Positions 1-64,000 of a stretch of DNA of 64,000 nucleotides are shown here, piece after piece (positions within the stretch are counted from its first letter, which is position 1; each line of letters opens with the position of its first letter). Under the pieces are notes generated by a model that was not told the DNA's origin, did not search any database, and saw nothing but the letters and a program-made list of their open reading frames with translations. The DNA lies in assembly GCF_000935125.1 (NCBI RefSeq), contig NZ_JRKI01000003.1, positions 434,001 through 498,000 of the forward strand. The letters run 5' to 3'. This DNA is from Streptomyces natalensis ATCC 27448. Lineage in GTDB: Bacteria > Actinomycetota > Actinomycetes > Streptomycetales > Streptomycetaceae. The position numbers and the translations under genes are program-made.

Positions 1-1450
1 CCAGGAGGAGGGTGCGCATGTCGACCTGGGCGGGGTCCAGGTCGGACAGGCGGACGGTGCGGATGGACTCCTCGGGGCCGCCCACGTCGCGGGCCAGGAT
101 GACCGGGGTGTCGGGGGCGCGGTGTTCCAGGAGGAGTTCGCGGGCCTTGGCGACCTGCCAGGTGCGGGAGCGTGAGCCGGGGTTGTAGAGGGCCAGGGCC
201 AGGTCGGCGCCGGCGGCGGCGCGCAGGCGGTCAGCGATGACTTCCCACGGCTTGAGGCGGTCGGAGAGGGAGATGACCGCGTAGTCGTGGCCGAGGGGGG
301 CGCCGGCGCGGGCCGCGGCGGCGTTGGCGGCGGTGACGCCGGGCAGGACGCGTACCGGCACGGAGCGGTACGGGTCCTTGGAGGCCACCTCCAGGACCGC
401 CGTCGCCATGGCGAAGATGCCGGGGTCGCCGCCGGAGACCACGGCCACCCGGCGGCCGCGGCGGGCCAGGTCGAGGGCGAGTTCGGCGCGTTCGGACTCG
501 ACCTTGTTGTCGGAGCCGTGGCGGCGCTGGCCGGGGCGTACCGGGACGCGGTCGAGGTAGGTGGTGTAGCCGACCAGGTCGTCGGCGGAGGCGAGGGCGC
601 CGCGGGACTCCGGGGTGAGCCAGAGCGGGCCGGCCGGGCCGGTGCCGACCACCACGACCTCACCCGTCGCTTCACCCGTCGCAGCGTCGGCCGGTGCCGG
701 CGGATTGGCGATGCGGCTGGGGACGACGGCGACGGAGAAGTAGGGGACGCTGTCGGAGGAGATGTCGGCGAGGGCGTCGGTGCGTTCGCCGGACATCGTG
801 GCGCGTTCGACGTAGCGCGCCTCGGGCAGGCGGCCGGAGCGTTCCATGGCGCGGCGCACGGTGGGGAAGGTGCGGCCCAGCTTCATGACGACGGCGGCGT
901 CGGTGGCGGCCAGACGGGCCGTCAGTTCCTCCTCGGGGAGCGTGCCGGGGAGGATCGTCAGGACCTCGTCGGCCTCGGCGAGGGGGGTGCCCAGGCGGGC
1001 CGCGGCGGCGCTGATGGAGGTGACGCCGGGGATGACCTCGGTCTCGTAGCGGTCGGCCAGCCGCTTGTGCATGTGCTGGTAGGAGCCGTAGAAGAGCGGA
1101 TCGCCCTCGGAGATGACGGCGACGGTGCGGCCGGCGTCGAGATGGGCGGCGAGACGGGCCGCGGCGGCCTCGTAGAACTCGTCGAGCGCGCCGCGGTAGC
1201 CGCCCGGATGATCGGTCGACTCGGTGGTGACCGGGTAGATCAGCGCCTCTTCGATGTGGTCGGGGCGGATGTGCTCGGCGGCGATGGACCGCGCGATGGA
1301 CCGTCCGTGCCGGGCGCTGTGATACGCCACCACATCGGCCCGGTCGATGACCTGCACCGCTCGTACGGTCATCAGCGACGGGTCGCCGGGACCCAGCCCC
1401 ACGCCGTACAGACGGCCGGTGACACGGGCGCTGGCCTGCTGCTCGGGCAT
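1..1450 (-). CDS. cobIJ: CobIJ fusion, precorrin-2 C20- / precorrin-3B C17-methyltransferase (partial)
   Basis: Two SAM-dependent corrin-ring methyltransferases fused in one chain, acting at successive cytosolic steps of aerobic cobalamin synthesis. The start is ATG at 1450, two bases after the cobH stop. The N-terminal half opens with the glycine-rich GVGLGPGDPSL motif and has SEGDPLFYGSY and IPGVTSISAAAARLG, as in CobI. After a short linker, the second half restarts with VVVVGTGPAGPLWLTPE and has VVSGGDPGIFAMA and VLPGVTAANAAAARAG, as in CobJ. About 483 residues are visible; the fusion usually runs to about 500-560, so only the C-terminal tail is lost beyond the left edge. It is the last visible gene of a cobG-cobH-cobIJ operon. 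Confidence 0.93.
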   Translation of the reverse strand, partial: MPEQQASARVTGRLYGVGLGPGDPSLMTVRAVQVIDRADVVAYHSARHGRSIARSIAAEHIRPDHIEEALIYPVTTESTDHPGGYRGALDEFYEAAAARLAAHLDAGRTVAVISEGDPLFYGSYQHMHKRLADRYETEVIPGVTSISAAAARLGTPLAEADEVLTILPGTLPEEELTARLAATDAAVVMKLGRTFPTVRRAMERSGRLPEARYVERATMSGERTDALADISSDSVPYFSVAVVPSRIANPPAPADAATGEATGEVVVVGTGPAGPLWLTPESRGALASADDLVGYTTYLDRVPVRPGQRRHGSDNKVESERAELALDLARRGRRVAVVSGGDPGIFAMATAVLEVASKDPYRSVPVRVLPGVTAANAAAARAGAPLGHDYAVISLSDRLKPWEVIADRLRAAAGADLALALYNPGSRSRTWQVAKARELLLEHRAPDTPVILARDVGGPEESIRTVRLSDLDPAQVDMRTLLL

Positions 1451-1452
1451 GC

Positions 1453-2091
1453 TCACTCTTCCTCGCTCGCGATGGCGTTGACGGCGGCCGCGGTCATGGC
1501 GCTGCCGCCGCGCCGTCCGCGCACCACGATGTGCTCCAGCCGCGACGGGTGGGCGATCAGCGCGTCCTTGGACTCGGCCGCGCCGATGAAGCCGACGGGT
1601 ATCCCGATGACGGCTGCCGGGCGGGGCGCGCCTTCCTCGATCATCTCCAGGAGGCGGAAGAGGGAGGTGGGGGCGTTGCCGATCGCCACCACCGAGCCCT
1701 CCAGGCGGTCGCGCCACAGTTCCATGGCGGCGGCGCTGCGGGTGGTACCCATCCGGGCGGCGAGGTCCGGGACGGACGGGTCGGCGAGGGTGCACACCAC
1801 GTCGTTGTCCGCGGGCAGCCGCTTACGGGTCACGCCGCTGGCCACCATGTTGGCGTCGCACAGGATCGGCGCCCCGGCACGCAGCGCGGCGCGGGCGCTC
1901 GCCACCACGCCCGGCGTGTAGGCGAGATCGCGTACCAGGTCGACCATGCCGCAGGCGTGGATCATCCGGACCGCGACCTGGCTGACGTCGGCGGGCAGGC
2001 CGCCGAGGTCCGCCTCGGCGCGGATGGTGGCAAAGGACTGGCGGTAGATCGCGGCGCCGTCCTTCTCGTAGTCGAACACGGTCACGGTCAC
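1453..2091 (-). CDS. cobH: CobH, precorrin-8X methylmutase
   Basis: Moves the C11 methyl group to C12, turning precorrin-8X into hydrogenobyrinate. The 212-residue product has the usual family length. Its N-terminus reads [20 protein letters not shown], and the conserved region [10 protein letters not shown] (about residues 45-54) contains the histidine used in catalysis in this family. The GTG at 2091 is preferred because it overlaps the cobG stop as GTGA, a translational-coupling arrangement; a second in-frame GTG lies two codons downstream at 2085. A longer reading frame upstream exists but overlaps cobG and has no family similarity. Confidence 0.93.
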
Positions 2092-3458
2092 TGTGCCTTC
2101 GGGGTGGTGGGGACGGGGGCGGGGACAGGTGTGCGGGGGCGTACGACGGAAGTGCGGTACTCGTCCTGGGCGCCGGGCCCGGCCAGGACGTCGACCCAGG
2201 CGCCGCCCTGCGGATGGCCGCAGCGGCGTTCGCAGCCCGACCAGTGGACGGGGAGAGCGGCGGCGCCTGCGGGAACGGGGGTGGTGCCGGTGGCGATGGC
2301 CTGCGCGGCGTCGGCCCGCACATCGGTACGGGACTTGGCGCAGCCGGGCAGCCCGGTGCAGGCCGTGATCCGGTACCAGGGGGAGCCTGGGTCGGTGATC
2401 AGGCCCGCCGCTGCCAATGCGCCCAGGCGGTCGGTGGCGGTCGCGGCCGGGAGCCCCGGCAGGACCACACCGCGCCACGGCGTGAGGCGCAGCTCGCCGG
2501 AACCGTCCTCGGCGGCGACGGCGGTCAGCAGGCGCCACTGGGCGACGGTGAGGCGGCCGAGCGGAGCCAGGACGGAGAGGCTGTGGCGGCCGTCGGGACC
2601 TTCGACGATGCCGGGAGCGCATGTTTCACGTGAAACATGCGGCCCTGTTTCACGTGAAACATCCGCCAGGTTCTCGTACGGCTCCACCCCGTAGACCTCG
2701 ACCCCGGCCGCCTCCAGCGACTTCGCCACCGCATGCGCCGTCAGCGGCTGCCCGTCCGGGAGTTCGCGCACCCTCCAGGCGCCGCTGCCGCTCGCCCGCG
2801 CCGCCGCGAGGAACGCCTCCGCGGCGGCCAGCGCGGCCCGCGGCGCCTCGGCGCCGGTGATCCGTACCGCCGCCGGATCGTCTCCGACCCGCAGCAGCGC
2901 GCCGCCCCGGTCCGCGCGGTCCGCGTCCCGCTCTGCGATCAAGGTCACATCGCCGCCCAGCCCGGCCACATCCCCCGTTCCGCCGTCCAGGACGAAGAGA
3001 AAACGGCCCGAAAGCTCGGTTGCCGAGGCGCTCGCGCACAGCAGCGCATCCAGGTCACGGGCCCACAATCGCACGTCAGACGGGGTGTGAGGGTCGAGTC
3101 CGGCGAGCGGGGAGGCGAGGATGTTGCGGATGCGCTCATGGCGCACGGAGGGCAGCAGACCGGCATCCCGCAGCAGGCCGCCGAGCGCGGCGCCGCAGCC
3201 GTCCGCAAGGCCGCGCAGTTCGACGTTCCCCCGGGACGTCAGGGAGAGCCGCCCGTCGCCGAACCGCTCTGCGGCATCGGCCAGCGCGGTCGCCTGATGT
3301 GACGTCAAATCCCCGGCGGGCAGCCGCACACGGGCCAGCCCGCCGTCGGCCGCGGAGTGCAGCCGCAGCGCTCCCGGGCAGGCGTCACCGCGGTCCCGTA
3401 CGGGCGGCTGTGGCCCAGCAGGGCGCGGTGCGGGGGAGGGCGGCATGGCGGCGAGCAT
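2088..3458 (-). CDS. cobG: CobG-like precorrin-3B synthase
   Basis: Predicted oxygen-dependent monooxygenase forming precorrin-3B, from the sulfite/nitrite reductase ferredoxin-like family. The C-terminal third has CTGLPGC followed by GCERRCG, the cysteine set that binds a [4Fe-4S] cluster (and siroheme in relatives). The N-terminal half has [12 protein letters not shown], typical of the ferredoxin-like half-domain. ATG at 3458 gives 456 residues; ATG at 3446 is almost as likely. It is first gene of the minus-strand cob operon and divergent from the riboswitch-controlled cobN. The middle carries two copies of the peptide VSRET, encoded by two parS sites, in a linker that looks otherwise non-conserved. 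Confidence 0.88.
2619..2661. other. parS: Two parS (ParB-binding) sites inside cobG
   Basis: Two exact copies of the 14-bp palindrome GTTTCACGTGAAAC lie at 2623-2636 and 2647-2660, with centres 24 bp apart. The first is embedded in a longer perfect palindrome spanning 2619-2640. This is the known Streptomyces parS sequence bound by ParB in chromosome segregation. Both copies are in the same reading frame of cobG and encode VSRET. No other copy was seen in the window. Confidence 0.9.
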
Positions 3459-3549
3459 ACCCACGACGGCGCACCCCGGATCCGGGACTGCCGGGGGCGC
3501 ACGGGAGCGGTCCGGGAGGCGCCCTCCCCCGCCCGGGGCGGAGCCCTTA

Positions 3550-3700
3550 CTATGCAGGTCGGCGAGTCGGCTGACCCGCCGGACGCCAGCGACGGCGCCG
3601 GGCCCCAGGCCCGAGGGAGGAAGCCCGGTGAGAATCCGGCGCGGTCCCGCCACTGTGAACCCGGCGCGTGCCGGGTGAGTCAGGAACTCCCGCCGTCCTT
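3550..3700 (+). promoter_or_regulatory. Cobalamin riboswitch upstream of cobN
   Basis: The stretch carries the conserved parts of the AdoCbl riboswitch in the right order: a GAGGGAGGAAGCCCGGTGA segment near 3612-3630, GAATCCGGCGCGGTCCCGCC and CACTGT near 3632-3656, and GTCAGGAACTC near 3679-3689. It ends about 45 bases before the cobN start. By family knowledge, bound adenosylcobalamin lowers expression of the downstream gene. The exact 5' boundary is uncertain. Confidence 0.9.
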
Positions 3701-3745
3701 ACGACCACCCGGGGCGCGGACACCCCGAGGAAGGCCTGCGCTCGC

Positions 3746-6700
3746 ATGCTGCATTCGTCCGGGGAGACCTCCCCGCAGCCCCGCATCCTGCTGCTGTCGA
3801 CCTCCGACACCGATCTGCTCAGTGCCCGTGCCGCCACCGGGCCCGTGGCGTACACCCTCGCCAACCCCTCCCGCCTCGACCTCGGCGACCTGCCCACGCT
3901 CATGGAGGGCACCGACCTGGTCGTCGTGCGTCTCCTGGGCGGCATCCGCGCCTGGCAGGAGGGCCTGGACCTGCTGCTCGCCGCGGACCAGCACCGGCCG
4001 GTGGTCGTCCTGACCGGTGAACAGGCGCCCGACGCCCAGCTCATGGAGCAGTCCACGGTCCCGGTGGGCATTGCGGCCGAGGCGCACGCCTACCTGGCAC
4101 ACGGCGGCCCCGCCAACCTCGGCCAGCTCGCCCGCTTCCTGTCCGACACCGTCCTGCTGACCGGCCACGGCTTCGAGCCGCCGGCCGCCGCGCCCGCCTG
4201 GGGCCCCCTGGAGCGCGCGGCCCGCGGCGACGTGACCGGCCCGACCGTCGCCGTGCTCTACTACCGCGCCCACCACATGAGCGGCAACACCGCCTTCGTG
4301 GACGCGCTCTGCACGCAGATCGAGGAGGCCGGCGGCCGCCCGCTGCCGCTCTTCGTCGCCTCGCTGCGCGCCCCCGAGCCGGAGCTGATCGAGGCCCTGC
4401 GCGCCGCCGACGCCATCGTCACCACCGTCCTCGCCGCGGGCGGCACCAAGCCCGCCGAGGCGTCCGCGGGCGGCGACGACGAGTCCTGGGACGCGGGTGC
4501 GCTCGCCGCTCTGGACGTGCCCATCCTCCAGGCGCTGTGCCTGACCGGTTCGCGCGCCGCCTGGGAGGAGAACGACGAGGGCCTGTCGCCGCTGGACGCC
4601 GCCTCGCAGATCGCCGTCCCCGAGTTCGACGGCCGGCTGATCACCGTCCCGTTCTCCTTCAAGGAGGTCGACGAGGACGGTCTGCCGGTGTACGTCGCCG
4701 ACCCCGAGCGCGCCGCCCGGGTCGCCGGGATCGCCGTACGGCACGCCCGGCTGCGCCACATCCCCAACGCCGACAAGCGCCTGGCCCTCGTGCTGTCCGC
4801 GTACCCGACGAAGCACTCCCGGATCGGCAACGCGGTCGGCCTGGACACCCCGGCCAGCGCCGTCGCCCTCCTGCGCCGTCTTCGTGCCGAGGGCTACGAC
4901 TTCGGTACGGAAGAGGTCCCCGGCCTCGCGTCCGGCGACGGCGACGAGCTGATCTACGCGCTCATCGAGGCCGGCGGCCACGACCAGGAGTGGCTCACCG
5001 AGGAGCAACTGGCCCGCAATCCGGTCCGGATCCCCGCCGCCGACTACACGCGCTGGTACGCCACCCTTCCGCAGGAACTGCGCGATGCGGTCGAGGCGCA
5101 CTGGGGCCCGCCGCCGGGCGAGATGTTCGTCGACCGCAGCCGCAACCCCGAGGGCGACATCGTGCTGGCCGCGCTGCGCCGCGGCAATCTGCTCATCCTC
5201 ATCCAGCCGCCGCGCGGCTTCGGCGAGAACCCGATCGCGATCTACCACGACCCCGATCTGCCGCCCTCGCACCACTACTTGGCGGCCTACCGCTGGATCG
5301 CCGCGACCGCCGAGGACGGCGGTTTCGGCGCGGACGCCATGGTCCACCTGGGCAAGCACGGCAACCTGGAATGGCTGCCGGGCAAGAACGCCGGACTGTC
5401 CGCCGCCTGCGGCCCGGACGCCGCGCTCGGCGACCTCCCCCTCATCTACCCGTTCCTGGTCAACGACCCCGGCGAGGGCACTCAGGCCAAGCGCCGCGTG
5501 CACGCCACGCTCGTCGACCACCTCGTCCCGCCGATGGCCCGCGCCGAGTCCTACGGCGATATCGCGCGCCTGGAACAGCTGCTCGACGAATACGCCGCGA
5601 TCTCCTCCATGGACCCGGCCAAACTCCCCGCCATCCGCGCCCAGATCTGGACCCTGATCCAGGCCGCCAAGCTCGACCACGACCTGGGCCTGGAAGACCG
5701 CCCCGACGACGACGGTTTCGACGACTTCCTGCTGCACGTCGACGGCTGGCTGTGCGAGGTCAAGGACGCCCAGATCCGCGACGGACTGCACGTCCTGGGC
5801 GGCGCCCCGACCGGCGAGGCCCGCGTCAACCTCGTCCTCGCCATCCTGCGCGCCCGTCAGATCTGGGGCGGCACCTCGTCCCTGCCCGGTCTGCGCGAGG
5901 CGCTCGGGCTGGACGAGTCCGCGGCGACCCGTACGACGGCCGATGCGGCGGAGGAGACGGCGCGTTCCCTCGTCCAGGCGATGGAGGACGCCGACTGGGA
6001 CCCGGCGGCGGTGGCCTCGGTGGCCGCCGGATACGGCGATCAGGTCCAGGCCGTCCTCGACTTCGCCGCCCGGCAGGTCGTCCCCCGTCTCTCCTCGACC
6101 ACGGACGAACTCGACCACGCCGTCCACGCCCTGAACGGCGGCTTCGTCCCGGCCGGCCCCTCCGGCTCGCCGCTGCGCGGACTGGTCAACGTCCTGCCGA
6201 CCGGCCGCAACTTCTACTCCGTCGACCCCAAGGCCGTCCCCTCCCGCCTCGCGTGGGAGACCGGCCAGGCGCTGGCCGACTCCCTCCTGGAGCGCTACCG
6301 CAGCGACAACGGCGACTGGCCGCAGTCGGTGGGCCTGTCCCTGTGGGGCACCAGCGCCATGCGCACCAGCGGCGACGACGTCGCCGAGGCCCTCGCGCTG
6401 CTCGGCATCCGCCCCGTCTGGGACGACGCCTCCCGCCGCGTCACCGGCCTGGAGCCCCTCCCGCTCGCCGAACTGGGCCGCCCCCGCATCGACGTCACCC
6501 TGCGCATCTCCGGCTTCTTCCGCGACGCCTTCCCGCATGTCATCGGCCTGCTGGACGACGCCGTACGGCTCGCCGCGCAGCTGGACGAACCCGCCGCCGA
6601 CAATTTCGTCCGCGCGCACGCCCAGGCCGACCTCGCCGCCCACGGTGACGAACGCCGGGCCACCACCCGGATCTTCGGCTCCCGCCCGGGGACGTACGGC

Positions 6701-7402
6701 GCGGGTCTGCTCCAGCTGATCGACTCCCGCGACTGGCGCACCGACGCCGACCTCGCCGAGGTCTACACCGTCTGGGGCGGCTACGCGTACGGCCGCGGCC
6801 TGGAGGGCCGCCCGGCGCGCGACGAGATGGAAACCGCCTACAAGCGCATCGCGGTCGCCGCGAAGAACACCGACACCCGCGAACACGACATCGCCGACTC
6901 GGACGACTACTTCCAGTACCACGGCGGCATGGTGGCCACGGTCAAGGCGCTCAAGGGCAAGGCCCCCGAGGCGTACATCGGCGACTCCACCCGCCCCGAG
7001 ACCGTCCGCACCCGCTCCCTCGTCGAGGAGACCTCCCGCGTCTTCCGCGCCCGGGTCGTCAACCCGCGCTGGATCGAGGCGATGCGCCGCCACGGCTACA
7101 AGGGCGCCTTCGAACTGGCCGCCACCGTCGACTACCTCTTCGGCTACGACGCCACCACCGGCGTCGTCGCCGACTGGATGTACGACAAGCTCGCCCAGAC
7201 CTACGTCCTCGACCCCGACAACCGCGCCTTCCTCCAGGATGCCAACCCCTGGGCCCTGCACGGCATCGCCGAACGCCTCCTGGAGGCCGAATCCCGCGGC
7301 ATGTGGGAGAAGCCGGACGCGGAGACGCTGGCGGGGCTGCGGGACGTCTTCCTGGAGACGGAGGGCGAGCTGGAGGGCGACGCGGAGGACGGGGAGGGCT
7401 GA
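3746..7402 (+). CDS. cobN: CobN, aerobic cobaltochelatase large subunit
   Basis: Inserts cobalt into hydrogenobyrinic acid a,c-diamide together with the ATPase subunits CobS/CobT (not in the window). The 1,218-residue product matches the normal CobN length and belongs to the CobN / magnesium-chelatase BchH family. Recognisable stretches include YPTKHSRIGNAVGLDTPAS, VHLGKHGNLEWLPGK and NVLPTGRNFYSVDPKAVPS. The ATG at 3746 follows GAGGAAGG; a longer GTG-started frame would reach into the riboswitch. It is transcribed alone on the plus strand and ends 34 bases before the convergent MFS remnant. Confidence 0.95.
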   Translation: MLHSSGETSPQPRILLLSTSDTDLLSARAATGPVAYTLANPSRLDLGDLPTLMEGTDLVVVRLLGGIRAWQEGLDLLLAADQHRPVVVLTGEQAPDAQLMEQSTVPVGIAAEAHAYLAHGGPANLGQLARFLSDTVLLTGHGFEPPAAAPAWGPLERAARGDVTGPTVAVLYYRAHHMSGNTAFVDALCTQIEEAGGRPLPLFVASLRAPEPELIEALRAADAIVTTVLAAGGTKPAEASAGGDDESWDAGALAALDVPILQALCLTGSRAAWEENDEGLSPLDAASQIAVPEFDGRLITVPFSFKEVDEDGLPVYVADPERAARVAGIAVRHARLRHIPNADKRLALVLSAYPTKHSRIGNAVGLDTPASAVALLRRLRAEGYDFGTEEVPGLASGDGDELIYALIEAGGHDQEWLTEEQLARNPVRIPAADYTRWYATLPQELRDAVEAHWGPPPGEMFVDRSRNPEGDIVLAALRRGNLLILIQPPRGFGENPIAIYHDPDLPPSHHYLAAYRWIAATAEDGGFGADAMVHLGKHGNLEWLPGKNAGLSAACGPDAALGDLPLIYPFLVNDPGEGTQAKRRVHATLVDHLVPPMARAESYGDIARLEQLLDEYAAISSMDPAKLPAIRAQIWTLIQAAKLDHDLGLEDRPDDDGFDDFLLHVDGWLCEVKDAQIRDGLHVLGGAPTGEARVNLVLAILRARQIWGGTSSLPGLREALGLDESAATRTTADAAEETARSLVQAMEDADWDPAAVASVAAGYGDQVQAVLDFAARQVVPRLSSTTDELDHAVHALNGGFVPAGPSGSPLRGLVNVLPTGRNFYSVDPKAVPSRLAWETGQALADSLLERYRSDNGDWPQSVGLSLWGTSAMRTSGDDVAEALALLGIRPVWDDASRRVTGLEPLPLAELGRPRIDVTLRISGFFRDAFPHVIGLLDDAVRLAAQLDEPAADNFVRAHAQADLAAHGDERRATTRIFGSRPGTYGAGLLQLIDSRDWRTDADLAEVYTVWGGYAYGRGLEGRPARDEMETAYKRIAVAAKNTDTREHDIADSDDYFQYHGGMVATVKALKGKAPEAYIGDSTRPETVRTRSLVEETSRVFRARVVNPRWIEAMRRHGYKGAFELAATVDYLFGYDATTGVVADWMYDKLAQTYVLDPDNRAFLQDANPWALHGIAERLLEAESRGMWEKPDAETLAGLRDVFLETEGELEGDAEDGEG

Positions 7403-7436
7403 GGCACCGTCGTACGGCCCCGCGTGCCGCCCCTGG

Positions 7437-8142
7437 TCACGAACCGGCGGGCCACTGCGGGCGCCGCGCGAAGTGGAGCCACACGGCCGCCGCCGTCAGG
7501 GCGGCGGCCGTTCCGCCCAGGGTCATCACCGCCGAGGGGGACGTACGGTCCACCACCACGCCACCGGCCAGCGCGCCGAGGGCGATGGTGGCCTGGAACG
7601 ACGCGGTGAAGAGCACCGAGGCGGCCTCCGGGGAGTGGGGGGCGGACCGGGTGAACCAGGTCTGGGAGCAGACGGGAACGGCGCCGTAGGCGATGCCCCA
7701 GAGGAGGAGCAGGGCGAGCGCGCCGCTCGTGCCGTGGCCGAATACGGGGAGCAGCAGGGTCGCCGCGGAGAGCACGCAGGCCGCGGCGGCGAACGCGGCG
7801 TGCGGATGGCGGGTGAGGGCGGCCCCGCCGAGGAAGTTGCCGAGGATGCCGGCGACTCCGTAGGCGAGGAGAAAGCCGGTGATGAGGCCCGGGCCGGCAT
7901 GGGTGACGTGCTGGAGGAAGGGCGTCACATACGTGTAGGGGCCGAAGTGGGCCAGGACGATCAGGAACGTCAGCAGCAGTGTGATGGGGGTCCCCCCTGC
8001 TCCTTCAGAGCTTGGGGGAGGGTGTGGACGCCGTGGAGCATGGCCCGCAGCACGCCGAGGCGGGTGATGCGGACTGTGGGGAGCGGGGGCGTGTGGGGGT
8101 GACGGGGGCGAGCCGGGTGACGGTGGTGGAGGCATGCGGCAT
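7437..8142 (-). pseudogene. Truncated MFS transporter
   Basis: From about 7985 down to 7437 the minus strand encodes the last six or so hydrophobic segments of an MFS permease (ITLLLTFLIVLAHFGPYTYV, then LITGFLLAYGVAGILGNFLG), of the AraJ/sugar-efflux type. The N-terminal membrane half is missing. A plausible original start, ATG at 8142 with AGGA upstream, reads only about 25 residues before proline-rich sequence and a stop at the inverted repeat near 8000. The gene therefore seems to have lost its first half in a deletion, with a repeat at the junction. A frame stays open far upstream but encodes no recognisable protein. Confidence 0.75.
7990..8020. repeat. Short inverted repeat (CCCCCC...GGGGG type)
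   Basis: TCCCCC and GCTC on the left pair with GAGC and GGGGGA on the right around a short loop. Imperfect palindromes of this type recur in Streptomyces intergenic DNA. It sits exactly at the break in the MFS remnant, so it may have been inserted there or may be a terminator left after deletion. No flanking target duplication was evident. Confidence 0.5.
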
Positions 8143-8492
8143 GGGGGTGTCCTGGTGAGCGGGGTGACGGGGGAAGCGGTGCTCACCAGTCCAGCAGGGG
8201 CGTTGGCCGGGGTCTGGCAGGTTTGCGACCAGGCAGTGGGGGGCCGCGGGGACGTGGGGCCGTAGGTGCCGACGGTGGTCGCGGCGGCGGTCACCACGGT
8301 GGTCGCGGTGGTGGATGCAACCCCTCGCCGGAGATCGGTGTTATGAACAGTGAAGGCGCCAGTCAGGGCCGGTGAGGGCCGCTGGCGGGCACCGAGTGCG
8401 GTGGGTGCGCGGGGGTGCGACGATTTTTGTGGGGGAGTGCTGATGACAGGGTGAGCAGAGGCGGTGCTCGGGGGCGTACGAGGAGGCTTCCG
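8143..8492. other. Intergenic stretch with GGTGGTCGCGG repeats
   Basis: About 350 bases without a convincing gene. Around 8270-8315 the motif GGTGGTCGCGG is repeated imperfectly, separated by a GCGGTCACCAC segment. The promoter of the DUF1876 gene should lie near the right end. Nothing else was recognised. Confidence 0.5.
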
Positions 8493-8765
8493 GTGATCGA
8501 CAAGAAGATGTGGGACGCGGAGATCAGCATCACCGAATCCGGCGACGAGGCCAGGGCCGAGGCCAGGTTGCGCGGCAAGGAAGGCGGGCAGATGGTCGGC
8601 CAGGGGACGGCGCGGCGGAATCCGGCGGACGAGAACGTCCCGGCGATCGGGGACGAACTGGCGGCGGCGCGGGCGCTGTCGGACCTGAGCCATCAGCTGT
8701 TGCAGCGGGCCGCGCATGACATCGAGGTCCATACCGCCAAGCCGGTGGAGCGGCTGCATCCGTGA
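8493..8765 (+). CDS. DUF1876 family small protein
   Basis: A 90-residue soluble protein of the actinobacterial DUF1876 family. The signature is TRAEARL-like (here ARAEARLRGKEGG), then GQGTARRNPADENVPAIGDE and a C-terminal helix ALSDLSHQLLQRAAHDIE. No biochemical role is established for the family. The GTG at 8493 follows a good AGGAGG; an internal methionine six codons on is less well placed. It stands alone, with 350 bases of non-coding DNA upstream. Confidence 0.85.
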   Translation: MIDKKMWDAEISITESGDEARAEARLRGKEGGQMVGQGTARRNPADENVPAIGDELAAARALSDLSHQLLQRAAHDIEVHTAKPVERLHP

Positions 8766-8887
8766 GGTCGGCGGGCGGTTCGGCGGTGCAGGAGGTTTTC
8801 CTGCCAGGCATCATGTGACGCCATGGCATGACGTGCCACGGCGGACGTAGGTTGGCCTGTAGGCCCTCCTCGACGCACGGCGCCGTG

Positions 8888-9376
8888 ATGGCGGCGCTCA
8901 CGCTGGTCCTTGTGGTGGTCGCGGTCCTGACGTACCGGCCGCTCGCGCGGAGAACGGGCTGGTCCGCGCGCGTCACGAGGGGGGTGCTGCTGGCGGTGGC
9001 GGTGTGTCTGGGGATCACGCTGCCGGATCAGATGGTCGCCGGGACGGTGGAGCGGCTCGGGGCGTGTGTGGCCGGCGCGTCGGTCCGTACGCTCACCGGC
9101 GGCTTCGCGCACAACGCGGTCAACGTGGTGCTGTGGGTGCCGCTCGGGCTGCTGGGCACGCTGGCCTCGCGGCGGCCGCTCGCCGTGACGCTAGCGGGCT
9201 CGGGGGCGTGGGCGCTGGTCGAGCTGTTGCAGACGCTCGATCCCGTACGGTCCTGCCAGCCCGTCGACTGGGCGAACAACACGGCGGGCCTCGCCCTCGG
9301 CGCCCTGGCGGGGTGGCCGGCCGGCCGGTGGCGCCGCGCGCCCCGGCCGACCGGTGGTGTCCGACCCCCGTACTAG
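8888..9376 (+). CDS. VanZ-like membrane protein
   Basis: About 162 residues with a membrane segment at the N-terminus (LTLVLVVVAVLTY), another from TRGVLLAVAVCLGITL and a third in NVVLWVPLGLLGTLAS. The end carries the VanZ hallmark ELLQTL followed by CQPVDWANNTAGLALGALAG, where the acidic and polar residues of the family sit. VanZ relatives alter sensitivity to teicoplanin-like glycopeptides or bind cell-wall precursors, but the role here is unknown. The GTG at 8885 and the ATG at 8888 are adjacent and either could start the protein; no strong ribosome-binding site is seen. Confidence 0.75.
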   Translation: MAALTLVLVVVAVLTYRPLARRTGWSARVTRGVLLAVAVCLGITLPDQMVAGTVERLGACVAGASVRTLTGGFAHNAVNVVLWVPLGLLGTLASRRPLAVTLAGSGAWALVELLQTLDPVRSCQPVDWANNTAGLALGALAGWPAGRWRRAPRPTGGVRPPY

Positions 9377-9492
9377 ACGTCGGTACGAGAGGTGGGTACG
9401 GGACGTCAGTACGCAGGTGTCGATACGCAGAATGTCGGTACGCAGATGTCGGTACGAGTGGGCGGTACCGCACGTCGTGGTCGGTACCGCCC
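9376..9492. repeat. Degenerate GTCGGTACG repeats
   Basis: Between the vanZ-like stop and the LCP gene, GTCGGTACG or near copies (GTCAGTACG, GTCGATACG) recur about seven times at spacings near 10-20 bases, on both strands (CGGTACC). No gene is present. It may be slippage-derived sequence or a multi-site protein target. Confidence 0.45.
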
Positions 9493-9499
9493 CTCGGTG

Positions 9500-11032
9500 C
9501 TAGCTGCCGATACCGCCGATGACCTTGGCGAAGTCCGGTCCCACCGTCAGTGTCACCTCGCCCGGTGTCGCCTGGGCCGACGCCGTCGCCTTGGTGTCGC
9601 GCAGGTGGCCGGAGAGGACCTCGGCCTGGGTCGCGAGGCCGGTGGGGTAGGTGATCGTGGTCTTGTCGGTGGCCGGGGCGTTGCCGGTGGTGGTGACCGT
9701 GAAGCCGATCTTGCGCAGCTGCTCGGCGGCGGTGGCGGCCTGGCCGGGGGTGCCGGTGCCGTTCAGGACCCGGACGCGGACGGAGTGCGCGGTCACCGGG
9801 TTGTTGGCGGCCTCGGCGAGCTTCTTCTTCCCGGCGGCGCCGATTTCGCGGTCATGGGCGATATCGCTGAACAGCTGGGTGGCTTCCGGGTACTGCCAGA
9901 CCACATTGGCGTGGTCGGTGGGGACGTCGGCCTCGCGGTAGTAGTTCGGGACGGTGACGAAGGTCAGCCGGTCACTGGGGATGTCCTTGACCGTGGAGGC
10001 GAGGCTGGTGAGGGCCGACACGCTCTTCAGGTCCTGGTCGGTGGTGAGGGATTTGGTCACCGCGGTCAGGAAGTCGTAGAGCGCGCCGGGGCTGGCGAGC
10101 TTGTCCTGGGCCTTCTTGCCCAGCGCCTTCATGAACTCCTGCTGGCGGCCGATGCGTCCCAGGTCGGAGCCGTCGCCGACGCTGTAGCGGGTGCGTACGT
10201 ACCCGAGCGCCTTCTCGTCCCGTACGGTCTGGCAGCCCGCCTCCAGGTCGAGATGGGCCTTCTTGTCATGAATGGCGTGCTTGGGGCACACCTCGATGCC
10301 GTCCAGGGCGTTGACCATGCCCTTGAAGCCCTGGAAGTCGATCGAGGCGAAGTTGTCGATCCGTAGTCCGGTGTTCTGCTCGACGGTCTTGATGGTGCAG
10401 GAGGCGGCCTTGCTGACGCTGCCGCCGTCACCGCCGATGGAGAACGCCTCGTTGATCTTGAAGCTGTGCGGGGTGGACTTCGTACCGTCGCTGCGCGTGC
10501 AGGCGGGGATCGGCACATACGAGTCGCGGGGGAAGGACAGCGCCGTCGCCCACTTGTGGTCGGCGGCGATGTGCAGCACCAGCAGCGTGTCCGACTGCAT
10601 GGTGGTCAGGTCCTTGCCGTACTTGGCGTTGGCGCCCGCGCGGCTGTCGGAGCCGACCAGCAGGATGTTCTTGGAACCGGGGCTGAGGTTGGCCGGCCGG
10701 TCACCGTCGATCGCGATGTCCGCGCCGTGGATGTTGCCGTTCAGGTCGAAGTACGCCCAGACGCCGACGCCGGCCGTGGCGAGCAGCGCCACGCCGAGCA
10801 CCCCGCCGGTCCAGGCGAGGATCCGGCCGCGGCGGGTCATCCGGACCTTGCCGCCGCGCCGCGACCGCGCGTCCGCGGTGCCCTCGCCGCGCCGACGGGA
10901 TCCGCCGCCCGAGCGGCGGGACGGGGCCGCGCCCTCGTCCTCGGGCCCGGCCGCGCCGGAGCGCCCGGACCTCCGGGATCCGCCGTCGGGCCGTCGGACC
11001 CCCCTCAGTTGTTGGGTCTGCCTGTCATCCAC
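9500..11032 (-). CDS. LytR-CpsA-Psr (LCP) family ligase
   Basis: Membrane-anchored enzyme predicted to attach wall teichoic acid or another glycopolymer to peptidoglycan outside the cell. The first 65 residues are cytoplasmic, charged and Ser/Arg/Gly-rich. One membrane segment follows (ILAWTGGVLGVALLATAGVG). The LCP domain begins at NILLVGSDSRAG and contains SDTLLVLHI, SFPRDSYVPIP and the basic YVRTRYSVGDGSDLGRIGRQ motif. The C-terminus is a LytR_C domain (VRVRVLNGTGTPGQAATAA). The start is GTG at 11032. Length 510 residues is normal for Streptomyces members. Confidence 0.92.
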   Translation of the reverse strand: MDDRQTQQLRGVRRPDGGSRRSGRSGAAGPEDEGAAPSRRSGGGSRRRGEGTADARSRRGGKVRMTRRGRILAWTGGVLGVALLATAGVGVWAYFDLNGNIHGADIAIDGDRPANLSPGSKNILLVGSDSRAGANAKYGKDLTTMQSDTLLVLHIAADHKWATALSFPRDSYVPIPACTRSDGTKSTPHSFKINEAFSIGGDGGSVSKAASCTIKTVEQNTGLRIDNFASIDFQGFKGMVNALDGIEVCPKHAIHDKKAHLDLEAGCQTVRDEKALGYVRTRYSVGDGSDLGRIGRQQEFMKALGKKAQDKLASPGALYDFLTAVTKSLTTDQDLKSVSALTSLASTVKDIPSDRLTFVTVPNYYREADVPTDHANVVWQYPEATQLFSDIAHDREIGAAGKKKLAEAANNPVTAHSVRVRVLNGTGTPGQAATAAEQLRKIGFTVTTTGNAPATDKTTITYPTGLATQAEVLSGHLRDTKATASAQATPGEVTLTVGPDFAKVIGGIGS

Positions 11033-11122
11033 GCCGGTGGCCCTTCTGGTCCTTCAGTCGTTCCGAACGGGAGGCGGACACGGCGCGGGCGGACGGGGCC
11101 GGGCGCAGCGGGCCGTGTCCCG

Positions 11123-11371
11123 TCAGATCCCGGTGCTCGGCAGCAGCCGTACGGACTCCGGGTCGTAGTGCTGCCATCGCGGCGGTGCGCCGCCGGGAAC
11201 GGTGCGCAGTCGGCACCACACCTCGCCCTTCTCGTCCGTCCACCAGCCACTGATCCGCCCCAACTCCCAACTGCCGTCGGGGTATTGGACCTCCACGGGC
11301 TGATAGACCCATTGCACCTCCCCGTCCGGAGGCGGGCTGTCCCAGGTCAGGAGTCCGCACGTCGTCGCCAT
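11123..11371 (-). CDS. Conserved 82-residue hypothetical protein
   Basis: A small soluble protein rich in tryptophan (VQWVYQPVEVQYPDGSWELG then GWWTDEKGEVWCRLRT), resembling a compact beta-strand fold; no characterised family was recognised. The ATG at 11371 follows an excellent GGAGGGGGAG, which supports it as a real gene. A BlaI-type palindrome lies 56 bases upstream, so it may belong to the regulon of the BlaI-like repressor encoded 1.1 kb away. Confidence 0.75.
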   Translation of the reverse strand: MATTCGLLTWDSPPPDGEVQWVYQPVEVQYPDGSWELGRISGWWTDEKGEVWCRLRTVPGGAPPRWQHYDPESVRLLPSTGI

Positions 11372-11426
11372 CTCCCCCTCCGGCCGCGCCTGTTGCGCAT
11401 GTGTGGGTGGTCAGCCTACCGGCCGT

Positions 11427-11444
11427 TTCTACAGTCCTGTAGAA
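11427..11444. promoter_or_regulatory. BlaI/MecI-type operator
   Basis: Perfect palindrome TTCTACAG-TC-CTGTAGAA, carrying the TACA/TGTA half-sites typical of BlaI/MecI/CopY repressors. It lies upstream of the 82-residue gene on the minus strand. A second such site is at 13722-13737, and a BlaI-like gene lies between them. Confidence 0.7.
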
Positions 11445-11548
11445 GTTGATCGGGAAGCCGACGACCGGTGTGCGAGGGATCACAGCACCGGGCGCCGCGT
11501 GGGGCGAGTGGTCCGGACGTACGGGGAGCACTGGGGCCAAGTGTGCAC

Positions 11549-12505
11549 TCACAGCGGCGTTGCCGCCTTGAGAACGACGAAGAGGGCTACCGCCGCGTTC
11601 AGCGCGGACAGCGCGGAGGCGGCGGTGCCCGCGGCGGCGACCAGTGCGGCCAGGCCCGCCGGGGTCAGCGCGGGCGGCCAGCTGCGGGCCGGCGGTACGG
11701 GCGCCAGCAGCGCGGCCACCCGGCGCGGCACCGGCCCCGGTTCGGGCGCCGCGAAGTGCGCCAGCCCCGGATGCGGGGCGGGACGGGCGATCAGCGCCGC
11801 CCTGCCCACCGCGCGGGCGGTCAGCCGCCGGTCGCCCACCGCCCGGGCCGCCTCCTCGTCCGCCCAGCGCTCGGTGCTGAAGGCGACCGCCGAACGCAGC
11901 GGAAGGAGCAGGGGGTTGACGCAGCTCGCCAGGCGTACGGCGAGGAGGTAGCGGTGGTGACGGCAGCGCAGATGGGCCCGTTCGTGGGCGAACAGGGCGC
12001 GCCGCTCGTCGTCGTCCAGGCTGCGCAGCATGCCCCGGGAGACCGCGATCCGTCCCGGACGGCCCGGCCGCCCGGGGATACCGGGCACGGCGTAGGCGTA
12101 TGCCTCGTCATCCGGCAGCACCGCGGTGCCCGAGCCGCCCGGCAGCCCGGCCAGCGCCCGGTGCGTCCGGGCGAGAACGCGCAGATGCCGGCGCAGCGCT
12201 GCGGCGCAGGCGGTCAGGGCGGCGGCCAGCAGGGGGATCGCGGCGGAACCGGCGATCTCCGCACCGGGCACCGCGGCCCGCACCGCCGGGTCCGACCAGC
12301 CGTCGGGCAGCGGATTGCCGGGCAGCTGGGCCGTGCCGACGACCATCAGCAGCCCCAGGCACAGCGTGCTGCACAGACCCAGGACGGCGGCGAGCAGGGT
12401 CAGCAGGCGGGTGCTGCCGCGGGGGTGCAGATGCTGCTCGGCGAGCTTGGCGATCGGCAGTGCGGTGAGCGGCAGCACCAGCGGCAGGAACACGAACACG
12501 CCCAC
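11549..12505 (-). CDS. M56 (BlaR1-like) membrane metalloprotease
   Basis: A 318-residue integral membrane protease of family M56. Several membrane segments precede the zinc motif HERAH (in LFAHERAHLRCRHH), with a further conserved FSTERWADEEAARAVGD that supplies the third ligand region. By family knowledge such proteins cleave or inactivate the neighbouring BlaI-type repressor when a wall stress is sensed. No penicillin-sensor domain is present, so the signal is unknown. The gene starts two bases after the blaI-like stop and is clearly its operon partner. Confidence 0.92.
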   Translation of the reverse strand: MGVFVFLPLVLPLTALPIAKLAEQHLHPRGSTRLLTLLAAVLGLCSTLCLGLLMVVGTAQLPGNPLPDGWSDPAVRAAVPGAEIAGSAAIPLLAAALTACAAALRRHLRVLARTHRALAGLPGGSGTAVLPDDEAYAYAVPGIPGRPGRPGRIAVSRGMLRSLDDDERRALFAHERAHLRCRHHRYLLAVRLASCVNPLLLPLRSAVAFSTERWADEEAARAVGDRRLTARAVGRAALIARPAPHPGLAHFAAPEPGPVPRRVAALLAPVPPARSWPPALTPAGLAALVAAAGTAASALSALNAAVALFVVLKAATPL

Positions 12506-12507
12506 CG

Positions 12508-12930
12508 TCAGCCTCCGCGCGCTTCCGGGTCCGCGCCGGGGACCGGGTCCTCGGCGCTCGCACGGTCCAGGAGGGTGCGCAGCAGCTGCTCGTCATGGGC
12601 GGAGAGCGCGGAGACGAAGCTGGTCAGGACGGCGTCGCGGTCCGTCTCGCCGTCCAGGAGGCGGCGCATCCGCAGCGCGGCGAGCCCCGCCTCGTCGGCC
12701 GCGGGGGTCCATACGTAGGAGCGGCCGGCCCGTTCGCGGGTGACGGCGCCCTTGGTGTGCAGCCGGGACAGGATCGTCATCACGGTGGTGTACGCGAGGT
12801 CGCCGCCGAGCCGCTCCTGGACCCAGGCGGCGGTGGGGGGGCCGGGCGCGTGGTGCAGCGCGGCCAGCACCTGGGCCTCCAACTGCCCCTGCCCGCGCCG
12901 ACGGGCGTTCCCGAAGGGCTTGCCTGCCAT
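12508..12930 (-). CDS. BlaI/MecI/CopY-family repressor
   Basis: A 140-residue winged-helix repressor, with the recognition region QVLAALHHAPGPPTAAWVQE and LAYTTVMTILSRLHTKGAV, followed by a helical dimerisation tail (LLRTLLDRASAED). ATG at 12930 follows GGGAGGCG and gives the usual family length. It is paired with the M56 protease downstream and preceded by terB. Palindromes matching its expected TACA-N-TGTA target occur at 11427 and 13722, but none was seen directly upstream of this gene, so it may be transcribed from the terB promoter. Confidence 0.93.
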   Translation of the reverse strand: MAGKPFGNARRRGQGQLEAQVLAALHHAPGPPTAAWVQERLGGDLAYTTVMTILSRLHTKGAVTRERAGRSYVWTPAADEAGLAALRMRRLLDGETDRDAVLTSFVSALSAHDEQLLRTLLDRASAEDPVPGADPEARGG

Positions 12931-13160
12931 GCCGTCGCCTCCCGTCGCGCCGGACGTCCCGCCGGCCGGGTGCGCCGGGCATCGTGACATCGGGGCATCT
13001 TACTGAGACGGGCGGGGCGGACGGCCGTACCGCGGGGCGGAGATCGGGGCGGCTGAGGGCGGCGACCGGACCGGGTGACGGCGGAGGCCGGGGCGAGGGC
13101 GGGGGGCGGGGGCTCCGTCCCGCCGCCACGCTCCCGGCCCTCCCGGCCCTCCCCTCCCTC

Positions 13161-13187
13161 AGATCCCTCAGATCCCTCAGATCCCTC
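13161..13187. repeat. 9-bp tandem repeat after terB
   Basis: Three exact copies of AGATCCCTC stand head to tail, flanked by a partial fourth. Read on the minus strand each copy is a TGAGGGATC unit beginning with TGA, and the first supplies the terB stop, giving several successive in-frame stops. Confidence 0.8.
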
Positions 13188-13641
13188 AGAGGTCGAATTC
13201 GTCCGGCGCGATGTCCAGGGCAAAGCACGCCTCGCGCACCACGGCCTGCTCGGTCTTGTCGAAGTCCCCGTCCGCGCCGCCGATGACGATGCCGATCTGG
13301 ATCACCGCCCGCGCCTCGGCCGGCTTCTTCTGCACCTTGCCTATCTCTTGCAGCACGGCGACCTTGCCGAAGTCGAAGTCGGCGGTGAGCTTGTCCAGAT
13401 AGCCGTCGAAGCGGCGCTGGAGATCGTCGGCGGCGAAGTTCTGGAGCACCTCGTTGGTGGCGATCAGCTGCGCCACGCGTCGCCGCTCGCTCGGATCGAT
13501 GGTGCCGTCCGCGGCCGCCACCAGGGCGCAGATCGCCATGCTCGCATCGCGGAAGGCGCCGCTCTTGAGGTCGTTCTTCTTGGCGATCAGCTGGTGCTGC
13601 ATCGTCTGGGCGGAGTCCTTGATGCGGTCCCACAGGGCCAT
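13186..13641 (-). CDS. terB: TerB-like tellurite-resistance family protein
   Basis: A 151-residue all-helical protein matching the TerB family: MALWDRIKDSAQTMQ at the start, ICALVAAADGTIDPSERRRV (acidic metal-site-like loop) in the middle and IGIVIGGADGDFDKTEQ in a second equivalent loop. TerB proteins are cytosolic or membrane-surface partners of TerD-type proteins in stress responses; no other ter gene is present here. It precedes blaI and the M56 gene on the same strand with a 255-base gap, and a BlaI-type palindrome lies about 80 bases upstream of its start. Confidence 0.88.
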   Translation of the reverse strand: MALWDRIKDSAQTMQHQLIAKKNDLKSGAFRDASMAICALVAAADGTIDPSERRRVAQLIATNEVLQNFAADDLQRRFDGYLDKLTADFDFGKVAVLQEIGKVQKKPAEARAVIQIGIVIGGADGDFDKTEQAVVREACFALDIAPDEFDL

Positions 13642-13654
13642 GGGTCTCTCCTTC

Positions 13655-13713
13655 GGTCATGCGGCTCGTGCATGCCCTTTGGTCATGCGGTGGTCAAGCG
13701 AATGGTCATGCGG
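13655..13713. repeat. Three direct repeats GGTCATGCGG
   Basis: Exact copies begin at 13655, 13681 and 13704, between the terB start and the BlaI-type palindrome. The position in the leader/promoter region suggests regulatory use or simple slippage; no partner protein can be named. Confidence 0.6.
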
Positions 13714-13721
13714 AAGTAAAA

Positions 13722-13737
13722 TCTACATCGTTGTAGA
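13722..13737. promoter_or_regulatory. BlaI/MecI-type operator between terB and the desaturase genes
   Basis: Perfect palindrome TCTACA-TCGT-TGTAGA in an otherwise AT-richer stretch. It lies about 80 bases upstream of terB (minus strand) and 190 bases upstream of the plus-strand small-protein/desaturase pair, so either direction could be controlled. Confidence 0.7.
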
Positions 13738-13926
13738 AGGTGTGGTGCGGGCGCCCTCGCCCCCTACGACGGCAATCGACGTCAATCAACAACTACGGAC
13801 CGACTGCGGGGAGAATCAACCTCTATCGGGCGATTTAGGTGGTTGGTGCGGGTACGGTGGAATCACCGACGGACAGTGGCATCAGATGTGACATGAGATG
13901 TGGCATGGGATACCGAGGTGAACACC

Positions 13927-14163
13927 ATGCAGATCGTCTTGACCGTGATCGTCCTGCTGGCGCTGATCGCGCTGGGCGCGGCCTTCATCTCGCGGCTCAA
14001 TGCCCAGCAGGCGGGACGGATGGCCGCCCACCACCACGCCGACCTGCACCCGCCGTTCCTGCACCGGACGCCGAGACGCCCCCAGGACGCGCCCCTCGCC
14101 GAACCGCCGGAGCCCCCGCCGTCCACCCGCGGAGAGCCACCCTGGAGGAGCGACACCCGGTGA
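13927..14163 (+). CDS. Small membrane protein (78 residues)
   Basis: One N-terminal membrane segment (IVLTVIVLLALIALGAAFI) followed by a cytoplasmic His/Pro-rich tail. The ATG at 13927 has GAGGTG upstream. The stop overlaps the GTG of the desaturase gene as GTGA, so the two proteins are probably made together. The function is unknown. Confidence 0.7.
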   Translation: MQIVLTVIVLLALIALGAAFISRLNAQQAGRMAAHHHADLHPPFLHRTPRRPQDAPLAEPPEPPPSTRGEPPWRSDTR

Positions 14164-15146
14164 CCTCCGCAACCCGTCCCCCCGCCCCCTCGCCGTCCGA
14201 GTACGACGGGACCTCGCCCTTCCCCACCGCCGATGCCGGCGTTCCGCCGACCCCCGGCCGCCGGATCTACGTCACGATCACCGGCATCATCGTCGTCGCA
14301 CCGTTCGTCGGTCTCGCCCTCGCCATCCCCCTTCTGTGGGGCAGCGTGGTCCGCCCCCTCGACCTCGTCCTCCTGGTCGTCTTCTACGCCGTCTCGGGCC
14401 TCGGCGTCACCGTCGGCTTCCACCGCGGCCTCACCCACGGCAGCTACACCGCCACCCCCGCGCTGCGCATCGCGCTCGCCGTCGCCGGATCGCTCAGCTT
14501 CCAGGGCGACGTCATCGACTGGGTCGCCACCCACCGCCGCCACCACGCCTTCACCGACCGGCCCGGGGACCCGCACTCCCCCTACCGCTACGGCACCGGC
14601 CTGCGCGGCCAGCTGCGCGGACTGGTCCACTCCCATATCGGCTGGCTGTTCGGCGACGACCCCACCTCGCACCAGCGCTACGCCCCCGACCTCCTCGCCG
14701 ACCCCGGCATCCGCGCCGTCGACCGCGCCTTCCCCGCCCTGTGCGTGCTCACCCTGGCCCTCCCCTTCGCGCTGGGCTGGGCGATCGGCGGCTCCTGGGT
14801 CACGGGCCTGACCGCCCTCCTGTGGGCGGGCTTCATCCGGATCGCGCTCCTGCACCACGTCACCTGGAGCGTGAATTCCCTGTGCCATGTCATCGGCGAG
14901 CGGCCGTTCCGCACCCGCCGCCACGACCGGGCGACGAATCTGTGGCCGCTGGCCCTGCTCTCCTTCGGCGAGAGTTGGCACAACCTGCACCACGCCGATC
15001 CGACCTGCGCCCGGCACGGCGTCGACCGCGGTCAGCTCGATGTGTCCGCGGCCCTCATCCGGCTCTTCGAACGCGCCGGCTGGGTGTGGAACGTGCGCTG
15101 GCCGGATCCCGCCCGCCTCGCCGCCCGCCGTATCGAGGCGGGTTGA
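14160..15146 (+). CDS. Acyl-CoA (delta-9 type) fatty acid desaturase
   Basis: Integral membrane di-iron desaturase introducing a double bond into acyl chains of membrane lipids. The three histidine boxes are present: HRGLTH, HRRHH and, near the C-terminus, HNLHH. Four hydrophobic segments surround them. GTG at 14160, overlapping the preceding stop, gives 328 residues, the normal size for this group. A longer in-frame reading upstream is antisense-like and overlaps the small membrane protein gene. Confidence 0.93.
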   Translation: MTSATRPPAPSPSEYDGTSPFPTADAGVPPTPGRRIYVTITGIIVVAPFVGLALAIPLLWGSVVRPLDLVLLVVFYAVSGLGVTVGFHRGLTHGSYTATPALRIALAVAGSLSFQGDVIDWVATHRRHHAFTDRPGDPHSPYRYGTGLRGQLRGLVHSHIGWLFGDDPTSHQRYAPDLLADPGIRAVDRAFPALCVLTLALPFALGWAIGGSWVTGLTALLWAGFIRIALLHHVTWSVNSLCHVIGERPFRTRRHDRATNLWPLALLSFGESWHNLHHADPTCARHGVDRGQLDVSAALIRLFERAGWVWNVRWPDPARLAARRIEAG

Positions 15147-15206
15147 GATACGGGTACGACCAGGACCACATCCCTCCACCCCCCTGTGCACCGGCAGGAG
15201 CACACC

Positions 15207-15683
15207 ATGACCACCGCCCCCCTCGGGCACTCCCTCTACGAAGCCCCCGAATCCCCCGCACCTCCCGAACCCGCGGCCCCGCCGCACCCCGAACCCCCGC
15301 CCGTGGCCCGGCTGGCGATCGCCCCGCCCGGTCCCGTCGTGCGGCGTATCGACGGCACCTGGTGGCCGCACTCCACCGATCTGCTGACCGAACTTCCCGA
15401 ATTGCTCCAGGCGTTGCCCTTCGACTGGCCCCGTATCACCCACGCCACCGTCAACGGCGCCATCTGGTCCGCCTTGCCCAGCCGCATCCTCGTCGCGGAC
15501 CATGTCGTCCGCCTGCGCCGCACCAGGATCCCCCGGCCGGGCCCGGACACCGTCTGCCTGGTCGCGGCCGGCCACGGCCGCTGGGACCTGCTGATCATCG
15601 CGCCGGACACACCCGAGGCGGAGGCGGTGGAGGCCATGGCCCGGGTGATGCAGGAGGGGACGCCGGGGGCGGAGCCGGGCTGA
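15207..15683 (+). CDS. DUF5994 family protein
   Basis: A 158-residue soluble protein with a Pro-rich start and the conserved core VVRRIDGTWWPHSTDLLTELPELL and THATVNGAIWSALPSRI seen in the actinobacterial DUF5994 family. Its role is unknown. The ATG at 15207 has AGGAG seven bases upstream. It lies 60 bases after the desaturase on the same strand. Confidence 0.82.
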   Translation: MTTAPLGHSLYEAPESPAPPEPAAPPHPEPPPVARLAIAPPGPVVRRIDGTWWPHSTDLLTELPELLQALPFDWPRITHATVNGAIWSALPSRILVADHVVRLRRTRIPRPGPDTVCLVAAGHGRWDLLIIAPDTPEAEAVEAMARVMQEGTPGAEPG

Positions 15684-15921
15684 TACGCAGCGATTCCAGG
15701 CCGTGTTTGCAGGCCGGGCGCTTCCGTTGGGCCAACCGGATGGTGTTCATCGGAAGAACGCCGATTCGGGGGCGTCGGTCCTCCGATCCTCGCATTGCGT
15801 ACTCATCATAAGAAAACGCAACAGATCTCCACCGGTCTGGAGCGTTCCGATGCACCACCGATCCCGGCGGCCGTGCGCCCGCACGCCTCCCCCGCCGGGA
15901 TCCGACCGAAAGTGAGGGGCC

Positions 15922-16374
15922 ATGGCGGCGAAGGCCAAGGTCATGAAGTTCTGGGCGGCATGCCTTGCCGTACTCGGCAAGCTGCTCGCGTCGTTGGGCG
16001 TTTCCGCCCACGCCTCGGCGGCCCGCCGGGAGGCCACGCTGGACGAGCGTGCCGCGCGCCCCGTGCCCCTCACCCTCGCCCGGCCGCGCACCGAGCGGCC
16101 CGCCTCCGCACCGGCCCGGGTGCCCCTTTACGGGCAACTCGGCTACGCACAGCGGACGTTGCGCAGCCGCCAGCTGCCCCCGACCATCAAGCAGCGCCTC
16201 CGCGCCGAGGCCCACGGAGCCTCGCCCACCTCCCGCAGCCGGCTCGCCACCAGCGCCGAGCCGCTGCCGATCGTCCCCGCCGGGGCCGTGCTGCACACCA
16301 ACGTCGTCCAGCACGAGATCCCCGCCGCCATCCCGGCGGCCCGAAGACGGGAGTACTCCGCCTGCCCCGCTTGA
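15922..16374 (+). CDS. DUF6344-like hypothetical protein
   Basis: A 150-residue protein with a weakly hydrophobic N-terminus (FWAACLAVLGKLLASLGVSA), then an Arg/Ala/Pro-rich body ending in VLHTNVVQHEIPAAIP. It resembles small Streptomyces-only hypothetical proteins (DUF6344 group, low certainty). A GTGAGGGGCC precedes the ATG. The 238 bases upstream are AT-richer and probably hold its promoter. No function can be assigned. Confidence 0.65.
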   Translation: MAAKAKVMKFWAACLAVLGKLLASLGVSAHASAARREATLDERAARPVPLTLARPRTERPASAPARVPLYGQLGYAQRTLRSRQLPPTIKQRLRAEAHGASPTSRSRLATSAEPLPIVPAGAVLHTNVVQHEIPAAIPAARRREYSACPA

Positions 16375-16412
16375 CGCCGTACGGCCGAGGAGAGGCGGCC
16401 GGAACAGCGGGC

Positions 16413-16455
16413 GGCCCGGCGGTGTACCGCACCTGGTGCGGTACACCGCCGGGCC
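16413..16455. terminator. Large bidirectional hairpin terminator
   Basis: Two perfectly complementary 21-base arms (16413-16433 and 16435-16455) centred on one T. It sits between convergent genes (DUF6344-like gene on plus, small membrane peptide on minus), as expected for a shared terminator. Confidence 0.85.
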
Positions 16456-16471
16456 TGTGTGTGCCCGGACC

Positions 16472-16564
16472 TCACTTGTGCAGTGCGACGACCGGCGTCT
16501 CCACCTGCCGGGTGGCCAGCCAGAGAATCACGCCGACGATCGCCGGGAAAACGCCGATCGCCAT
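16472..16564 (-). CDS. 30-residue membrane peptide
   Basis: An ATG at 16564 preceded by GAGGAAAGG opens a 30-codon frame. The product is one membrane span (IGVFPAIVGVILWLATRQV) with a short basic/polar end. The strong ribosome-binding site and clean stop support it as a genuine small gene. No family was recognised. Confidence 0.6.
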   Translation of the reverse strand: MAIGVFPAIVGVILWLATRQVETPVVALHK

Positions 16565-16668
16565 GCCTTTCCTCGTTCCTCGTCCCTCGTACGGCCTTCT
16601 GTGTGCGGCTTCCTGCGTACGGCTCTCTGCGTACGGGGACGTCACACGGCGAGGAACGCGGCCGGTGC

Positions 16669-17385
16669 TCAGCCCGCGTTGACCGGATTGACGTAGGTGC
16701 CCGGGTGGGTGGCGCCGCTCTGGTCCAGGAGGGCGCCGCCGTAGGGCCACTTGAGCTGGAAGTGCTTCTTCTCGTCGGGCGGCGTGACGGTCACCACGCT
16801 CGGCGCGATCTTCCTGTCGCCGGCGCTGGTCGAGGGGAGCAGCGTGAGGGTGAACGAGGTGTGCGCGCCCGGCTTCAGCCGTACGGCGACCGGCTTCTTG
16901 GCGGAGCGGGGCAGGTCCCAGGCGGTGCCGTCGGTGCCGGTGATCCGGACGCCAGGGAAGCCGCCGAGGGTGCAGGTGCGGCCGCCGATGTTCTTCAGCC
17001 AGACGGTGGCGGTCTGCTGCTGGTCGGAGTTCATGTCCGGGCGGCCGCCGCCGTCGGCGCCCCAGCCGGTCTTCAGGACGTCGGTGGTGCAGCGGGCGCC
17101 GGAGGCCGGACCGGCGGGGGAGCCCGCGGGGGAGGTGTGCTTCGCCGCCGCGGTCCGCGCGGTCTTCGCGGGACCGGCCGGGGCGCCCTGGCCCTGCCCG
17201 GCCGACTCCTGGGAGGACGAGGCGTCGGCCGGGGAGGCGGCGGCGGACGGTGCGGCGGCGGCACCGGCCTTGCTGTCCTTGCCGTCCTTCGCGTCGCAGG
17301 CGGTGAGCGCGGCCGCGGCGACGACGGCGATCAGCGTGGCGGCGGCGGTCTTGCGTCCGCGGTGCAGCGTGGTGTGGTGCGACAT
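16669..17385 (-). CDS. DUF4232 lipoprotein
   Basis: A secreted, lipid-anchored protein of 238 residues. The basic N-terminus and hydrophobic stretch end in the lipobox LTAC (Cys30). A long Ala/Ser/Pro/Gly linker follows to about residue 95. The DUF4232 domain starts at CTTDVLKTGWG and includes TATVWLKNIGGRTCTLGGFPGV, with two cysteines likely to form a disulfide. The family is common in actinobacteria and of unknown function. Confidence 0.88.
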   Translation of the reverse strand: MSHHTTLHRGRKTAAATLIAVVAAAALTACDAKDGKDSKAGAAAAPSAAASPADASSSQESAGQGQGAPAGPAKTARTAAAKHTSPAGSPAGPASGARCTTDVLKTGWGADGGGRPDMNSDQQQTATVWLKNIGGRTCTLGGFPGVRITGTDGTAWDLPRSAKKPVAVRLKPGAHTSFTLTLLPSTSAGDRKIAPSVVTVTPPDEKKHFQLKWPYGGALLDQSGATHPGTYVNPVNAG

Positions 17386-17515
17386 GGCGTCCCCCTGATG
17401 GCGTCAGACGTGCGGTCCGGTGTCCCGCTTCCGTGTCCACAAGGCTGGCGGCCTGGGCTGTTGATCCGCTAACACCTGGCTAACGCCGCGCCGCGCCGCC
17501 CGGGGGCGTCCCGGT

Positions 17516-17803
17516 TCAGATCACCAGCCGCTCCGGCATCGGCTGCTCGATCCCGTCCAGCTCCAGCGTGCACCGGGGGGTCGACGGCACCAGATGCGGT
17601 TCGCGCACCAGCACCCGGAACGGGTGGCTCGGCTCGCCGGGCAGTTCGCCGCAAAGGACGTTCATCCCCCGGCTGTGTTCCTTGCGGTAGGCGACCACCT
17701 TGCCGTTGACCAGCAGTTCTATCTCGCCGTCCCGGCAGGGCCCGACGTTCACGGTGATCGAATGGCCCAGCTGATCCATGTGGAAGTGATGGCTCCGGCT
17801 CAT
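17516..17803 (-). CDS. Conserved hypothetical protein (95 residues)
   Basis: A small, beta-rich soluble protein: HSITVNVGPCRDGEIELLVN then VAYRKEHSRGMNVLCGELPG and RCTLELDGIEQPMPERL. The ATG at 17803 follows GGGAGGTG. Similar Streptomyces proteins are known only as hypotheticals. It is transcribed alone and is divergent from the M50 gene. Confidence 0.75.
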   Translation of the reverse strand: MSRSHHFHMDQLGHSITVNVGPCRDGEIELLVNGKVVAYRKEHSRGMNVLCGELPGEPSHPFRVLVREPHLVPSTPRCTLELDGIEQPMPERLVI

Positions 17804-18000
17804 CACGCACCTCCCGTATCCGGTAGCGCCGCACCTCCGCGCGGGCACGCACGTACATCCAGGGTAAAACGGGCATAAAGGAAACCCGTGGTGGGCGGCC
17901 CCACCGTCCGTGACCAGCGAAAAGGCCGCCCCGTCGGCCCCGTGTCCCCACCTCCTCCCAAGGAGGACAATTGCACTGAAAGGGTGTGCGGGAGGCGGCG

Positions 18001-19227
18001 ATGAACGGCTCGGCGAAGGGCTCGGCGGACGGCCGGACCGGCGGTGCCGCGGGCGGTTCCGCGGGCGGCCCGTCGGGCGGGTCGCTGGGCGGCTCGATCC
18101 GGCTCGGACAGGTGGTCGGGGTGCCGCTGCGGATGCACTGGAGCGTGCCGCTGCTGGTGGTCCTCTTCGCGTACGGGCTCGGCCGCCGCACCCTGCCCGT
18201 GTGGACCCCCGGGCGCCCGGCCGTCGTCTACGCGGTGGCCGGTGTCGCGGGCGCCGCCCTGCTCATGGGCAGCCTGGTGCTGCACGAGACGGCACACGCC
18301 GCCACCGCCCGGCGCCAGCAGATCTCGGTCGAGGACGTGACGCTGTGGGCGCTGGGCGGGATGACCCGGATGGGGCGGCCCAAGACCGCCGCGGCGGCCT
18401 TCCTCGTGGCCATCGTCGGGCCGCTCACCAGCCTCGTCCTCGGCGGCGCCGCCCTGGGCGCGGGCATCGGACTGCACGTCCTGGGCGGCTGGGCCGAGAT
18501 CCCCGCCGTCGTCCTGCTCTGGCTCGGCTGGGCCAATCTCTTCCTCGGCCTGTTCAACCTCCTGCCGGCCGTACCGCTCGACGGCGGCCGGGTGCTCCAG
18601 GCGCTGCTGTGGTGGCGCATGAAGGACCGGGACCGCGCCGATCTGACCGCCTCCCGGGGCGGCCAGGTCACCGGGGTGCTGATGGCGGGCGCCGGCTGGG
18701 TGCTCCTGCTGCGCGGGGCGCCGGTCGGCCTGTGGATCGTCTTCCTCGGCCTGTTCGTCGCGGTCGTCGCCGGCGCCGAACGCCGGCAGGCCGGCCTCCA
18801 CTCCGCGCTGCGCGGCATACAGGTCGGCGAGGCGATGACCGCCCCCGTGGCGACCGGCGCCGACTGGCTCACCATCCAGCAGTTCATCGACGAGGTGGCC
18901 GTGCACTCCCGCCACTCCGCGGTGCCGCTGATCGACTTCGAGGGGCGCCCCAGCGGCATCGTGCAGATCCGCCGGCTGGCCGGGGTCCCGGCGGACGCCC
19001 GCGCCTCCCTGCGCGTGCGCGAGGTGGCGGTCCCGCTCTCCCAGTGCGCCGTCGCCGCACCGGACGACCAACTGGCCGAGGCCCTCGACCGGGTCAGCCT
19101 GCGCACCGGGATGCGGATCCTCGTCGTCGACGCGGGGCATCTGGTCGGCATCGTCACCGGCAAGGACGTCTCCCGGATGATGCAGCGGCACAGCCTCGGC
19201 GGCGGGGCGCGGGGTGCGGAAGGGTGA
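18001..19227 (+). CDS. M50 (site-2) metalloprotease with CBS domains
   Basis: Intramembrane zinc protease, 408 residues. A Gly/Ser-rich start precedes six or so membrane segments. The zinc motif is HETAH at residues 95-99 and the second site is NLLPAVPLDGGR. The C-terminal 130 residues form a CBS pair (VGEAMTAPVATG, then MRILVVDAGHLVGIVTGKDVSRM), which usually binds adenosine nucleotides. The ATG at 18001 has GGGAGG at the right distance. Its stop overlaps a possible GTG start of the PP2C gene, linking the two in an operon. Confidence 0.92.
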   Translation: MNGSAKGSADGRTGGAAGGSAGGPSGGSLGGSIRLGQVVGVPLRMHWSVPLLVVLFAYGLGRRTLPVWTPGRPAVVYAVAGVAGAALLMGSLVLHETAHAATARRQQISVEDVTLWALGGMTRMGRPKTAAAAFLVAIVGPLTSLVLGGAALGAGIGLHVLGGWAEIPAVVLLWLGWANLFLGLFNLLPAVPLDGGRVLQALLWWRMKDRDRADLTASRGGQVTGVLMAGAGWVLLLRGAPVGLWIVFLGLFVAVVAGAERRQAGLHSALRGIQVGEAMTAPVATGADWLTIQQFIDEVAVHSRHSAVPLIDFEGRPSGIVQIRRLAGVPADARASLRVREVAVPLSQCAVAAPDDQLAEALDRVSLRTGMRILVVDAGHLVGIVTGKDVSRMMQRHSLGGGARGAEG

Positions 19228-19244
19228 GGGGCGGCGATGCGGCG

Positions 19245-19991
19245 ATGCGCTATGTGACGGTGACCGCCCTCAGCCACACCGGACTGATCCGCGACCACAA
19301 CGAGGACAGCCTGGTCGCCGGCCCCTGGACGCTGTGCGGCACGGTCACCGAGAACCCCCAGACCCTGGTCTTCCCCCTCGTCCACCCGCTGGTCATCGCG
19401 GTCGCCGACGGGATGGGCGGCCAGCCCGGCGGCGAGGTGGCCAGCGAGCTGACGGTGCGTCAACTCTCGGTCCTGGGCGCCACGCTGAACTCCGAGGACG
19501 CGCTGCGCCATGCCCTGCACGTCTGCAACGAGGCGGTCTATGCGGCCGCCGAGCGCAACCCGGCCCTCACCACCATGGGCACCACCGTCGCCGGGGTCCT
19601 CGTCCTGCCCGAGACCGTCCTCGCCTTCAACGTGGGCGACAGCAAGGTCCTCAGCGCCACCCCCACCGGCCTGCACCAACTGAGCGTGGACGACAGCCCG
19701 CCGCTCGCCCCCGGCCGCCGCACCACCTCCCTGATCACCCAGTCCCTGGGCGGCGCCACCACCTTCACCCCCGTCACCCCGCACATCACCCCCACCCCCC
19801 TGTCCCTGACCGACCGCTACCTGGCCTGCACCGACGGCCTGACCGACCCGGTACCGGAGGAAGCGCTCGACGAACTGCTCCAGGCCCACGGCGGCAACAA
19901 CGGCAAAGCCGCCTTCGAACTGTGGAAGGCGGCCATCGAGGCGGGCGGCCCGGACAACATCACGCTGGCGCTGGTCGAGATCGGGGAGTGA
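19245..19991 (+). CDS. PP2C-type Ser/Thr phosphatase
   Basis: Metal-dependent protein phosphatase of 248 residues. Metal-ligand motifs appear in order: RDHNEDS near the N-terminus, VADGMGGQPGGEVAS, TTMGTTVAGVLV, CTDGLTDPV and GGPDNITLALVE. An in-frame GTG at 19224 overlapping the M50 stop could add seven residues. It probably acts with Ser/Thr kinases; a kinase gene lies 1.2 kb downstream but beyond a terminator and an opposite gene. A strong hairpin follows. Confidence 0.92.
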   Translation: MRYVTVTALSHTGLIRDHNEDSLVAGPWTLCGTVTENPQTLVFPLVHPLVIAVADGMGGQPGGEVASELTVRQLSVLGATLNSEDALRHALHVCNEAVYAAAERNPALTTMGTTVAGVLVLPETVLAFNVGDSKVLSATPTGLHQLSVDDSPPLAPGRRTTSLITQSLGGATTFTPVTPHITPTPLSLTDRYLACTDGLTDPVPEEALDELLQAHGGNNGKAAFELWKAAIEAGGPDNITLALVEIGE

Positions 19992-20020
19992 GTGCGGCGG
20001 CGCGGGCCGGGGCACGCAGC

Positions 20021-20057
20021 GGGGCCCGCCCGCGACCACTGGTCGCGAGCGGGCCCC
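20021..20057. terminator. Bidirectional terminator between PP2C and dacA-like genes
   Basis: GGGGCCCGC plus CGCGACC pair with GGTCGCG plus GCGGGCCCC around ACT, giving a long GC-rich hairpin between two convergent genes. Confidence 0.85.
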
Positions 20058-20079
20058 GTCGTTGCAGTTGCGCCGGGGG

Positions 20080-20973
20080 CTACGCCTTGAAGCCGTAGTC
20101 CATCAGCTTCTTGGCGGACGCCGTGCGGGCGGCCACCGAGGAGTCGGCGAGGACCGTGCCGATGACGGTCTTGCCGTTGCGGGTGGCGGCGAAGACCAGG
20201 CAGTACTTGGCCTCGGGACCGGAGCCGGTCTTGACGCCGATGGTGCCGGAGTAGCTGCCGAGCAGACCGTTGGTGTTGGTCCACTCCATGTTGCGGTAGC
20301 CACCGTTGCTGGTGGTGACCTTCTGCGTGGTCGACTTCGTCTTCACGACCGTACGGAAGGTGGAGTACTTCATCGCGCTGCCGGCCAGCTTCGTCAGGTC
20401 GCGCGGCGTCGAGTAGTTCGCACCCTTCCCTATGCCGTCGAACGAGTCGAAGTGGGTGTTCGTCAGGCCCAGGCTCTTGGCGGTGGAGTTCATCTGGCCG
20501 ATGAACGACTTCACCCGGGCGTCACGCGTGCTGCCGGTGCCGAACTTGTCGGCCAGCGCATAGGCCGCGTCGCAGCCGGACGGGAGCATCAGCCCGTACA
20601 GCAGCTGACGGACGGTCACCTTGTCGCCGACGATCAGCTTCGCCGACGAGGCCCAGTCGTTGTCGACGATGTAGTCGCTGTACGCCTTCTGGACCGTGAC
20701 CTTGGAATCCAGGTCGAGGTTCTTCTGCGCGAGCACCACCCGCGCAGTCATGATCTTGGTGGTGGAGCCGGTCGAGCGCCGGGTGTCCGCAGCCTTGGTG
20801 TAAAGGCTCTTGCCCGTGCCGTTGTTCATCACGAACCCGCCCGCGGCGGTGATCGTGGGCGCCGCGGCCGTGGTGGCCTGCGCCGGAGCGGCGAAGGCCC
20901 CGGCCGAGAGGACGGCGGACGCGGCGACGGCCACCGCGGTCGCGCGACGAATGCCCTTAATGCCGATTTTCAA
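20080..20973 (-). CDS. D-alanyl-D-alanine carboxypeptidase (low-molecular-weight PBP)
   Basis: Secreted serine peptidase trimming peptidoglycan stem peptides. A signal peptide (about 1-33, ending APAQA) leads to the penicillin-binding fold. The active-site motifs are S70-T-T-K73 (SxxK), an SGC triad in LMLPSGCDAAYALAD (in place of SxN) and KTG in IGVKTGSG. The start is TTG at 20973, chosen because GGAG lies eight bases upstream and no other start precedes the signal peptide. Length 297 is normal. It is transcribed divergently from the kinase gene, with 15-bp repeats in the gap. Confidence 0.93.
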   Translation of the reverse strand: MKIGIKGIRRATAVAVAASAVLSAGAFAAPAQATTAAAPTITAAGGFVMNNGTGKSLYTKAADTRRSTGSTTKIMTARVVLAQKNLDLDSKVTVQKAYSDYIVDNDWASSAKLIVGDKVTVRQLLYGLMLPSGCDAAYALADKFGTGSTRDARVKSFIGQMNSTAKSLGLTNTHFDSFDGIGKGANYSTPRDLTKLAGSAMKYSTFRTVVKTKSTTQKVTTSNGGYRNMEWTNTNGLLGSYSGTIGVKTGSGPEAKYCLVFAATRNGKTVIGTVLADSSVAARTASAKKLMDYGFKA

Positions 20974-21001
20974 TCGATTACTCCAAATACCCCTGCAGCG
21001 A

Positions 21002-21040
21002 GGTCACATGCAGTGCGGTCACATGCAGTGCGGACACATG
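21002..21040. repeat. 15-bp tandem repeat in the dacA/kinase gap
   Basis: GGTCACATGCAGTGC occurs twice in tandem (21002-21016 and 21017-21031), followed by a partial third copy GGACACATG. It lies just upstream of the carboxypeptidase start. Confidence 0.75.
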
Positions 21041-21173
21041 AGGGTGCCGCATGCTGATGAGACGCTTGGGGCGGGGCGATGGATGCGCGCTGCGCGGAGA
21101 TTTTTCACAGGAACCCGTTCTCCGTCCCGAACGTCTTCCGTCCAGTTGGCGTAGACGGCCGTGGAGGCATCGG

Positions 21174-22631
21174 GTGGAGCACCGCATATTGGGGGAGCGC
21201 TACGAGCTGGTGGAGCAGCTCGGGCAGGGGGGAATGGGCACGGTCCACCGGGCGGTCGACCACCGGCTGCGCCGCACCGTCGCCGTGAAGACCCTCTCCG
21301 CCGAGCTGGCGCTGCAACCGGAGTTCCGCTCCCGCTTCCAGCGCGAGGCGCACGCCGCGGCCGCGCTCAACCACCCCGGTGTGGCCACCGTGCACGATGT
21401 GGGCGAGGACCGCGCCGACGGCGCCGTCGAGCCGTATCTGGTGATGGAGTACGTCGAGGGCCGCACCCTGAGCCAGGTGCTGCGCGACGGGGCGATGCCC
21501 GTGGCGCAGGCCGTCGAGATCGCCGGGCAGGTGCTGGAGGCCCTGGAGCACAGCCACAAGCACGCCATCGTGCACCGCGACATCAAGCCCGGCAATGTGA
21601 TGCTGACCGCCACGGGCGCGGTCAAGGTCGTCGACTTCGGCATCGCCAAGGCGCTGAGCGAGATGGCCACCCGGCTGACCGGGACCGGCGTGGCCGTCGG
21701 CACCCCCGCCTACCTCGCCCCCGAGCAGATCAACGGCCAGGAGACCGACCACCGCACGGATCTGTACGCGGTGGGCTGCCTGCTCTACGAGCTGCTGACC
21801 GGCCGGCCCCCGTACACCGGTGACTCGCCCTTCGTCGTCATGCACCAGCATCTGGCCGCCGAACCGCTGCCGCCCTCCCGCCTGCGCCCGGAGCTGCCGC
21901 CCGCCCTGGACGCGCTGATCGGCACGGCGCTGCACAAGTCGCGCGAGGACCGGTTCGCGGATGCGTCCGCCATGAGGGCGGCCCTGGACGAGGCCGCCAC
22001 CGGGGGCGCAACCGAGGCGGCCGCTCCCGCCCCGGTACGGACGCCGACCACCGTCGAACCCGCGTCCCCCTCGCCGGCGGCGCCCTCCCCGGTCTCCCCG
22101 CCCGCGCCCCCTCCCTCCCGCCGCCTGGCCAAGGTCGTCCTGCGCCCCACCGCCGAAGGAGGCGTCGCCGTCCTCGGCTGCGTCCTCTCCCTGGCGATCT
22201 CCCGTACGGACATGATCGAGGTCGGCCGCTTCCACCAGGTCGCCCTGCTCGCCGCCGTGGCCGGGGCGCTGGCGCTGCTGTGGTCCGCCCGGCTCGCCTG
22301 CGCCGTGGCCTGGGGCCCGGTCGCCGAGGCCGTCGCGGCCTGGTCCGAACTCTCCCGCGGCTATGTCGGCTGGGACACCCACTACGTCGTGGTCGCCCTG
22401 GTCCTGGCCCTCGTCGCCGCCCTGTGCCTCGCCGCCGGCTGGCGGGACGACCGCACGGGCGGCTTCGCGCTGGTGGCGTTCTGGTTCACCGCCCTGACCT
22501 CCGTCTGGTTCTTCCTCGACGATCTGCGCAAGATCGGGGTCTTCTACGTCCTGCTGCTCGGCGTGACCCTGGCGGTGGGGGCCCAGGTCCTCAAGGCCCG
22601 TACCCGGCCGACCGGTTCCACCGCGCCGTAA
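21174..22631 (+). CDS. Ser/Thr protein kinase with C-terminal membrane region
   Basis: A 485-residue Hanks-type kinase. The kinase domain (about 8-270) has LGQGGMGTVHRAVD, VAVKTL with the ATP-binding Lys, HRDIKPGN with the catalytic Asp, and VDFGIAK followed by GTPAYLAPEQ. A Pro/Ser/Ala linker of about 60 residues then leads to five or so hydrophobic segments (LLAAVAGALALLWSARLACA and others), so the C-terminus is an integral membrane domain rather than PASTA repeats. The GTG at 21174 follows GGAGG. It is probably co-transcribed with capA. Confidence 0.92.
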   Translation: MEHRILGERYELVEQLGQGGMGTVHRAVDHRLRRTVAVKTLSAELALQPEFRSRFQREAHAAAALNHPGVATVHDVGEDRADGAVEPYLVMEYVEGRTLSQVLRDGAMPVAQAVEIAGQVLEALEHSHKHAIVHRDIKPGNVMLTATGAVKVVDFGIAKALSEMATRLTGTGVAVGTPAYLAPEQINGQETDHRTDLYAVGCLLYELLTGRPPYTGDSPFVVMHQHLAAEPLPPSRLRPELPPALDALIGTALHKSREDRFADASAMRAALDEAATGGATEAAAPAPVRTPTTVEPASPSPAAPSPVSPPAPPPSRRLAKVVLRPTAEGGVAVLGCVLSLAISRTDMIEVGRFHQVALLAAVAGALALLWSARLACAVAWGPVAEAVAAWSELSRGYVGWDTHYVVVALVLALVAALCLAAGWRDDRTGGFALVAFWFTALTSVWFFLDDLRKIGVFYVLLLGVTLAVGAQVLKARTRPTGSTAP

Positions 22632-22659
22632 TCCCAAGGACGCGCCGTAACCTGGAGAA

Positions 22660-23796
22660 ATGGACGACGGTTCGGTCACGTTGTCCCTGTGCGGCGATGT
22701 GATGCTCGGGCGCGGCGTCGACCAGATCCTTCCGCATCCGGGGGATCCGGCGCTGCGGGAGGGGTACGTCCGCGACGCCCGGGTGTATGTCGAGCTGGCG
22801 GAGGAGGCCAACGGGCCCATTCCCCGTCCCGTCGGCTTCTCCTGGCCGTGGGGCGAGGCGCGGGCGGTGCTCGATGCGGTCGCGCCCGGGGCGTGGGTGA
22901 TCAATCTGGAGACCAGCATCACGCGGCACGACACCTACGCGCCGGGGCGGGGGATCCACTACCGGATGCATCCGGCGAACCTCCCGGCTCTGGCCGCGGG
23001 CCGTCCCGATGTGTGCGTCCTGGCCAACAACCACGTCCTGGACTTCGGACCCGACGGGCTGGCGGAGACCCTCGCCACCCTGGCGGGCGGGGGGCTGCGG
23101 ACGGCGGGGGCGGGCGGGGACGCCGAGGCGGCGACGCGGCCGGGGATCGTGCCACTCGACGGCGGGCGCCGGGTGCTGGTCTTCTCGTTCGGGATGCCGT
23201 CGAGCGGGATCCCGCGGACCTGGGCCGCGACCGCACGGCGCGGCGGGGTGGCCTTCGCCGCCGGGCCGACGGACGTCGCCGCGGCCGAGGTGATCGAGCG
23301 GGTGCGGCGGGCGAAGTGGCCGGGCGATGTGGCGGTGGCCTCGGTCCACTGGGGGTCCAACTGGGGCTATGAGGTCTCCCGGGAGCAGATCGCCTTCGCC
23401 CATGCGCTCGTCAACGGCGGTGTGGACGTCGTCCACGGGCACTCCTCGCACCACCCCCGCCCGCTGGAGCTCTACCGGGGCAAGCTGATCCTCCACGGGT
23501 GCGGCGATTTCATCGACGACTACGAGGGCATCACCGGCTTCGAGCGCTACCGCGACGATCTGCGCCCGCTCTACCTCGCCACGCTGGACCCGGACACCGG
23601 CCGCCTCCACGCGCTGCGGATCGTCCCGCTCCAGGCCCGGCGGATGCGGCTGCGGCACGCCTCGTCCGCGGACCGGCAGTGGCTGCGGGCGCTCTTCGAC
23701 GAGATGGCCGAAGGCTTCCGGCCGTGCGGCGCGGCAGGGGGCCCGGACGACGCGGGGGCGGAGGGTGCGTTCACCCTCCGCCCCGCGGCGTCCTAG
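22660..23796 (+). CDS. CapA-family (poly-gamma-glutamate synthesis type) metallophosphatase-like protein
   Basis: A 378-residue protein of the CapA/PGA_cap family in the calcineurin-like superfamily. Metal-site motifs are CGDVMLGRGVD at the start, INLETSIT, VLANNHVLDFG, SVHWGSNWG and the VHGHSSHHPRPLE region. No signal peptide is seen, unlike many CapA proteins, so it may act in the cytoplasm. It starts 28 bases after the kinase stop. Confidence 0.88.
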   Translation: MDDGSVTLSLCGDVMLGRGVDQILPHPGDPALREGYVRDARVYVELAEEANGPIPRPVGFSWPWGEARAVLDAVAPGAWVINLETSITRHDTYAPGRGIHYRMHPANLPALAAGRPDVCVLANNHVLDFGPDGLAETLATLAGGGLRTAGAGGDAEAATRPGIVPLDGGRRVLVFSFGMPSSGIPRTWAATARRGGVAFAAGPTDVAAAEVIERVRRAKWPGDVAVASVHWGSNWGYEVSREQIAFAHALVNGGVDVVHGHSSHHPRPLELYRGKLILHGCGDFIDDYEGITGFERYRDDLRPLYLATLDPDTGRLHALRIVPLQARRMRLRHASSADRQWLRALFDEMAEGFRPCGAAGGPDDAGAEGAFTLRPAAS

Positions 23797-23818
23797 GTGT
23801 GTTGTCCCGGCAGGGACC

Positions 23819-24691
23819 TCAGCGGCCCGCGATGGCCTCCGCCAGCGCCAGGATCCGGCGGGCGTCCTCGACATGCAGGTTCTCGATCATCCGGCCGTCG
23901 ACGGTGACCACCCCGCGTCCCTCACGGGTGGCCAGTTCGAAGGCGTCGATGACCTTCCGGGCGTGCGCGATCTGTGCGTCCGACGGTGCGAAGACCTCGT
24001 TGCACGGGGCGACCTGCCCGGGGTGGATCAGGGTTTTGCCGTCGAAGCCGAACTGCCGCGCCTGAACGCATTCGGCCTCGAAGCCCGCCAGGTCCTTCAC
24101 GTCGTTGTAGACGCCGTCCAGGATCGCCTTGCCGGCGTCCCGGGCGCCCAGCAGTGCCAGCGACAGCCCGGTCAGCAGCGGCGCCCGGCCCGGGACGTGT
24201 TCGGCGTGCAGTTCCTTGGCCAGGTCGTTGGTGCCCATCACCAGGACGGTGAGCCGTTCGCTGGCGGCGGCCACCGCACGGGCGTCCAGCATGGCCCGCG
24301 GGGTCTCGACCATCGCCCAGATCGCCGTGTGGTCCGGGGCGCCGGCCGCCTCCAGCGCCCGTTCCACCTCCCGTACGGTCGCGGCGGAGTCCACCTTGGG
24401 CACCACGACCGCGTCCGGGCCGGCCTCGGCGGCGGCCCGCAGGTCGTCGGCGTGCCAGGCGGTGCCCGGCCCGTTGACCCGGATGGTCACCTCGCGGTGG
24501 CCGTACTCCTTCGAGGCCGCGGCGGCCGCGACCCGCTCGCGGGCCTCGGCCTTGGCGTCGGGGGCGACGGCGTCCTCCAGATCGAGGATCAGTGCATCGG
24601 CGGGAAGGGACTTGGCCTTCTCCAGGGCGCGCTCGTTGGCGCCCGGCATGTACAGGACGGAGCGGCGCGGCCGCAGGGTCGCGTCGGACAT
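23819..24691 (-). CDS. CitE/HpcH-type CoA-ester lyase
   Basis: A 290-residue TIM-barrel enzyme of the citrate lyase beta / malyl-CoA lyase family. The start SVLYMPGANERALEKAKSLPADALILDLEDAV includes the acidic magnesium ligands; IRVNGPGTAWHADDL, VVPKVDS and WAMVETPRAMLDA are typical. Substrates in the family are malyl-CoA, methylmalyl-CoA or citramalyl-CoA; which applies here cannot be told. The ATG at 24691 has GAGGAG upstream. It follows a second lyase by 19 bases, forming an operon; in Streptomyces such pairs often belong to the ethylmalonyl-CoA route, but ccr and meaA are not in this window. Confidence 0.88.
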   Translation of the reverse strand: MSDATLRPRRSVLYMPGANERALEKAKSLPADALILDLEDAVAPDAKAEARERVAAAAASKEYGHREVTIRVNGPGTAWHADDLRAAAEAGPDAVVVPKVDSAATVREVERALEAAGAPDHTAIWAMVETPRAMLDARAVAAASERLTVLVMGTNDLAKELHAEHVPGRAPLLTGLSLALLGARDAGKAILDGVYNDVKDLAGFEAECVQARQFGFDGKTLIHPGQVAPCNEVFAPSDAQIAHARKVIDAFELATREGRGVVTVDGRMIENLHVEDARRILALAEAIAGR

Positions 24692-24710
24692 GGCGTTCCT
24701 ACTCCTCGTT

Positions 24711-25772
24711 CTACCGGGGCTCGGCGGCCGCGTAGGCGTCGCGCAGCTCGGGGTCGCGGGCGGCCAGCGCATCGGCGAGCCCGATGACCACCTGGCACTG
24801 CTTGTACGTGGCGTCGTCCTGCATCTTGCCGTCGATCATCACCGCGCCGGTGCCGTCGCCCATGGCGTCGATGACCTTACGGGCCCAGGCGACCTCGGCC
24901 GGTTCCGGCGAGAAGACCTTCTTGGCGATGCCGATCTGCACCGGGTGCAGGCTCCAGGCCCCGACGCAGCCCAGCAGGAAGGCGTTGCGGAACTGGTCCT
25001 CGCAGGCGGTGGTGTCCTTGATGTCCCCGAAGGGGCCGTAGTACGGCAGGATGCCGTGCGCCGCACAGGCGTCGACCATCCGGGCCAGGGTGTAGTGCCA
25101 CAGGTCCTGCTGGAAGGTGGCGCGCGGCGCGGTGCCGTCCGGGCCGTGCGGGTCCTCCCGTACGAGATAGCCGGGGTGACCGCCGCCGACGCGGGTGGTC
25201 TTCATCCGGCGGCTGGCGGCGAGGTCGGCCGGGCCGAGCGAGATGCCCTGCATCCGCGGGCTGGCCCCGGCGATCTCCTCGACGTTGGCGACGCCGGTGG
25301 CGGTCTCCAGGATGGCGTGGACGAGGATCGGCCGCTGGACACCGGCCTTCGCCTCCAGCTGGGCGAGCAGCCGGTCGACGTAGTGGATGTCCTCGGCGCC
25401 CTCCACCTTCGGCACCATGATCACATCGAGTTTGTCGCCGATCTCGGTGACCAGCGTCAGCAGATCGTCCAGCGCCCAGGGCGAATCCAGGCTGTTGATC
25501 CGCGTCCACAGCTGGGTGTCGCCGAAGTCCGTGGCCTTGGCGATCTCCACCAGGCCCGCCCGGGCCGCCTCCTTGCGGTCGGCGGCGACGGCGTCCTCCA
25601 GATTGCCGAGCAGCACGTCCACGGTGGGGGCGATGGACGGCACCTTGGCCGCCATCTTCGCGTTGCCCGGGTCGAAGAAGTGGATCATCCGGGAGGGTCG
25701 GAACGGCACTTCCCGCACCGGCGTCGGCGCACCGACGGCCAAGGGGCGGAAGAAGTCCTTCGGAGAGCGCAT
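24711..25772 (-). CDS. Second HpcH/CitE-family CoA lyase
   Basis: A 353-residue paralogue of the downstream lyase with the longer form typical of actinobacterial malyl/beta-methylmalyl-CoA lyase-like proteins. Recognisable parts are [50 protein letters not shown] and [18 protein letters not shown]. The ATG at 25772 follows GGGAG. It is first gene of the two-gene operon; its promoter should lie in the 367-base gap upstream. Confidence 0.87.
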
Positions 25773-26139
25773 GCAGTCTCCCTGGTCGGATCGAGGGGTG
25801 CGGCCCGCGGGGGCGTCCGCGGCGGCCATCCGGCCCACACTCTAGGCGCGCGGGGGCCGAAAGTTACCGGGCAGTATGTGTGCCGTTGCTCACGGACGGC
25901 GAGGTGGGCGGGGGCGGGCCGCCCCGTCACCCCCACGACGGCGAACCACGTCCAGGCCGCATTGCTCGCACAGGAGGCGGGCCTGCTCGGGGACCACTGG
26001 CAACGACGAAGGGCGCCCGCCTCTTGGTGCCGTCCCGCGCACTATTCAAGTTTGACTAGACTCGCCCCACGGGCTGTACCTTCCTCCTCCCGCACCGCCG
26101 GAGCCCGCGAACAACGGCCCACCACCACAAGGAGCCCGA
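25773..26139. other. Intergenic region between divergent genes
   Basis: 367 bases with no convincing gene. The half near 26040-26060 (ACTATTCAAGTTTGACTAGA) is unusually AT-rich and contains TTGACT, so the promoter of the NTF2-like gene is probably there. The lyase operon promoter must also lie in this region. Confidence 0.4.
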
Positions 26140-26574
26140 GTGACCCTCCCCCCTCTGCCCGACACCGGCTACACCCCGACCGCCGAGGAACGCGCCGATC
26201 TGGACCGCTGGTTCGCCGCCTACGACGCCCACAGCGCCCGGCGCAACGTCGCGCGCATGGCCGATATGGCGGTGTTCCCCCTCAACCTCGTGAGCGATGA
26301 CGCGGCCGGCAACGGCCGCTCCGCGCAGTGGGACCGCGAGCAGTTCATCGCGACGATGACGCAGGTGATGGGAGACGGCAGCGAGGACATCGCCTTCGAG
26401 TCCACGCGCACGCCCGTCTTCCTCTCGCCCTCCATGGCGGTGGTCTTCACCGACTCGGCCATGACGACCGGGGGCCGCACCCAGCACCTTCGCTACGCCG
26501 ACATCCTGATCCGGCGGGACGGTACCTGGGCGTTCCAGACCATGATCCAGAGCGGCTGGGGCGACCAGCTGTAA
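26140..26574 (+). CDS. NTF2/SnoaL-like protein
   Basis: A 144-residue cone-shaped alpha+beta barrel protein of the NTF2-like superfamily, recognised by the pattern DLDRWFAAYDAHSARRNVARMADMAVFPLNLV followed by four strands and ending GTWAFQTMIQSGWGDQL. Family members are small isomerases, hydratases or ligand binders; nothing here defines a substrate. GTG at 26140 follows AAGGAG. It stands alone. Confidence 0.7.
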   Translation: MTLPPLPDTGYTPTAEERADLDRWFAAYDAHSARRNVARMADMAVFPLNLVSDDAAGNGRSAQWDREQFIATMTQVMGDGSEDIAFESTRTPVFLSPSMAVVFTDSAMTTGGRTQHLRYADILIRRDGTWAFQTMIQSGWGDQL

Positions 26575-26919
26575 CACCGTTACCCGGACCCCGGCGGCCT
26601 GGCCCACCGCCATCCACACCCTGTGGACAGCGAGTCCCGACCCCGCCCCGGCTTCGTTCATGCCTGGCCCCGACCGGACCCCGGCCCCGACCGGACCCCG
26701 GGTATCCGTTCAGCCGGAAGCGATGCACCTGCGGGTCTGACGAATGGGCTCGACGGCGTGGCTGAGGCCGATCTGTACGGGGTCGGGGGCGGCGACCGCA
26801 GGGCTCTCAGTGTGACTTCGACGGCCGGATCGCGGCCGTAGGTGAGGAGTGTCTTCGCGCCATCGCTCTGAGCGCGGCAATCAGGACGCGGGACACGTCA
26901 GAACGGCGTCCGGATCAGG
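26575..26919. other. Convergent intergenic region
   Basis: About 345 bases between the NTF2-like gene and the PadR gene. Repeated CCGGACCCCGGCCCCGACC-like runs occur near 26670-26700; no gene, RNA or clear terminator was recognised. Confidence 0.35.
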
Positions 26920-27570
26920 TCAGGTCTCTTCCCCACCTGACCCGGACGCCCCCTCCTGGAACGCCGCGAGCATCTCCGGGGACCAGGTCAGGCTGCCGTC
27001 CCGCAGTTCGCCGATCACCCCTTGCAGCCAGCGCTCCTCGGCGTCGAGGACGGTGAGCAGGTACTCGTTCTCGATCAGCGTGATGCGCGGCAGTCCGGCC
27101 GGGGCTTCGGCGGACTGGCGCTCCAGGTTGGCGCGCTGGGCGGCGAGTCGCGCCGCCCGCCGTTCCAGGATCGGCGCCACCTCGTCCGGGCTGAGCATGA
27201 GCATGTTCGACAGCGCCGCCGGGAACACGGGGAACTCCGCCTTCGGCACCGCCAGCATCTGCTCCAGCCACTCGCGGGTGACCTCCCGGCCCTCATCGGT
27301 GACCTCGTAGACGGTCCTCTCGGGGTACTGCTGGTCGCGCTCCGTCTGCCGCACGGCGATCAGCCCGCCGGCCTCCAGCCGCTCGATGGTGCGGTACAGC
27401 CCGGCCCGCTGACCGACGTTGACGACCTGTTCCTTGCCCCACTGCTTGAGCAGTTGCTGGATGCCGTACGGATGCAGCGGCCGGTGGTGCAGCAACGTCA
27501 ACACGGTCAGGCCGAGCGGCGAGCTTTTTACGGAAGCGGCGGAGGAGGCGGAGGAGGCGGCGGCGCTCAT
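26920..27570 (-). CDS. PadR-family transcriptional regulator
   Basis: A 216-residue regulator with the PadR winged helix (LGLTVLTLLHHRPLHPYGIQQLLKQWG, then GLYRTIERLEAGGLIAVRQTE and YEVTDEGREVTREWL) and a C-terminal helical dimer domain. It is divergent from a flavin monooxygenase gene, with a perfect palindrome (27592-27616) in the shared promoter region, so it probably represses both itself and the enzyme. Confidence 0.92.
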   Translation of the reverse strand: MSAAASSASSAASVKSSPLGLTVLTLLHHRPLHPYGIQQLLKQWGKEQVVNVGQRAGLYRTIERLEAGGLIAVRQTERDQQYPERTVYEVTDEGREVTREWLEQMLAVPKAEFPVFPAALSNMLMLSPDEVAPILERRAARLAAQRANLERQSAEAPAGLPRITLIENEYLLTVLDAEERWLQGVIGELRDGSLTWSPEMLAAFQEGASGSGGEET

Positions 27571-27591
27571 AGCGGCATCGTAGTCAGCCCC

Positions 27592-27616
27592 AAACTAGTT
27601 GCACTGATACTAGTTT
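27592..27616. promoter_or_regulatory. Palindromic operator, likely for PadR
   Basis: AAACTAGT and ACTAGTTT form perfect 8-base arms around a 9-base spacer, 22 bases from the PadR start and about 90 from the monooxygenase start. Confidence 0.65.
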
Positions 27617-27703
27617 CTTTGCAACTATTACCGGGGCGTCCCAACGACGCCTCCACATCCAGACGCATCCACATCCGCATGTGTGTGACCCACGGGAGGG
27701 GCT

Positions 27704-28939
27704 ATGACAGGAGGGGCTATGAACGACAACCGCGGCCACGGCTCCGGCGTACGGACGGCACTGGTCATCGGGGGCGGTGTGGCCGGCCCGGTGATGGCGC
27801 TCGCGCTGCGCAAGGCGGGCATCGAGGCGACGGTCTACGAGGCGTATCCCACCGCGGCGGACGGCGTGGGGGCCTGGCTGGGCCTGGCGCCGAACGGTCA
27901 GGCGGCACTGGCGACGGTCGGCGCCGACGCGGCGGTGCAGGCCATCGGGCAGCCGGTGCCCGGCGTGGTGATGGCGGACGGCGCCGGCAACCGTCTCACC
28001 GGCTTCGGCGGTTTCCCGGAACTGCCCGCCACGCTGACGCTGCCGCGCGACCGGCTGTTCCGGGCGCTGACCGATCATGCGGTCGCCGCGGGCATCCGGT
28101 TCGCGTACGGGAAACGGCTGGTCACCGCCGAGGAGACACCGGACGGAGTGACCGCCCACTTCGCCGACAACACCTCCGCGACCGCCGACATACTCATCGG
28201 CGCCGACGGCATCCGCTCCACCGTCCGTACCGTGATCGACCGGCATGCGCCCGTCCCTGAGTACGGCGGCGTACTGAGCTTCGGCGGCCACGCGACGGTG
28301 GGCAGCGACGCCGGGGCCGAACCGGGCACGATGTACTTCGCGTTCGGCCGCGCCTTCATGGGCTACTGGCGGGGCCCGGACGGGCGGATGATCTGGTTCG
28401 CCGGACTGCCCACGGACACCCCGCCGAGCCCGGCCGACCTGGCGCGCATACCCAACGCCGAATGGCTGAGCCGGCTGCGTGAGCTGTACGCCGGCCATGT
28501 CCCGGGCGAGCGGCTGCTGCGGCACACCGGCCCCGACGAGCTGATGGTGGTCGGCCCGATGGAGCGCATGCCGTCCGTACCGCACTGGTACCGCGGCCGG
28601 ATGGTGCTGGTCGGAGACTCGGTGCACGCCCCGTCCTCCAGCTCCGGGCAGGGCGCCTCGCTCGCCATGGAGAGCGCCGTCGAACTGGCCCGCTGCCTGC
28701 GCGATCTGCCCACGCCGGCCGAGGCGTTCGCCGCCTACGAGGCCCTGCGCCGCCCGCGCGTGGAGGCGATCGGCCACAACGCCGCGGCCGTCAACAAGGT
28801 CAAAGCGGGCAAGACCGAGGCCCCGGTGCCGGCCTTCCCCACCCCTGAGGACATGTTCCGGCCGCTCCACTTCCATCGGATCGCGTGGGAGGAGAAGGTG
28901 AGTGTGGGGGCGTGTGGGGCGGTGAGCATCACGACCTGA
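27704..28939 (+). CDS. FAD-dependent monooxygenase
   Basis: A 411-residue aromatic-hydroxylase-type flavoprotein (PHBH fold, FAD_binding_3). It has the dinucleotide motif GGGVAGPVMALALRKAG near the N-terminus, ILIGADGIRSTVR (the DG motif) in the middle and VLVGDSVHAPSSSSGQGASLAMESA (the GD motif) near residue 300. The start is ambiguous: ATG at 27704 and ATG at 27719 each follow the same GGAGGGGCT, created by a short duplication. Substrate unknown; the PadR arrangement suggests induction by an aromatic compound or drug. Confidence 0.92.
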   Translation: MTGGAMNDNRGHGSGVRTALVIGGGVAGPVMALALRKAGIEATVYEAYPTAADGVGAWLGLAPNGQAALATVGADAAVQAIGQPVPGVVMADGAGNRLTGFGGFPELPATLTLPRDRLFRALTDHAVAAGIRFAYGKRLVTAEETPDGVTAHFADNTSATADILIGADGIRSTVRTVIDRHAPVPEYGGVLSFGGHATVGSDAGAEPGTMYFAFGRAFMGYWRGPDGRMIWFAGLPTDTPPSPADLARIPNAEWLSRLRELYAGHVPGERLLRHTGPDELMVVGPMERMPSVPHWYRGRMVLVGDSVHAPSSSSGQGASLAMESAVELARCLRDLPTPAEAFAAYEALRRPRVEAIGHNAAAVNKVKAGKTEAPVPAFPTPEDMFRPLHFHRIAWEEKVSVGACGAVSITT

Positions 28940-29152
28940 CGGAGACCGGGAATGGGGGGTGGTGGGGGCGTACCTCGCAGAAAGTGCGTCTCCCAGTCCG
29001 CCGAGCTGCCGAAGGCATCCCTTCGCGGGGTGCAGAGAGGCGCGATCTCATCGGCATCGAACGCGAAGTCGCCGACGTTTAGGCCAGAACCTGACCTACA
29101 TGGTCCCTAACTTGGTCCGTATCGCGGAACAGGACCAAGAAAGGCCGACACC

Positions 29153-29710
29153 ATGACCTCCACTGAGCCGACCACCCACAATCCGGCCCTCGCGTCGGCA
29201 GCCACCGGTGAGCGCGCGGACCTGTTGGCGATGCTGGCCAAGCACCGCCACATGCTGGGCTTCACCACCCGCGACCTCACCGACGAGCAGGCGGGCCTGC
29301 GCACCACCGCCAGTGAGCTGTGCCTGGGCGGCCTGGTCAAGCACGTCACCACGGTGGAACGGAAGTGGGTCGACTTCATCCTGGAAGGCCCGGCCTCGAT
29401 GGGCGACTTCACCACCATGACCGAGGCCGACTGGGCTCGTCGGGCCGACGACTTCCGCATGCTGCCCGGTGACACGTTGGCGGGTGTGCTGGACAACTAC
29501 GCCGAAGTGGCACGCCGGACCGACGAGTTGGTCGCCACCCTGCCCGATCTCGACGCCTCCCGGCCGTTGCCGAAGGCGCCGTGGTTCGAGCCCGGCGAGC
29601 GGTGGTCGGCCCGCCGGGTGCTGATGCACATCATCTCCGAGACCGCCCAGCACTCCGGCCATGCCGACATCATCCGCGAAAGCCTGGACGGTGCGAAGAG
29701 CATGGGCTGA
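29153..29710 (+). CDS. DinB-family protein
   Basis: A 185-residue four-helix-bundle protein of the DinB / DUF664 group. Potential metal-binding histidines are in LVKHVTTVERKW and in SETAQHSGHADIIRE, spaced as in the family. Relatives include mycothiol-dependent transferases, so a thiol-transfer role is possible but unproven. An AAGAAAGG precedes the ATG. It is transcribed alone. Confidence 0.88.
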   Translation: MTSTEPTTHNPALASAATGERADLLAMLAKHRHMLGFTTRDLTDEQAGLRTTASELCLGGLVKHVTTVERKWVDFILEGPASMGDFTTMTEADWARRADDFRMLPGDTLAGVLDNYAEVARRTDELVATLPDLDASRPLPKAPWFEPGERWSARRVLMHIISETAQHSGHADIIRESLDGAKSMG

Positions 29711-29908
29711 CCAGCGGCGCGTGGTGGCTCTCCGGGGCGGCGACGGAGTGCGGGTGATGATCTCCGTGGTAGCTTCGGCGCCGCCGTGCAGCACTGCGTA
29801 TTCGAGGAGGTGAGACCGATCAACAGCACCGTGACAGGTCGGAGCTCCCTCCCTTGCATGGCCTAGGGAGCGCCCGAACAAGGCATTCCCGAAAGGCTTG
29901 AAACGCTG

Positions 29909-30654
29909 ATGCGCTTCACCTCCCGGACGTCATCGGATGGCGTCACCGAGCAGTTCTTCACCCTCGACGAGATCCCCGGCGTGCTGTGGACGCCGGAAGG
30001 CGCCGTCGGTACGCGTCCCCTGATTCTGCTGGGCCACGGCGGCAGGCAGCACAAGACGGCCCCCCACACCGTGTCCCGCGCGCGCCGCTACGCCGCCGAG
30101 GGGTTCGCGGTCGTGGCGATCGATGCGCCTCATCACGGCGACCGGCCCCAGAACGAGGAGTTCGGCCGGATCGCGGCCGGGATGCGGGCCGGTATGGCCG
30201 CCGGTGAGAATCCGGGCGCGCTGGTCGCCGGCATGCACAGCTATCTGGCCGGTCAGGCCGTCGCGGACTGGCAAACCGTCCTGACCGCGGTCCAGCGCCT
30301 CGACCAGGTCGGCGTCGGACCGGTGGGGTACTGCGGTATGTCGATGGGCTGCGGGCTCGGCATCCCGCTCATCGCCGCAGAGCCCCGGATCCGCGCGGCG
30401 GTGCTGGGCCTGCTCGGTGTGCACGGGCTGGCCGAGGACGCCGCGCGGATCACCGTGCCGGTGCAGTTCCTGGTCCAGTGGGACGACCAGTTGGTTCCGC
30501 GGGACCAGGGCCTGGCGCTGTTCGACGCCTTGGCCTCGACGGAGAAGACGCTGCACGCCAACCCGGCAAGCACGGGGATGTGCCGTCGTTCGAAGTGGAG
30601 AGTTCGCTGCGGTTCTTCGAGCGGCATCTGAACCGGCGTCTGACCGACATCTGA
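29909..30654 (+). pseudogene. Alpha/beta hydrolase with C-terminal frameshift
   Basis: Dienelactone-hydrolase-like alpha/beta hydrolase. The frame from ATG 29909 has LILLGHGGRQHKT, AIDAPHHGDRP, the nucleophile elbow GYCGMSMGCG and the acid strand VQFLVQWDDQLVPRDQG. It then departs from the family at about 30565 and stops at 30631. Adding one base in the CCCGGC at 30562-30567 restores NPGKHGDVPSFEVESSLRFF, the usual family C-terminus with the catalytic His, ending at 30654. The unmodified frame lacks that His, so the enzyme is probably dead unless the base is a sequencing error. Confidence 0.75.
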
Positions 30655-30718
30655 ACCGGCAACTGGCCTGCAACTGACCTGCGTCTGACCGGCCGCCACG
30701 ACGCCGTCGCGGCGGCCG

Positions 30719-31033
30719 TCAGGATGTCCGTCCCTCCTGGCCGTGCAGGGCCGCGAAGTCCCGGAACCGCTCCACCGCGGCGCCAAGGTCGGCGGGTCCG
30801 CAGCGGAGGTGGAAGACCGAGCCGTCCGACCACGACTGAATCCAGGAGTCCCCCTCGGCGATCTCGGTGCGGTCGAGGGTGGCTCCGTGGAGTCCGGTCT
30901 CCTCGAGATCGAGCTCAACCGACCAGCCGGGATTGTCCAGCGTCTCGATGCGGATGCCGTACTCGTGCTCCCAGTCACCGTCGCACTGGCCGGTGTACCA
31001 GGCGGTGAGAAAGCTCAGGGGGTCCCGGGGCAT
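30719..31033 (-). CDS. Imm53-family immunity protein
   Basis: A 104-residue protein matching the Imm53 family: LTAWYTGQCDGDWEHEYGIR then IETLDNPGWSVELDL and WIQSWSDGSVFHLRC. Such proteins neutralise polymorphic toxins. No toxin gene is adjacent, so it looks like an orphan antidote. It ends near the frameshifted hydrolase and lies just downstream of a membrane protein gene on the same strand (six bases apart). Confidence 0.82.
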   Translation of the reverse strand: MPRDPLSFLTAWYTGQCDGDWEHEYGIRIETLDNPGWSVELDLEETGLHGATLDRTEIAEGDSWIQSWSDGSVFHLRCGPADLGAAVERFRDFAALHGQEGRTS

Positions 31034-31039
31034 GGCGTC

Positions 31040-32065
31040 TCACGCTCGCTCCGGTGCTGCGCCCGCCTCGGACTCGCGCTCGGTGAAGAAGTGGGCCCCG
31101 GCGACGGCCACCATCAATCCGGCGATCATCTGGACAGAGTAGGTCAGGCTCATCAGCGGCGCGGGCAGCTTGGGGTCGCCGGGGGCCAGGCCCAGCGTGA
31201 CCAGTGTCAGCCAGCCGCCCCAGCCGGCCAGGGCGCCGGCGCCGGTCCAGGCGGCGGCCAGCGGTAGCCGTATGGGGAGCCGGCGCCCGCGGCCGTAGCC
31301 GAGGAGCAGGATTCCGGTGAGGGCGAGCGCGGCGAACAGGACGTACGAGGCGTCGTTCACACGGGAGTTGAAGTCCTGTGCGGCGACCCGCGCGGGGGTC
31401 AGTCCGAAGGTTCCGCCGGCCGCCCACACCAGATGCATCGCGCCCGCGAACAGGATCAGCGCGCTCGCCGCACCCGCGGTCAACCGGCGCGCGGACCGGG
31501 TCGGCGAGGGCGGCAGCTCCCCGGTACGGCCACGCCACAGATGCCCCCAGCGCTCCCTGGCGTACCGCACGAAGAGGGTGACCAGCGTCAGGGCCTGCAC
31601 GATGAAGCCGCCGTAGACGACGCTCCACACCCAGGGAGCGAGGAGCGCATCGGAGCCGTCGTCGGTCACCGCAGTGTGGCCGTGGGAGGCGGCGGCCAGC
31701 ATCTGGACGGGGAACGCCACGACGATCGGCGCCAGCAGCCCCGATGCGCACCACATCGGCACCGCCAGCAGCCAGGCCGGCACCTTCCGCCCCCAGGGCC
31801 GGGTGAGCAGGAACGACAGCACGATCACCGCGGCGTCCATCAGCAGGGTGAGCGCGTTGATCGCCGTCAGGAAGGTGCCGTCCTTGCGGAGCGCGCTGCC
31901 TTCGGGGATGCCGATGCGGCTGCCCGCGAGCCAGGCGATCTTGAGGGAGAGGTACGGGACGCAGGCGGCGAGGGTGATCGTCCGGAGCGTGGCGCCCATG
32001 CGCCCTCGCGGGGCGGGAGTCGGGGCGGTTGCGTGATGGCGGGTCGGGCTGGTCCGAAAGGTCAT
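31040..32065 (-). CDS. Multi-pass membrane protein of unknown function
   Basis: A 341-residue protein with about eight hydrophobic segments (for example LLMDAAVIVLSFLLT, LLAPIVVAFPVQMLAAA, FIVQALTLVTLFV, YVLFAALALTGILLLGYG, YSVQMIAGLMVAVAGAHFF). No catalytic motif or transporter signature was recognised. The ATG at 32065 follows GGAAGG; upstream in-frame sequence is low-complexity and unlikely to be translated. It is followed at six bases by the Imm53 gene, suggesting a two-gene operon. Confidence 0.7.
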   Translation of the reverse strand: MTFRTSPTRHHATAPTPAPRGRMGATLRTITLAACVPYLSLKIAWLAGSRIGIPEGSALRKDGTFLTAINALTLLMDAAVIVLSFLLTRPWGRKVPAWLLAVPMWCASGLLAPIVVAFPVQMLAAASHGHTAVTDDGSDALLAPWVWSVVYGGFIVQALTLVTLFVRYARERWGHLWRGRTGELPPSPTRSARRLTAGAASALILFAGAMHLVWAAGGTFGLTPARVAAQDFNSRVNDASYVLFAALALTGILLLGYGRGRRLPIRLPLAAAWTGAGALAGWGGWLTLVTLGLAPGDPKLPAPLMSLTYSVQMIAGLMVAVAGAHFFTERESEAGAAPERA

Positions 32066-32185
32066 GGTGACGAGCCTTCCGGCACCGCCCGCCGCCCGCC
32101 TCGGCCGCGCCGACGATCCGCCTCCGCCGTATGGGGGAGGGGAGGGGGGGAGGGGAGGGGGCGGTAGGTCCGGTCCGGCGGGTCC

Positions 32186-32218
32186 GGTCCGGCGGTCCCC
32201 CGCCGGGACCGCCGGACC
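32186..32218. terminator. Hairpin terminator downstream of the minus-strand monooxygenase
   Basis: Perfect 14-base arms (GGTCCGGCGGTCCC and its complement) around CCGCC, between the monooxygenase stop and the membrane protein start. The flanking 32066-32349 is otherwise non-coding with long G runs. Confidence 0.8.
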
Positions 32219-32349
32219 GTGCCGCCGTACTCGGCGCGCACGGATTCGTCTGCCGGCCGAGCCGGGGGGGGGGACGGAAGCCCTCCTCGCCGCCGCCTGT
32301 CCGTAGGACGAACGGAGGTGCGTGCCGCGGGCGTTCGCGGATTCCCGGA

Positions 32350-33468
32350 TCAGTCGTCGAGTGCGAGGGCGTTCTTGGCCCGCGTGACGGATTCCTCGGA
32401 GGCCGGGCCGCCGGGGTTCTCCGTCGCCAGCGCCTGGTTGAGGGTGACGAAGGGCCGCATGCGGTCCTCGTATTGGGCGAATGCCGCGCGGTGGTCGCCG
32501 TCGCCCCGGCCGAGGGCGTCGGCCAGTACGTGGGCGCCGACCAGGGCCAGGCTGGTCCCCTGGCCGGACAGCGGGGACGCGCAGTATCCGGCGTCCCCGA
32601 GCAGCACGGCCCGGCCGTGCGACCAGCGTTCCATCCGGATCTGGGCCATCGCCTCGCAGAAGAAGTCGGGTGCCTCCCCTGCCGCCTTCGTCAGTCTCGT
32701 CGCCTCCCAGCGCAGGGACGCGAGCCGCTCGGCGACGGTCTGCCGCAGCCACTCGGTGTCGCGGTGGTCGCCGTCGAGCGGCTCCGAGTGGAAGCCGAAG
32801 GCGATCCTCAGCTCGGTGTTGTCGCGTACGGGCATGATGCCGAAGCCGGCTTCACCGTCCCTGAGCCAGACCTGCCAGTTGTCCAGTCCGAGGAAGTTGT
32901 CCGCGCTGAAGACCGACAGATAGCTGCCCAGGTGATGGGTGACGTCCTCTTCCGGCTCTTCCGGCCCGAACGCCAACCGCCGCACGGCGGAATGCAGGCC
33001 GTCGGCCCCCACCACCAGGTCGAAGGTGCGGGGGGCCTCGTGCGCGAAGTGCACCCGTGCCTCGCGCTCATCCTGTTCGAGCGCCGTGATGCCGTCCCCG
33101 AACACATACTCCGCATCGTCGCGGGTGCGCTCGTACAGCAGCTGCACCAGGTCCTCGCGCAGCAGCTCGATGTCGTCGCTGTCCAGCCGCCCGCTGCTGT
33201 AGGTCGCCTCGGTGGACCGCTCGATCTCGTTGCCGTCGGCGTCGAGCAGCGACATCCCCCGCATCCGGGTACGGACCTGCTGCGCCTGCTCCAGCAGCCC
33301 CATCCGGGCGACGACGTCGAGCGCGACACCGCGGATGTCCACGGCCTGCCCGCCCCGACGCAGGCCGGGCGCGCGCTCGACGACGGTGGGCGCGAAGCCG
33401 CGACGGCTCAGCAGATGGGCAAGCGCGGATCCGGCGATGCCGCCGCCGGAGATGAGTACGGTCTGCAT
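32350..33468 (-). CDS. FAD-dependent monooxygenase (TetX-like)
   Basis: A 372-residue flavoprotein hydroxylase. It starts directly with the FAD motif VLISGGGIAGSALAHLLSRR, has LVVGADGLHSAVRRLAFG (DG motif) and RAVLLGDAGYCASPLSGQGT (GD motif). The substrate is unknown; relatives hydroxylate aromatic rings or inactivate drugs. A GntR/TetR-type regulator is transcribed divergently, with inverted CTGTACTAGT sites in the gap, suggesting control by that regulator. Confidence 0.92.
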   Translation of the reverse strand: MQTVLISGGGIAGSALAHLLSRRGFAPTVVERAPGLRRGGQAVDIRGVALDVVARMGLLEQAQQVRTRMRGMSLLDADGNEIERSTEATYSSGRLDSDDIELLREDLVQLLYERTRDDAEYVFGDGITALEQDEREARVHFAHEAPRTFDLVVGADGLHSAVRRLAFGPEEPEEDVTHHLGSYLSVFSADNFLGLDNWQVWLRDGEAGFGIMPVRDNTELRIAFGFHSEPLDGDHRDTEWLRQTVAERLASLRWEATRLTKAAGEAPDFFCEAMAQIRMERWSHGRAVLLGDAGYCASPLSGQGTSLALVGAHVLADALGRGDGDHRAAFAQYEDRMRPFVTLNQALATENPGGPASEESVTRAKNALALDD

Positions 33469-33569
33469 GGGAAGCCCCCTTCGTACGGTGTACGCGACTG
33501 AATGTACGACGTACGCGCAGTGCTGCCAACTGAAGTCGCTGGCTGCCCAACTAGCCCTAGTGGTACGGC

Positions 33570-33630
33570 CTGTACTAGTTCAGGGGTGTCGTCCGTGGTG
33601 TTGCTGCTGCTAGCCTCTGCACTAGTACAG
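33570..33630. promoter_or_regulatory. Inverted operator half-sites for the GntR/TetR-type regulator
   Basis: CTGTACTAGT at 33570-33579 and its exact complement ACTAGTACAG at 33621-33630 face each other in the divergent promoter region; related GTAC motifs occur at 33505-33515. Confidence 0.55.
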
Positions 33631-33657
33631 CTCGTGCAGGCCCGAGGGGCCGGAGGA

Positions 33658-33745
33658 ACCCCCGAGAAATCCCCGAGAAATCCCCGAGAAAATCCCGAGA
33701 AGAACCCCGAGAAGCAGCGAAGAACCCGAGAAAAGCAGCATCGGG
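33658..33745. repeat. Tandem CCCCGAGAAAT repeats
   Basis: An 11-base unit CCCCGAGAAAT is repeated about three times almost exactly and then three more times with drift (CCCGAGAAG, CCCGAGAAAAG). The block lies in the leader of the GntR/TetR-type gene and has no reading-frame significance. Confidence 0.75.
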
Positions 33746-33811
33746 AAAAGAGTCAGAGCCAGAGCCGGGCGGACAACGCCGGGAACGGACGGATGGAGGC
33801 AGAACCAGGCC

Positions 33812-34846
33812 ATGGCCGTGGAAACAGATGCGCCAGATCCGTCAGATCCGCCCTACCTGCGCATCGCCGCCGAGATCCGGCGGCGGATCGCGGAGGGCGA
33901 ACTCGCCCCGGGTGACCGGGTCCCCTCCACCCGTCAGATCTCCAGGGAATGGGGCGTCGCCCTCGCCACCGCGACCAAGGCGCTGACCACCCTGGGCCGC
34001 GAGGGGCTCGTGGAGGCCCGCCCCCGCGCCGGCACCGTCGTGGCCGCGGCCCCCGCCCCCGTACCGCCGAAGCGACGCGCCCCCGCCGCCCGCGGCACCG
34101 CCCTCCCCGATCACGAGCTGACCCGTGACCGGATCGTCCGGGCCGCCATCGAGATCGCGGACGCCGAGGGGCTGGCCGCACTGACCATGCGCGGTGTCGC
34201 CGCCCGGCTGGGCGTGGCGGCCATGTCCCCCTACCGGTACGTCACCGGCAAGGACGACCTGGTGCTGCTGATGGCCGATGCCGCCTTCGGGGAGGGGGCC
34301 TACCCCGCCAAGACCCCCGCCGGCTGGCGGGCCCGTCTGGAACTCGGCGCGCACACCCTGTGGGCGGTCTTCCGCAGCCACCCATGGCTGGCGCAGCTCA
34401 GCCCGCTCACCCGCCCCTTGATGCTGCCCAATCTGATGGTCCACGCCGAATGGGCGTTCAGTGCCCTGGACGGTCACTGCCTGGATCCGAAGACCACGCT
34501 CGACCTGCACATCCTCCTCTACAGCTACATTCAGGGCCTCGCCGTCAACCTCGAACAGGAGGCCCACGCGGAAGCCGCCACCGGCCTGACCGAGGAACAG
34601 TGGATGGACCGTCAGGCCCCTGCCATGCACGCGATCGTCACCTCGGCCCGGTATCCGGTGTTCACCAAGGTGGTCGGGGCCTTCAAGAAGAACGGCTACG
34701 ACCTGCGCCTCGACGAACTGTTCGCGTTCGGCCTGGAACCCCTGCTCGACGGCATGGCCGCCATCGTCGAGGGCGGGCCGCCCCGCCGCGGGCCGAGGCT
34801 CCAGGGTCAGGACGACCCGCTTGCAAGGGGTGGCTCCGGCGGTTGA
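33812..34846 (+). CDS. GntR-TetR fusion regulator
   Basis: A 344-residue regulator with two DNA-binding parts. The N-terminal GntR winged helix (LRIAAEIRRRIAEGELAPGD through RQISREWGVALATATKAL) is joined by a Pro/Arg linker to a TetR helix-turn-helix (RIVRAAIEIADAEGLAALTM then AARLGVAAMSPYRYVTGKDD) and a TetR C-terminal ligand domain. This two-headed type is common in actinobacteria. It is divergent from the TetX-like monooxygenase, which is the likely target. Confidence 0.92.
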   Translation: MAVETDAPDPSDPPYLRIAAEIRRRIAEGELAPGDRVPSTRQISREWGVALATATKALTTLGREGLVEARPRAGTVVAAAPAPVPPKRRAPAARGTALPDHELTRDRIVRAAIEIADAEGLAALTMRGVAARLGVAAMSPYRYVTGKDDLVLLMADAAFGEGAYPAKTPAGWRARLELGAHTLWAVFRSHPWLAQLSPLTRPLMLPNLMVHAEWAFSALDGHCLDPKTTLDLHILLYSYIQGLAVNLEQEAHAEAATGLTEEQWMDRQAPAMHAIVTSARYPVFTKVVGAFKKNGYDLRLDELFAFGLEPLLDGMAAIVEGGPPRRGPRLQGQDDPLARGGSGG

Positions 34847-34874
34847 CCGCTGTTCACTGAACTGGTCGGTGCAG

Positions 34875-35822
34875 TCAACGCCGAGGCTCAGCTGATGGGT
34901 CGACACGGCCGGCCGGCGCTCTGCGGATGGCTTCGCGGGCCGCGCCGAGGCAGGTGGTGATCGCGGGGTCTTCTCGGGTGGTGGTGCGGTTCAGCGCCAG
35001 GATGTCGCGATGCATGCGCGGAGCAAGATGCAGACCGGTGACGCCGGGCTGGTCATGGACGATGCCGGTGGGCAGGAAGGCCGACCCGGCACCGGTGGCG
35101 ACGAGCGCGGCCAGGACATGCAGCCCTTCGAACTCCCAGCGTCGGCCGGGCGTGGCGTTGACGGCGGCCAGGCGCTGGTCTCCTGCGGTACGGGAGAGCC
35201 GGCCGACGGGGGCACACAGCCAGGTATGGCTGTGGACGGCCTCCCGGAGGCGTGCGGCGGTGACGGGCACCGGGTTCCGGGCGAGTGGGTGGTCTGCCGG
35301 GACGGCCAGGACGATCTCTTCGCGGCGCAGGTGGTGTACGGCCAGACCGTTGCCCGCCGGGGGTGGGGCGGCGGACCAGTCGTCGATGACGGCGAGGTCG
35401 TAGCGGCGATCGAGGACGCCGCTGGCGGCGGTGGTTGAACCGGTCTCGTGGGCGACGACGGTCAGCTCGGGGTGTTGGCGTTGCAGTGTCGCCAGGCGAG
35501 GTGCCAGGAAGGGGGCCAGGGCGGGGATACAGCTGATGGTCACCCGGCCGCTGATGGCTCCGGTGCGTGCACGCATACGGCTCTGAGCGGTCTCGGTGGC
35601 GGCAAGGATGCGCGCTGCGTGTTCGGCCAGCTCACGCCCCGCGTCGGTCAGGCTCGCGCGCTGGGCGGTGCGCTCGACCAAGGCGATGCCGACCTCCCGT
35701 TCCAGCGTGGCCAGTTGCTGGGAGACCGCTGATGGGGAGTAACCCAAGTCCGCCGCGGTGGCTGTGATGGTGCCCCGGTTGGCGAACCTCTCCAGGATCT
35801 CCAGCCGTCTCAGATCCAGCAT
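34875..35822 (-). CDS. LysR-family transcriptional regulator
   Basis: A 315-residue LysR protein with the N-terminal helix-turn-helix (LEILERFANRGTITATAADL then SPSAVSQQLATLEREVG) and a periplasmic-binding-like effector domain from about residue 90. It is divergent from the aminotransferase gene with 159 bases between, so it probably controls that enzyme in response to its substrate or product. Confidence 0.93.
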   Translation of the reverse strand: MLDLRRLEILERFANRGTITATAADLGYSPSAVSQQLATLEREVGIALVERTAQRASLTDAGRELAEHAARILAATETAQSRMRARTGAISGRVTISCIPALAPFLAPRLATLQRQHPELTVVAHETGSTTAASGVLDRRYDLAVIDDWSAAPPPAGNGLAVHHLRREEIVLAVPADHPLARNPVPVTAARLREAVHSHTWLCAPVGRLSRTAGDQRLAAVNATPGRRWEFEGLHVLAALVATGAGSAFLPTGIVHDQPGVTGLHLAPRMHRDILALNRTTTREDPAITTCLGAAREAIRRAPAGRVDPSAEPRR

Positions 35823-35981
35823 CAGTTCTCCTTACGCTGAGTTTCGCCATCTCGCGCTGTCGCTGATGCTACGCATTCGGGCACCCTGGGAGGCGTACTG
35901 CCCTGGGCGGTGCCGGTCACCAGGGGGCGGGAGGTTTGCCGAGTCCCAGCTTGACGCTGGGCCGTGAAGGGAGTGTCTGCC

Positions 35982-37241
35982 ATGACCGCGCATTCCGCGA
36001 CACTGGCCCTGGATGAGGCGGTACGAGCCCGTCTGAATGAGGGGGAAGATGTTCTCCATCTCGGCTTCGGGGAGGCGGGGTTGCCGGTCGCCCCGGAGCT
36101 GATCGAGGTGCTCGCCGACGCCGGTCGGCACAACGGCTATGGCCCGGTGGCCGGTGCGCCGCAGGCCCGCGCCGCCGCCGCGGGGTGGTTCACCCGCCGT
36201 GGACTGGCCACGGAGCCGGAGCAGATTCTGTTCGCCCCTGGGAGTAAGCCCCTGTTGTTCGCCTTGCTGGCCGCGGTCGAGGGCGACGTGGTGCTGCCGT
36301 GCCCCGCCTGGGTCTCCTACGCGGCCCAATCCGCTTTGCTCGGCCGGCGCGTGATCTGGGTGCCGGTGTCTTCCGAGGCCGGTGGTGTCCCCGACCCCGA
36401 GCGCCTGACGCAGGCCCTGCGGCGATCCTCGTCGTCCGGTGCCCGTCCCGGTGTGCTCATCCTCACGGTCCCGGACAACCCCACCGGCACTGTCGCGCCG
36501 CCCGAGCAGGTCGAGGCTGTCTGTGCGATCGCCGACCGCCACGGACTGGCGGTCATCAGCGACGAGATCTACTCCGAACTGTGCCACCGCGGCGCCGCAC
36601 CCAGTCCGGCCCGCTACCTTCCCGAACGAACGGTCGTCACCACGGGTCTCAGCAAGTCCCTTGCCCTCGGCGGTTGGCGGATCGGCTACGCGCGCACCCC
36701 CCTGGGCGGATGGGGCCGGCGTGTGCACGAGGAACTGATCGGGGTGGCCAGCGAGATCTGGTCCAGCCTGGCAGCTCCCATGCAGGCCGTGGCCGACCAC
36801 GTCTTGGGCGATCCGCCGGAGATCACCGCTCGCATCGCGGCCTCCCGCCGCCTGCACGCTCGAGTCGCCACCGCCGTGCACGCGCGGTTGACCGCTGCCG
36901 GAGCGCTGTGTCGGCCCCCGCAGGCCGGCTTCTACCTCTACCCCGACTTCGCCCGTCGGTGCGAATTTCTCCGCAGCCAGGGCATCCTCACGGGCACCGA
37001 CTTGGCCGCGACCCTGCTCGACCGGTACGGCGTCGCCACCCTGCCCGGCAGGGCCTTCGGCGAACCCGACACCGCGTTGACTCTTCGGCTCGCCACCAGC
37101 CTCCTGTACGGCACGACCCGGCGGGAATGCGAGCGGGCGCTCGCCGTGGAAGAACCCGAGAACCTGCCGTGGATCGCTGCTTCTCTCACCCGTCTCGGCG
37201 ACGCGGTGGAGGCGGTCGTGGGCGCCCACCACCGTTCCTGA
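35982..37241 (+). CDS. PLP-dependent aminotransferase, class I/II
   Basis: A 419-residue fold-type I aminotransferase. It has YGPVAGAPQARAAAAGWF near residue 50, the PDNPTGT loop, SDEIYSEL with the PLP-ring aspartate, the Schiff-base lysine in TTGLSKSLALGGWRIGYA and the carboxylate-binding arginine near RLATSL. The ATG at 35982 follows AAGGGAG. The amino acid used cannot be read from sequence. It may serve a small amino-acid pathway with the radical SAM gene that follows after a 550-base gap, but this is inference. Confidence 0.9.
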   Translation: MTAHSATLALDEAVRARLNEGEDVLHLGFGEAGLPVAPELIEVLADAGRHNGYGPVAGAPQARAAAAGWFTRRGLATEPEQILFAPGSKPLLFALLAAVEGDVVLPCPAWVSYAAQSALLGRRVIWVPVSSEAGGVPDPERLTQALRRSSSSGARPGVLILTVPDNPTGTVAPPEQVEAVCAIADRHGLAVISDEIYSELCHRGAAPSPARYLPERTVVTTGLSKSLALGGWRIGYARTPLGGWGRRVHEELIGVASEIWSSLAAPMQAVADHVLGDPPEITARIAASRRLHARVATAVHARLTAAGALCRPPQAGFYLYPDFARRCEFLRSQGILTGTDLAATLLDRYGVATLPGRAFGEPDTALTLRLATSLLYGTTRRECERALAVEEPENLPWIAASLTRLGDAVEAVVGAHHRS

Positions 37242-37792
37242 TCTGTCTCTCGGATGGATACCGGCCTGCCGGTCGGCTGGTGAGGGCGCCCTTAATGCGA
37301 ACCGGTCCCTGGTTTTGCGGATTGTCCCCGGTGGGGGCGGCGGTGCCCACCTGCTCCTCTCAGCTGAGCCGGCTCTGCGGCGAAAGCGGATAAACGTCCG
37401 AGCAATTACTCTTCACGTATCAGAACCGCGAATAGTGCGTATGCCCATATTCGACGCGGGCTGTGTCGTGTGGGCATGTCAAGAGGCGTCGGTGTATGGA
37501 ATCGCTTTTCCGCCACCGCTCCGGCTGCAGAAATGTGTTGATCACCACTCCCGGGCTCGGGAATGTCGCGGCGGGTGAAGCCCGAACCTCATGTGTGCGG
37601 GAAGTCGGCGCTTGTGCAAATCCCGTCCGGTGTTCAGTCGCCTTGCTTACCGCACGGAACAGGTTGGCTGATTTCCTTATATGCCTTGCTGCGTGCAACA
37701 CGGCCACCTACGTTTGCAGGCAGCGCAAAACGCGCATGCGAAACTTTCTGCAATGCCGCACAGTGAATTTCGGAACGATGACGAGGAGAGTC
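37242..37792. other. AT-richer non-coding region before the radical SAM gene
   Basis: 550 bases with lower GC than the flanks and no gene with usable codon structure. The long frame that continues upstream from the radical SAM protein lacks family similarity. It probably contains the promoter of that gene. The drop in GC is consistent with acquired DNA. Confidence 0.5.
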
Positions 37793-39160
37793 ATGGAGAC
37801 CATCGCCGAAAACCGGAGCGAGGGCCCCGATCGCCGACGTCCCGGCCAGGCCCCCAGGATGCGAGCCGTGCCAGGTCAGCGCCTTTCCAGGCTTCCGCAG
37901 TTGGCAGGACTCGACGCGACCTTGAAGCGTGATATAGCAGTGGTCAGCGCGGTCCTCCCCTTCAAGGTGAACAACTATGTCATTGACGAGTTAATTGACT
38001 GGTCAAACATTCCTGATGACCCCATCTTCCGTATGACTTTCCCGCATCGCGACATGCTGCCGAGCGACGACTTCGAGTTCATCGCGAAGCTCATGGAAAA
38101 CCAGGCATCCCGGGAAGAGATGGCTGCCGCGGTAAACGAAGTGCGGACGAAGTTGAACCCTCACCCAGGTGATCAGCTTTCGAACAATATCCCCGTAGAA
38201 GATGACGAGCCATTCCATGGGCTTCAGCATAAATATCGCGAAACTGTCCTCGTCTTCCCCGCCCAGGGGCAGACGTGCCACTCATACTGCGGGTACTGCT
38301 TCCGGTGGGCTCAATTCGTCGGAATCTCGGAGCTCAAACAGTCCGTCGATGGTCCGGAAAGGGCCCTTCAGTATCTTGGGGCGCACCGCGAGGTATCTGA
38401 CGTGCTCATCACCGGCGGTGACTCGATGATCATGTCGACGGACCGACTGGTGCCCTATATCGACCCCCTGCTGAGCCCGGACATGGACCACATACGCAAC
38501 ATCCGGTTCGGGACGAAAGCCCTGTCCTACTGGCCCTACCGGTTCACTACGGACAAAGACAGCGACGACCTTCTCCGGCTGTTCGAACGCTGCGTCCAGG
38601 CCGGCCGGCACGTCGCCGTCATGGCGCACTTCAGCCACGCCCAGGAACTGGCCACCGACGCGGTACGCGACGCCATCGCCCGTATCCAGTCGACCGGAGC
38701 GGTGATCCGGGCGCAGGCACCCATCATCCGCTTCGTCAACGACTGGCCCGAGGCGTGGTCGGACATGTGGCGCACCATGGTGGGCATGGGAGTGGTGCCC
38801 TACTACATGTTCGTCGAACGCGACACCGGGGCACGCGGGTACTTCGAGATCCCCCTGGCGCGGGCGCTGGAGGTCTACCAGACAGCCGTCCGCACTGTGT
38901 CCGGCCTGGAGCGGACCGCCCGAGGCCCGGTGATGTCGGCCGCTCCCGGCAAGGTCTGCATCGACGGCACCGCCACCGTCGGAAACGAGAAGGTCTTCGT
39001 CTGCCGATTCCTGCAGGCCCGCGATCCGGAGCGGGTGGGTAAACCGTTCTTCGCCCGCTTCGACGAACATGCCACCTGGTACGACCACCTTCAGCCCGCT
39101 TCCTTCGAGACGCGCCCCTGGTTCGCCACCGCCAACTCAAGTTCCCTGCACGGTTCTTGA
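37793..39160 (+). CDS. KamA-like radical SAM protein (aminomutase family)
   Basis: A 455-residue protein resembling lysine 2,3-aminomutases. The [4Fe-4S]/SAM motif is C162-HSY-C166-GY-C169, followed by FRWAQFVG; the GGD motif (LITGGDSM) that binds SAM is present. K387 in SAAPGKVCIDG is a candidate for the PLP-binding lysine by position, though the KamA glycine run is absent. The family typically moves an alpha-amino group to the beta carbon. This CxxxCxxC-FRW subgroup is, to my knowledge, uncharacterised, so the substrate is open. The ATG at 37793 has GAGGAG. The first half uses unusually AT-rich codons, including a TTA at 37991. The gene runs 70 bases into the opposite membrane protein gene. 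Confidence 0.85.
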   Translation: METIAENRSEGPDRRRPGQAPRMRAVPGQRLSRLPQLAGLDATLKRDIAVVSAVLPFKVNNYVIDELIDWSNIPDDPIFRMTFPHRDMLPSDDFEFIAKLMENQASREEMAAAVNEVRTKLNPHPGDQLSNNIPVEDDEPFHGLQHKYRETVLVFPAQGQTCHSYCGYCFRWAQFVGISELKQSVDGPERALQYLGAHREVSDVLITGGDSMIMSTDRLVPYIDPLLSPDMDHIRNIRFGTKALSYWPYRFTTDKDSDDLLRLFERCVQAGRHVAVMAHFSHAQELATDAVRDAIARIQSTGAVIRAQAPIIRFVNDWPEAWSDMWRTMVGMGVVPYYMFVERDTGARGYFEIPLARALEVYQTAVRTVSGLERTARGPVMSAAPGKVCIDGTATVGNEKVFVCRFLQARDPERVGKPFFARFDEHATWYDHLQPASFETRPWFATANSSSLHGS

Positions 39161-39996
39161 AGGGAGTCGTCCGGCAATGATGCCGGGGCCGCCTGCGGAT
39201 CGCCGCGCTCGGGGGCCCCGGCCTTGCCGACCGGTCGGCGACCGCCAGTACCGGCCTTCGCAACGAGCACCTGTATGTGGAGGGCAACGCTGCACGCCAG
39301 CAGCAAGACGGGAGTGGCGCCCCATTCCGGCAGTGCCAGCGCCAGGACCAGGAAGAAGCCGGCGAACGCGAAGGAGCCTTGCACCACTCCGCGCAGGAAG
39401 TACGCGGCGGCCACTCCTCCTTCGGCGCGGTGGGTGAAGACCGCCATGATGGCCGCGATCACCTGGAGCGGTGCGAGCAACCCGGACAACCGGGGACCCA
39501 GGACATCGGAAGCGGCCGTGATGGCCAGGACGACGATGCCGGCGCAGGCCATGCGCAGCGGGACATCCCACCACGCGCCGACGGCAGTGTGTTGAGAGGT
39601 GCCCTTCGGCCACCAGTGCAGCATGGCCGACAGGCAGAGTAGGACCAGTGGGCCACCGGCGATGGCCGGGAGGCGAACCACCCACAGCAGCAGGGTGCAG
39701 GCCGCGAAGGTGGCCAGACCGGTCATGAGCGACACCGCCCAACCCCAGCGGCGGGCGGTGGCCGCGTAGGCCAGGCAGAATCCGCACCCGGACACCAGAC
39801 CCAGCAGCATCCCCGCCGAGGTCCGGGCGGCAAAGCCATTGCCGTGCTCGGCCAGCATCACCACCACGATGGGGCCCGAGGTCAAGGGCAGACCGGTCAA
39901 GCGGCCACCCACTGCATGGCCCCACCGCCGTTGCACCACCGTGGTGAGCAACACGAGTAGCGGGGCCAGTGCGACGCGTAAAAGCATGATGATCAC
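39091..39996 (-). CDS. Multi-pass membrane protein, possible exporter
   Basis: About 301 residues with nine or so hydrophobic segments (for example LLRVALAPLLVLLTTVV, AGMLLGLVSGCGFCLAYAA, FAACTLLLWVVRLPAIAG, SFAFAGFFLVLALALPEWG) and a soluble basic tail. No known transporter family is certain. GTG at 39996 is chosen because AGGG lies eight bases upstream; ATG at 39987 is possible. It is divergent from an Lrp regulator, an arrangement typical of amino-acid exporters, and convergent with and overlapping the radical SAM gene, so export of that enzyme's product is a reasonable guess. Confidence 0.65.
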   Translation of the reverse strand: MIIMLLRVALAPLLVLLTTVVQRRWGHAVGGRLTGLPLTSGPIVVVMLAEHGNGFAARTSAGMLLGLVSGCGFCLAYAATARRWGWAVSLMTGLATFAACTLLLWVVRLPAIAGGPLVLLCLSAMLHWWPKGTSQHTAVGAWWDVPLRMACAGIVVLAITAASDVLGPRLSGLLAPLQVIAAIMAVFTHRAEGGVAAAYFLRGVVQGSFAFAGFFLVLALALPEWGATPVLLLACSVALHIQVLVAKAGTGGRRPVGKAGAPERGDPQAAPASLPDDSLQEPCRELELAVANQGRVSKEAG

Positions 39997-40087
39997 GACT
40001 ATGACCCTGTCACGCGACAGTCCGAGATTGGCACGGATGTTCCCGCCGTATGCCCGTTTCGCGTGCGGAAAGAGAAGCGATACCCGG

Positions 40088-40588
40088 ATGACACCGCAGA
40101 TACCGCAGCCGACCTCCTTGGATGCGACCGACCGGGCCCTGCTCCACCTCCTGGCCTGCGACAGCCGCGCCACCTACCAGGAACTCGGGCATGCTGTCCG
40201 CCTCAGTGCCAATGCCGCCGCCGAACGTGTCCGCCGCCTGCGGCGCTCCGGCCTCATCCGCGCCTACACGATCGATGTCGACCGCAACACCCTCGGCCAG
40301 ACATTGCGTGCCCTGACCAACATCAAGCTGCGGGAAGGGATGAGCCGGCGCCAGTTCGAAGACGGTCTCGTGGGGTTGCCTCACGTCATGGCAGCCGCCC
40401 ACACCACCGGCGAATACGACTACGAACTCACCATCGGCTGCCGGGAACCTGCCGAACTCGAAGAAATCGTCGACCGTCTCAAGGAGCACCACGGCGTGCG
40501 CGAAGTCAACAGCCGTATCGTTCTCCGTGAGGTCCCCCTCGACCGTCTGCGCATCCTGGAGCACCCACCCGCACGCCGCACTGCATAG
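40088..40588 (+). CDS. Lrp/AsnC-family regulator
   Basis: A 166-residue feast/famine regulator: an N-terminal helix-turn-helix (LDATDRALLHLLACDSRATYQELGHAV then SANAAAERVRRLRRSGLIRAY) and a RAM ligand-binding domain (LPHVMAAAHTTGEYDYELTI). The ATG at 40088 gives the normal family length; an upstream extension overlaps the promoter of the divergent membrane protein. It is the likely controller of that membrane protein. Confidence 0.9.
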   Translation: MTPQIPQPTSLDATDRALLHLLACDSRATYQELGHAVRLSANAAAERVRRLRRSGLIRAYTIDVDRNTLGQTLRALTNIKLREGMSRRQFEDGLVGLPHVMAAAHTTGEYDYELTIGCREPAELEEIVDRLKEHHGVREVNSRIVLREVPLDRLRILEHPPARRTA

Positions 40589-40636
40589 AAGGCCCTCGCC
40601 TGCCCCGCCGAGACGCGGGGCGCTTGCTCGCCTCCA

Positions 40637-40888
40637 GTGGGCGACACCACATCGGAAGCGGGCAAGCGGTACGTCGTCCTGCCGGCCTTCCTCCACTTCG
40701 GCTTCCACGGCCTTCGTCACACCGGCCACACGATGGCCACGCGATTCGGGGCCACCCCGAAGGCGGCGCTGATCTATCAACACTCAGATCGTGAGCGTCA
40801 GAAGGAGGCGGGGAGCGAACTGGACAACACAGAGGCGCAGCATGGTGGTTGTTCCCCCGAGCCGGGCCTGCGTCTTTGGAGCGCGTGA
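40637..40888 (+). pseudogene. Remnant of a tyrosine integrase
   Basis: The fragment FHGLRHTGHTMATRFGAT matches box II of phage/ICE-type tyrosine recombinases (H-x-L-R-H), and KAALIYQHSDRERQKE matches the segment with the catalytic tyrosine. The usual stretch between them (ELMxRMGHSS) is missing and the N-terminal catalytic arginine region is absent. Only the damaged C-terminal end of an actinobacterial integrase remains. It points straight at the tRNA fragment next to it, as int genes do at attP. Confidence 0.75.
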
Positions 40889-40920
40889 CGGGAATCGAAC
40901 CCGCGCTCTGAGCTTGGGAA
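40877..40920 (-). other. 3' fragment of tRNA-Gly(CCC), probable attachment-site scar
   Basis: Read on the minus strand: the anticodon region TTTCCCAAG, variable region, a T arm with GCGGGTTCGATTCCCGT and an acceptor end with an encoded CCA. It resembles the 3' half of Streptomyces tRNA-Gly(CCC) but has no matching 5' half, so it cannot be a working tRNA. Partial tRNA 3' ends next to an integrase are the usual footprint of site-specific integration. Confidence 0.7.
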
Positions 40921-41463
40921 ACAGGGGGCTTTCGCAGGCTTGGTGCGATCCCGACCTACAGAACAGACATGCCTGACGTGGGCGGACTGCCTGCATGTAT
41001 GTGCGTGGTGAGCGGAAGCGTGGCGCGAAGCGCTGCTGGTCTCAGTCGCTGAAGCGTACGGTTCCGGCCCGCCGTGGAATCTCCGCCGGTTCGCCGGCCA
41101 CCGATAGCGGCCGGTATTCCACCCGCCGGCGTCCCGGATCAGCCCAGGACAGCTGTATCCAGCCAATTACTGCCGTATGGCGATAAGTTGTTAGTGAGTC
41201 GGCTCCGGTGTCGGGTTGCCGAGAAGCCCTGGTCGAAGCCCACCTGACCTGCAGTTCTCCATAAGGCGGCCGCGGGCGGTGGGCCGCAAGTGTTGAATTG
41301 CGGCCTCTTTGTGCCGAATGAGGCGTCCGAAGTGATCATTAGCGTTCTACGCTGCGGTTGTGCGGCTCAGGGAATGGGTGTCAGGGGTGGCCTGTTCATG
41401 TGAAAGCGATCCCGACCACTCGGCTAATTGGTGACCGTGTGACTTGCGGGGCAAGAGAGTCTT
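40921..41463. other. Non-coding region between the integration scar and the SARP gene
   Basis: 540 bases without a convincing gene. The segment 41160-41420 is AT-richer and should hold the SARP promoter. No operator was recognised. Confidence 0.4.
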
Positions 41464-43470
41464 ATGGCCGTTACGTGGCAGGCGCGTGGCGGGATCTGGG
41501 ACGCCCGCCCGGAAGTAGGGGGACTCCTGTTACATTCCGTATCTTTCAAGGTGCTGGGGCCGCTGACGGCAGAGGTGGACGGGGAACAGATCAGGATTGG
41601 CGGGACGCGGCAGCGTACGGTCCTCGCGATGCTGTTGCTCTCGGCGGGCCACCCGGTCTCCGTGGCGGCGCTGACCGATGCGGTGTGGCAGGGGGCGCCA
41701 CCCGCCACCGCCCGTAACCAGATCGCCATATGCATCACCGCGCTGCGGCGCATCTTCCGGGACGCTGCTGGCGCCGAGGCGCTCATCGAGACCGTGCACA
41801 ACGGCTACGCCCTGCACCCCGGGGGGCACCGGATCGATCTCCACGAGGTGGAGGCGCTGCTGGCGCGGGCCCGCGAGCTGGTGGACGACGGGCGAACCGT
41901 GGACGCGGTAGGGGAGTTCGAGCGGGTCCTGGCCATGTGGTCCGGCACGGTCCTCGACGGTCTGTCCGGCGGCCGTATCAAGGATTTCGCCGCCGGACTG
42001 ACGGAGCTGTGGCTCGACGTGAACGAGGATTGTGCCGAGCTGCAGCTGCAGCTCGGCCGGTACCGGCCCTTGGTCTCCCGGCTCACCGAGCTCGTCAAGA
42101 AGTACCCACTGCGGGAGCACAGTCGCCTCCAGCTCATGGAGGGCCAGCGTTGGCTGGGCAGACGCGCCGACGCGCTGGAAACATACCGCGAGGGCCGCAA
42201 GGTGTTGGTGGAGGAGCTCGGGATCGAGCCAGGGGCCGCGCTGCAGGAGCTTCACCATCGCATCCTGCAGGAGTCGGGCGGGGCCGAGCAGGGCGAGCTG
42301 CCGCCCGCAGCGCGTACGGCGCCGGTGCCGGTGGCCGCGGTGCCGGCCGAGCTGCCGCTGTCTTCGGCCTCGTTCACCGGCCGGGTGGCTGAGATCGCAG
42401 CCCTGGACCGGTTGCTGCACCAACCCATGAGGCAGTCGCCGGCCATCGCGGCCCTCTTCGGTGTGGGCGGGGTGGGCAAGACCGCCCTCGCCGTGCACTG
42501 GGCCAACCGCGTTGCGGCGCACTTCCCCGACGGGCAGCTATTCGTCGACATGCGAGGCTTCCACGAGCACGAGGAGCCCGTCTCCCCGATGAGCGCCCTG
42601 GACCGGTGTCTGCGCGTGCTCGGCGTGCCCAGCTCTCAGATCCCCGCCGATCGGCAGGAGAGGGCAGCGCTGTACCGCACGGTGCTGGACGGCAGACGTG
42701 TGCTGATTGTGCTGGACAACGTGCGGTCGCTCGCCCAAATCCTGCCGTTGCTGCCGGGCCAGGGAGAGTCCTGCGTCCTGATCACCAGCCGGAATCCCCT
42801 CGACTATTTGGCTGGGGACTACGCCGTGGTGCAGGTCGGCCTCAAGCCACTGAGCCAGGACGAGGCCGTCACGATGCTGGGGGCGACCATCGGTACGGAA
42901 CGCATAGCCGCGGAGACCGAGATGGCGCGGCGCCTCGTCATGTTGTGCGACCGGTTGCCGTTGGCCCTGAGGGTCGCCGGGGTCCGGCTCGCAGCCAAGC
43001 CGCACCGTTCGCTTTCCCAACTGGTGACGCGCCTGGAGGACCGCCGGTGTCGGCTGGATCTGCTGAGCTCGGGCCACGTCGGGGTGCGCGCCGGGCTCTG
43101 GCTCAGCTACCGGGAACTGCCGCGTGCGGCTGCCCAGATGTACCGCTGCCTGGGCCTGCTCACGTTGCCGTACTTCGACGTCTGGGTGGGAGCGGCCCTG
43201 CTCGATGTGGACCTGGGCCATGCCGAGGACCTGATGGAGCAGCTGGTGGACGCGCAGCTGCTGGAGGTCTGCCCCAGCATTCCGGGCGCACCGGCGCGCT
43301 TCTGTTTTCAGGGACTGTCGCGGCTCTTCGCCTGGGAAAGGGCACAAGAGGAGGACTCCGAGGCAGCTCTGGACCGGGTGTTCGGGGTGTGGCTCAGACT
43401 GGTCGACGACGCCACGAGCGGTTGCGCGGGTGCGAGTACGGGTACGTGCCGCCGTTGCGGGACGCGCTGA
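41464..43470 (+). CDS. SARP-family pathway activator with NB-ARC ATPase domain
   Basis: A 668-residue AfsR-like regulator. Residues from about 28 form the OmpR-like DNA-binding domain (VSFKVLGPLTAEVDGEQIRI to GYALHPGGHRIDL), followed by the bacterial transcriptional activation domain (DLHEVEALLARARELVDDGR to LGIEPGAALQELH). The NB-ARC part has a P-loop GVGGVGKTALAVHWAN and LIVLDNVR. The TPR region of AfsR is missing and the last 25 residues (after VDDATSG) look out of frame, with familiar-looking sequence continuing in other frames to about 43690, so the C-terminus may be eroded. A TTA codon at 41530 lies near the assumed start. It probably activates the adjacent cluster. Confidence 0.85.
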   Translation: MAVTWQARGGIWDARPEVGGLLLHSVSFKVLGPLTAEVDGEQIRIGGTRQRTVLAMLLLSAGHPVSVAALTDAVWQGAPPATARNQIAICITALRRIFRDAAGAEALIETVHNGYALHPGGHRIDLHEVEALLARARELVDDGRTVDAVGEFERVLAMWSGTVLDGLSGGRIKDFAAGLTELWLDVNEDCAELQLQLGRYRPLVSRLTELVKKYPLREHSRLQLMEGQRWLGRRADALETYREGRKVLVEELGIEPGAALQELHHRILQESGGAEQGELPPAARTAPVPVAAVPAELPLSSASFTGRVAEIAALDRLLHQPMRQSPAIAALFGVGGVGKTALAVHWANRVAAHFPDGQLFVDMRGFHEHEEPVSPMSALDRCLRVLGVPSSQIPADRQERAALYRTVLDGRRVLIVLDNVRSLAQILPLLPGQGESCVLITSRNPLDYLAGDYAVVQVGLKPLSQDEAVTMLGATIGTERIAAETEMARRLVMLCDRLPLALRVAGVRLAAKPHRSLSQLVTRLEDRRCRLDLLSSGHVGVRAGLWLSYRELPRAAAQMYRCLGLLTLPYFDVWVGAALLDVDLGHAEDLMEQLVDAQLLEVCPSIPGAPARFCFQGLSRLFAWERAQEEDSEAALDRVFGVWLRLVDDATSGCAGASTGTCRRCGTR

Positions 43471-43832
43471 CGGCAGGGACGCCTGGAGATGCGCGGCTAC
43501 CTGGAGGAGTCACGATCGCCGTTGAGTACGTGCTGCAGGCGAACCGGGCGGCCGGGGACGCGGCCGGCACGGGAACGACCAGGCGCGCACTGGGCCGCTG
43601 GAGATCTGCCGGCAAGGGCACCTCGAAGCCGAGTGTCCGCTGCGTTGCCCATCCTCCTCGTGGGAGCTTTCGCCGGACGTGTGTGACCACGCTACCTCGC
43701 CGCCCTTTCGGAGGTATTTCACAGTTGTTTCCCTCACCGCGATAGGTAAAAAGCTAACAAAATCGGCTGCCGCTAGGGTCGTTCTGATATCGAGCGGAAG
43801 TTCGATGGGGGCTGATGGGGGGGTAGCGGGGG

Positions 43833-44489
43833 ATGAAGAACTCACTGCTGGTCGCGCATACCGAAGGGCTCATGCGCACAGGGATCGCACAGATCCTGCA
43901 GGCCGCGGACGACATGACCGTAGTGGCACAGGCCGCCACCCGCGACCAGATGGTGCGGCTCGGGCTGCTGTGTCGGCCCGACGTCGTGGTGATGGACGGG
44001 GGCAGCGCCGAATTCGCGGATCCGATCACCATCTGGGAAATGACGCGCACCCTGGCCGATGTCCTATTGCTCACTCCGCCGGGGTTCGACGCCAAGCTCC
44101 TGCGGGCCCTGGAGGCGGGTGCCGTCGGACTTCTCCCGACGACCGCGACGGCCGGGGAACTGCACCATGCGGTGCGGCTCATCGCTGCCGGGAAAGGCTT
44201 CATCGACCCGACCATCATCCGCCCGCTCTCCCGAGCGGTCGGCGGGCGAGCCGGGGCGAGGGCGCTGGTTTCCGAGGAGCGCTTGTCGGACCTGCTGACG
44301 CCCCGTGAGCGTCAGGTACTCGCCTGCATCAGCCAAGGGCTACCCAACGCGCGTATCGCGCAGCAGCTCATGGTGTCCGAGAACACGGTGAAGACGCACG
44401 TCAGTCGCCTGCTCGCCAAGCTGGGACTGCGCAGCCGCGTGGAGGCCGCGCTTGCCGTCAAGGACAACCAGATCCTCCTCCCCGGCTGA
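43833..44489 (+). CDS. LuxR/NarL-type regulator with atypical receiver
   Basis: A 218-residue response-regulator-like protein. The receiver domain keeps the phospho-Asp position in DVVVMDGG but lacks the usual N-terminal acidic pair (LLVAHTEG instead), so it may not be phosphorylated. The C-terminal LuxR helix-turn-helix is intact: LTPRERQVLACISQGLPNAR then VSENTVKTHVSRLLAKLGL. No histidine kinase is nearby. It starts with ATG after a GGGGG run and is placed as a cluster regulator. Confidence 0.88.
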   Translation: MKNSLLVAHTEGLMRTGIAQILQAADDMTVVAQAATRDQMVRLGLLCRPDVVVMDGGSAEFADPITIWEMTRTLADVLLLTPPGFDAKLLRALEAGAVGLLPTTATAGELHHAVRLIAAGKGFIDPTIIRPLSRAVGGRAGARALVSEERLSDLLTPRERQVLACISQGLPNARIAQQLMVSENTVKTHVSRLLAKLGLRSRVEAALAVKDNQILLPG

Positions 44490-44823
44490 CAGGTCGGTGG
44501 TGAACTGCCGTCCGTATCCCAGGTCGTCAATGGCATGTATGCGTGCGCTCCTCGCAGCGAGCCGGCTGTTCAGGTACGGCTCGGCGTTTGTCATGTCGCT
44601 CCCCGGTGAAGAAATTCTTCGCGAGAACGTGGGAATAGCGGTCGACGGACGCCAAATTGTTCCCTTTTCGCGGGCAATGCGCCGCGATCGAGGCGGGAGT
44701 CGTAGAAAGGGACGAGCGGTTGTAGTCCAAAAGTTGACGAGGGTCCCTCGCTATGTGTATCGCCGGGAGATCGTCCCGCTGTTTTGATCGGTGCCAGATA
44801 TGCATTGATCACAAGGGGGACGC
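44490..44823. other. Non-coding region upstream of the ParB/StrR-like gene
   Basis: About 330 bases, less GC-rich than the flanks (for example AAATTCTTCGCGAG near 44610). No gene or palindromic StrR-type site was recognised here. It presumably carries the promoter of the ParB-like regulator. Confidence 0.35.
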
Positions 44824-45845
44824 GTGAACAGCGATGTCGTGAAGGTATCGGTCGACGCGGTGCGGACCGGTGATTCGCCGCGGCTCGACGGTGAGGACGA
44901 GGACCACGCCCGCGCGCTGGCGGAGCTGGGGACCGGGTTGCCACCGATCACCGTGCACCGTGGGACTATGCGGGTGATCGATGGCGCCCACCGGCTGCGC
45001 GCAGCGCGGCTCCTTGGGCACACGGAGATCGCGGCTCGCTTCTACGACGGTGATGAGGACGACGCCTTTGTCCTGGCCGTCACGATGAACGCCTCGCACG
45101 GCCTGCCCCTGACGCTCGCCGACCGCACGGCTGCTGCGGCCCGGATCCTGACCGCACGTCCCCAGTTGTCGGACCGCAGAATCGGCAAGGTCACCGGCCT
45201 GTCCGGGACGACGGTGGGGCCATCCGCAGCCGTTCGACTGATCAGAACCAGCAGTCGAACAGCCGCGTGGGGAGCGACGGCCGGGCCCGCCCGCTGAACA
45301 GTGCGACGGGCCGCTTACTCGCAAGTGAACTGCTCGTCGGGCACCCGGAGTTGTCCCTCCGGGAGATCGCGCGGGCGGCCGGAGTGTCTTCGTCGACGGC
45401 GCACGACGTCCGTGAGCGGCTGCGGTCGGGCCGGGACCCGCTGCCGGCGAAACAGCGCGCAGCGATGGTGCCCGCCGCAGCGGAGGCGGAACGGGCTGCC
45501 GCACCGGCTCGTTCGAGGGTGGTAGCGCCGGTGCGTACGGGTGTCGGGACGCACCGGGCCCGGAGCGTCGACCGTGCCGTCACCCTGCGCAACCTGCGCA
45601 ACGACCCCTCTCTGCGGTTCAGTGAGGCGGGGCGCGCCCTGCTCCGATGGCTGGACCAGAACCCCGCGGAGCGGACCGAGCTGGGGCAGGCCGTCAGCCG
45701 GGTGCCGGCGCACTGGGCCGGGGCGGTGGCGCAGTTGATCCGTGACAACGCCGCGGCCTGGACAGAGTGTGCCGAGGCCCTTGAGCGGCGGGCCGATGCT
45801 CTCGACGGGGAGGCGGGCCCGGAGCGGGAGTCCCGCGTCGGGTGA
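44824..45845 (+). pseudogene. ParB/StrR-like pathway regulator, frameshifted
   Basis: Two frames together make one regulator of the ParB-N/StrR type found in antibiotic clusters. Part one (GTG 44824, RBS GGGGGA) has the ParB-like nuclease fold PPITVHRGTMRVIDGAHRLR and AVTMNASHGLPLTLADR. Around the GGGG at 45216-45219 it leaves the frame; shifting by -1 continues as TTVGAIRSRSTDQNQQ and then the helix-turn-helix part GRLLASELLVGHPELSLRE, ending at 45845. Without the shift, part one stops at 45297. Part two has a TTA codon at 45315. The break may be real decay, a sequencing error, or (less likely) recoding. Confidence 0.8.
45232..45260. promoter_or_regulatory. StrR-type operator inside the ParB/StrR-like gene
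   Basis: GTTCGACTG at 45232-45240 and its exact complement CAGTCGAAC at 45252-45260 are separated by 11 bases. This matches the recalled StrR target of streptomycin clusters, GTTCGActG-N11-CagTcaAC. It lies in the regulator's own coding region, where it encodes part of STDQNQQSN. Autoregulation is inferred. Confidence 0.65.
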
Positions 45846-45880
45846 CGGCCCGGGATTCCGCGCCAGGCGGTCGGCGTCAA

Positions 45881-45947
45881 TCGAACAATGAACCGTTCGA
45901 GATGCGAACGAAGAAACGTTGACGCTTCTCGGGGCCGCTCGTAGATT
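45881..45947 (+). promoter_or_regulatory. Promoter of the lipolanthine genes with GTTCG/CGAAC half-sites
   Basis: A near-consensus vegetative promoter: TTGACG at 45919-45924, 17 bases, then TAGATT at 45942-45947. Just upstream lie CGAAC (45882-45886), GTTCG (45895-45899) and CGAAC (45905-45909), forming overlapping palindromes including TCGAAC-N8-GTTCGA. The half-sites resemble those of the StrR-type site in the preceding gene, so this is a likely target of that activator. Transcription would start about 60 bases before the first GNAT gene. Confidence 0.65.
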
Positions 45948-46015
45948 GATTCACGAATTCAGCCGATAAAACATCCGGTCGCCGTCGGGTGCTTTATTAG
46001 AAACGTGGAGGCGGA

Positions 46016-46651
46016 ATGCCTGGAAATGAAATCTATGATGCTGTGAAAGCGGATGCAGAATTCATTCCCGTGGTTTCCGTGACGGATGAGGAGATGCTCG
46101 ACAGGGCCATTTCCCAGCCGTTCTCCTACGTGTCCACGGAGGGTCCGGTCTGGCGTACCTCCGCAGAGCGGCGGCGCTTCGTACAGGACGAGCGCTTGTC
46201 GCACCTCGTGGTCCGGGTTTCGTCCCGGGTGGTGGGCGCGGTGACCTGGTCACCAGGCCAGACCCCCGGATTCTTCAAGCTGAGCGTCACCTCGTGCGAC
46301 GACGCAGCGTGGACACCCCGGCTGGTCGAGCTCTCGATCAGGCAGGCGATGTCCCTCCTGCTGCGTGCCAGTGAGGCCAAGCGCGTGGAACTGCTGGTCG
46401 CCACCTACAACGAGGTGCTGCTCGACTACCTCACAACGTGCACCGCCTTCGAGGTGGAGGGCGTCCTGCGCGACCGCTTCTTCATCGACGGCCGGTACTG
46501 GCCGGCGGTCGTCTGCCGCGCCGACCTCGCCGCCTTCCCGGTCGAGGAGCGGCGGTGCGCAACGGAACGCCAGGAACTGCTCCGCCGCGTCCGGAAAAAG
46601 ACCCTTGAGGACCTTACGGCGGCCCATGACGGCACGTCATGGGCGGTTTGA
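46016..46651 (+). CDS. GNAT acyltransferase, first copy
   Basis: A 211-residue GCN5-related N-acyltransferase-like protein, divergent in sequence: HLVVRVSSRVVGAVTWSPGQ and FKLSVTSCDDAAWTPRLVELSIRQAMSLLL form the central strands and the helix that binds the pantetheine donor, and the end is AFEVEGVLRDRFFIDGRYWPAVV, typical of the GNAT C-terminus. In goadvionin biosynthesis a GNAT enzyme (GdvG) joins the polyketide acyl chain to the peptide N-terminus. This gene directly precedes the precursor peptide gene and is one of two candidates for that role here. It is the first gene after the promoter at 45919-45947. Confidence 0.78.
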   Translation: MPGNEIYDAVKADAEFIPVVSVTDEEMLDRAISQPFSYVSTEGPVWRTSAERRRFVQDERLSHLVVRVSSRVVGAVTWSPGQTPGFFKLSVTSCDDAAWTPRLVELSIRQAMSLLLRASEAKRVELLVATYNEVLLDYLTTCTAFEVEGVLRDRFFIDGRYWPAVVCRADLAAFPVEERRCATERQELLRRVRKKTLEDLTAAHDGTSWAV

Positions 46652-46738
46652 CGCGGGGAATCGCACCCCGCTCCTGAGCCACCGCCGGCAACGGCGGTTG
46701 TTTCCACTCACCACGATGCCCGAAAGGAGGAAAACACC

Positions 46739-46831
46739 ATGGACCTCACCAACGTGATGGAGCTGCAGGGCACCGAGATCGTCGCCGACGGCGTGGAGCT
46801 GCCCGCGAGTACGTCCAGCGACGGCTGCTGA
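46739..46831 (+). CDS. Lipolanthine-type lanthipeptide precursor
   Basis: A 30-codon gene with a strong AGGAGG nine bases before ATG. The leader has NVMELQGTE, matching the class III leader motif (hydrophobic-x-x-LQ) that LanKC kinases read. The C-terminus is ASTSSDGC: Ser24-x2-Ser27-x2-Cys30 is the labionin/avionin pattern and the final Cys is what the decarboxylase needs. Thr25 and Ser26 could also be dehydrated. The probable core is the last 8-10 residues, after VELP. It is very short for a lanthipeptide precursor, in keeping with the small cores of lipolanthines. A small hairpin (46682-46698) lies between the GNAT gene and this gene. Confidence 0.88.
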   Translation: MDLTNVMELQGTEIVADGVELPASTSSDGC

Positions 46832-46838
46832 CAACGGT

Positions 46839-46880
46839 GCGGGCCGGCTGCTGCCGGGAAGCCGACAGCAGCCGGCCCGC
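46839..46880 (+). terminator. Strong hairpin right after the precursor gene
   Basis: Perfect 15-base arms, GCGGGCCGGCTGCTG and its complement, around a 12-base loop, beginning eight bases after the stop. With no promoter seen before the next gene, it probably acts as a partial terminator or mRNA stabiliser that keeps precursor transcript in excess over downstream enzymes. Confidence 0.8.
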
Positions 46881-46918
46881 CCGGACCGATGTGTGACCAG
46901 ATTCGAGAGGGGGCCGCT

Positions 46919-47935
46919 GTGCCCAGATGGGGACTGACCCCGGTCCACCCGCGGAGTGTCAGCTTGGCTCTGCCCGACCGGGTCGTCACGAACGCCGAAC
47001 TGTGCGAGGGGCTGGACACCACACCGGAGTGGATCGAGGAGAAGACCGGTATCCGAGAGCGCCGGTTTCTCGGCGACAACGACAACGTCACCGACCTGGC
47101 GATCGAGTCGGCCGGCAAGGCTCTTGCGCTCGCCGGGATCGAGGCCAGGGACGTGGACGTCCTCGTCGTGGCGAGTACGACCCCCGACTGGCTCATGCCC
47201 TCACTCGGAGTCATCATCGCGGACCGGTTGGGTATCGCCAGTCCGCGGATTGTGGACATCACCCAGCATGCGTGCGCGTCCTCCGTGTACGCGATCTACA
47301 CCGCCTCGTGCCTTCTGCAGGAGCCAGGGTTGGAGAATGCCCTCGTCGTCTGCGCCGAGGGGATCTCCCGAGTCACCGGCCCGGACGACCGGACCACCCG
47401 CATCTTCTTCGGTGATGCCGCTGCGGCCGCGGTGTTCAGCAAGACCGAGCCGTCTGCGGGGCTGCTCAGCTACGACCTCGGCAACACCTTTTCCGACGCT
47501 GTCCACATGGCATCACCTTCGCAGCTGTGCCACGAGCGCGCCGTGATCGGACGTGAACTGCACAGTCACTACCTGCAGATGGACGGCCGGGTCGTGCTGC
47601 GGGAGGCCCCTACCAGGCTTCCCAAGTCCATTGCCGAGACCCTGGCTGCCGCCGGAGCCGAGGTGCCGGACATCAGTGGGTTCGCGCTGCACCAGGCCAG
47701 CGCCATGATGGTGCGACTCATAGCGCGCACGGTGGGCGCGGACCTGGACCGCGTGGCCGTCACCGCCGACACCCTCGGCAACACCGGCGCCGCCTCGCCG
47801 CTCACCGCCCTGCACAAGCTGGCCCTCGACGGCCGGGCCAGACAAGGGGACCTCATCGTGCTCGGGGCCATCGGCGCCGGATTCCTGTGGGGCTCGATGT
47901 GTTTCAAGCTGCCGTACGACATCAGTGTGGAGTGA
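46919..47935 (+). CDS. KAS III-like ketosynthase
   Basis: A 338-residue thiolase-fold enzyme of the FabH family. The Cys-His-Asn triad is intact: C119 in HACASSVYAIY, H258 in FALHQASAMM and N288 in DTLGNTGAAS. FabH enzymes usually start chains from an acyl-CoA, but homologues in clusters also extend or esterify. GTG at 46919 is chosen for the GAGAGGGGG upstream; ATG at 46889 lies too close to the hairpin and lacks a binding site. The ACP gene follows at three bases, its likely partner. Confidence 0.9.
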   Translation: MPRWGLTPVHPRSVSLALPDRVVTNAELCEGLDTTPEWIEEKTGIRERRFLGDNDNVTDLAIESAGKALALAGIEARDVDVLVVASTTPDWLMPSLGVIIADRLGIASPRIVDITQHACASSVYAIYTASCLLQEPGLENALVVCAEGISRVTGPDDRTTRIFFGDAAAAAVFSKTEPSAGLLSYDLGNTFSDAVHMASPSQLCHERAVIGRELHSHYLQMDGRVVLREAPTRLPKSIAETLAAAGAEVPDISGFALHQASAMMVRLIARTVGADLDRVAVTADTLGNTGAASPLTALHKLALDGRARQGDLIVLGAIGAGFLWGSMCFKLPYDISVE

Positions 47936-47938
47936 TCC

Positions 47939-48172
47939 ATGGAAAAGCTGTGTGAGGTTTTCGTCTCGTTGTTCAAGGACCGGGTGGGCGATATCCACCC
48001 GGATGGCGACACCGTCGTATTCGGCAGCGAGAGCGCGTATGGCCTTGAGTCGATGGACACCCTGCGCTTCGTGTCGGCGTTGCTCCCGCTCTACGGGGAC
48101 AAGGTCTATGACCTGGAGGTCGAGGGCGTCAGTACGCTCAAGGGCTTGTACGAGCAGCTGCAGGGCGCGTAG
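47939..48172 (+). CDS. Discrete acyl carrier protein
   Basis: A 77-residue acidic ACP. The phosphopantetheine serine is S38 in GLESMDTLRF (LESMD in place of the usual DSL). The helical spacing and acidic helix II region match type II carriers. It sits between KAS III and a GNAT gene, so it may carry the growing or finished acyl chain that is passed to the peptide. Confidence 0.88.
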   Translation: MEKLCEVFVSLFKDRVGDIHPDGDTVVFGSESAYGLESMDTLRFVSALLPLYGDKVYDLEVEGVSTLKGLYEQLQGA

Positions 48173-48181
48173 CGGAACCCC

Positions 48182-48814
48182 ATGAAAGGTCTGCTGTGCG
48201 AACTGCATCCGCTCTCCGAGGCCGAGTTGGGAACAGTGGCTCAGTGGCTGGGTGGGACGGAGTGCGAGGAACTGCTCCGAGGTACGTCCAGCACGCTGAT
48301 CCGGCACGACCGGTATGCCGCCGTCGAAGCCGATGGGCGGCGTGCCGCACTGGTCACGGACACCCGGGGAACAGTAGTGGGGCTCATGCACTGGTGGCGG
48401 CTCGGGGAGGGCGTGTACGAGGTCGGCGGTGCGACGGGTGAACAGCGGCTGTGGGGAACGGGGATCGGTATCGAGGCGGCCGCGCTCCTGGTCGACTACC
48501 TCTTCGACGTCATGAACTGCCGGCGCGTCGAGTTCACTTCGGGGATCCACAACGACGCCACGATGAGTCTCGCGCTCAGCGACAACCTGTCGTTCGAAGC
48601 GGTATGTCGCGACTACTTCCAGACGTCACGCGGCGCTGTGCCGGCCGTCAAGTCGGGCCTCACCAGGGAAGAGTATGCGCGGCCCTATCCGCACTACCAG
48701 CCTCGCGTCGGCCGGCGCCTGGACAGCGGCCGGCTGGCAGAGCACGCCTTGGCCATGGCGCGGCGTATCGATATCCGCGAGATCGCGGACCGTGTGAGCG
48801 GAGAAGGACGATGA
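48182..48814 (+). CDS. GNAT acyltransferase, second copy
   Basis: A 210-residue GNAT protein closer to the ribosomal-protein (RimJ/RimL) acetyltransferase type: VGLMHWWRLGEGVYEVGGATGEQRLWGTGIGIEAAALLVDYLF is the donor-binding strand/helix with the pantetheine loop, and MNCRRVEFTSGIHNDATMSLALSDNLSFEAVCRDYF is the classic C-terminal half. It lies next to the ACP gene and overlaps the SDR start by ATGA. Given that position it is the stronger candidate for an ACP-dependent, GdvG-like acyl transfer to the peptide. Confidence 0.85.
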   Translation: MKGLLCELHPLSEAELGTVAQWLGGTECEELLRGTSSTLIRHDRYAAVEADGRRAALVTDTRGTVVGLMHWWRLGEGVYEVGGATGEQRLWGTGIGIEAAALLVDYLFDVMNCRRVEFTSGIHNDATMSLALSDNLSFEAVCRDYFQTSRGAVPAVKSGLTREEYARPYPHYQPRVGRRLDSGRLAEHALAMARRIDIREIADRVSGEGR

Positions 48815-49572
48815 GTGAAACGGAATCGCCGGCATACCGGAACGTTCTGGTAGTCGGCGGAACGAGTGGTCTGGGGCGCGCGGTGGCATGCGAGTTCGCA
48901 CCGCTGGCGGAACGGGTGCATCTGACCTACCACGGGCGGCGTGACGCGGCCGAGGAGACGGCCGCCGCGGTGACCGAGCACGGAGGGACGCCGGTCGTCC
49001 ACCAGCTGACCCTGCCGGATCCCAACCCCCGGGCCACGAGTGTGCGCCGGCTGCTCGGGAACATCGCCCCGTGTGACGTGGTCGTGAACTGCGCTGTCAC
49101 CAATCACGCCGCCGTGGCCACCGTTTCCAACGCGGAGCGGTTCAAGTCGGTCATCGACGCCAATGTCTTCGGTGCGTACCAGGTCAACGCGGTCTGCGCG
49201 CAGGCGATGGCCGCGACGGGTGGCGGCACTGTGGTGAATGTGTCGTCGATCCTCACCAAGCGCTACATCGTGGGGGCGATCGGATACATCACCAGCAAGG
49301 CGGCCATCGAGGCGCTGACACGAGGATTTGCCCGCGAGTGGGGCAAGCTCGGGCTTCGGTTCACGACCGTCTCGCCCGGCCCGATCCGGGACACCGGGCT
49401 GCTGGACACCGTCCCCCGGGAAGCGGTCGAGGAGATCATGGGCGGCCCCGACTACCTGGAGCGGCTGCTGCAGCCTCGGCGGGTGGCCTCGGTCATCCGA
49501 CAGCTCACAGCTCCTGACTTCTCCGCGGTGAACGGCGAAGTCGTTGTCGTCGACGACGGGTTCTCGCTGTGA
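48811..49572 (+). CDS. SDR-family reductase (FabG-like)
   Basis: A 253-residue short-chain dehydrogenase. The NAD(P) motif is VVGGTSGLGRAVACEFA, followed by the NCAVTN strand (N-x-A), NVSSIL with the catalytic Ser and GYITSKAAIEAL with Tyr and Lys. A likely role is beta-ketoacyl-ACP reduction for the acyl chain, acting with the KAS III and ACP two genes earlier. It overlaps both neighbours (ATGA upstream, GTGA downstream), so it is translated with them. Confidence 0.88.
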   Translation: MSETESPAYRNVLVVGGTSGLGRAVACEFAPLAERVHLTYHGRRDAAEETAAAVTEHGGTPVVHQLTLPDPNPRATSVRRLLGNIAPCDVVVNCAVTNHAAVATVSNAERFKSVIDANVFGAYQVNAVCAQAMAATGGGTVVNVSSILTKRYIVGAIGYITSKAAIEALTRGFAREWGKLGLRFTTVSPGPIRDTGLLDTVPREAVEEIMGGPDYLERLLQPRRVASVIRQLTAPDFSAVNGEVVVVDDGFSL

Positions 49573-50483
49573 CCGACACCGGCGCCTATATCTTTCCGTC
49601 CCAGGTCTTCCTCGACACGGAGATGCGCAAGCGTTGTCTGGAGTCGAAGGCGATGCGGATCCTGCTGGACCTCGCCAGCGACACGCTCTCGATGGACTTC
49701 CGCGCCATCCTGCGCGACGGCACGGAGGAAGAGGCGAACGACCCCCGCTTCCGACGCCCGCTGATCAACATCATGGGCGTTGCCGGTTACCGGGAGGAGG
49801 TACGTCGGCGTGACGTGCAACCCGTCTGTGTCACGGGTATCAGCCTGGGGTACCTCAGCGCGGCCGGAGCGGTGGGCTGGGTGTCCCTGGAGGACATGGT
49901 GCGCATGTCCAACACCATGGCGGCGATCGAGATCGAAGCCTTCGACCACACCGACTACCGCAGCGTCTTCTTTTACAACGGCGATCACGTCAAGGTGTTC
50001 GATGCCTTGCGCGCCGAGGGCCTGGACTCCCTGCTCCACATGTCGGTCGTGGTGTCGAGCAACCAGTTCATCGCCGCCTGCCGCAAGTCGGACATGGACG
50101 CGATGAAGCCGGCACTGATGCGCGCCGGTGCCCTGTTCAAGGTGATTCCTTACAGTTTCCCGGGCCACTGCGATCTGATGGGCGACGTGCAGGAGACGTT
50201 CACCAAGGAGTGGACGTTCAAGGATCCCTACGGCAACACGACCGTCCCGTTGGTCAGCATCAACGACTGCCGGCCGTACACCAGTGGGGAGGAGGTCTGG
50301 AAGCTGACGAAGGAGCAGTACACGACCGTCCTCGACTGGCGTGGCGTGCTCGACTACCTTGACGCACTGGAACTGGACTCCTATGTGGTGCTGGAGCCCT
50401 CCGATTTCGTGGTGAAGTCCATGAAGCTGGACCCGTTCTGCCGTCTGCGGCCCCAGATCGGTGGAGTCCTTGATGGCGTCTGA
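49569..50483 (+). CDS. FabD-like acyltransferase, atypical (first)
   Basis: A 304-residue protein with the FabD/AT fold: nucleophile elbow GISLG (S92) and a His in PYSFPGHCDLMG near residue 200. The N-terminal GQGxQ of normal malonyltransferases is replaced (YIFPSQVFLD), and the position of the conserved Arg that holds the malonyl carboxylate reads as MSNTM instead. It may therefore move a non-malonyl acyl group or act as an editing hydrolase. GTG at 49569 overlaps the SDR stop. Confidence 0.75.
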   Translation: MTDTGAYIFPSQVFLDTEMRKRCLESKAMRILLDLASDTLSMDFRAILRDGTEEEANDPRFRRPLINIMGVAGYREEVRRRDVQPVCVTGISLGYLSAAGAVGWVSLEDMVRMSNTMAAIEIEAFDHTDYRSVFFYNGDHVKVFDALRAEGLDSLLHMSVVVSSNQFIAACRKSDMDAMKPALMRAGALFKVIPYSFPGHCDLMGDVQETFTKEWTFKDPYGNTTVPLVSINDCRPYTSGEEVWKLTKEQYTTVLDWRGVLDYLDALELDSYVVLEPSDFVVKSMKLDPFCRLRPQIGGVLDGV

Positions 50484-51369
50484 CCGGGCCCTCGTCTTCC
50501 CTGGGCTGGTGCCGCTGACTGAGCCCGCACTGGCCGCCGTTCTCGACCGGCGCGATGACCACCTCGAATTCGCCGCACGGATCTGCCGGTTCCATCCCGA
50601 TGGCATAGACCGGGACGAAGGCAGCACCGGTCTGCCCTCCACGGTGCACGAGGCGCTGCTTGCAGTGGCGGTGGTCCGACGGCTGGAGCAGGAGGCCGGC
50701 CGCTGGACCGCATACGGCGGCCTGAGCGCGGGCTGCCTGCCGGCGCTGCTGGCCGCGGGTGCGATCACAGAGGAGACGTGCTTCCGGCTGATCTGGGAGA
50801 TCAACTCCCGGCAGATCGCCGCGAACCGTCTGCACCGCAGCGGATCCACACTTGTGTTCCTCGCGTCGTCGAGGGGAGACGCACACCAGCTGATCGAGGC
50901 GCTCCGCAGGTACGAGAAGTCCGCATGGCTCTCGGTCGACCTGGGTGGCGGCCTGGGAGCGGTGAGTGTGCGGAGTACTGAGCCGGAGGTGCTCGGCCCG
51001 CTGTTCCACAAGTTCGGGGTCTCCGTCATGGAAACGGTCGACCGGGCCGAGCACTGCCCCTACGCGGTCCCCGAGCCGCAGGAGTTCGCCCGAATCCTGC
51101 GGGACGTGGAGTTCTGCACTCCGAACGCAGCTGTCGTCTCCCCGCTCACCGGCAAGCAGGTGGACAACACCCCGGACGCGCTCCGGCGGATGCTCTTGGA
51201 GCAGTGGTTCGACACGGCGAGCCTGCCCCGACTCGTCGAGGGCCTGTGCGGTGTCGACGGGGTGCGCGGCGTGGACCTGGTCGCCCCGGCGAAGTCGGTC
51301 TATGTGCCCTGTATGCGCGGGCTGCTCCAGGACAGGGCGGAGCACCGGTTCCTCCGGCTGCCGGGCTGA
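50473..51369 (+). CDS. FabD-like acyltransferase, atypical (second)
   Basis: A 298-residue relative of the preceding gene, overlapping its end. It keeps an elbow GGLSAG (S85), LVFPGLVPL at the start instead of the usual FPGQGSQ, and AEHCPYAVPE with the likely His. The region that should contain the malonyl-binding Arg reads LIWEINSRQ, so malonyl specificity is doubtful. Two such proteins in tandem suggest a complex or a division between transfer and proofreading. ATG at 50473 has GGAG upstream. Confidence 0.72.
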   Translation: MASDRALVFPGLVPLTEPALAAVLDRRDDHLEFAARICRFHPDGIDRDEGSTGLPSTVHEALLAVAVVRRLEQEAGRWTAYGGLSAGCLPALLAAGAITEETCFRLIWEINSRQIAANRLHRSGSTLVFLASSRGDAHQLIEALRRYEKSAWLSVDLGGGLGAVSVRSTEPEVLGPLFHKFGVSVMETVDRAEHCPYAVPEPQEFARILRDVEFCTPNAAVVSPLTGKQVDNTPDALRRMLLEQWFDTASLPRLVEGLCGVDGVRGVDLVAPAKSVYVPCMRGLLQDRAEHRFLRLPG

Positions 51370-51434
51370 CGCCCGCGAACCACGCGCACATCCCCGAACC
51401 ATCAGACGCTCGGAACAACAACAGGAGGGCTGCC

Positions 51435-52580
51435 ATGACTGCGACCGCCGGCATACCGCTGGTGAACGCCTGGAACGAGTGGGACACCCTGAGAGAAGTA
51501 GTCGTCGGGTCCGCGGACGGCGCCTGCTTCGAACCGACTGAGCCGGGCAACAGACCCCAGGTCAGGCGCCACAAGGGAGCCCAGTTCCCCACCGGACGGA
51601 AGTCGGCCGAGGCCGTAGCACGGGCGAACGAGGAGCTCAACGGCCTGGCCAGGCTGCTCGAATCCCGCGCCGTAACCGTCCGCCGTCCGGGCCCGCACGA
51701 CTTCAGCAGGCCCTTGCGCACCCCCCACTTCGATGTGGAGAACCAGTACTGCGCGGTGTGCCCCCGGGACGTCCTGATCACACTCGGCAATGAGATTGTC
51801 GAGGCGACGATGTCGCGCCGCGCGCGCTACTTCGAGTACGAGCCCTACCGGCACCTGGTGTACGAGTACTGGGAGGCGGACCCCAGAGTCGGGTGGACGG
51901 TTGCTCCCAAGCCGACGATGTCCGACGCCATGTACCGGCAGGACTTCTGGGAGTGGCCGATAGAGGAGCGCCATCGGCGGATGCACGCCTCGGAGTTCTG
52001 CGTCGGCCAGACTGAAGTTGTCTTCGACGCGGCCGACATGAGCCGTTTCGGCCGCGACATCCTCGTCCAGGAGTCGATGACCACCAACCGCGCGGGCATC
52101 CGCTGGCTGAAACGCACCCTGGAGCCCAAGGGCTTCCGGGTCCACCCCGTGCACTTCCCCCTGGACTACTTCCCCTCGCACATCGACTGCACCTTCGTAC
52201 CGCTGCGACCGGGCCTGATCCTCGCCAATCCCGACCGGCCGATCAGCCAGGACGAGCTGTCGATGTTCACGGACAACGGCTGGGAGCTGATCCAGGCACC
52301 GGAGCCGGTACTGACGAACGACGAGATGCCCCCTTACTGCCAGTCCTCGAAGTGGCTGTCGATGAACGTGCTCAGCCTCTCCCCGAGCACGGTGATCTGC
52401 GAGGAGCAGGAGAAGTCGCTCCAGGATCTGCTGGCCGACCAGGGGTTCGAGGTGCTCACCGTGCCGTTCCGCAACGTCTTCGAGTACGGCGGCTCCCTGC
52501 ACTGCGCGACCTGGGACATCCGCCGTGACGGCACCAGGGAGGACTACTTCCCCTCCATCACCTATGAACCGCTGGTCTGA
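51435..52580 (+). CDS. Amidinotransferase (glycine amidinotransferase family)
   Basis: A 381-residue five-bladed amidinotransferase moving the amidino group of arginine to an amine. The catalytic triad aligns with human AGAT: D198 in FDAADMSRFGRD, H249 in FPSHIDCTFVPL and C357 in GGSLHCATWD. It lies ten bases before the NRPS-PKS, as CyrA does with CyrB in cylindrospermopsin clusters. Microvionin carries a guanidino fatty acid, so this enzyme most likely makes the guanidino starter. Acceptor (glycine, beta-alanine, GABA or other) is unknown. AGGAGG precedes the ATG. Confidence 0.92.
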   Translation: MTATAGIPLVNAWNEWDTLREVVVGSADGACFEPTEPGNRPQVRRHKGAQFPTGRKSAEAVARANEELNGLARLLESRAVTVRRPGPHDFSRPLRTPHFDVENQYCAVCPRDVLITLGNEIVEATMSRRARYFEYEPYRHLVYEYWEADPRVGWTVAPKPTMSDAMYRQDFWEWPIEERHRRMHASEFCVGQTEVVFDAADMSRFGRDILVQESMTTNRAGIRWLKRTLEPKGFRVHPVHFPLDYFPSHIDCTFVPLRPGLILANPDRPISQDELSMFTDNGWELIQAPEPVLTNDEMPPYCQSSKWLSMNVLSLSPSTVICEEQEKSLQDLLADQGFEVLTVPFRNVFEYGGSLHCATWDIRRDGTREDYFPSITYEPLV

Positions 52581-52589
52581 AGAGGAACG

Positions 52590-55500
52590 ATGCCGAACCA
52601 CTCTGCTCACGCCCCGCGATCCGCCGAGCGGACCCCAGGCACCGTGCACGAAATGGTCGAGCGGCACGGCCGCGGTGACCGGGCGGACTCCGTTGCCGTG
52701 GTCCACGGCTCCCGCCGGGTGAGCTACCGCGCCTTGGACGCCATGGCCGCACGCGCCGCCGCCGTGCTGCGCCGCGCCGGTGTGGGCGAGGGCGCTTTTG
52801 TCGGCGTCCGTATGGCGCGCACACCGGAGGCCGTGGCGACGATACTCGGCGTGCTGCGGACCGGTGCGGCCTATGTGCCGATAGACCGCGCCGACCCGGC
52901 GGAGCGGGTCCGCCACGTGATCGGCACGGCGGGCATCGACGTGGTCGTGACGGACGGGCTCTCAGAGTCGTCCGTCACGGCCGCCCGGCTGCTCCGGCTC
53001 ACCGAGGGGTGCCGTCCGGCGCCGTCCGATGAACCGGAGCAGCCGGTCCAGGACGGCGCCGCCGGCCTGATGGCGGCCGTCACCCCTGCCGCAGCGGCCT
53101 ACGCGATCTTCACCTCCGGATCCACCGGAGTTCCCAAGGGCGCCGTGATGACCCATGCCGCCCTGGTGAACCTGCTGACCTGGCACGACCGGGTGCGGCC
53201 CGGCAGCTGCCGGCTGCGGACCGCCCAGGTCTGCGCGGTCAGTTTCGACTTCTCCTTCCACGAGATCTTCTCGACCCTCTGCTTCGGCGGCACCCTCGTG
53301 CTTGCCGACGACGAGGTGCGGCGTAACCCGTTCGCGCTGGCCGCCTTCCTCCGGGACGAGCGGATCGAGCGGGTCTTTCTGCCGGTCACGCTCATGGAGC
53401 ACCTCGCCCGAGCGGTCGCTCAGGAGCCGGTCGAGCTGGGCCTGCGCGAGGTCGTCACCACCGGGGAGCTGCTGCGCATCAGCCCCCCGGTCAGGGACCT
53501 GTTCCGCCGTACGCAGGCTCGTCTGCACAACCACTACGGAGCGACCGAGTTCCAGGACGCCACGTCCTGCACGCTGGACGGCGACCCGGCGGACTGGCCG
53601 TCCGTCGCACCGATCGGCCGGCCGATCGACGGCGTACAGGTCCATATCGTCGACGACCGGCTGCGCGAGGTGCCCGACGGCACCGAGGGCGAGCTATGCG
53701 TCGCGGGAGCCGGAGTGTCGCCGGGGTACCTGGCGCAGCCGGAACTCACGGCCGAGCGGTTCGTGCCCAACCCTCACGGCAGCGGCCGGATGTACCGCAC
53801 CGGGGATTTGGCCCGCCGCGGCACCGACGGGACGCTGGAGCTGCTGGGCCGGATCGACACCCAGGTGAAGGTGCACGGCGTACGGATCGAGACCGGCGAG
53901 GTCGAGTCCCTGCTGCTCACTCACCCGTCGGTCGGAGACGCGGCGGTGGTCGCGCATGACATCGACGGGCAGCGACGCCTGGTCGCCCACGTGGTGCCCG
54001 GCGCGGAGCTGGACACGGGCACTGCTGGACGGGTGCTCCATGAATTCCTGGCCGCGAGTCTCCCACCGTTGCTGCTGCCGGAGGCGTACCGCCTGCTCCC
54101 CGCGCTGCCGCTCACATCCAGCGGCAAGACGGACCGCGGACGGCTGCAGCCACCGGACACCTTCGAGCGGCTGGCACCCACGGCGGTGCTGACCGCGGTG
54201 ACCGCGACCGAGCAACTGCTCGTGGACGTCTGGCGGTCGGCGCTGAGACTGGACGAACTGTCCATCGAAGACCGCTTCTTCGACCTTGGCGGCACCTCCC
54301 TGCTGCTGGTGCAGGTCCGGCAGGAACTCGCCACGCGTCTGGACCGGGACATCCCCATGGTCGACCTGCTGCGTTACCCGACCATCAGGGACTTCGCCGC
54401 ATATCTGGACCGCTCCGGGACGGAGCCAGGTGGTCACGGCGAGGCGGGCGCCTCCCCCGGTCCGCCGCCGGCGGACCCGGGGCGTCTGGCCGCGCCGCGG
54501 CGGAGCGGCGGCGGAGACGTCGCGATCATCGGGATGGCCGGGAGGTTCCCCGGGGCACCTGATATCGAGACGTACTGGCGGAACCTCGTCGACGGTGTGG
54601 AGACCGTTCGGCCCCTGCCGGGCGGCGCTGGGGGACAGCGCGACAGCAGCTTGGCTGCGCACCCCGACTTCGTGACGGCGGGCGCCGTGCTGCCGGACAT
54701 CGACCGGTTCGATGCCGCGTTCTTCGGCCTCAGCCCTAAGGAGGCAGACCTGCTGGATCCCCAGCAGCGGGTCTTCCTGGAGTGCGCATGGGAGGCTCTT
54801 GAGAACGCCGGGTACGCCCCCGGCGGCACCGGAGCCTCGGACGTGGGGGTCTTCGCGGGGGCGGGGTTGAGCACGTACCTGCTCAACAACCTGGCACCGC
54901 ATTTCGGCTACGGACACGGGAAGGCGCTGACCGAGTCCGACCTGGAGCAGTTCCAGCTCAAGCTCGGCAATGACGGCAACTACCTGGCCACCAGGGTGTC
55001 CCACGCCCTGAACCTGCGGGGGCCCGGCATAACGGTCCAGTCGGCGTGTTCCACGTCGCTGGTGGCCGTGCACCTGGCGTGCCGGAGCCTGATCGACGGT
55101 GAGAGCGGCATGGCCCTGGCGGGCGGTGTGCACATTGTTGTTCCCCAGGAAGCCGGCTACCTCCATGAGGAAGGCATGATCCTCTCCCGCGATGGGCACA
55201 CCCGCGCTTTCGACGCGGACGCCTCCGGCACGCTCTTCGGCAACGGCTGTGGCGTCGTCGCTCTCAAGCGTCTGGAGGATGCGGTGGCGGACCGCGACCG
55301 GATCATTGCCGTGATCAAGGGATCGGCGGTCAATAACGACGGCAATGCGAAGGTCAGCTTCACCGCGCCGAGCGCCGGCGGGCAGGCCGATGTCGTACGG
55401 GCCGCGCTGGAGGCTGCGGGCGTCGACCCGGCAGACATCGGCTACGTCGAGGCGCACGGGTCGGGCACCGCACTGGGCGACCCCATCGAAGTGGCCGCGC

Positions 55501-58500
55501 TGTCCGAGGCTTTCGCCACCGCGTCGACCGCACGACGCCGACCGGGGCCTGGACACTGCGCGCTGGGCTCCGTGAAGTCCAGCACGGGGCACTTGGACGA
55601 GGCGGCGGGCATTGCCGGGCTGATCAAGGCGGTGCTCTGCGTCGAGCGCGGGACCCTGGTGCCGAGCCTGCACTTCCGCGAAGCCAACGAGGAGATCGAC
55701 TTTGCGGGCTCCCCGTTCCGGGTGAACACCAAGACGGTCCCGTGGGACTCCGCCGGTGGCCCGAGGACGGCCGGCGTCACCTCGCTGGGGGTGGGCGGGA
55801 CGAACTGTCACGTGATCCTCCAGGAGCCGCCGCACCCGGCATCCGGCGGCAGTCCGACGGAGAACCGTCACGGCACGGATGCCGCAGCGCCCTCCCGCGT
55901 GCCGACGGACGGCCATGACCGCGCGATCAGTGACCGGCCGGCGCCTGAGCGGGTGGATCACCGGTCCGTACTTCTCTTGAGCGCCCGCAGCGATGCCGCC
56001 CTCGGCGAGCTGACCGACCGCTATCTGGACCTCCTAGCAGCGCCGTCCCGCCCCGTCTTCAGCGACATCTGCTTCACCGCTGCGACGGGGCGTCGGCACT
56101 TCGCGCACCGGCGCGCCGTCGTCGCGGGCTCCGCGGAGGAGGCGCGCGAGCAGTTGCGCGCTGCCGTCGCCACCTCCCCGCGGCAGCCGTCGCCCTTCGC
56201 ACGGCGGCCGGGGAATGTGGCGTTTCTCTTCCCCGGACAGGGGCCGCAGTACGCAGGCATGGGACGTGAGCTCTACGACCGTGTGCCGGCCTTCCGCGCC
56301 GCCCTGGACCGGTGCGATGAGCTGCTGCGCGGCCGGCTCGAACGACCGCTGCTGTCCGTGCTGTTCCCTGGGCCCTCCGAGCCGTCCCCCATCGGTGAGA
56401 CGCGATACGCCCAGCCGGTGCTGTTCGCCGTCGAATACGCCCTCGCCGAGACCTGGCGGTCGTGGGGAGTCGAACCCGGCGTCCTGCTGGGGCACAGCCA
56501 TGGTGAGTATGCCGCTGCCTGTGTGGCCGGTGTCCTGTCGCTGGAGGACGCCCTGACGCTGGTGCACGCTCGCGGAGAGCTGATGCAGAAGCGCACCGAG
56601 GCCGGGACGATGGTCGCGGTGGCGGCCGGCGAGACCACGGTCGCGAAGCTGCTGACCGGGGACACCGCGATCGCGGCGGTCAACGGCCCGTTCTCGACGG
56701 TCATCTCCGGCCGGACGAGCCACATACGGCGGATCTGCGACGAGTTGGCCGCCCAGGGTATCCGCCACCGAGTGCTGGACATCTCGATCGCCTCGCACTC
56801 CCCCCTGATGGAGCCGATGCTGGCGGATTTCCAGGCGGTGGCGCGCTCGGTCCAGTACCACCCGCCGCGCATCCCCATCGTGTCGACGGTGACGGGCGAA
56901 CCCGCTGGCCGGGAGATCGCGCACTGGAGCTACTGGGTCGGCCAGATCAATCGGCCGGTACGGTTCCACGACGCCAGCACGGCGCTCGAGGCCCTGGGCC
57001 CCTGCGCCCTGCTGGAGATCTCGCCGAAACCGACCCTGTTGCAGCTCCTCGAGGAACGCGATGAGCAAGGGGGAAGCGGCCCGGTGCTGGTACCGAGCCT
57101 GAGGCCGGACCGCCCCCGGGACCAGTTGCTTGAAGCGGCCCGTGCCCTGTATCTGGCCGGGGCGCAGCTCGACTGGTCCGCTTTCTTCGGCGGCGGCCAC
57201 CGCCGCGTGGCCTTGCCGGCCTCCCCGTGGCAGCGCGAACGCCACTGGATCGACGCGCCGCCGCCTGCTGCCGTTCCGGCCGGCCGGTCCGCCGGCCACC
57301 CGCTGCTGGGCAGGCGGCTCGACCTTGCCGGCGGCGACGGCATCCGGTTCGACTCCACGGTGGGCGTGCCCACCACTCCATGGCTGCGCGACCACCGCGT
57401 GTTCCAGTCGGTCGTGCTGCCCGGAGTCGCCTATCAGGAACTCGCGTTCAGCGCCGCGAGGGAGGCGTACGGCTCGGTGCCGGCCGAGCTCCGCGACTTC
57501 TCGATCCAGCGGGCGATGGCCTTCCCGGACGACCGGAGTCTGCGTCGGATGCAAGTCGTGCTGAGACCGGACGACGCGGAGTACGACTTCGAGGTGTACT
57601 CCCGGCCGCTGCCGGAAGACGAAGGGACCGGCGATCCGGCTGCCGACGGACCGGCGGTGCCCGCTTCCTGGACCTTGCATGCCTCGGGACGCCTGGCGCC
57701 GGCAGGTGCACCGGTGCGGCCGCCGCTCGCCCCTGAGCCGCTGTCAGCGCTGCGCGAGGCGTTCGCCGGCGACGAGCTGGAGCCGGACGAGATCTACCGG
57801 CGGGAACGGGAACGCGATATCGACCTGGGACCGCTCTTCCAGGTTACGGAGCGGCTGTGGCAGGACGGAGAGACGGCGCTGTCGCGGATCTCTCTCGGAC
57901 CCGGGCTGCGCGCCGAGGCCGCCGGCCACCGCGTGCACCCGGTCCTGCTGGAGGCCTGCTACCTCGCGCTCACCGTCACGTACCCGGAGAAGCTCGGGCG
58001 CAGGACCTACGTGCCGCTCGGCGTCGAGTTCATCCGGGTCGAGCGGCATGCGGCGGCGCAGGCATGGTGCCACGCACGGTTGCGTCCCGCGAGGGGGGAG
58101 GACCCGGAGACGCTACGCGCCGACGTGGACCTGTACGCCCCGGACGGTGGCCTGATCCTGGCCATGACCGGGGTCGCGCTCAAGCGCGCGGATCGGGCGG
58201 CGATGCTCCCGCCGCGGCCGGAGGGACGGCAGGAATGGCTGTACGAGACGCGCTGGGCGGCGGCTGGTACGCCGGCCGTGTCGGCAGGCGGCGGTCGGTG
58301 GCTGCTGCTCGCCGGCGACGAGGGCGCCCGTGACCTGGCGCGCCGGGTGGCCGAGTCGGCCCGCTCGAATGGAGTGGCCTGCGAGGTGCGCGACGACGAT
58401 GACGCGTCGGGCGGGACGGTGCCAGTCGGAAGGCACCCCTACGCCGGATACGACGTGACAGCGGCAATCCCGGCGACCGGGAACGGGGAAGGCGATGCCG

Positions 58501-60041
58501 GCCGCGCAGCCCTGGCTCTGGGACAGCGCCTGCTGCGACTCGTCCAGCGCGTCGGGGGCATGGACCGGCGTCCTCCCCGCCTCTGCCTGGCGACGCGCGG
58601 CGCGCAGGCTATCGAGGGCCGGGGCGTCACCAGCCCTGCGCAGGCCGGAATGTGCGGGCTGGGGAGGGTGGTGGCCGCCGAGCATCCAGAATTACGGTTC
58701 ACCCAGGTCGATCTCGACCCTGGCGCGGAGCCCGGTGGGCAGGCGGCCGTGCTCTACGCCGAACTGGCCGCGCTCGCCGCGGCGGGAGAACCGGCCGACG
58801 ACCACCGGATCGGTTACCGGGGCACTCAGCGGTACACGGCACGGCTGAGCCGTGCCTCCGTGCACGCGGCGCCGGGCGAGAGCACAGTCGGGGTGCGTGG
58901 GGACGCCACATACCTGATCACCGGCGGGCTCGGCGGGCTCGGGCTGGAGACCGTACGGCTGCTCTGCGGCGCGGGCGCCCGGTATGCGGTGCTGATGGGG
59001 CGGACACCGCCGGACGCGGCCGCGGAACGGACGATCGCCGAACTCCGTGCCCAGGGAGTGACACTGGAGGTATACGCGGTCGATGTGGCCGACGCCGAAC
59101 GGCTTGCGCAGATGGTCGGCCGGGTCGCCGACGATCCTCGCTTCCCGCCCCTGGCCGGTGTACTGCACCTTGCCGGGGTGCTCGACGACGGTGTCCTGCT
59201 GCTGCAGTCGCCGGAGCGCTTCGAGCGGGTCATGGCGCCCAAGGCACGTGGTGCGTGGAACCTGCACACCGCGACGGCGGAGTGTCCGCTGGACTTCTTC
59301 GTCCTGTTCTCCTCTGTCTCGTCCCTGCTGGGAACCCCTGGCCAGGCGAACTATGCGGCCGCGAACGCATTCCTCGACGGCCTTGCCGCGTTCCGGCAGG
59401 AGCAGGGCCTGCCGGCCCTGGCCATCCAGTGGGGCTCGTGGGCCGAGGTGGGCATGAGCGCCCGGGCGGGCCTGGACGTTGCACTGGAGCGCCGGGGTGA
59501 GGGCGTCGTCCCGAAGCGGGACGGCCTGGCGCTGCTCGCCGAGCTGCTGACGACCCGACACCGCCATCCGGGCGGCACGATCGCCGTACTGCCGGCCGAC
59601 TGGGAGCGCTTCGCGGACCGGAACCTGCCCGCGACCAGGGGCTTCCTCGCGGACATGCCGGGTGGTGCGCGGCGCGGTGAGCGGGACTCCCGGATGTCGT
59701 TCCGTGCCACGTTCGATGCGGCTTCGGCACCTCGTCGGCGCGAGCTCCTGCGGGACTGCGTCCGAGAGCATGTGGCGAGCGTGCTGGGCACGGGCCCAGG
59801 GCTCCCGGACGACGGGGACTTCTTCGCCGGAGGACTGGACTCGCTCACCGCGATCCAGCTGCGGCGAAACCTGCAGCTGACGCTGGAGTGCGGACTACGG
59901 CAGACGCTGGTGTTCGACCACCCGACCGTCGCGTCGCTGACCGGCCATCTGCTGGACGTGCTCGGTCGCGAGCCGGCTGTCACGAGTGACCTCACCGCCG
60001 CGGTCCGCAGCGACTTGGTGCACGAAGGAGGAGGCCGATGA
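52590..60041 (+). CDS. Hybrid NRPS-PKS, A-PCP-KS-AT-DH-KR-ACP
   Basis: 2,483 residues. An adenylation domain (about 20-515: TSGSTGVPKG near 174, NHYGATE, YRTGDLARR, SSGKTDRG) with a PCP (Ser near 568 in LGGTSLLLVQ) can load a carboxylic acid. KS (641-1080): Cys near 820 in VQSACSTSLV, His in EAHGSGT and STGHLDEA. AT (about 1210-1510): GHSHGEY; the selectivity site reads IASH rather than malonyl HAFH. DH (about 1570-1865): His in LRDHRVFQSVVLPG, with Gly of HxxxGxxxxP replaced by Gln and the catalytic Asp replaced by Glu in HPVLLEACY, so activity is uncertain. KR (about 2105-2290): TGGLGGLG, LDD (B-type), Ser and Tyr intact. ACP: GLDSL near 2416. No ER or methyltransferase. A TTA codon lies at 58692. 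The predicted role is one extension of a guanidino-acid starter. Confidence 0.93.
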   Translation: MPNHSAHAPRSAERTPGTVHEMVERHGRGDRADSVAVVHGSRRVSYRALDAMAARAAAVLRRAGVGEGAFVGVRMARTPEAVATILGVLRTGAAYVPIDRADPAERVRHVIGTAGIDVVVTDGLSESSVTAARLLRLTEGCRPAPSDEPEQPVQDGAAGLMAAVTPAAAAYAIFTSGSTGVPKGAVMTHAALVNLLTWHDRVRPGSCRLRTAQVCAVSFDFSFHEIFSTLCFGGTLVLADDEVRRNPFALAAFLRDERIERVFLPVTLMEHLARAVAQEPVELGLREVVTTGELLRISPPVRDLFRRTQARLHNHYGATEFQDATSCTLDGDPADWPSVAPIGRPIDGVQVHIVDDRLREVPDGTEGELCVAGAGVSPGYLAQPELTAERFVPNPHGSGRMYRTGDLARRGTDGTLELLGRIDTQVKVHGVRIETGEVESLLLTHPSVGDAAVVAHDIDGQRRLVAHVVPGAELDTGTAGRVLHEFLAASLPPLLLPEAYRLLPALPLTSSGKTDRGRLQPPDTFERLAPTAVLTAVTATEQLLVDVWRSALRLDELSIEDRFFDLGGTSLLLVQVRQELATRLDRDIPMVDLLRYPTIRDFAAYLDRSGTEPGGHGEAGASPGPPPADPGRLAAPRRSGGGDVAIIGMAGRFPGAPDIETYWRNLVDGVETVRPLPGGAGGQRDSSLAAHPDFVTAGAVLPDIDRFDAAFFGLSPKEADLLDPQQRVFLECAWEALENAGYAPGGTGASDVGVFAGAGLSTYLLNNLAPHFGYGHGKALTESDLEQFQLKLGNDGNYLATRVSHALNLRGPGITVQSACSTSLVAVHLACRSLIDGESGMALAGGVHIVVPQEAGYLHEEGMILSRDGHTRAFDADASGTLFGNGCGVVALKRLEDAVADRDRIIAVIKGSAVNNDGNAKVSFTAPSAGGQADVVRAALEAAGVDPADIGYVEAHGSGTALGDPIEVAALSEAFATASTARRRPGPGHCALGSVKSSTGHLDEAAGIAGLIKAVLCVERGTLVPSLHFREANEEIDFAGSPFRVNTKTVPWDSAGGPRTAGVTSLGVGGTNCHVILQEPPHPASGGSPTENRHGTDAAAPSRVPTDGHDRAISDRPAPERVDHRSVLLLSARSDAALGELTDRYLDLLAAPSRPVFSDICFTAATGRRHFAHRRAVVAGSAEEAREQLRAAVATSPRQPSPFARRPGNVAFLFPGQGPQYAGMGRELYDRVPAFRAALDRCDELLRGRLERPLLSVLFPGPSEPSPIGETRYAQPVLFAVEYALAETWRSWGVEPGVLLGHSHGEYAAACVAGVLSLEDALTLVHARGELMQKRTEAGTMVAVAAGETTVAKLLTGDTAIAAVNGPFSTVISGRTSHIRRICDELAAQGIRHRVLDISIASHSPLMEPMLADFQAVARSVQYHPPRIPIVSTVTGEPAGREIAHWSYWVGQINRPVRFHDASTALEALGPCALLEISPKPTLLQLLEERDEQGGSGPVLVPSLRPDRPRDQLLEAARALYLAGAQLDWSAFFGGGHRRVALPASPWQRERHWIDAPPPAAVPAGRSAGHPLLGRRLDLAGGDGIRFDSTVGVPTTPWLRDHRVFQSVVLPGVAYQELAFSAAREAYGSVPAELRDFSIQRAMAFPDDRSLRRMQVVLRPDDAEYDFEVYSRPLPEDEGTGDPAADGPAVPASWTLHASGRLAPAGAPVRPPLAPEPLSALREAFAGDELEPDEIYRRERERDIDLGPLFQVTERLWQDGETALSRISLGPGLRAEAAGHRVHPVLLEACYLALTVTYPEKLGRRTYVPLGVEFIRVERHAAAQAWCHARLRPARGEDPETLRADVDLYAPDGGLILAMTGVALKRADRAAMLPPRPEGRQEWLYETRWAAAGTPAVSAGGGRWLLLAGDEGARDLARRVAESARSNGVACEVRDDDDASGGTVPVGRHPYAGYDVTAAIPATGNGEGDAGRAALALGQRLLRLVQRVGGMDRRPPRLCLATRGAQAIEGRGVTSPAQAGMCGLGRVVAAEHPELRFTQVDLDPGAEPGGQAAVLYAELAALAAAGEPADDHRIGYRGTQRYTARLSRASVHAAPGESTVGVRGDATYLITGGLGGLGLETVRLLCGAGARYAVLMGRTPPDAAAERTIAELRAQGVTLEVYAVDVADAERLAQMVGRVADDPRFPPLAGVLHLAGVLDDGVLLLQSPERFERVMAPKARGAWNLHTATAECPLDFFVLFSSVSSLLGTPGQANYAAANAFLDGLAAFRQEQGLPALAIQWGSWAEVGMSARAGLDVALERRGEGVVPKRDGLALLAELLTTRHRHPGGTIAVLPADWERFADRNLPATRGFLADMPGGARRGERDSRMSFRATFDAASAPRRRELLRDCVREHVASVLGTGPGLPDDGDFFAGGLDSLTAIQLRRNLQLTLECGLRQTLVFDHPTVASLTGHLLDVLGREPAVTSDLTAAVRSDLVHEGGGR

Positions 60042-60754
60042 CCAATCGTACGACGCAGTTGGTGTGCCTTCACCACGCCGGTGGCAACCCCTCCGTGTTC
60101 CGGCCCTGGGTGGAGCAGGCCCCGGAGGGCGTTGACGTGCTCCCGGTCGTCCTGCCGGGCGCCCGCAACGCTGACAGACGACGGCGCCACCGCCGCACCG
60201 AACAGCTGATTCCGGCCCTCGTGGCGGAGTTGGAGGAGCAACTGGCCGACGACTACGTGCTGTTCGGGCACAGCATGGGAGGTCTGCTGGCTTATCTCCT
60301 CGCGCGGCACTTCGAGGAGAACGGCGGCCCGAGACCCAGGGCACTGGCGGTGGCCGCCTTCAGGGCGCCACATATGCCATGGCACGACTTGACGGCGGAG
60401 TGCGATGACGAGGCGCTGATCCGGCGGCTGCACGGCATCGGCGGGATCCCGGCGTGGCTGCTGGACCACCCCGACTGGCTGGCCCCCTTCCTGGGGCTGG
60501 TGCGTGACGACACTGAATTGTGCAGCTCGTACCGTCATGTCCCACAGAAAAGCCGGCTCGCCGTGCCAATTCATGTGTTCGGCGGTGCCGGCGACCCTCT
60601 GGTTTCCGCTCATGAGCTCGAACGGTGGACGGAAGTCGGGGAGCGGGTGGAGATCACGTTCCTGCCGGGCGGGCATTTCCTGGTGACCGAGGATTCCGGC
60701 CAGCTGAGCCGGGCGATTTTCGCCCTCGCCCTTGGCGGACGGCAGTTGGCTTGA
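60038..60754 (+). CDS. Type II thioesterase
   Basis: A 238-residue alpha/beta hydrolase of the NRPS/PKS-associated type II thioesterase family, with LVCLHHAGGNPSVFRPW at the start, nucleophile GHSMGG (S79) and a C-terminal catalytic His in LPGGHFLV. It overlaps the NRPS-PKS stop by ATGA. Such enzymes clear wrongly loaded carrier proteins; release of the chain is less likely because a GNAT is expected to take it directly. Confidence 0.92.
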   Translation: MTNRTTQLVCLHHAGGNPSVFRPWVEQAPEGVDVLPVVLPGARNADRRRRHRRTEQLIPALVAELEEQLADDYVLFGHSMGGLLAYLLARHFEENGGPRPRALAVAAFRAPHMPWHDLTAECDDEALIRRLHGIGGIPAWLLDHPDWLAPFLGLVRDDTELCSSYRHVPQKSRLAVPIHVFGGAGDPLVSAHELERWTEVGERVEITFLPGGHFLVTEDSGQLSRAIFALALGGRQLA

Positions 60755-60859
60755 TATCGATCATTCCGGTGCTGTTGCAGCCGGAAGTTCCCCCCTTTCG
60801 TCGCGGCTCTGCCTACGATGGTCTGACCGTCGAAAATAAGAGATCAAATCGAGGGAATT

Positions 60860-61111
60860 GTGAACTTCAAAAGGATTCTTGGAATTGCCCTTATCTGCGC
60901 CGGAGCCATCCTGGCAATTTTCTTCTGGGACCTTAAGTATCAATGGTTCAAAGGAGGGCCGCTCGGTGTTCTGCTGTTGATCATCGGCGTCATTGACCTG
61001 GCCGAGTCCTTCAGGTCCGCCGATCGGAAGAAGTCCCGGGGCATCGTGGGCGAGCTCCGCGACGACCTCGGCATCAACTCGCGACGCCGGGACGACGACC
61101 GAAGGCAGTGA
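60860..61111 (+). CDS. Small two-span membrane protein
   Basis: An 83-residue protein with two membrane segments (ILGIALICAGAILAIFFW and GVLLLIIGVIDLA) and a basic tail with RKKSRG and RRRDDDRR. GTG at 60860 follows GAGGGAATT. The gene lies in lower-GC DNA between the thioesterase and decarboxylase genes. No family is recognised; self-immunity or a membrane anchor for the modification complex are guesses. Confidence 0.7.
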   Translation: MNFKRILGIALICAGAILAIFFWDLKYQWFKGGPLGVLLLIIGVIDLAESFRSADRKKSRGIVGELRDDLGINSRRRDDDRRQ

Positions 61112-61172
61112 GCGGGCCGGGGCGAACGGTGCGGTGAGCCGAAATGCAGCCAGGGGGAAGGATCGTGAACCG

Positions 61173-61790
61173 ATGACCCAGTTCGACAAGAGTGAGACGG
61201 CCAGATCGCGAAAGGCAGGCCTGTTCGTCATCTCCACCGGTACGCTCTCCACGGCGCACCTGCCCTTCTGGCTCAATTGGCTGTCAGCGAACCGGCCGCA
61301 CTACTCGGTGACGGTCGGGCTCACCGACAGCGCCAAGCAGTTCGTTAGTTCGCCCGCCCTCACCGCGCTGACCAAGACACCGGTCGTGCCCAACTCCTGG
61401 GACACGGGGGACGGTCTGCGGCCGGTCCACACCGAGATTGCCATCGGGTACGACGGCATTGTCGTCTACCCCGCCTCCGTGGCCTTCCTTTCCGGGCTTG
61501 CGGCCGGTTCGGGAACCTCGCCATTCTTCTTGGCTGCACTCGGGACCCGGGCCCCCGTCGTCATCGCCCCCTCGTTCCCGCCGGGCGTGGCGGACAACCC
61601 GATCGTTGCCGACGTACTGGCGCGGATCGCGAGCGTGCCCAATTTCCACTTGGTCGCTCCGCACAAGGGCAAGAGCCGGAGCGTCGATGCCGAGGCGGAT
61701 GTGACGGCGCCGCTGTGGGACGCAATCGGCGTGTTCGAAGCGGCGGCCGAAGCTGTGCCGGTGGGCCCGGTCCCCGCCGAACAGCGGTGA
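61173..61790 (+). CDS. HFCD-type flavoprotein Cys decarboxylase (LanD-like)
   Basis: A 205-residue flavoprotein of the EpiD/MrsD/PPC-decarboxylase family. It has a Rossmann-like FMN-binding start (AGLFVISTGTLST), the central HTEIAIGYDGIVVYPASVAF with the catalytic His, and PSFPPGVADNPIV (the PxMNxxMW-like region, diverged). In lanthipeptide pathways it decarboxylates a C-terminal Cys to an enethiol, as MicD does for microvionin; the precursor here ends in Cys, which fits. ATG at 61173 is preceded by GGGGGAAGG. Confidence 0.85.
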   Translation: MTQFDKSETARSRKAGLFVISTGTLSTAHLPFWLNWLSANRPHYSVTVGLTDSAKQFVSSPALTALTKTPVVPNSWDTGDGLRPVHTEIAIGYDGIVVYPASVAFLSGLAAGSGTSPFFLAALGTRAPVVIAPSFPPGVADNPIVADVLARIASVPNFHLVAPHKGKSRSVDAEADVTAPLWDAIGVFEAAAEAVPVGPVPAEQR

Positions 61791-61867
61791 CCGACTCTCC
61801 GGGCAGGGCGAGCGCGCACAGTAACCGACCACCGCGCACAGCGGCCGACCACACGAGGGAACCGGGC

Positions 61868-64000
61868 ATGGACCACTTCTTCCACACCTTTGCCGACCCC
61901 GACTTCTACGAGGACATCGCCCGGTGGCGGTGCCCTCCCGACGATCCACGGTTTCGCAGAATACGACGGGGGCCGGCATCCGTCGCGTACGCCGATGGCT
62001 GGCAGTACACGCGCCACGGCATCTGGACCGTCTGCAGCCCTGGGCAGGAACCCCTTGGCAAACAGGGGTGGAAGCTCCACATCGCGGTCACGCCCGAGTC
62101 ATTCCCGGCTCTACTCGAGAAGGTCTCCGGTTTCTGTTTCTCGCGCCGGGTCCGATTCAAATTCCTGGCCCGGTACGAGTATGCGTGGCTGGTCAACGCC
62201 AAGTACGCACCCCGGCCCGTCAGCGGGAAGGGCATCGTCCTCTACCCGGCCGACGAGGACCTGTCGGTCGCGCTGGCCCGCGAGCTGACCGAGTCACTGC
62301 GGGATGCAAGAGGGCCGCGGATCCTGTCCGACCTGCAGCTCGACGACACCGTCGTGCATGCCAGGTACGGCGCCTACACCCGCCGGTACTGCCGTGACGC
62401 CGTCGGAAAGGTTGCTTTCGCGCTGGAGGACCCCGACGGGCGCCTGGTGCCCGACCGGAGATCGGTTCCGTTCGCGGCACCACCGTTCGTCGTCGTACCC
62501 GACGCGTTCAAGGCGCGCCGACCGACGGCCGAGGGGCCGCTGCCGCCGTACCGGGTCGACAAGACACTTCACTTCTCCAACAGCGGCGGCGTCTACCTGG
62601 CCACCAACCTGGACGACGACCGACAAGTCGTCCTGAAGGAGGCACGCCCCCACGCCGGTTACGACCTCGTGGGAGGCGACGCCGTCCGGCGGGCCGTTCG
62701 CGAGTACGAGGCGATGCGCAGGTTCGCCGACCTGCCGGAGGTGCCTGAGGCGTACGACCAGTTCACCTGGCAGTCCCACCTGTTCACCGCGATGGAGTAC
62801 GTCCAGGGCGCCACGCTCCAGGAGTGGTGCGCCGCCCACCAGCCCTTCCTGCTGCGCTCCGACCCCTTCGCCCCGCCCGCTCCGGAGGAGGTCCAGGACT
62901 ACCGGGAGAAGGTCGAGGTGATGCTGGTACGGCTGCGCAAGGTACTCGGAGCCCTGTGGAAGCGGGGGTACATCTTCGGGGACATCCACCCCGGCAATGT
63001 GATGGTGACGCCCGAGCTCGACGTCCGGCTCCTCGACCTGGAGGCGTGTCTGCCCGAGACGGAAGCACGTCCGTTCCCCGGCGCACCGGGGTTCAGCGAT
63101 CCGGCCAGGAGCGGCCGGGACGCCGACGAGTACGCGCTGGGCATGCTGGAGCTCTCCTGCTACCTGCCGCTCACCCACCTCGCCCGCATGGACGGCACAA
63201 AGCTGCGCCAGCTCACCGAGGTCGCCCGCAGCAGGTTCGGCCTGTCTCGGAGCTGGGCAGACCGGATCGCGGGTATCGACCCAACACCGGCCGCTGCGCA
63301 TCCCCACGACGGTCGCCCGGCCGGCTCCGCTTCCTCCAGCCACGTCGAGGAGGCCCTCGGGTTCGAGGCGTGGGCCGCCCGCATCGTGGCCGGCCTGAAG
63401 TCCGTGATGGACGATCACCGGCCCGACCGCCTCTTCCCCTGCGACCACACCGGGTTCGCCCTGTCGCCCGTGTCACTCGCCACGGGGGCGGCAGGTGTGC
63501 TGTGGGCTCTGCTGGGCACCGAAGACCTCGGCATACAGCCGTCCTCCGACGGAGCGGACTGTCGCGAGTTCGTCACCGCACTGGAGCTGGAGGGCCTCAA
63601 CGAGCGGATCACCAACTGGATCGTGACGCAGGGCCGCGCCTCCGCAGGGCGGCTCGAATGCGGGCTCTACGACAGCGGATTGGGCGCCGGGTACACGCTC
63701 TGGAGGGCTGGGCGAACCGAACACGCCCAGTGGCTGGTGGACGCCGCCCTCGCACGGGACCGCGCATCGTGCGGGCTGAGCCTGTTCAGCGGCCTCGCCG
63801 GCATCTACCTGGCGGTGGCGGAGATGTCGGGTGCGGCGAGGCCGCCGGGTGTTGCGGATCGGGACGTGCCTCGGCCCCCCTTGGTACCGGTCTCGCTTGC
63901 CGAGGAGATGGGTGCAGAACTTGCGGAGCGGGCGGACCGGTTCGCCATCCGGCTGCGCAAGGCCGGATCCCGTGATGTGTCGCAGTACGGGCTGATGCAC
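61868..64000 (+). CDS. Class III lanthipeptide synthetase LanKC (3' end missing)
   Basis: 711 codons remain open to the right edge. N-terminal lyase part (1 to about 215) includes the class III signature YAWLVNAKYAPRPVSGKGIV. The kinase domain follows (about 225-520): ATP-site Lys near 255 in VVLKEARP, catalytic Asp near 372 in FGDIHPGNVMV and the second metal-site Asp near 390 in LLDLEAC. The LanC-like cyclase begins around 530 (SLATGAAGVLW) and is cut. The enzyme phosphorylates and eliminates Ser/Thr of the precursor and directs cyclisation to labionin or, with the decarboxylase, avionin. Cyclase zinc ligands, absent in class III, cannot be checked. The 78 bases upstream hold no promoter that I could see. 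Confidence 0.92.
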   Translation, partial: MDHFFHTFADPDFYEDIARWRCPPDDPRFRRIRRGPASVAYADGWQYTRHGIWTVCSPGQEPLGKQGWKLHIAVTPESFPALLEKVSGFCFSRRVRFKFLARYEYAWLVNAKYAPRPVSGKGIVLYPADEDLSVALARELTESLRDARGPRILSDLQLDDTVVHARYGAYTRRYCRDAVGKVAFALEDPDGRLVPDRRSVPFAAPPFVVVPDAFKARRPTAEGPLPPYRVDKTLHFSNSGGVYLATNLDDDRQVVLKEARPHAGYDLVGGDAVRRAVREYEAMRRFADLPEVPEAYDQFTWQSHLFTAMEYVQGATLQEWCAAHQPFLLRSDPFAPPAPEEVQDYREKVEVMLVRLRKVLGALWKRGYIFGDIHPGNVMVTPELDVRLLDLEACLPETEARPFPGAPGFSDPARSGRDADEYALGMLELSCYLPLTHLARMDGTKLRQLTEVARSRFGLSRSWADRIAGIDPTPAAAHPHDGRPAGSASSSHVEEALGFEAWAARIVAGLKSVMDDHRPDRLFPCDHTGFALSPVSLATGAAGVLWALLGTEDLGIQPSSDGADCREFVTALELEGLNERITNWIVTQGRASAGRLECGLYDSGLGAGYTLWRAGRTEHAQWLVDAALARDRASCGLSLFSGLAGIYLAVAEMSGAARPPGVADRDVPRPPLVPVSLAEEMGAELAERADRFAIRLRKAGSRDVSQYGLMH

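What the first reader, a model, noticed from the sequence alone, without database searches (positions are those of the whole stretch)
45881..64000. A probable lipolanthine (lanthipeptide-polyketide hybrid) cluster
One strand carries a LanKC, a Cys decarboxylase, a precursor ending in Cys, a hybrid NRPS-PKS, an amidinotransferase, KAS III, ACP, SDR and two GNATs. Microvionin and goadvionin are made by this kind of combination (established). The particular set here, and the very short core, suggest a new member. The LanKC C-terminus and any methyltransferase, KS, ER, leader protease or exporter lie beyond the window.
Basis: partly seen in the sequence, partly recalled or inferred. Interest (0 to 1): 0.95.

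Follow-up and report, generated by a model that had tools for sequence, protein, structure and literature searches.

The report
Guanidinoacetate-capped lipolanthine gene cluster
A Streptomyces bacterium carries one conserved block of genes that pairs ring-forming enzymes for a tiny ribosome-made peptide with a starter system resembling the one cyanobacteria use to begin the toxin cylindrospermopsin, and the block would likely make an antibiotic-like peptide capped with a guanidine-bearing chain, a combination that our literature searches did not find described.

Summary
A one-strand gene set runs from 46016 past the window edge to 65421. It encodes a 30-aa precursor (core ASTSSDGC), KAS III, ACP, one GNAT and one GNAT-like protein, SDR, two FabD-like proteins, an amidinotransferase, an A-PCP-KS-AT-DH-KR-ACP protein, TE, Cys decarboxylase and class III LanKC (completed beyond the window, 898 aa). 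Three other Streptomyces loci share the order; the 3' half was also seen in Nonomuraea and Nocardiopsis. So it is one cluster, not two. The eight-residue core is not unusual: nocaviogua A has A-S-V-S-S-D-G-C with avionin at 2, 5 and 8, and its producer's LanKC is the closest named relative outside the clade (49%). The difference lies in the acyl side. The amidinotransferase has the substrate flap of CyrA (DYFPS versus DIFPS) and sits beside a CyrB-like A-PCP-KS protein. A guanidinoacetate starter is therefore likely; nocaviogua's chain has 13 carbons. One FabD-like protein lacks the malonate-binding Arg, and its close relatives form a family of 28. One relative has lost the whole PKS module; another has swapped precursor, decarboxylase and LanKC. 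Verdict: lipolanthine-type, a new variant. Chain length and product are untested.

The parts
41464..43470 (+). SARP-type regulator (BTAD, NB-ARC), likely pathway regulator
   Evidence: Pfam; 59% homologue beside the cluster in G030
43833..44489 (+). LuxR-type regulator; cluster membership uncertain
   Evidence: Pfam GerE; no homologue found in the relatives' stretches searched
44824..45845 (+). ParB/StrR-like regulator (name from a look at the sequence) read in two frames (44824-45297 and 45267-45845); one open frame in G030 and G249
   Evidence: no Pfam match above cut-off
46016..46651 (+). GNAT-like protein 1
   Evidence: profile of 5 homologues hits spermidine N1-acetyltransferases at 1.9e-4; no Pfam match; conserved 60-79%
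46739..46831 (+). precursor peptide, 30 aa, MDLTNVMELQGTEIVADGVELP + core ASTSSDGC (core 46805-46828)
   Evidence: xSxxSxxC core in 5 of 5 intact precursors read
46889..47935 (+). KAS III (FabH-like), Cys-His-Asn present
   Evidence: Pfam/NCBIfam; triad in 5 of 5
47939..48172 (+). stand-alone ACP-like protein, conserved YGLESMDT motif
   Evidence: no Pfam match; motif in 5 of 5
48182..48814 (+). GNAT 2 (Acetyltransf_3), candidate acyl-to-peptide transferase
   Evidence: conserved 59-87%
48811..49572 (+). SDR (FabG-like reductase; ER role not excluded)
49569..50483 (+). AT1: FabD/MdcH-like acyltransferase; Ser and His kept, malonate Arg replaced by Met
   Evidence: 28 close relatives at 45-100% identity, next ten matches 23-37% and partial
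50473..51369 (+). AT2: second, more diverged FabD/MdcH-like protein (GLSAG)
51429..52580 (+). CyrA-type amidinotransferase, predicted Arg:Gly (guanidinoacetate)
   Evidence: PDB match to human AGAT 1.8e-82; flap DYFPS; 69% to an Aphanizomenon amidinotransferase
52590..60041 (+). NRPS-PKS A-PCP-KS-AT-DH-KR-ACP, 2483 aa; A about 52680-54128, PCP 54216-54407, KS 54516-55676, AT 56223-57119, DH 57297-58202, KR 58905-59447
   Evidence: Pfam; motifs
60038..60754 (+). stand-alone thioesterase (type II-like)
   Evidence: Pfam Thioesterase 2.6e-35
60860..61111 (+). 83-aa membrane-like protein, conserved in the cluster
61173..61790 (+). LanD peptidyl-Cys decarboxylase
61868..64000 (+). class III LanKC (RamC_N, kinase, LanC-like); ends at 64564 in window numbering, beyond the window

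Best explanation
This is a single lipolanthine-type gene cluster that likely makes an avionin-bridged octapeptide whose N-terminal alanine would be capped with an acyl chain predicted to start from guanidinoacetate. Proposed route; every step is inferred from sequence. (1) The CyrA-type amidinotransferase moves the amidino group of Arg to Gly. (2) The A domain activates guanidinoacetate and loads the PCP; the KS-AT-DH-KR-ACP module adds at least one C2 unit. (3) AT1, a FabD relative without the malonate-binding Arg, moves the guanidino-acyl group to the small ACP, where KAS III and the SDR may add and reduce one more C2 unit. (4) LanKC dehydrates Ser2 and Ser5 of ASTSSDGC and LanD decarboxylates Cys8, closing the avionin ring across 2-5-8. 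(5) After leader removal by a protease elsewhere in the genome, a GNAT joins the acyl chain to Ala1, as in goadvionin (recalled), and the SfLAP membrane protein may export the product. Shown: gene content, synteny, motifs, conservation. Not shown: any enzyme activity, chain length, the product.
For: One gene order in window, G030, G249 and G114; the 3' half in Nonomuraea candida and Nocardiopsis chromatogenes. Co-occurrence of AT1 and LanKC. Five of five intact precursors read are xSxxSxxC, the spacing of the avionin in nocaviogua A (Avi2, Avi5, Avi8), whose producer's LanKC is the nearest named one outside the clade at 49%. Amidinotransferase flap D-Y/H-F-P-S in 7 of 7 loci against CyrA D-I-F-P-S and human D-P-N-P-M (PMC4887976, passages); CyrA is reported to accept only Arg and Gly (PMC3684758, passages). 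A-PCP-KS-AT-DH-KR-ACP beside it as in CyrB, which is thought to activate guanidinoacetate (PMC2885083, passages). A-domain pocket DFHF[VI]THDA in 7 of 7 loci. AT1 Ser and His invariant and never Arg at the FabD Arg117 position in 20 of 20 aligned. dN/dS 0.15-0.51 in 57 gene comparisons with four relatives.
Against: No activity or product is known. The pocket code matches no code I know; guanidinoacetate loading rests on the neighbour and on architecture. The DH carries Glu for the usual Asp in 6 of 6, and Q or D for the motif Gly in 3 of 6, so it may be impaired. The roles of KAS III, AT2 and the second GNAT are guesses, and the SDR could be an ER. No protease gene was seen in the cluster, and no Peptidase_S9_N in the genome, though 7 Peptidase_M1 matches were found. 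A regulator gene is read in two frames, so the cluster could be silent here. Some close AT1 relatives were not checked for a LanKC beside them.
Confidence: 0.6

Rival explanations
1. Ordinary long-chain lipolanthine: the single PKS module works iteratively and builds a long guanidino fatty acid like that of microvionin or nocaviogua; guanidinoacetate is only the starter, or the amidino group goes onto another amine.
For: Single KS-AT-DH-KR-ACP modules can iterate (established for the HSAF/ikarugamycin family, recalled). Known avionin peptides carry long chains. The SDR could supply an ER activity.
Against: No ER domain and a doubtful DH in the PKS. G030 has lost the whole module yet keeps the rest of the gene set, so a long chain is not needed there. 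The CyrA-type flap argues for glycine, which gives an even chain, whereas nocaviogua's chain has 13 carbons.
Confidence: 0.25
2. Two clusters side by side with separate products: a small guanidino polyketide (46889-60754) and an avionin peptide.
For: G280 keeps the acyl genes at 77-90% identity while its LanKC/LanD have been replaced, so the halves can be uncoupled in evolution.
Against: The precursor and a GNAT lie at the 5' end and LanD/LanKC at the 3' end of the acyl genes in the window, G030, G249 and G114; 5 of 5 Streptomyces genomes with AT1 have a LanKC and LanD in the same locus, including the swapped one.
Confidence: 0.07
3. Two acylations: the NRPS-PKS chain and a second, KAS III-made acyl group are attached by the two GNATs at different sites, or one GNAT acetylates the guanidine or an intermediate.
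For: Two GNAT-like genes, KAS III, ACP and SDR are all conserved.
Against: The core has only one free amine (the N terminus) and no Lys; the GNAT-like protein 1 is very diverged.
Confidence: 0.08

Closest known systems
Nocaviogua A/B, nocavionin and microvionin (lipolanthines)
   Same: Class III synthetase plus Cys decarboxylase chemistry; 8-residue core with avionin at residues 2, 5 and 8 (nocaviogua: A-S-V-S-S-D/N-G-C); LanKC 49% identical to that of the nocaviogua producer; a guanidine on the N-terminal chain (here predicted).
   Different: Nocaviogua's chain has 13 carbons and a dimethylated guanidine. No methyltransferase matched here. None of the 38 AT1 matches bears the nocaviogua strain's name, though many are unnamed. 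I could not read the mic, noc or nocaviogua clusters themselves.
Goadvionin (gdv)
   Same: PKS plus LanKC plus an acyltransferase joining acyl chain and peptide (title seen in reference lists; GNAT type and other details recalled).
   Different: C32 trimethylammonium chain from a large PKS (recalled). A LanKC of a strain named TP-A0584 (recalled as the goadvionin producer) is only 35-37% identical.
Cylindrospermopsin starter pair CyrA/CyrB
   Same: Arg:Gly amidinotransferase with the D-x-F-P-S flap beside an A-PCP-KS-AT-DH-KR-ACP protein.
   Different: CyrB has a methyltransferase domain and is followed by further PKS genes; here there is none and the acyl chain is predicted to go to a ribosomal peptide. 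Nothing suggests that this cluster makes the cyanotoxin.
Pheganomycin
   Same: A small ribosomal core peptide is linked to a guanidinoacetic-acid-type residue, and amidinotransferases occur in related neighbourhoods (PMC8939145, passages).
   Different: The cap is an aryl-substituted 2-guanidinoacetic acid joined by the ATP-grasp ligase PGM1; no LanKC, LanD or avionin is named in those passages, and no ATP-grasp matched among the genes scanned here.
CypD/MrsD-type peptidyl-cysteine decarboxylases
   Same: LanD aligned to the cypemycin enzyme at 2.6e-15.
   Different: 70.6 bits, below the CypD family cut-off of 215.

Membership tests
Lipolanthine | class III LanKC in the cluster | tested here: met
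   NF038151 676.6 bits, cut-off 575
Lipolanthine | flavin Cys decarboxylase and C-terminal Cys core | tested here: met
   5 of 5 intact precursors read end in Cys
Lipolanthine | S-x2-S-x2-C core giving avionin | tested here: met
   sequence only; the bridge itself is not testable here
Lipolanthine | PKS/FAS genes and an acyltransferase-type gene in the same cluster | tested here: met
   gene content only:
Lipolanthine | long acyl (lipid) chain on the N terminus | not testable with these tools
   the PKS module may iterate or not; it is absent in G030
Lipolanthine | hybrid product isolated | not testable with these tools
   no chemistry available
CyrA-type Arg:Gly amidinotransferase | 300-flap with F245 and S247 (D-I-F-P-S in CyrA) | tested here: met
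   D-Y/H-F-P-S in 7 of 7 loci
CyrA-type Arg:Gly amidinotransferase | strict use of Arg and Gly | not testable with these tools
   needs an enzyme assay
CyrB-type NRPS-PKS | A-PCP-KS-AT-DH-MT-KR-ACP | tested here: not met
   same order but no MT domain matched: works like, not filed as, CyrB
FabD malonyl-CoA:ACP transacylase (AT1) | Ser-His plus malonate-binding Arg117 | tested here: not met
   Ser and His kept, Arg absent in 20 of 20 aligned
Pheganomycin-type guanidino-acid peptides | ATP-grasp ligase PGM1 joining the cap to the peptide | tested here: not met
   no ATP-grasp family among the Pfam matches of the genes scanned

The most novel reading that the evidence does not exclude
The cluster makes no lipopeptide at all but a short, strongly cationic cap: a CyrA/CyrB-like guanidinoacetate starter with only one or two C2 units, handed by a dedicated AT1-ACP-GNAT relay to an avionin peptide. 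This would be a separate subclass of acylated ribosomal peptides, in which the acyl block is a self-contained module that nature has already re-paired with another precursor/LanD/LanKC set (G280) and stripped of its PKS (G030).
Probability: 0.4. Interest if true: 0.72.

Novelty: new variant of a known kind. Interest (0 to 1): 0.58.

Why it matters
Few lipolanthines are known (12 before nocaviogua, according to that 2023 paper), and microvionin is reported there as active against MRSA. This family would add a new way to prime the acyl chain, by amidinotransferase plus A-PCP loading, and a small relay of transfer enzymes that could carry polar acyl groups to ribosomal peptides. Its natural variants are ready-made experiments: one has lost the PKS module, one has exchanged the peptide enzymes. 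They make it directly testable whether acyl and peptide halves are interchangeable.

Tried and rejected
Rejected: the short core as a sign of novelty (nocaviogua has the same eight positions). Rejected: two clusters. Rejected: leader cutting by a prolyl oligopeptidase after the conserved Pro at -1; no Peptidase_S9_N match in the genome; Peptidase_M1 (the family that I recall for AplP) gave 7 matches, which proves nothing as such enzymes are common. Led nowhere: AlphaFold of GNAT 1 from one sequence gave mean pLDDT 42 and was not searched further; GNAT 1 against GNAT 2 profiles gave 20.8% probability, E 0.0011; LanKC in 396 genomes of the phylum found only the window's own (best two candidates scored per genome); AT1 in 41 genomes of relatives found only the window's own. 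I could not read the microvionin, nocavionin or goadvionin clusters; two papers that I wanted are not held. Rows dropped: L013 is the same contig as G114 (equal contig length) and was counted once; L014 and L015 begin within the amidinotransferase gene, so their precursors were not seen; the two G280 LanD/LanKC rows (0.55, 0.83, not orthologous) and one undefined row were left out of 60.


Full report
What is there. The window lies at bases 434001-498000 of contig C3 of an 8.65-Mb genome; relatives named in the protein search are mostly Streptomyces. I took the adjoining 57 kb and completed the cut gene. The gene set on the + strand is: SARP regulator 41464-43470, LuxR regulator 43833-44489, a ParB/StrR-like regulator in two frames 44824-45845, GNAT-like 1 46016-46651, precursor 46739-46831, KAS III 46889-47935, ACP 47939-48172, GNAT 2 48182-48814, SDR 48811-49572, AT1 49569-50483, AT2 50473-51369, amidinotransferase 51429-52580, A-PCP-KS-AT-DH-KR-ACP 52590-60041, thioesterase 60038-60754, an 83-aa membrane-like protein 60860-61111, LanD 61173-61790, LanKC 61868-64564 and an SfLAP membrane protein 64711-65421 (coordinates above 64000 continue the window numbering). 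The next genes called are a dCTP deaminase, a phosphoribosyltransferase and a GDSL/ricin-lectin protein, so the cluster likely ends before them. Spacing within 46016-65421 never exceeds about 150 bp and several genes overlap.

Is it one cluster? The same order is found in three other Streptomyces loci (G030, G249, G114), with 48-82% protein identity gene by gene (the precursor 83-93%), and from the amidinotransferase to SfLAP in Nonomuraea candida and Nocardiopsis chromatogenes. Of 392 genomes of the genus, AT1 is in 5 and the LanKC clade in 4; the 4 are all among the 5 (only the best few candidates per genome were scored). The fifth, G280, has the acyl genes with a different LanKC. In 57 gene comparisons with four relatives, dN/dS is between 0.15 and 0.51 (NG86; of 60 rows, one was undefined and the two non-orthologous LanD/LanKC rows of G280, 0.55 and 0.83, are left out).

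The peptide half. The precursor is MDLTNVMELQGTEIVADGVELP-ASTSSDGC. Cores in the intact relatives are ASTASDGC, ASGSSEGC, VSTNSDGC and ASTGSSTC: with the window's, five of five keep Ser2, Ser5 and Cys8 and a Pro just before the core. In nocaviogua A the NMR assignment is Ala1-Avi2-Val3-Ser4-Avi5-Asp6-Gly7-Avi8 (PMC10435860, parts 1 and 2 of 4 read). The LanKC of that strain (Nocardia sp. XZ_19_369) is the closest named protein outside the 57-64% clade, 49% in the hit list and 51% in the alignment; an unnamed one follows at 48%, another at 41%, and the rest listed at 36% and below (a 60% fragment in the list covers only 56% of the query). So the eight-residue core and the avionin ring are what this enzyme clade is expected to make. 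That is membership by gene content; the ring itself was not observed.

The acyl half. The amidinotransferase matches human Arg:Gly amidinotransferase (1.8e-82). At the substrate flap the human enzyme has D-P-N-P-M, CyrA D-I-F-P-S (PMC4887976, passages); here it is D-Y-F-P-S, and D-Y/H-F-P-S in 7 of 7 loci. CyrA is reported to take only Arg and Gly (PMC3684758, passages). An Aphanizomenon amidinotransferase is 69% identical in the hit list. Amidinotransferases of about 70% identity and more occur in many other actinomycetes, so this enzyme alone does not mark the cluster. The neighbouring protein has the order of CyrB, a hybrid NRPS-PKS that is thought to activate guanidinoacetate (PMC2885083, passages), without the methyltransferase domain. 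The A-domain pocket (positions assigned by me against recalled GrsA numbering) reads D-F-H-F-V-T-H-D-A and is the same in 7 of 7 loci except V/I at one place. By recalled motifs KS, AT, KR and ACP look intact; the DH has Glu for Asp in 6 of 6, and Q or D for the motif Gly in 3 of 6, so a hydroxyl may remain. The PKS has no ER domain; the free SDR could reduce either a keto group or a double bond. A guanidinoacetate-primed chain grows by C2 units and is even; nocaviogua's chain has 13 carbons, so its starter must differ.

The transfer genes. AT1 aligns to E. coli FabD with the catalytic Ser and His in place and Met at the malonate-binding Arg (the roles and numbers of these residues are recalled); in 20 aligned homologues of 28 close ones, Ser and His are invariant and Arg is never there. 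Those 28 are 45-100% identical; the next ten matches carry the ordinary acyltransferase domain and are 23-37% identical over part of the length. For 9 of the 28 the longest contig has the same length as that of a LanKC hit; the others were not checked. I read AT1 as a transferase for a non-carboxylated acyl group, i.e. the guanidino-acyl chain, onto the stand-alone ACP. KAS III keeps its triad in 5 of 5. GNAT 2 is a clear GNAT; GNAT 1 is GNAT-like by profile only. Which of them joins the acyl group to Ala1 is open; goadvionin's acyltransferase is the precedent (recalled; only its title and one review sentence were seen).

Two natural variants. In G030 (contig length equal to that of Streptomyces sp. 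ISL-10) the 7.5-kb gene is reduced to an A domain and one carrier of 626 aa in frame; the carrier is closer to the window's last ACP (44.6%) than to its PCP (31.6%). The PCP-KS-AT-DH-KR part is thus gone while the rest of the set remains, so the PKS extension is optional. In G280 (contig length equal to that of Streptomyces sp. NBC_01381) the acyl genes are 77-90% identical, but LanKC is missing at the 3' end and LanD survives only as fragments in more than one frame; at the usual place a decayed-looking precursor still ends in ASTSSDGC, and upstream stand a new precursor (core ASTGSSTC) and a second LanD/LanKC pair only 35-37% identical. The peptide half appears to have been replaced on the same acyl half.

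Mechanism and its weak points. The route in Best explanation is inference from these facts. Masses for six possible caps are in the next-steps field; the same arithmetic fits nocaviogua A. Not settled: chain length, the substrate of the A domain, the jobs of KAS III, SDR, AT2 and the TE, the leader protease (no Peptidase_S9_N in the genome) and whether the cluster is expressed, since one regulator gene is in two frames here.

Is it new? Nine paper searches were made; I saw titles and starts of abstracts, in several cases of only the first 12-20 of many papers. None listed a lanthipeptide primed with guanidinoacetate. The nearest precedent met is pheganomycin, a ribosomal peptide joined by an ATP-grasp ligase to a substituted guanidinoacetic acid (PMC8939145, passages). 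The library lacks most subscription journals, and the founding lipolanthine and goadvionin papers were not read. The antiSMASH 5 paper holds the word lipolanthine in its abstract (listing), so clusters like this may be flagged in bulk without description. I therefore call it a new variant of a known kind.

Noticed in passing
L093/L094 (G280), precursor relic, LanD remnant and upstream LanD/LanKC pair: Natural exchange of precursor, LanD and LanKC beside an otherwise conserved acyl gene set; the old core ASTSSDGC is still readable in a decayed-looking precursor.
   Followed up: yes
L095 (G030), A-carrier gene between amidinotransferase and thioesterase: The whole PKS module is missing in frame while the rest of the cluster is kept.
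   Followed up: yes
window 44824-45845: ParB/StrR-like regulator gene is read in two overlapping frames here but in one open frame in G030 and G249; an assembly error or a real frameshift.
   Followed up: partly
window numbering 64711-65421 (L005 3711-4421): SfLAP-family membrane protein found after LanKC (after the LanD remnant in G280) in each of the seven loci of this family compared; mycobacterial relatives are tied to lipid and glycopeptidolipid export (recalled), so it is a candidate exporter.
   Followed up: partly
window 3617-3689: Cobalamin riboswitch match (38.6 bits, gathering 31.5).
   Followed up: no
window 30719-31033 (-): Immunity protein 53 family match; its toxin partner was not looked for.
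   Followed up: no
G000 contigs C28 and C29 (L001-L003): Three other LanC-like matches in the same genome, not part of this cluster.
   Followed up: no
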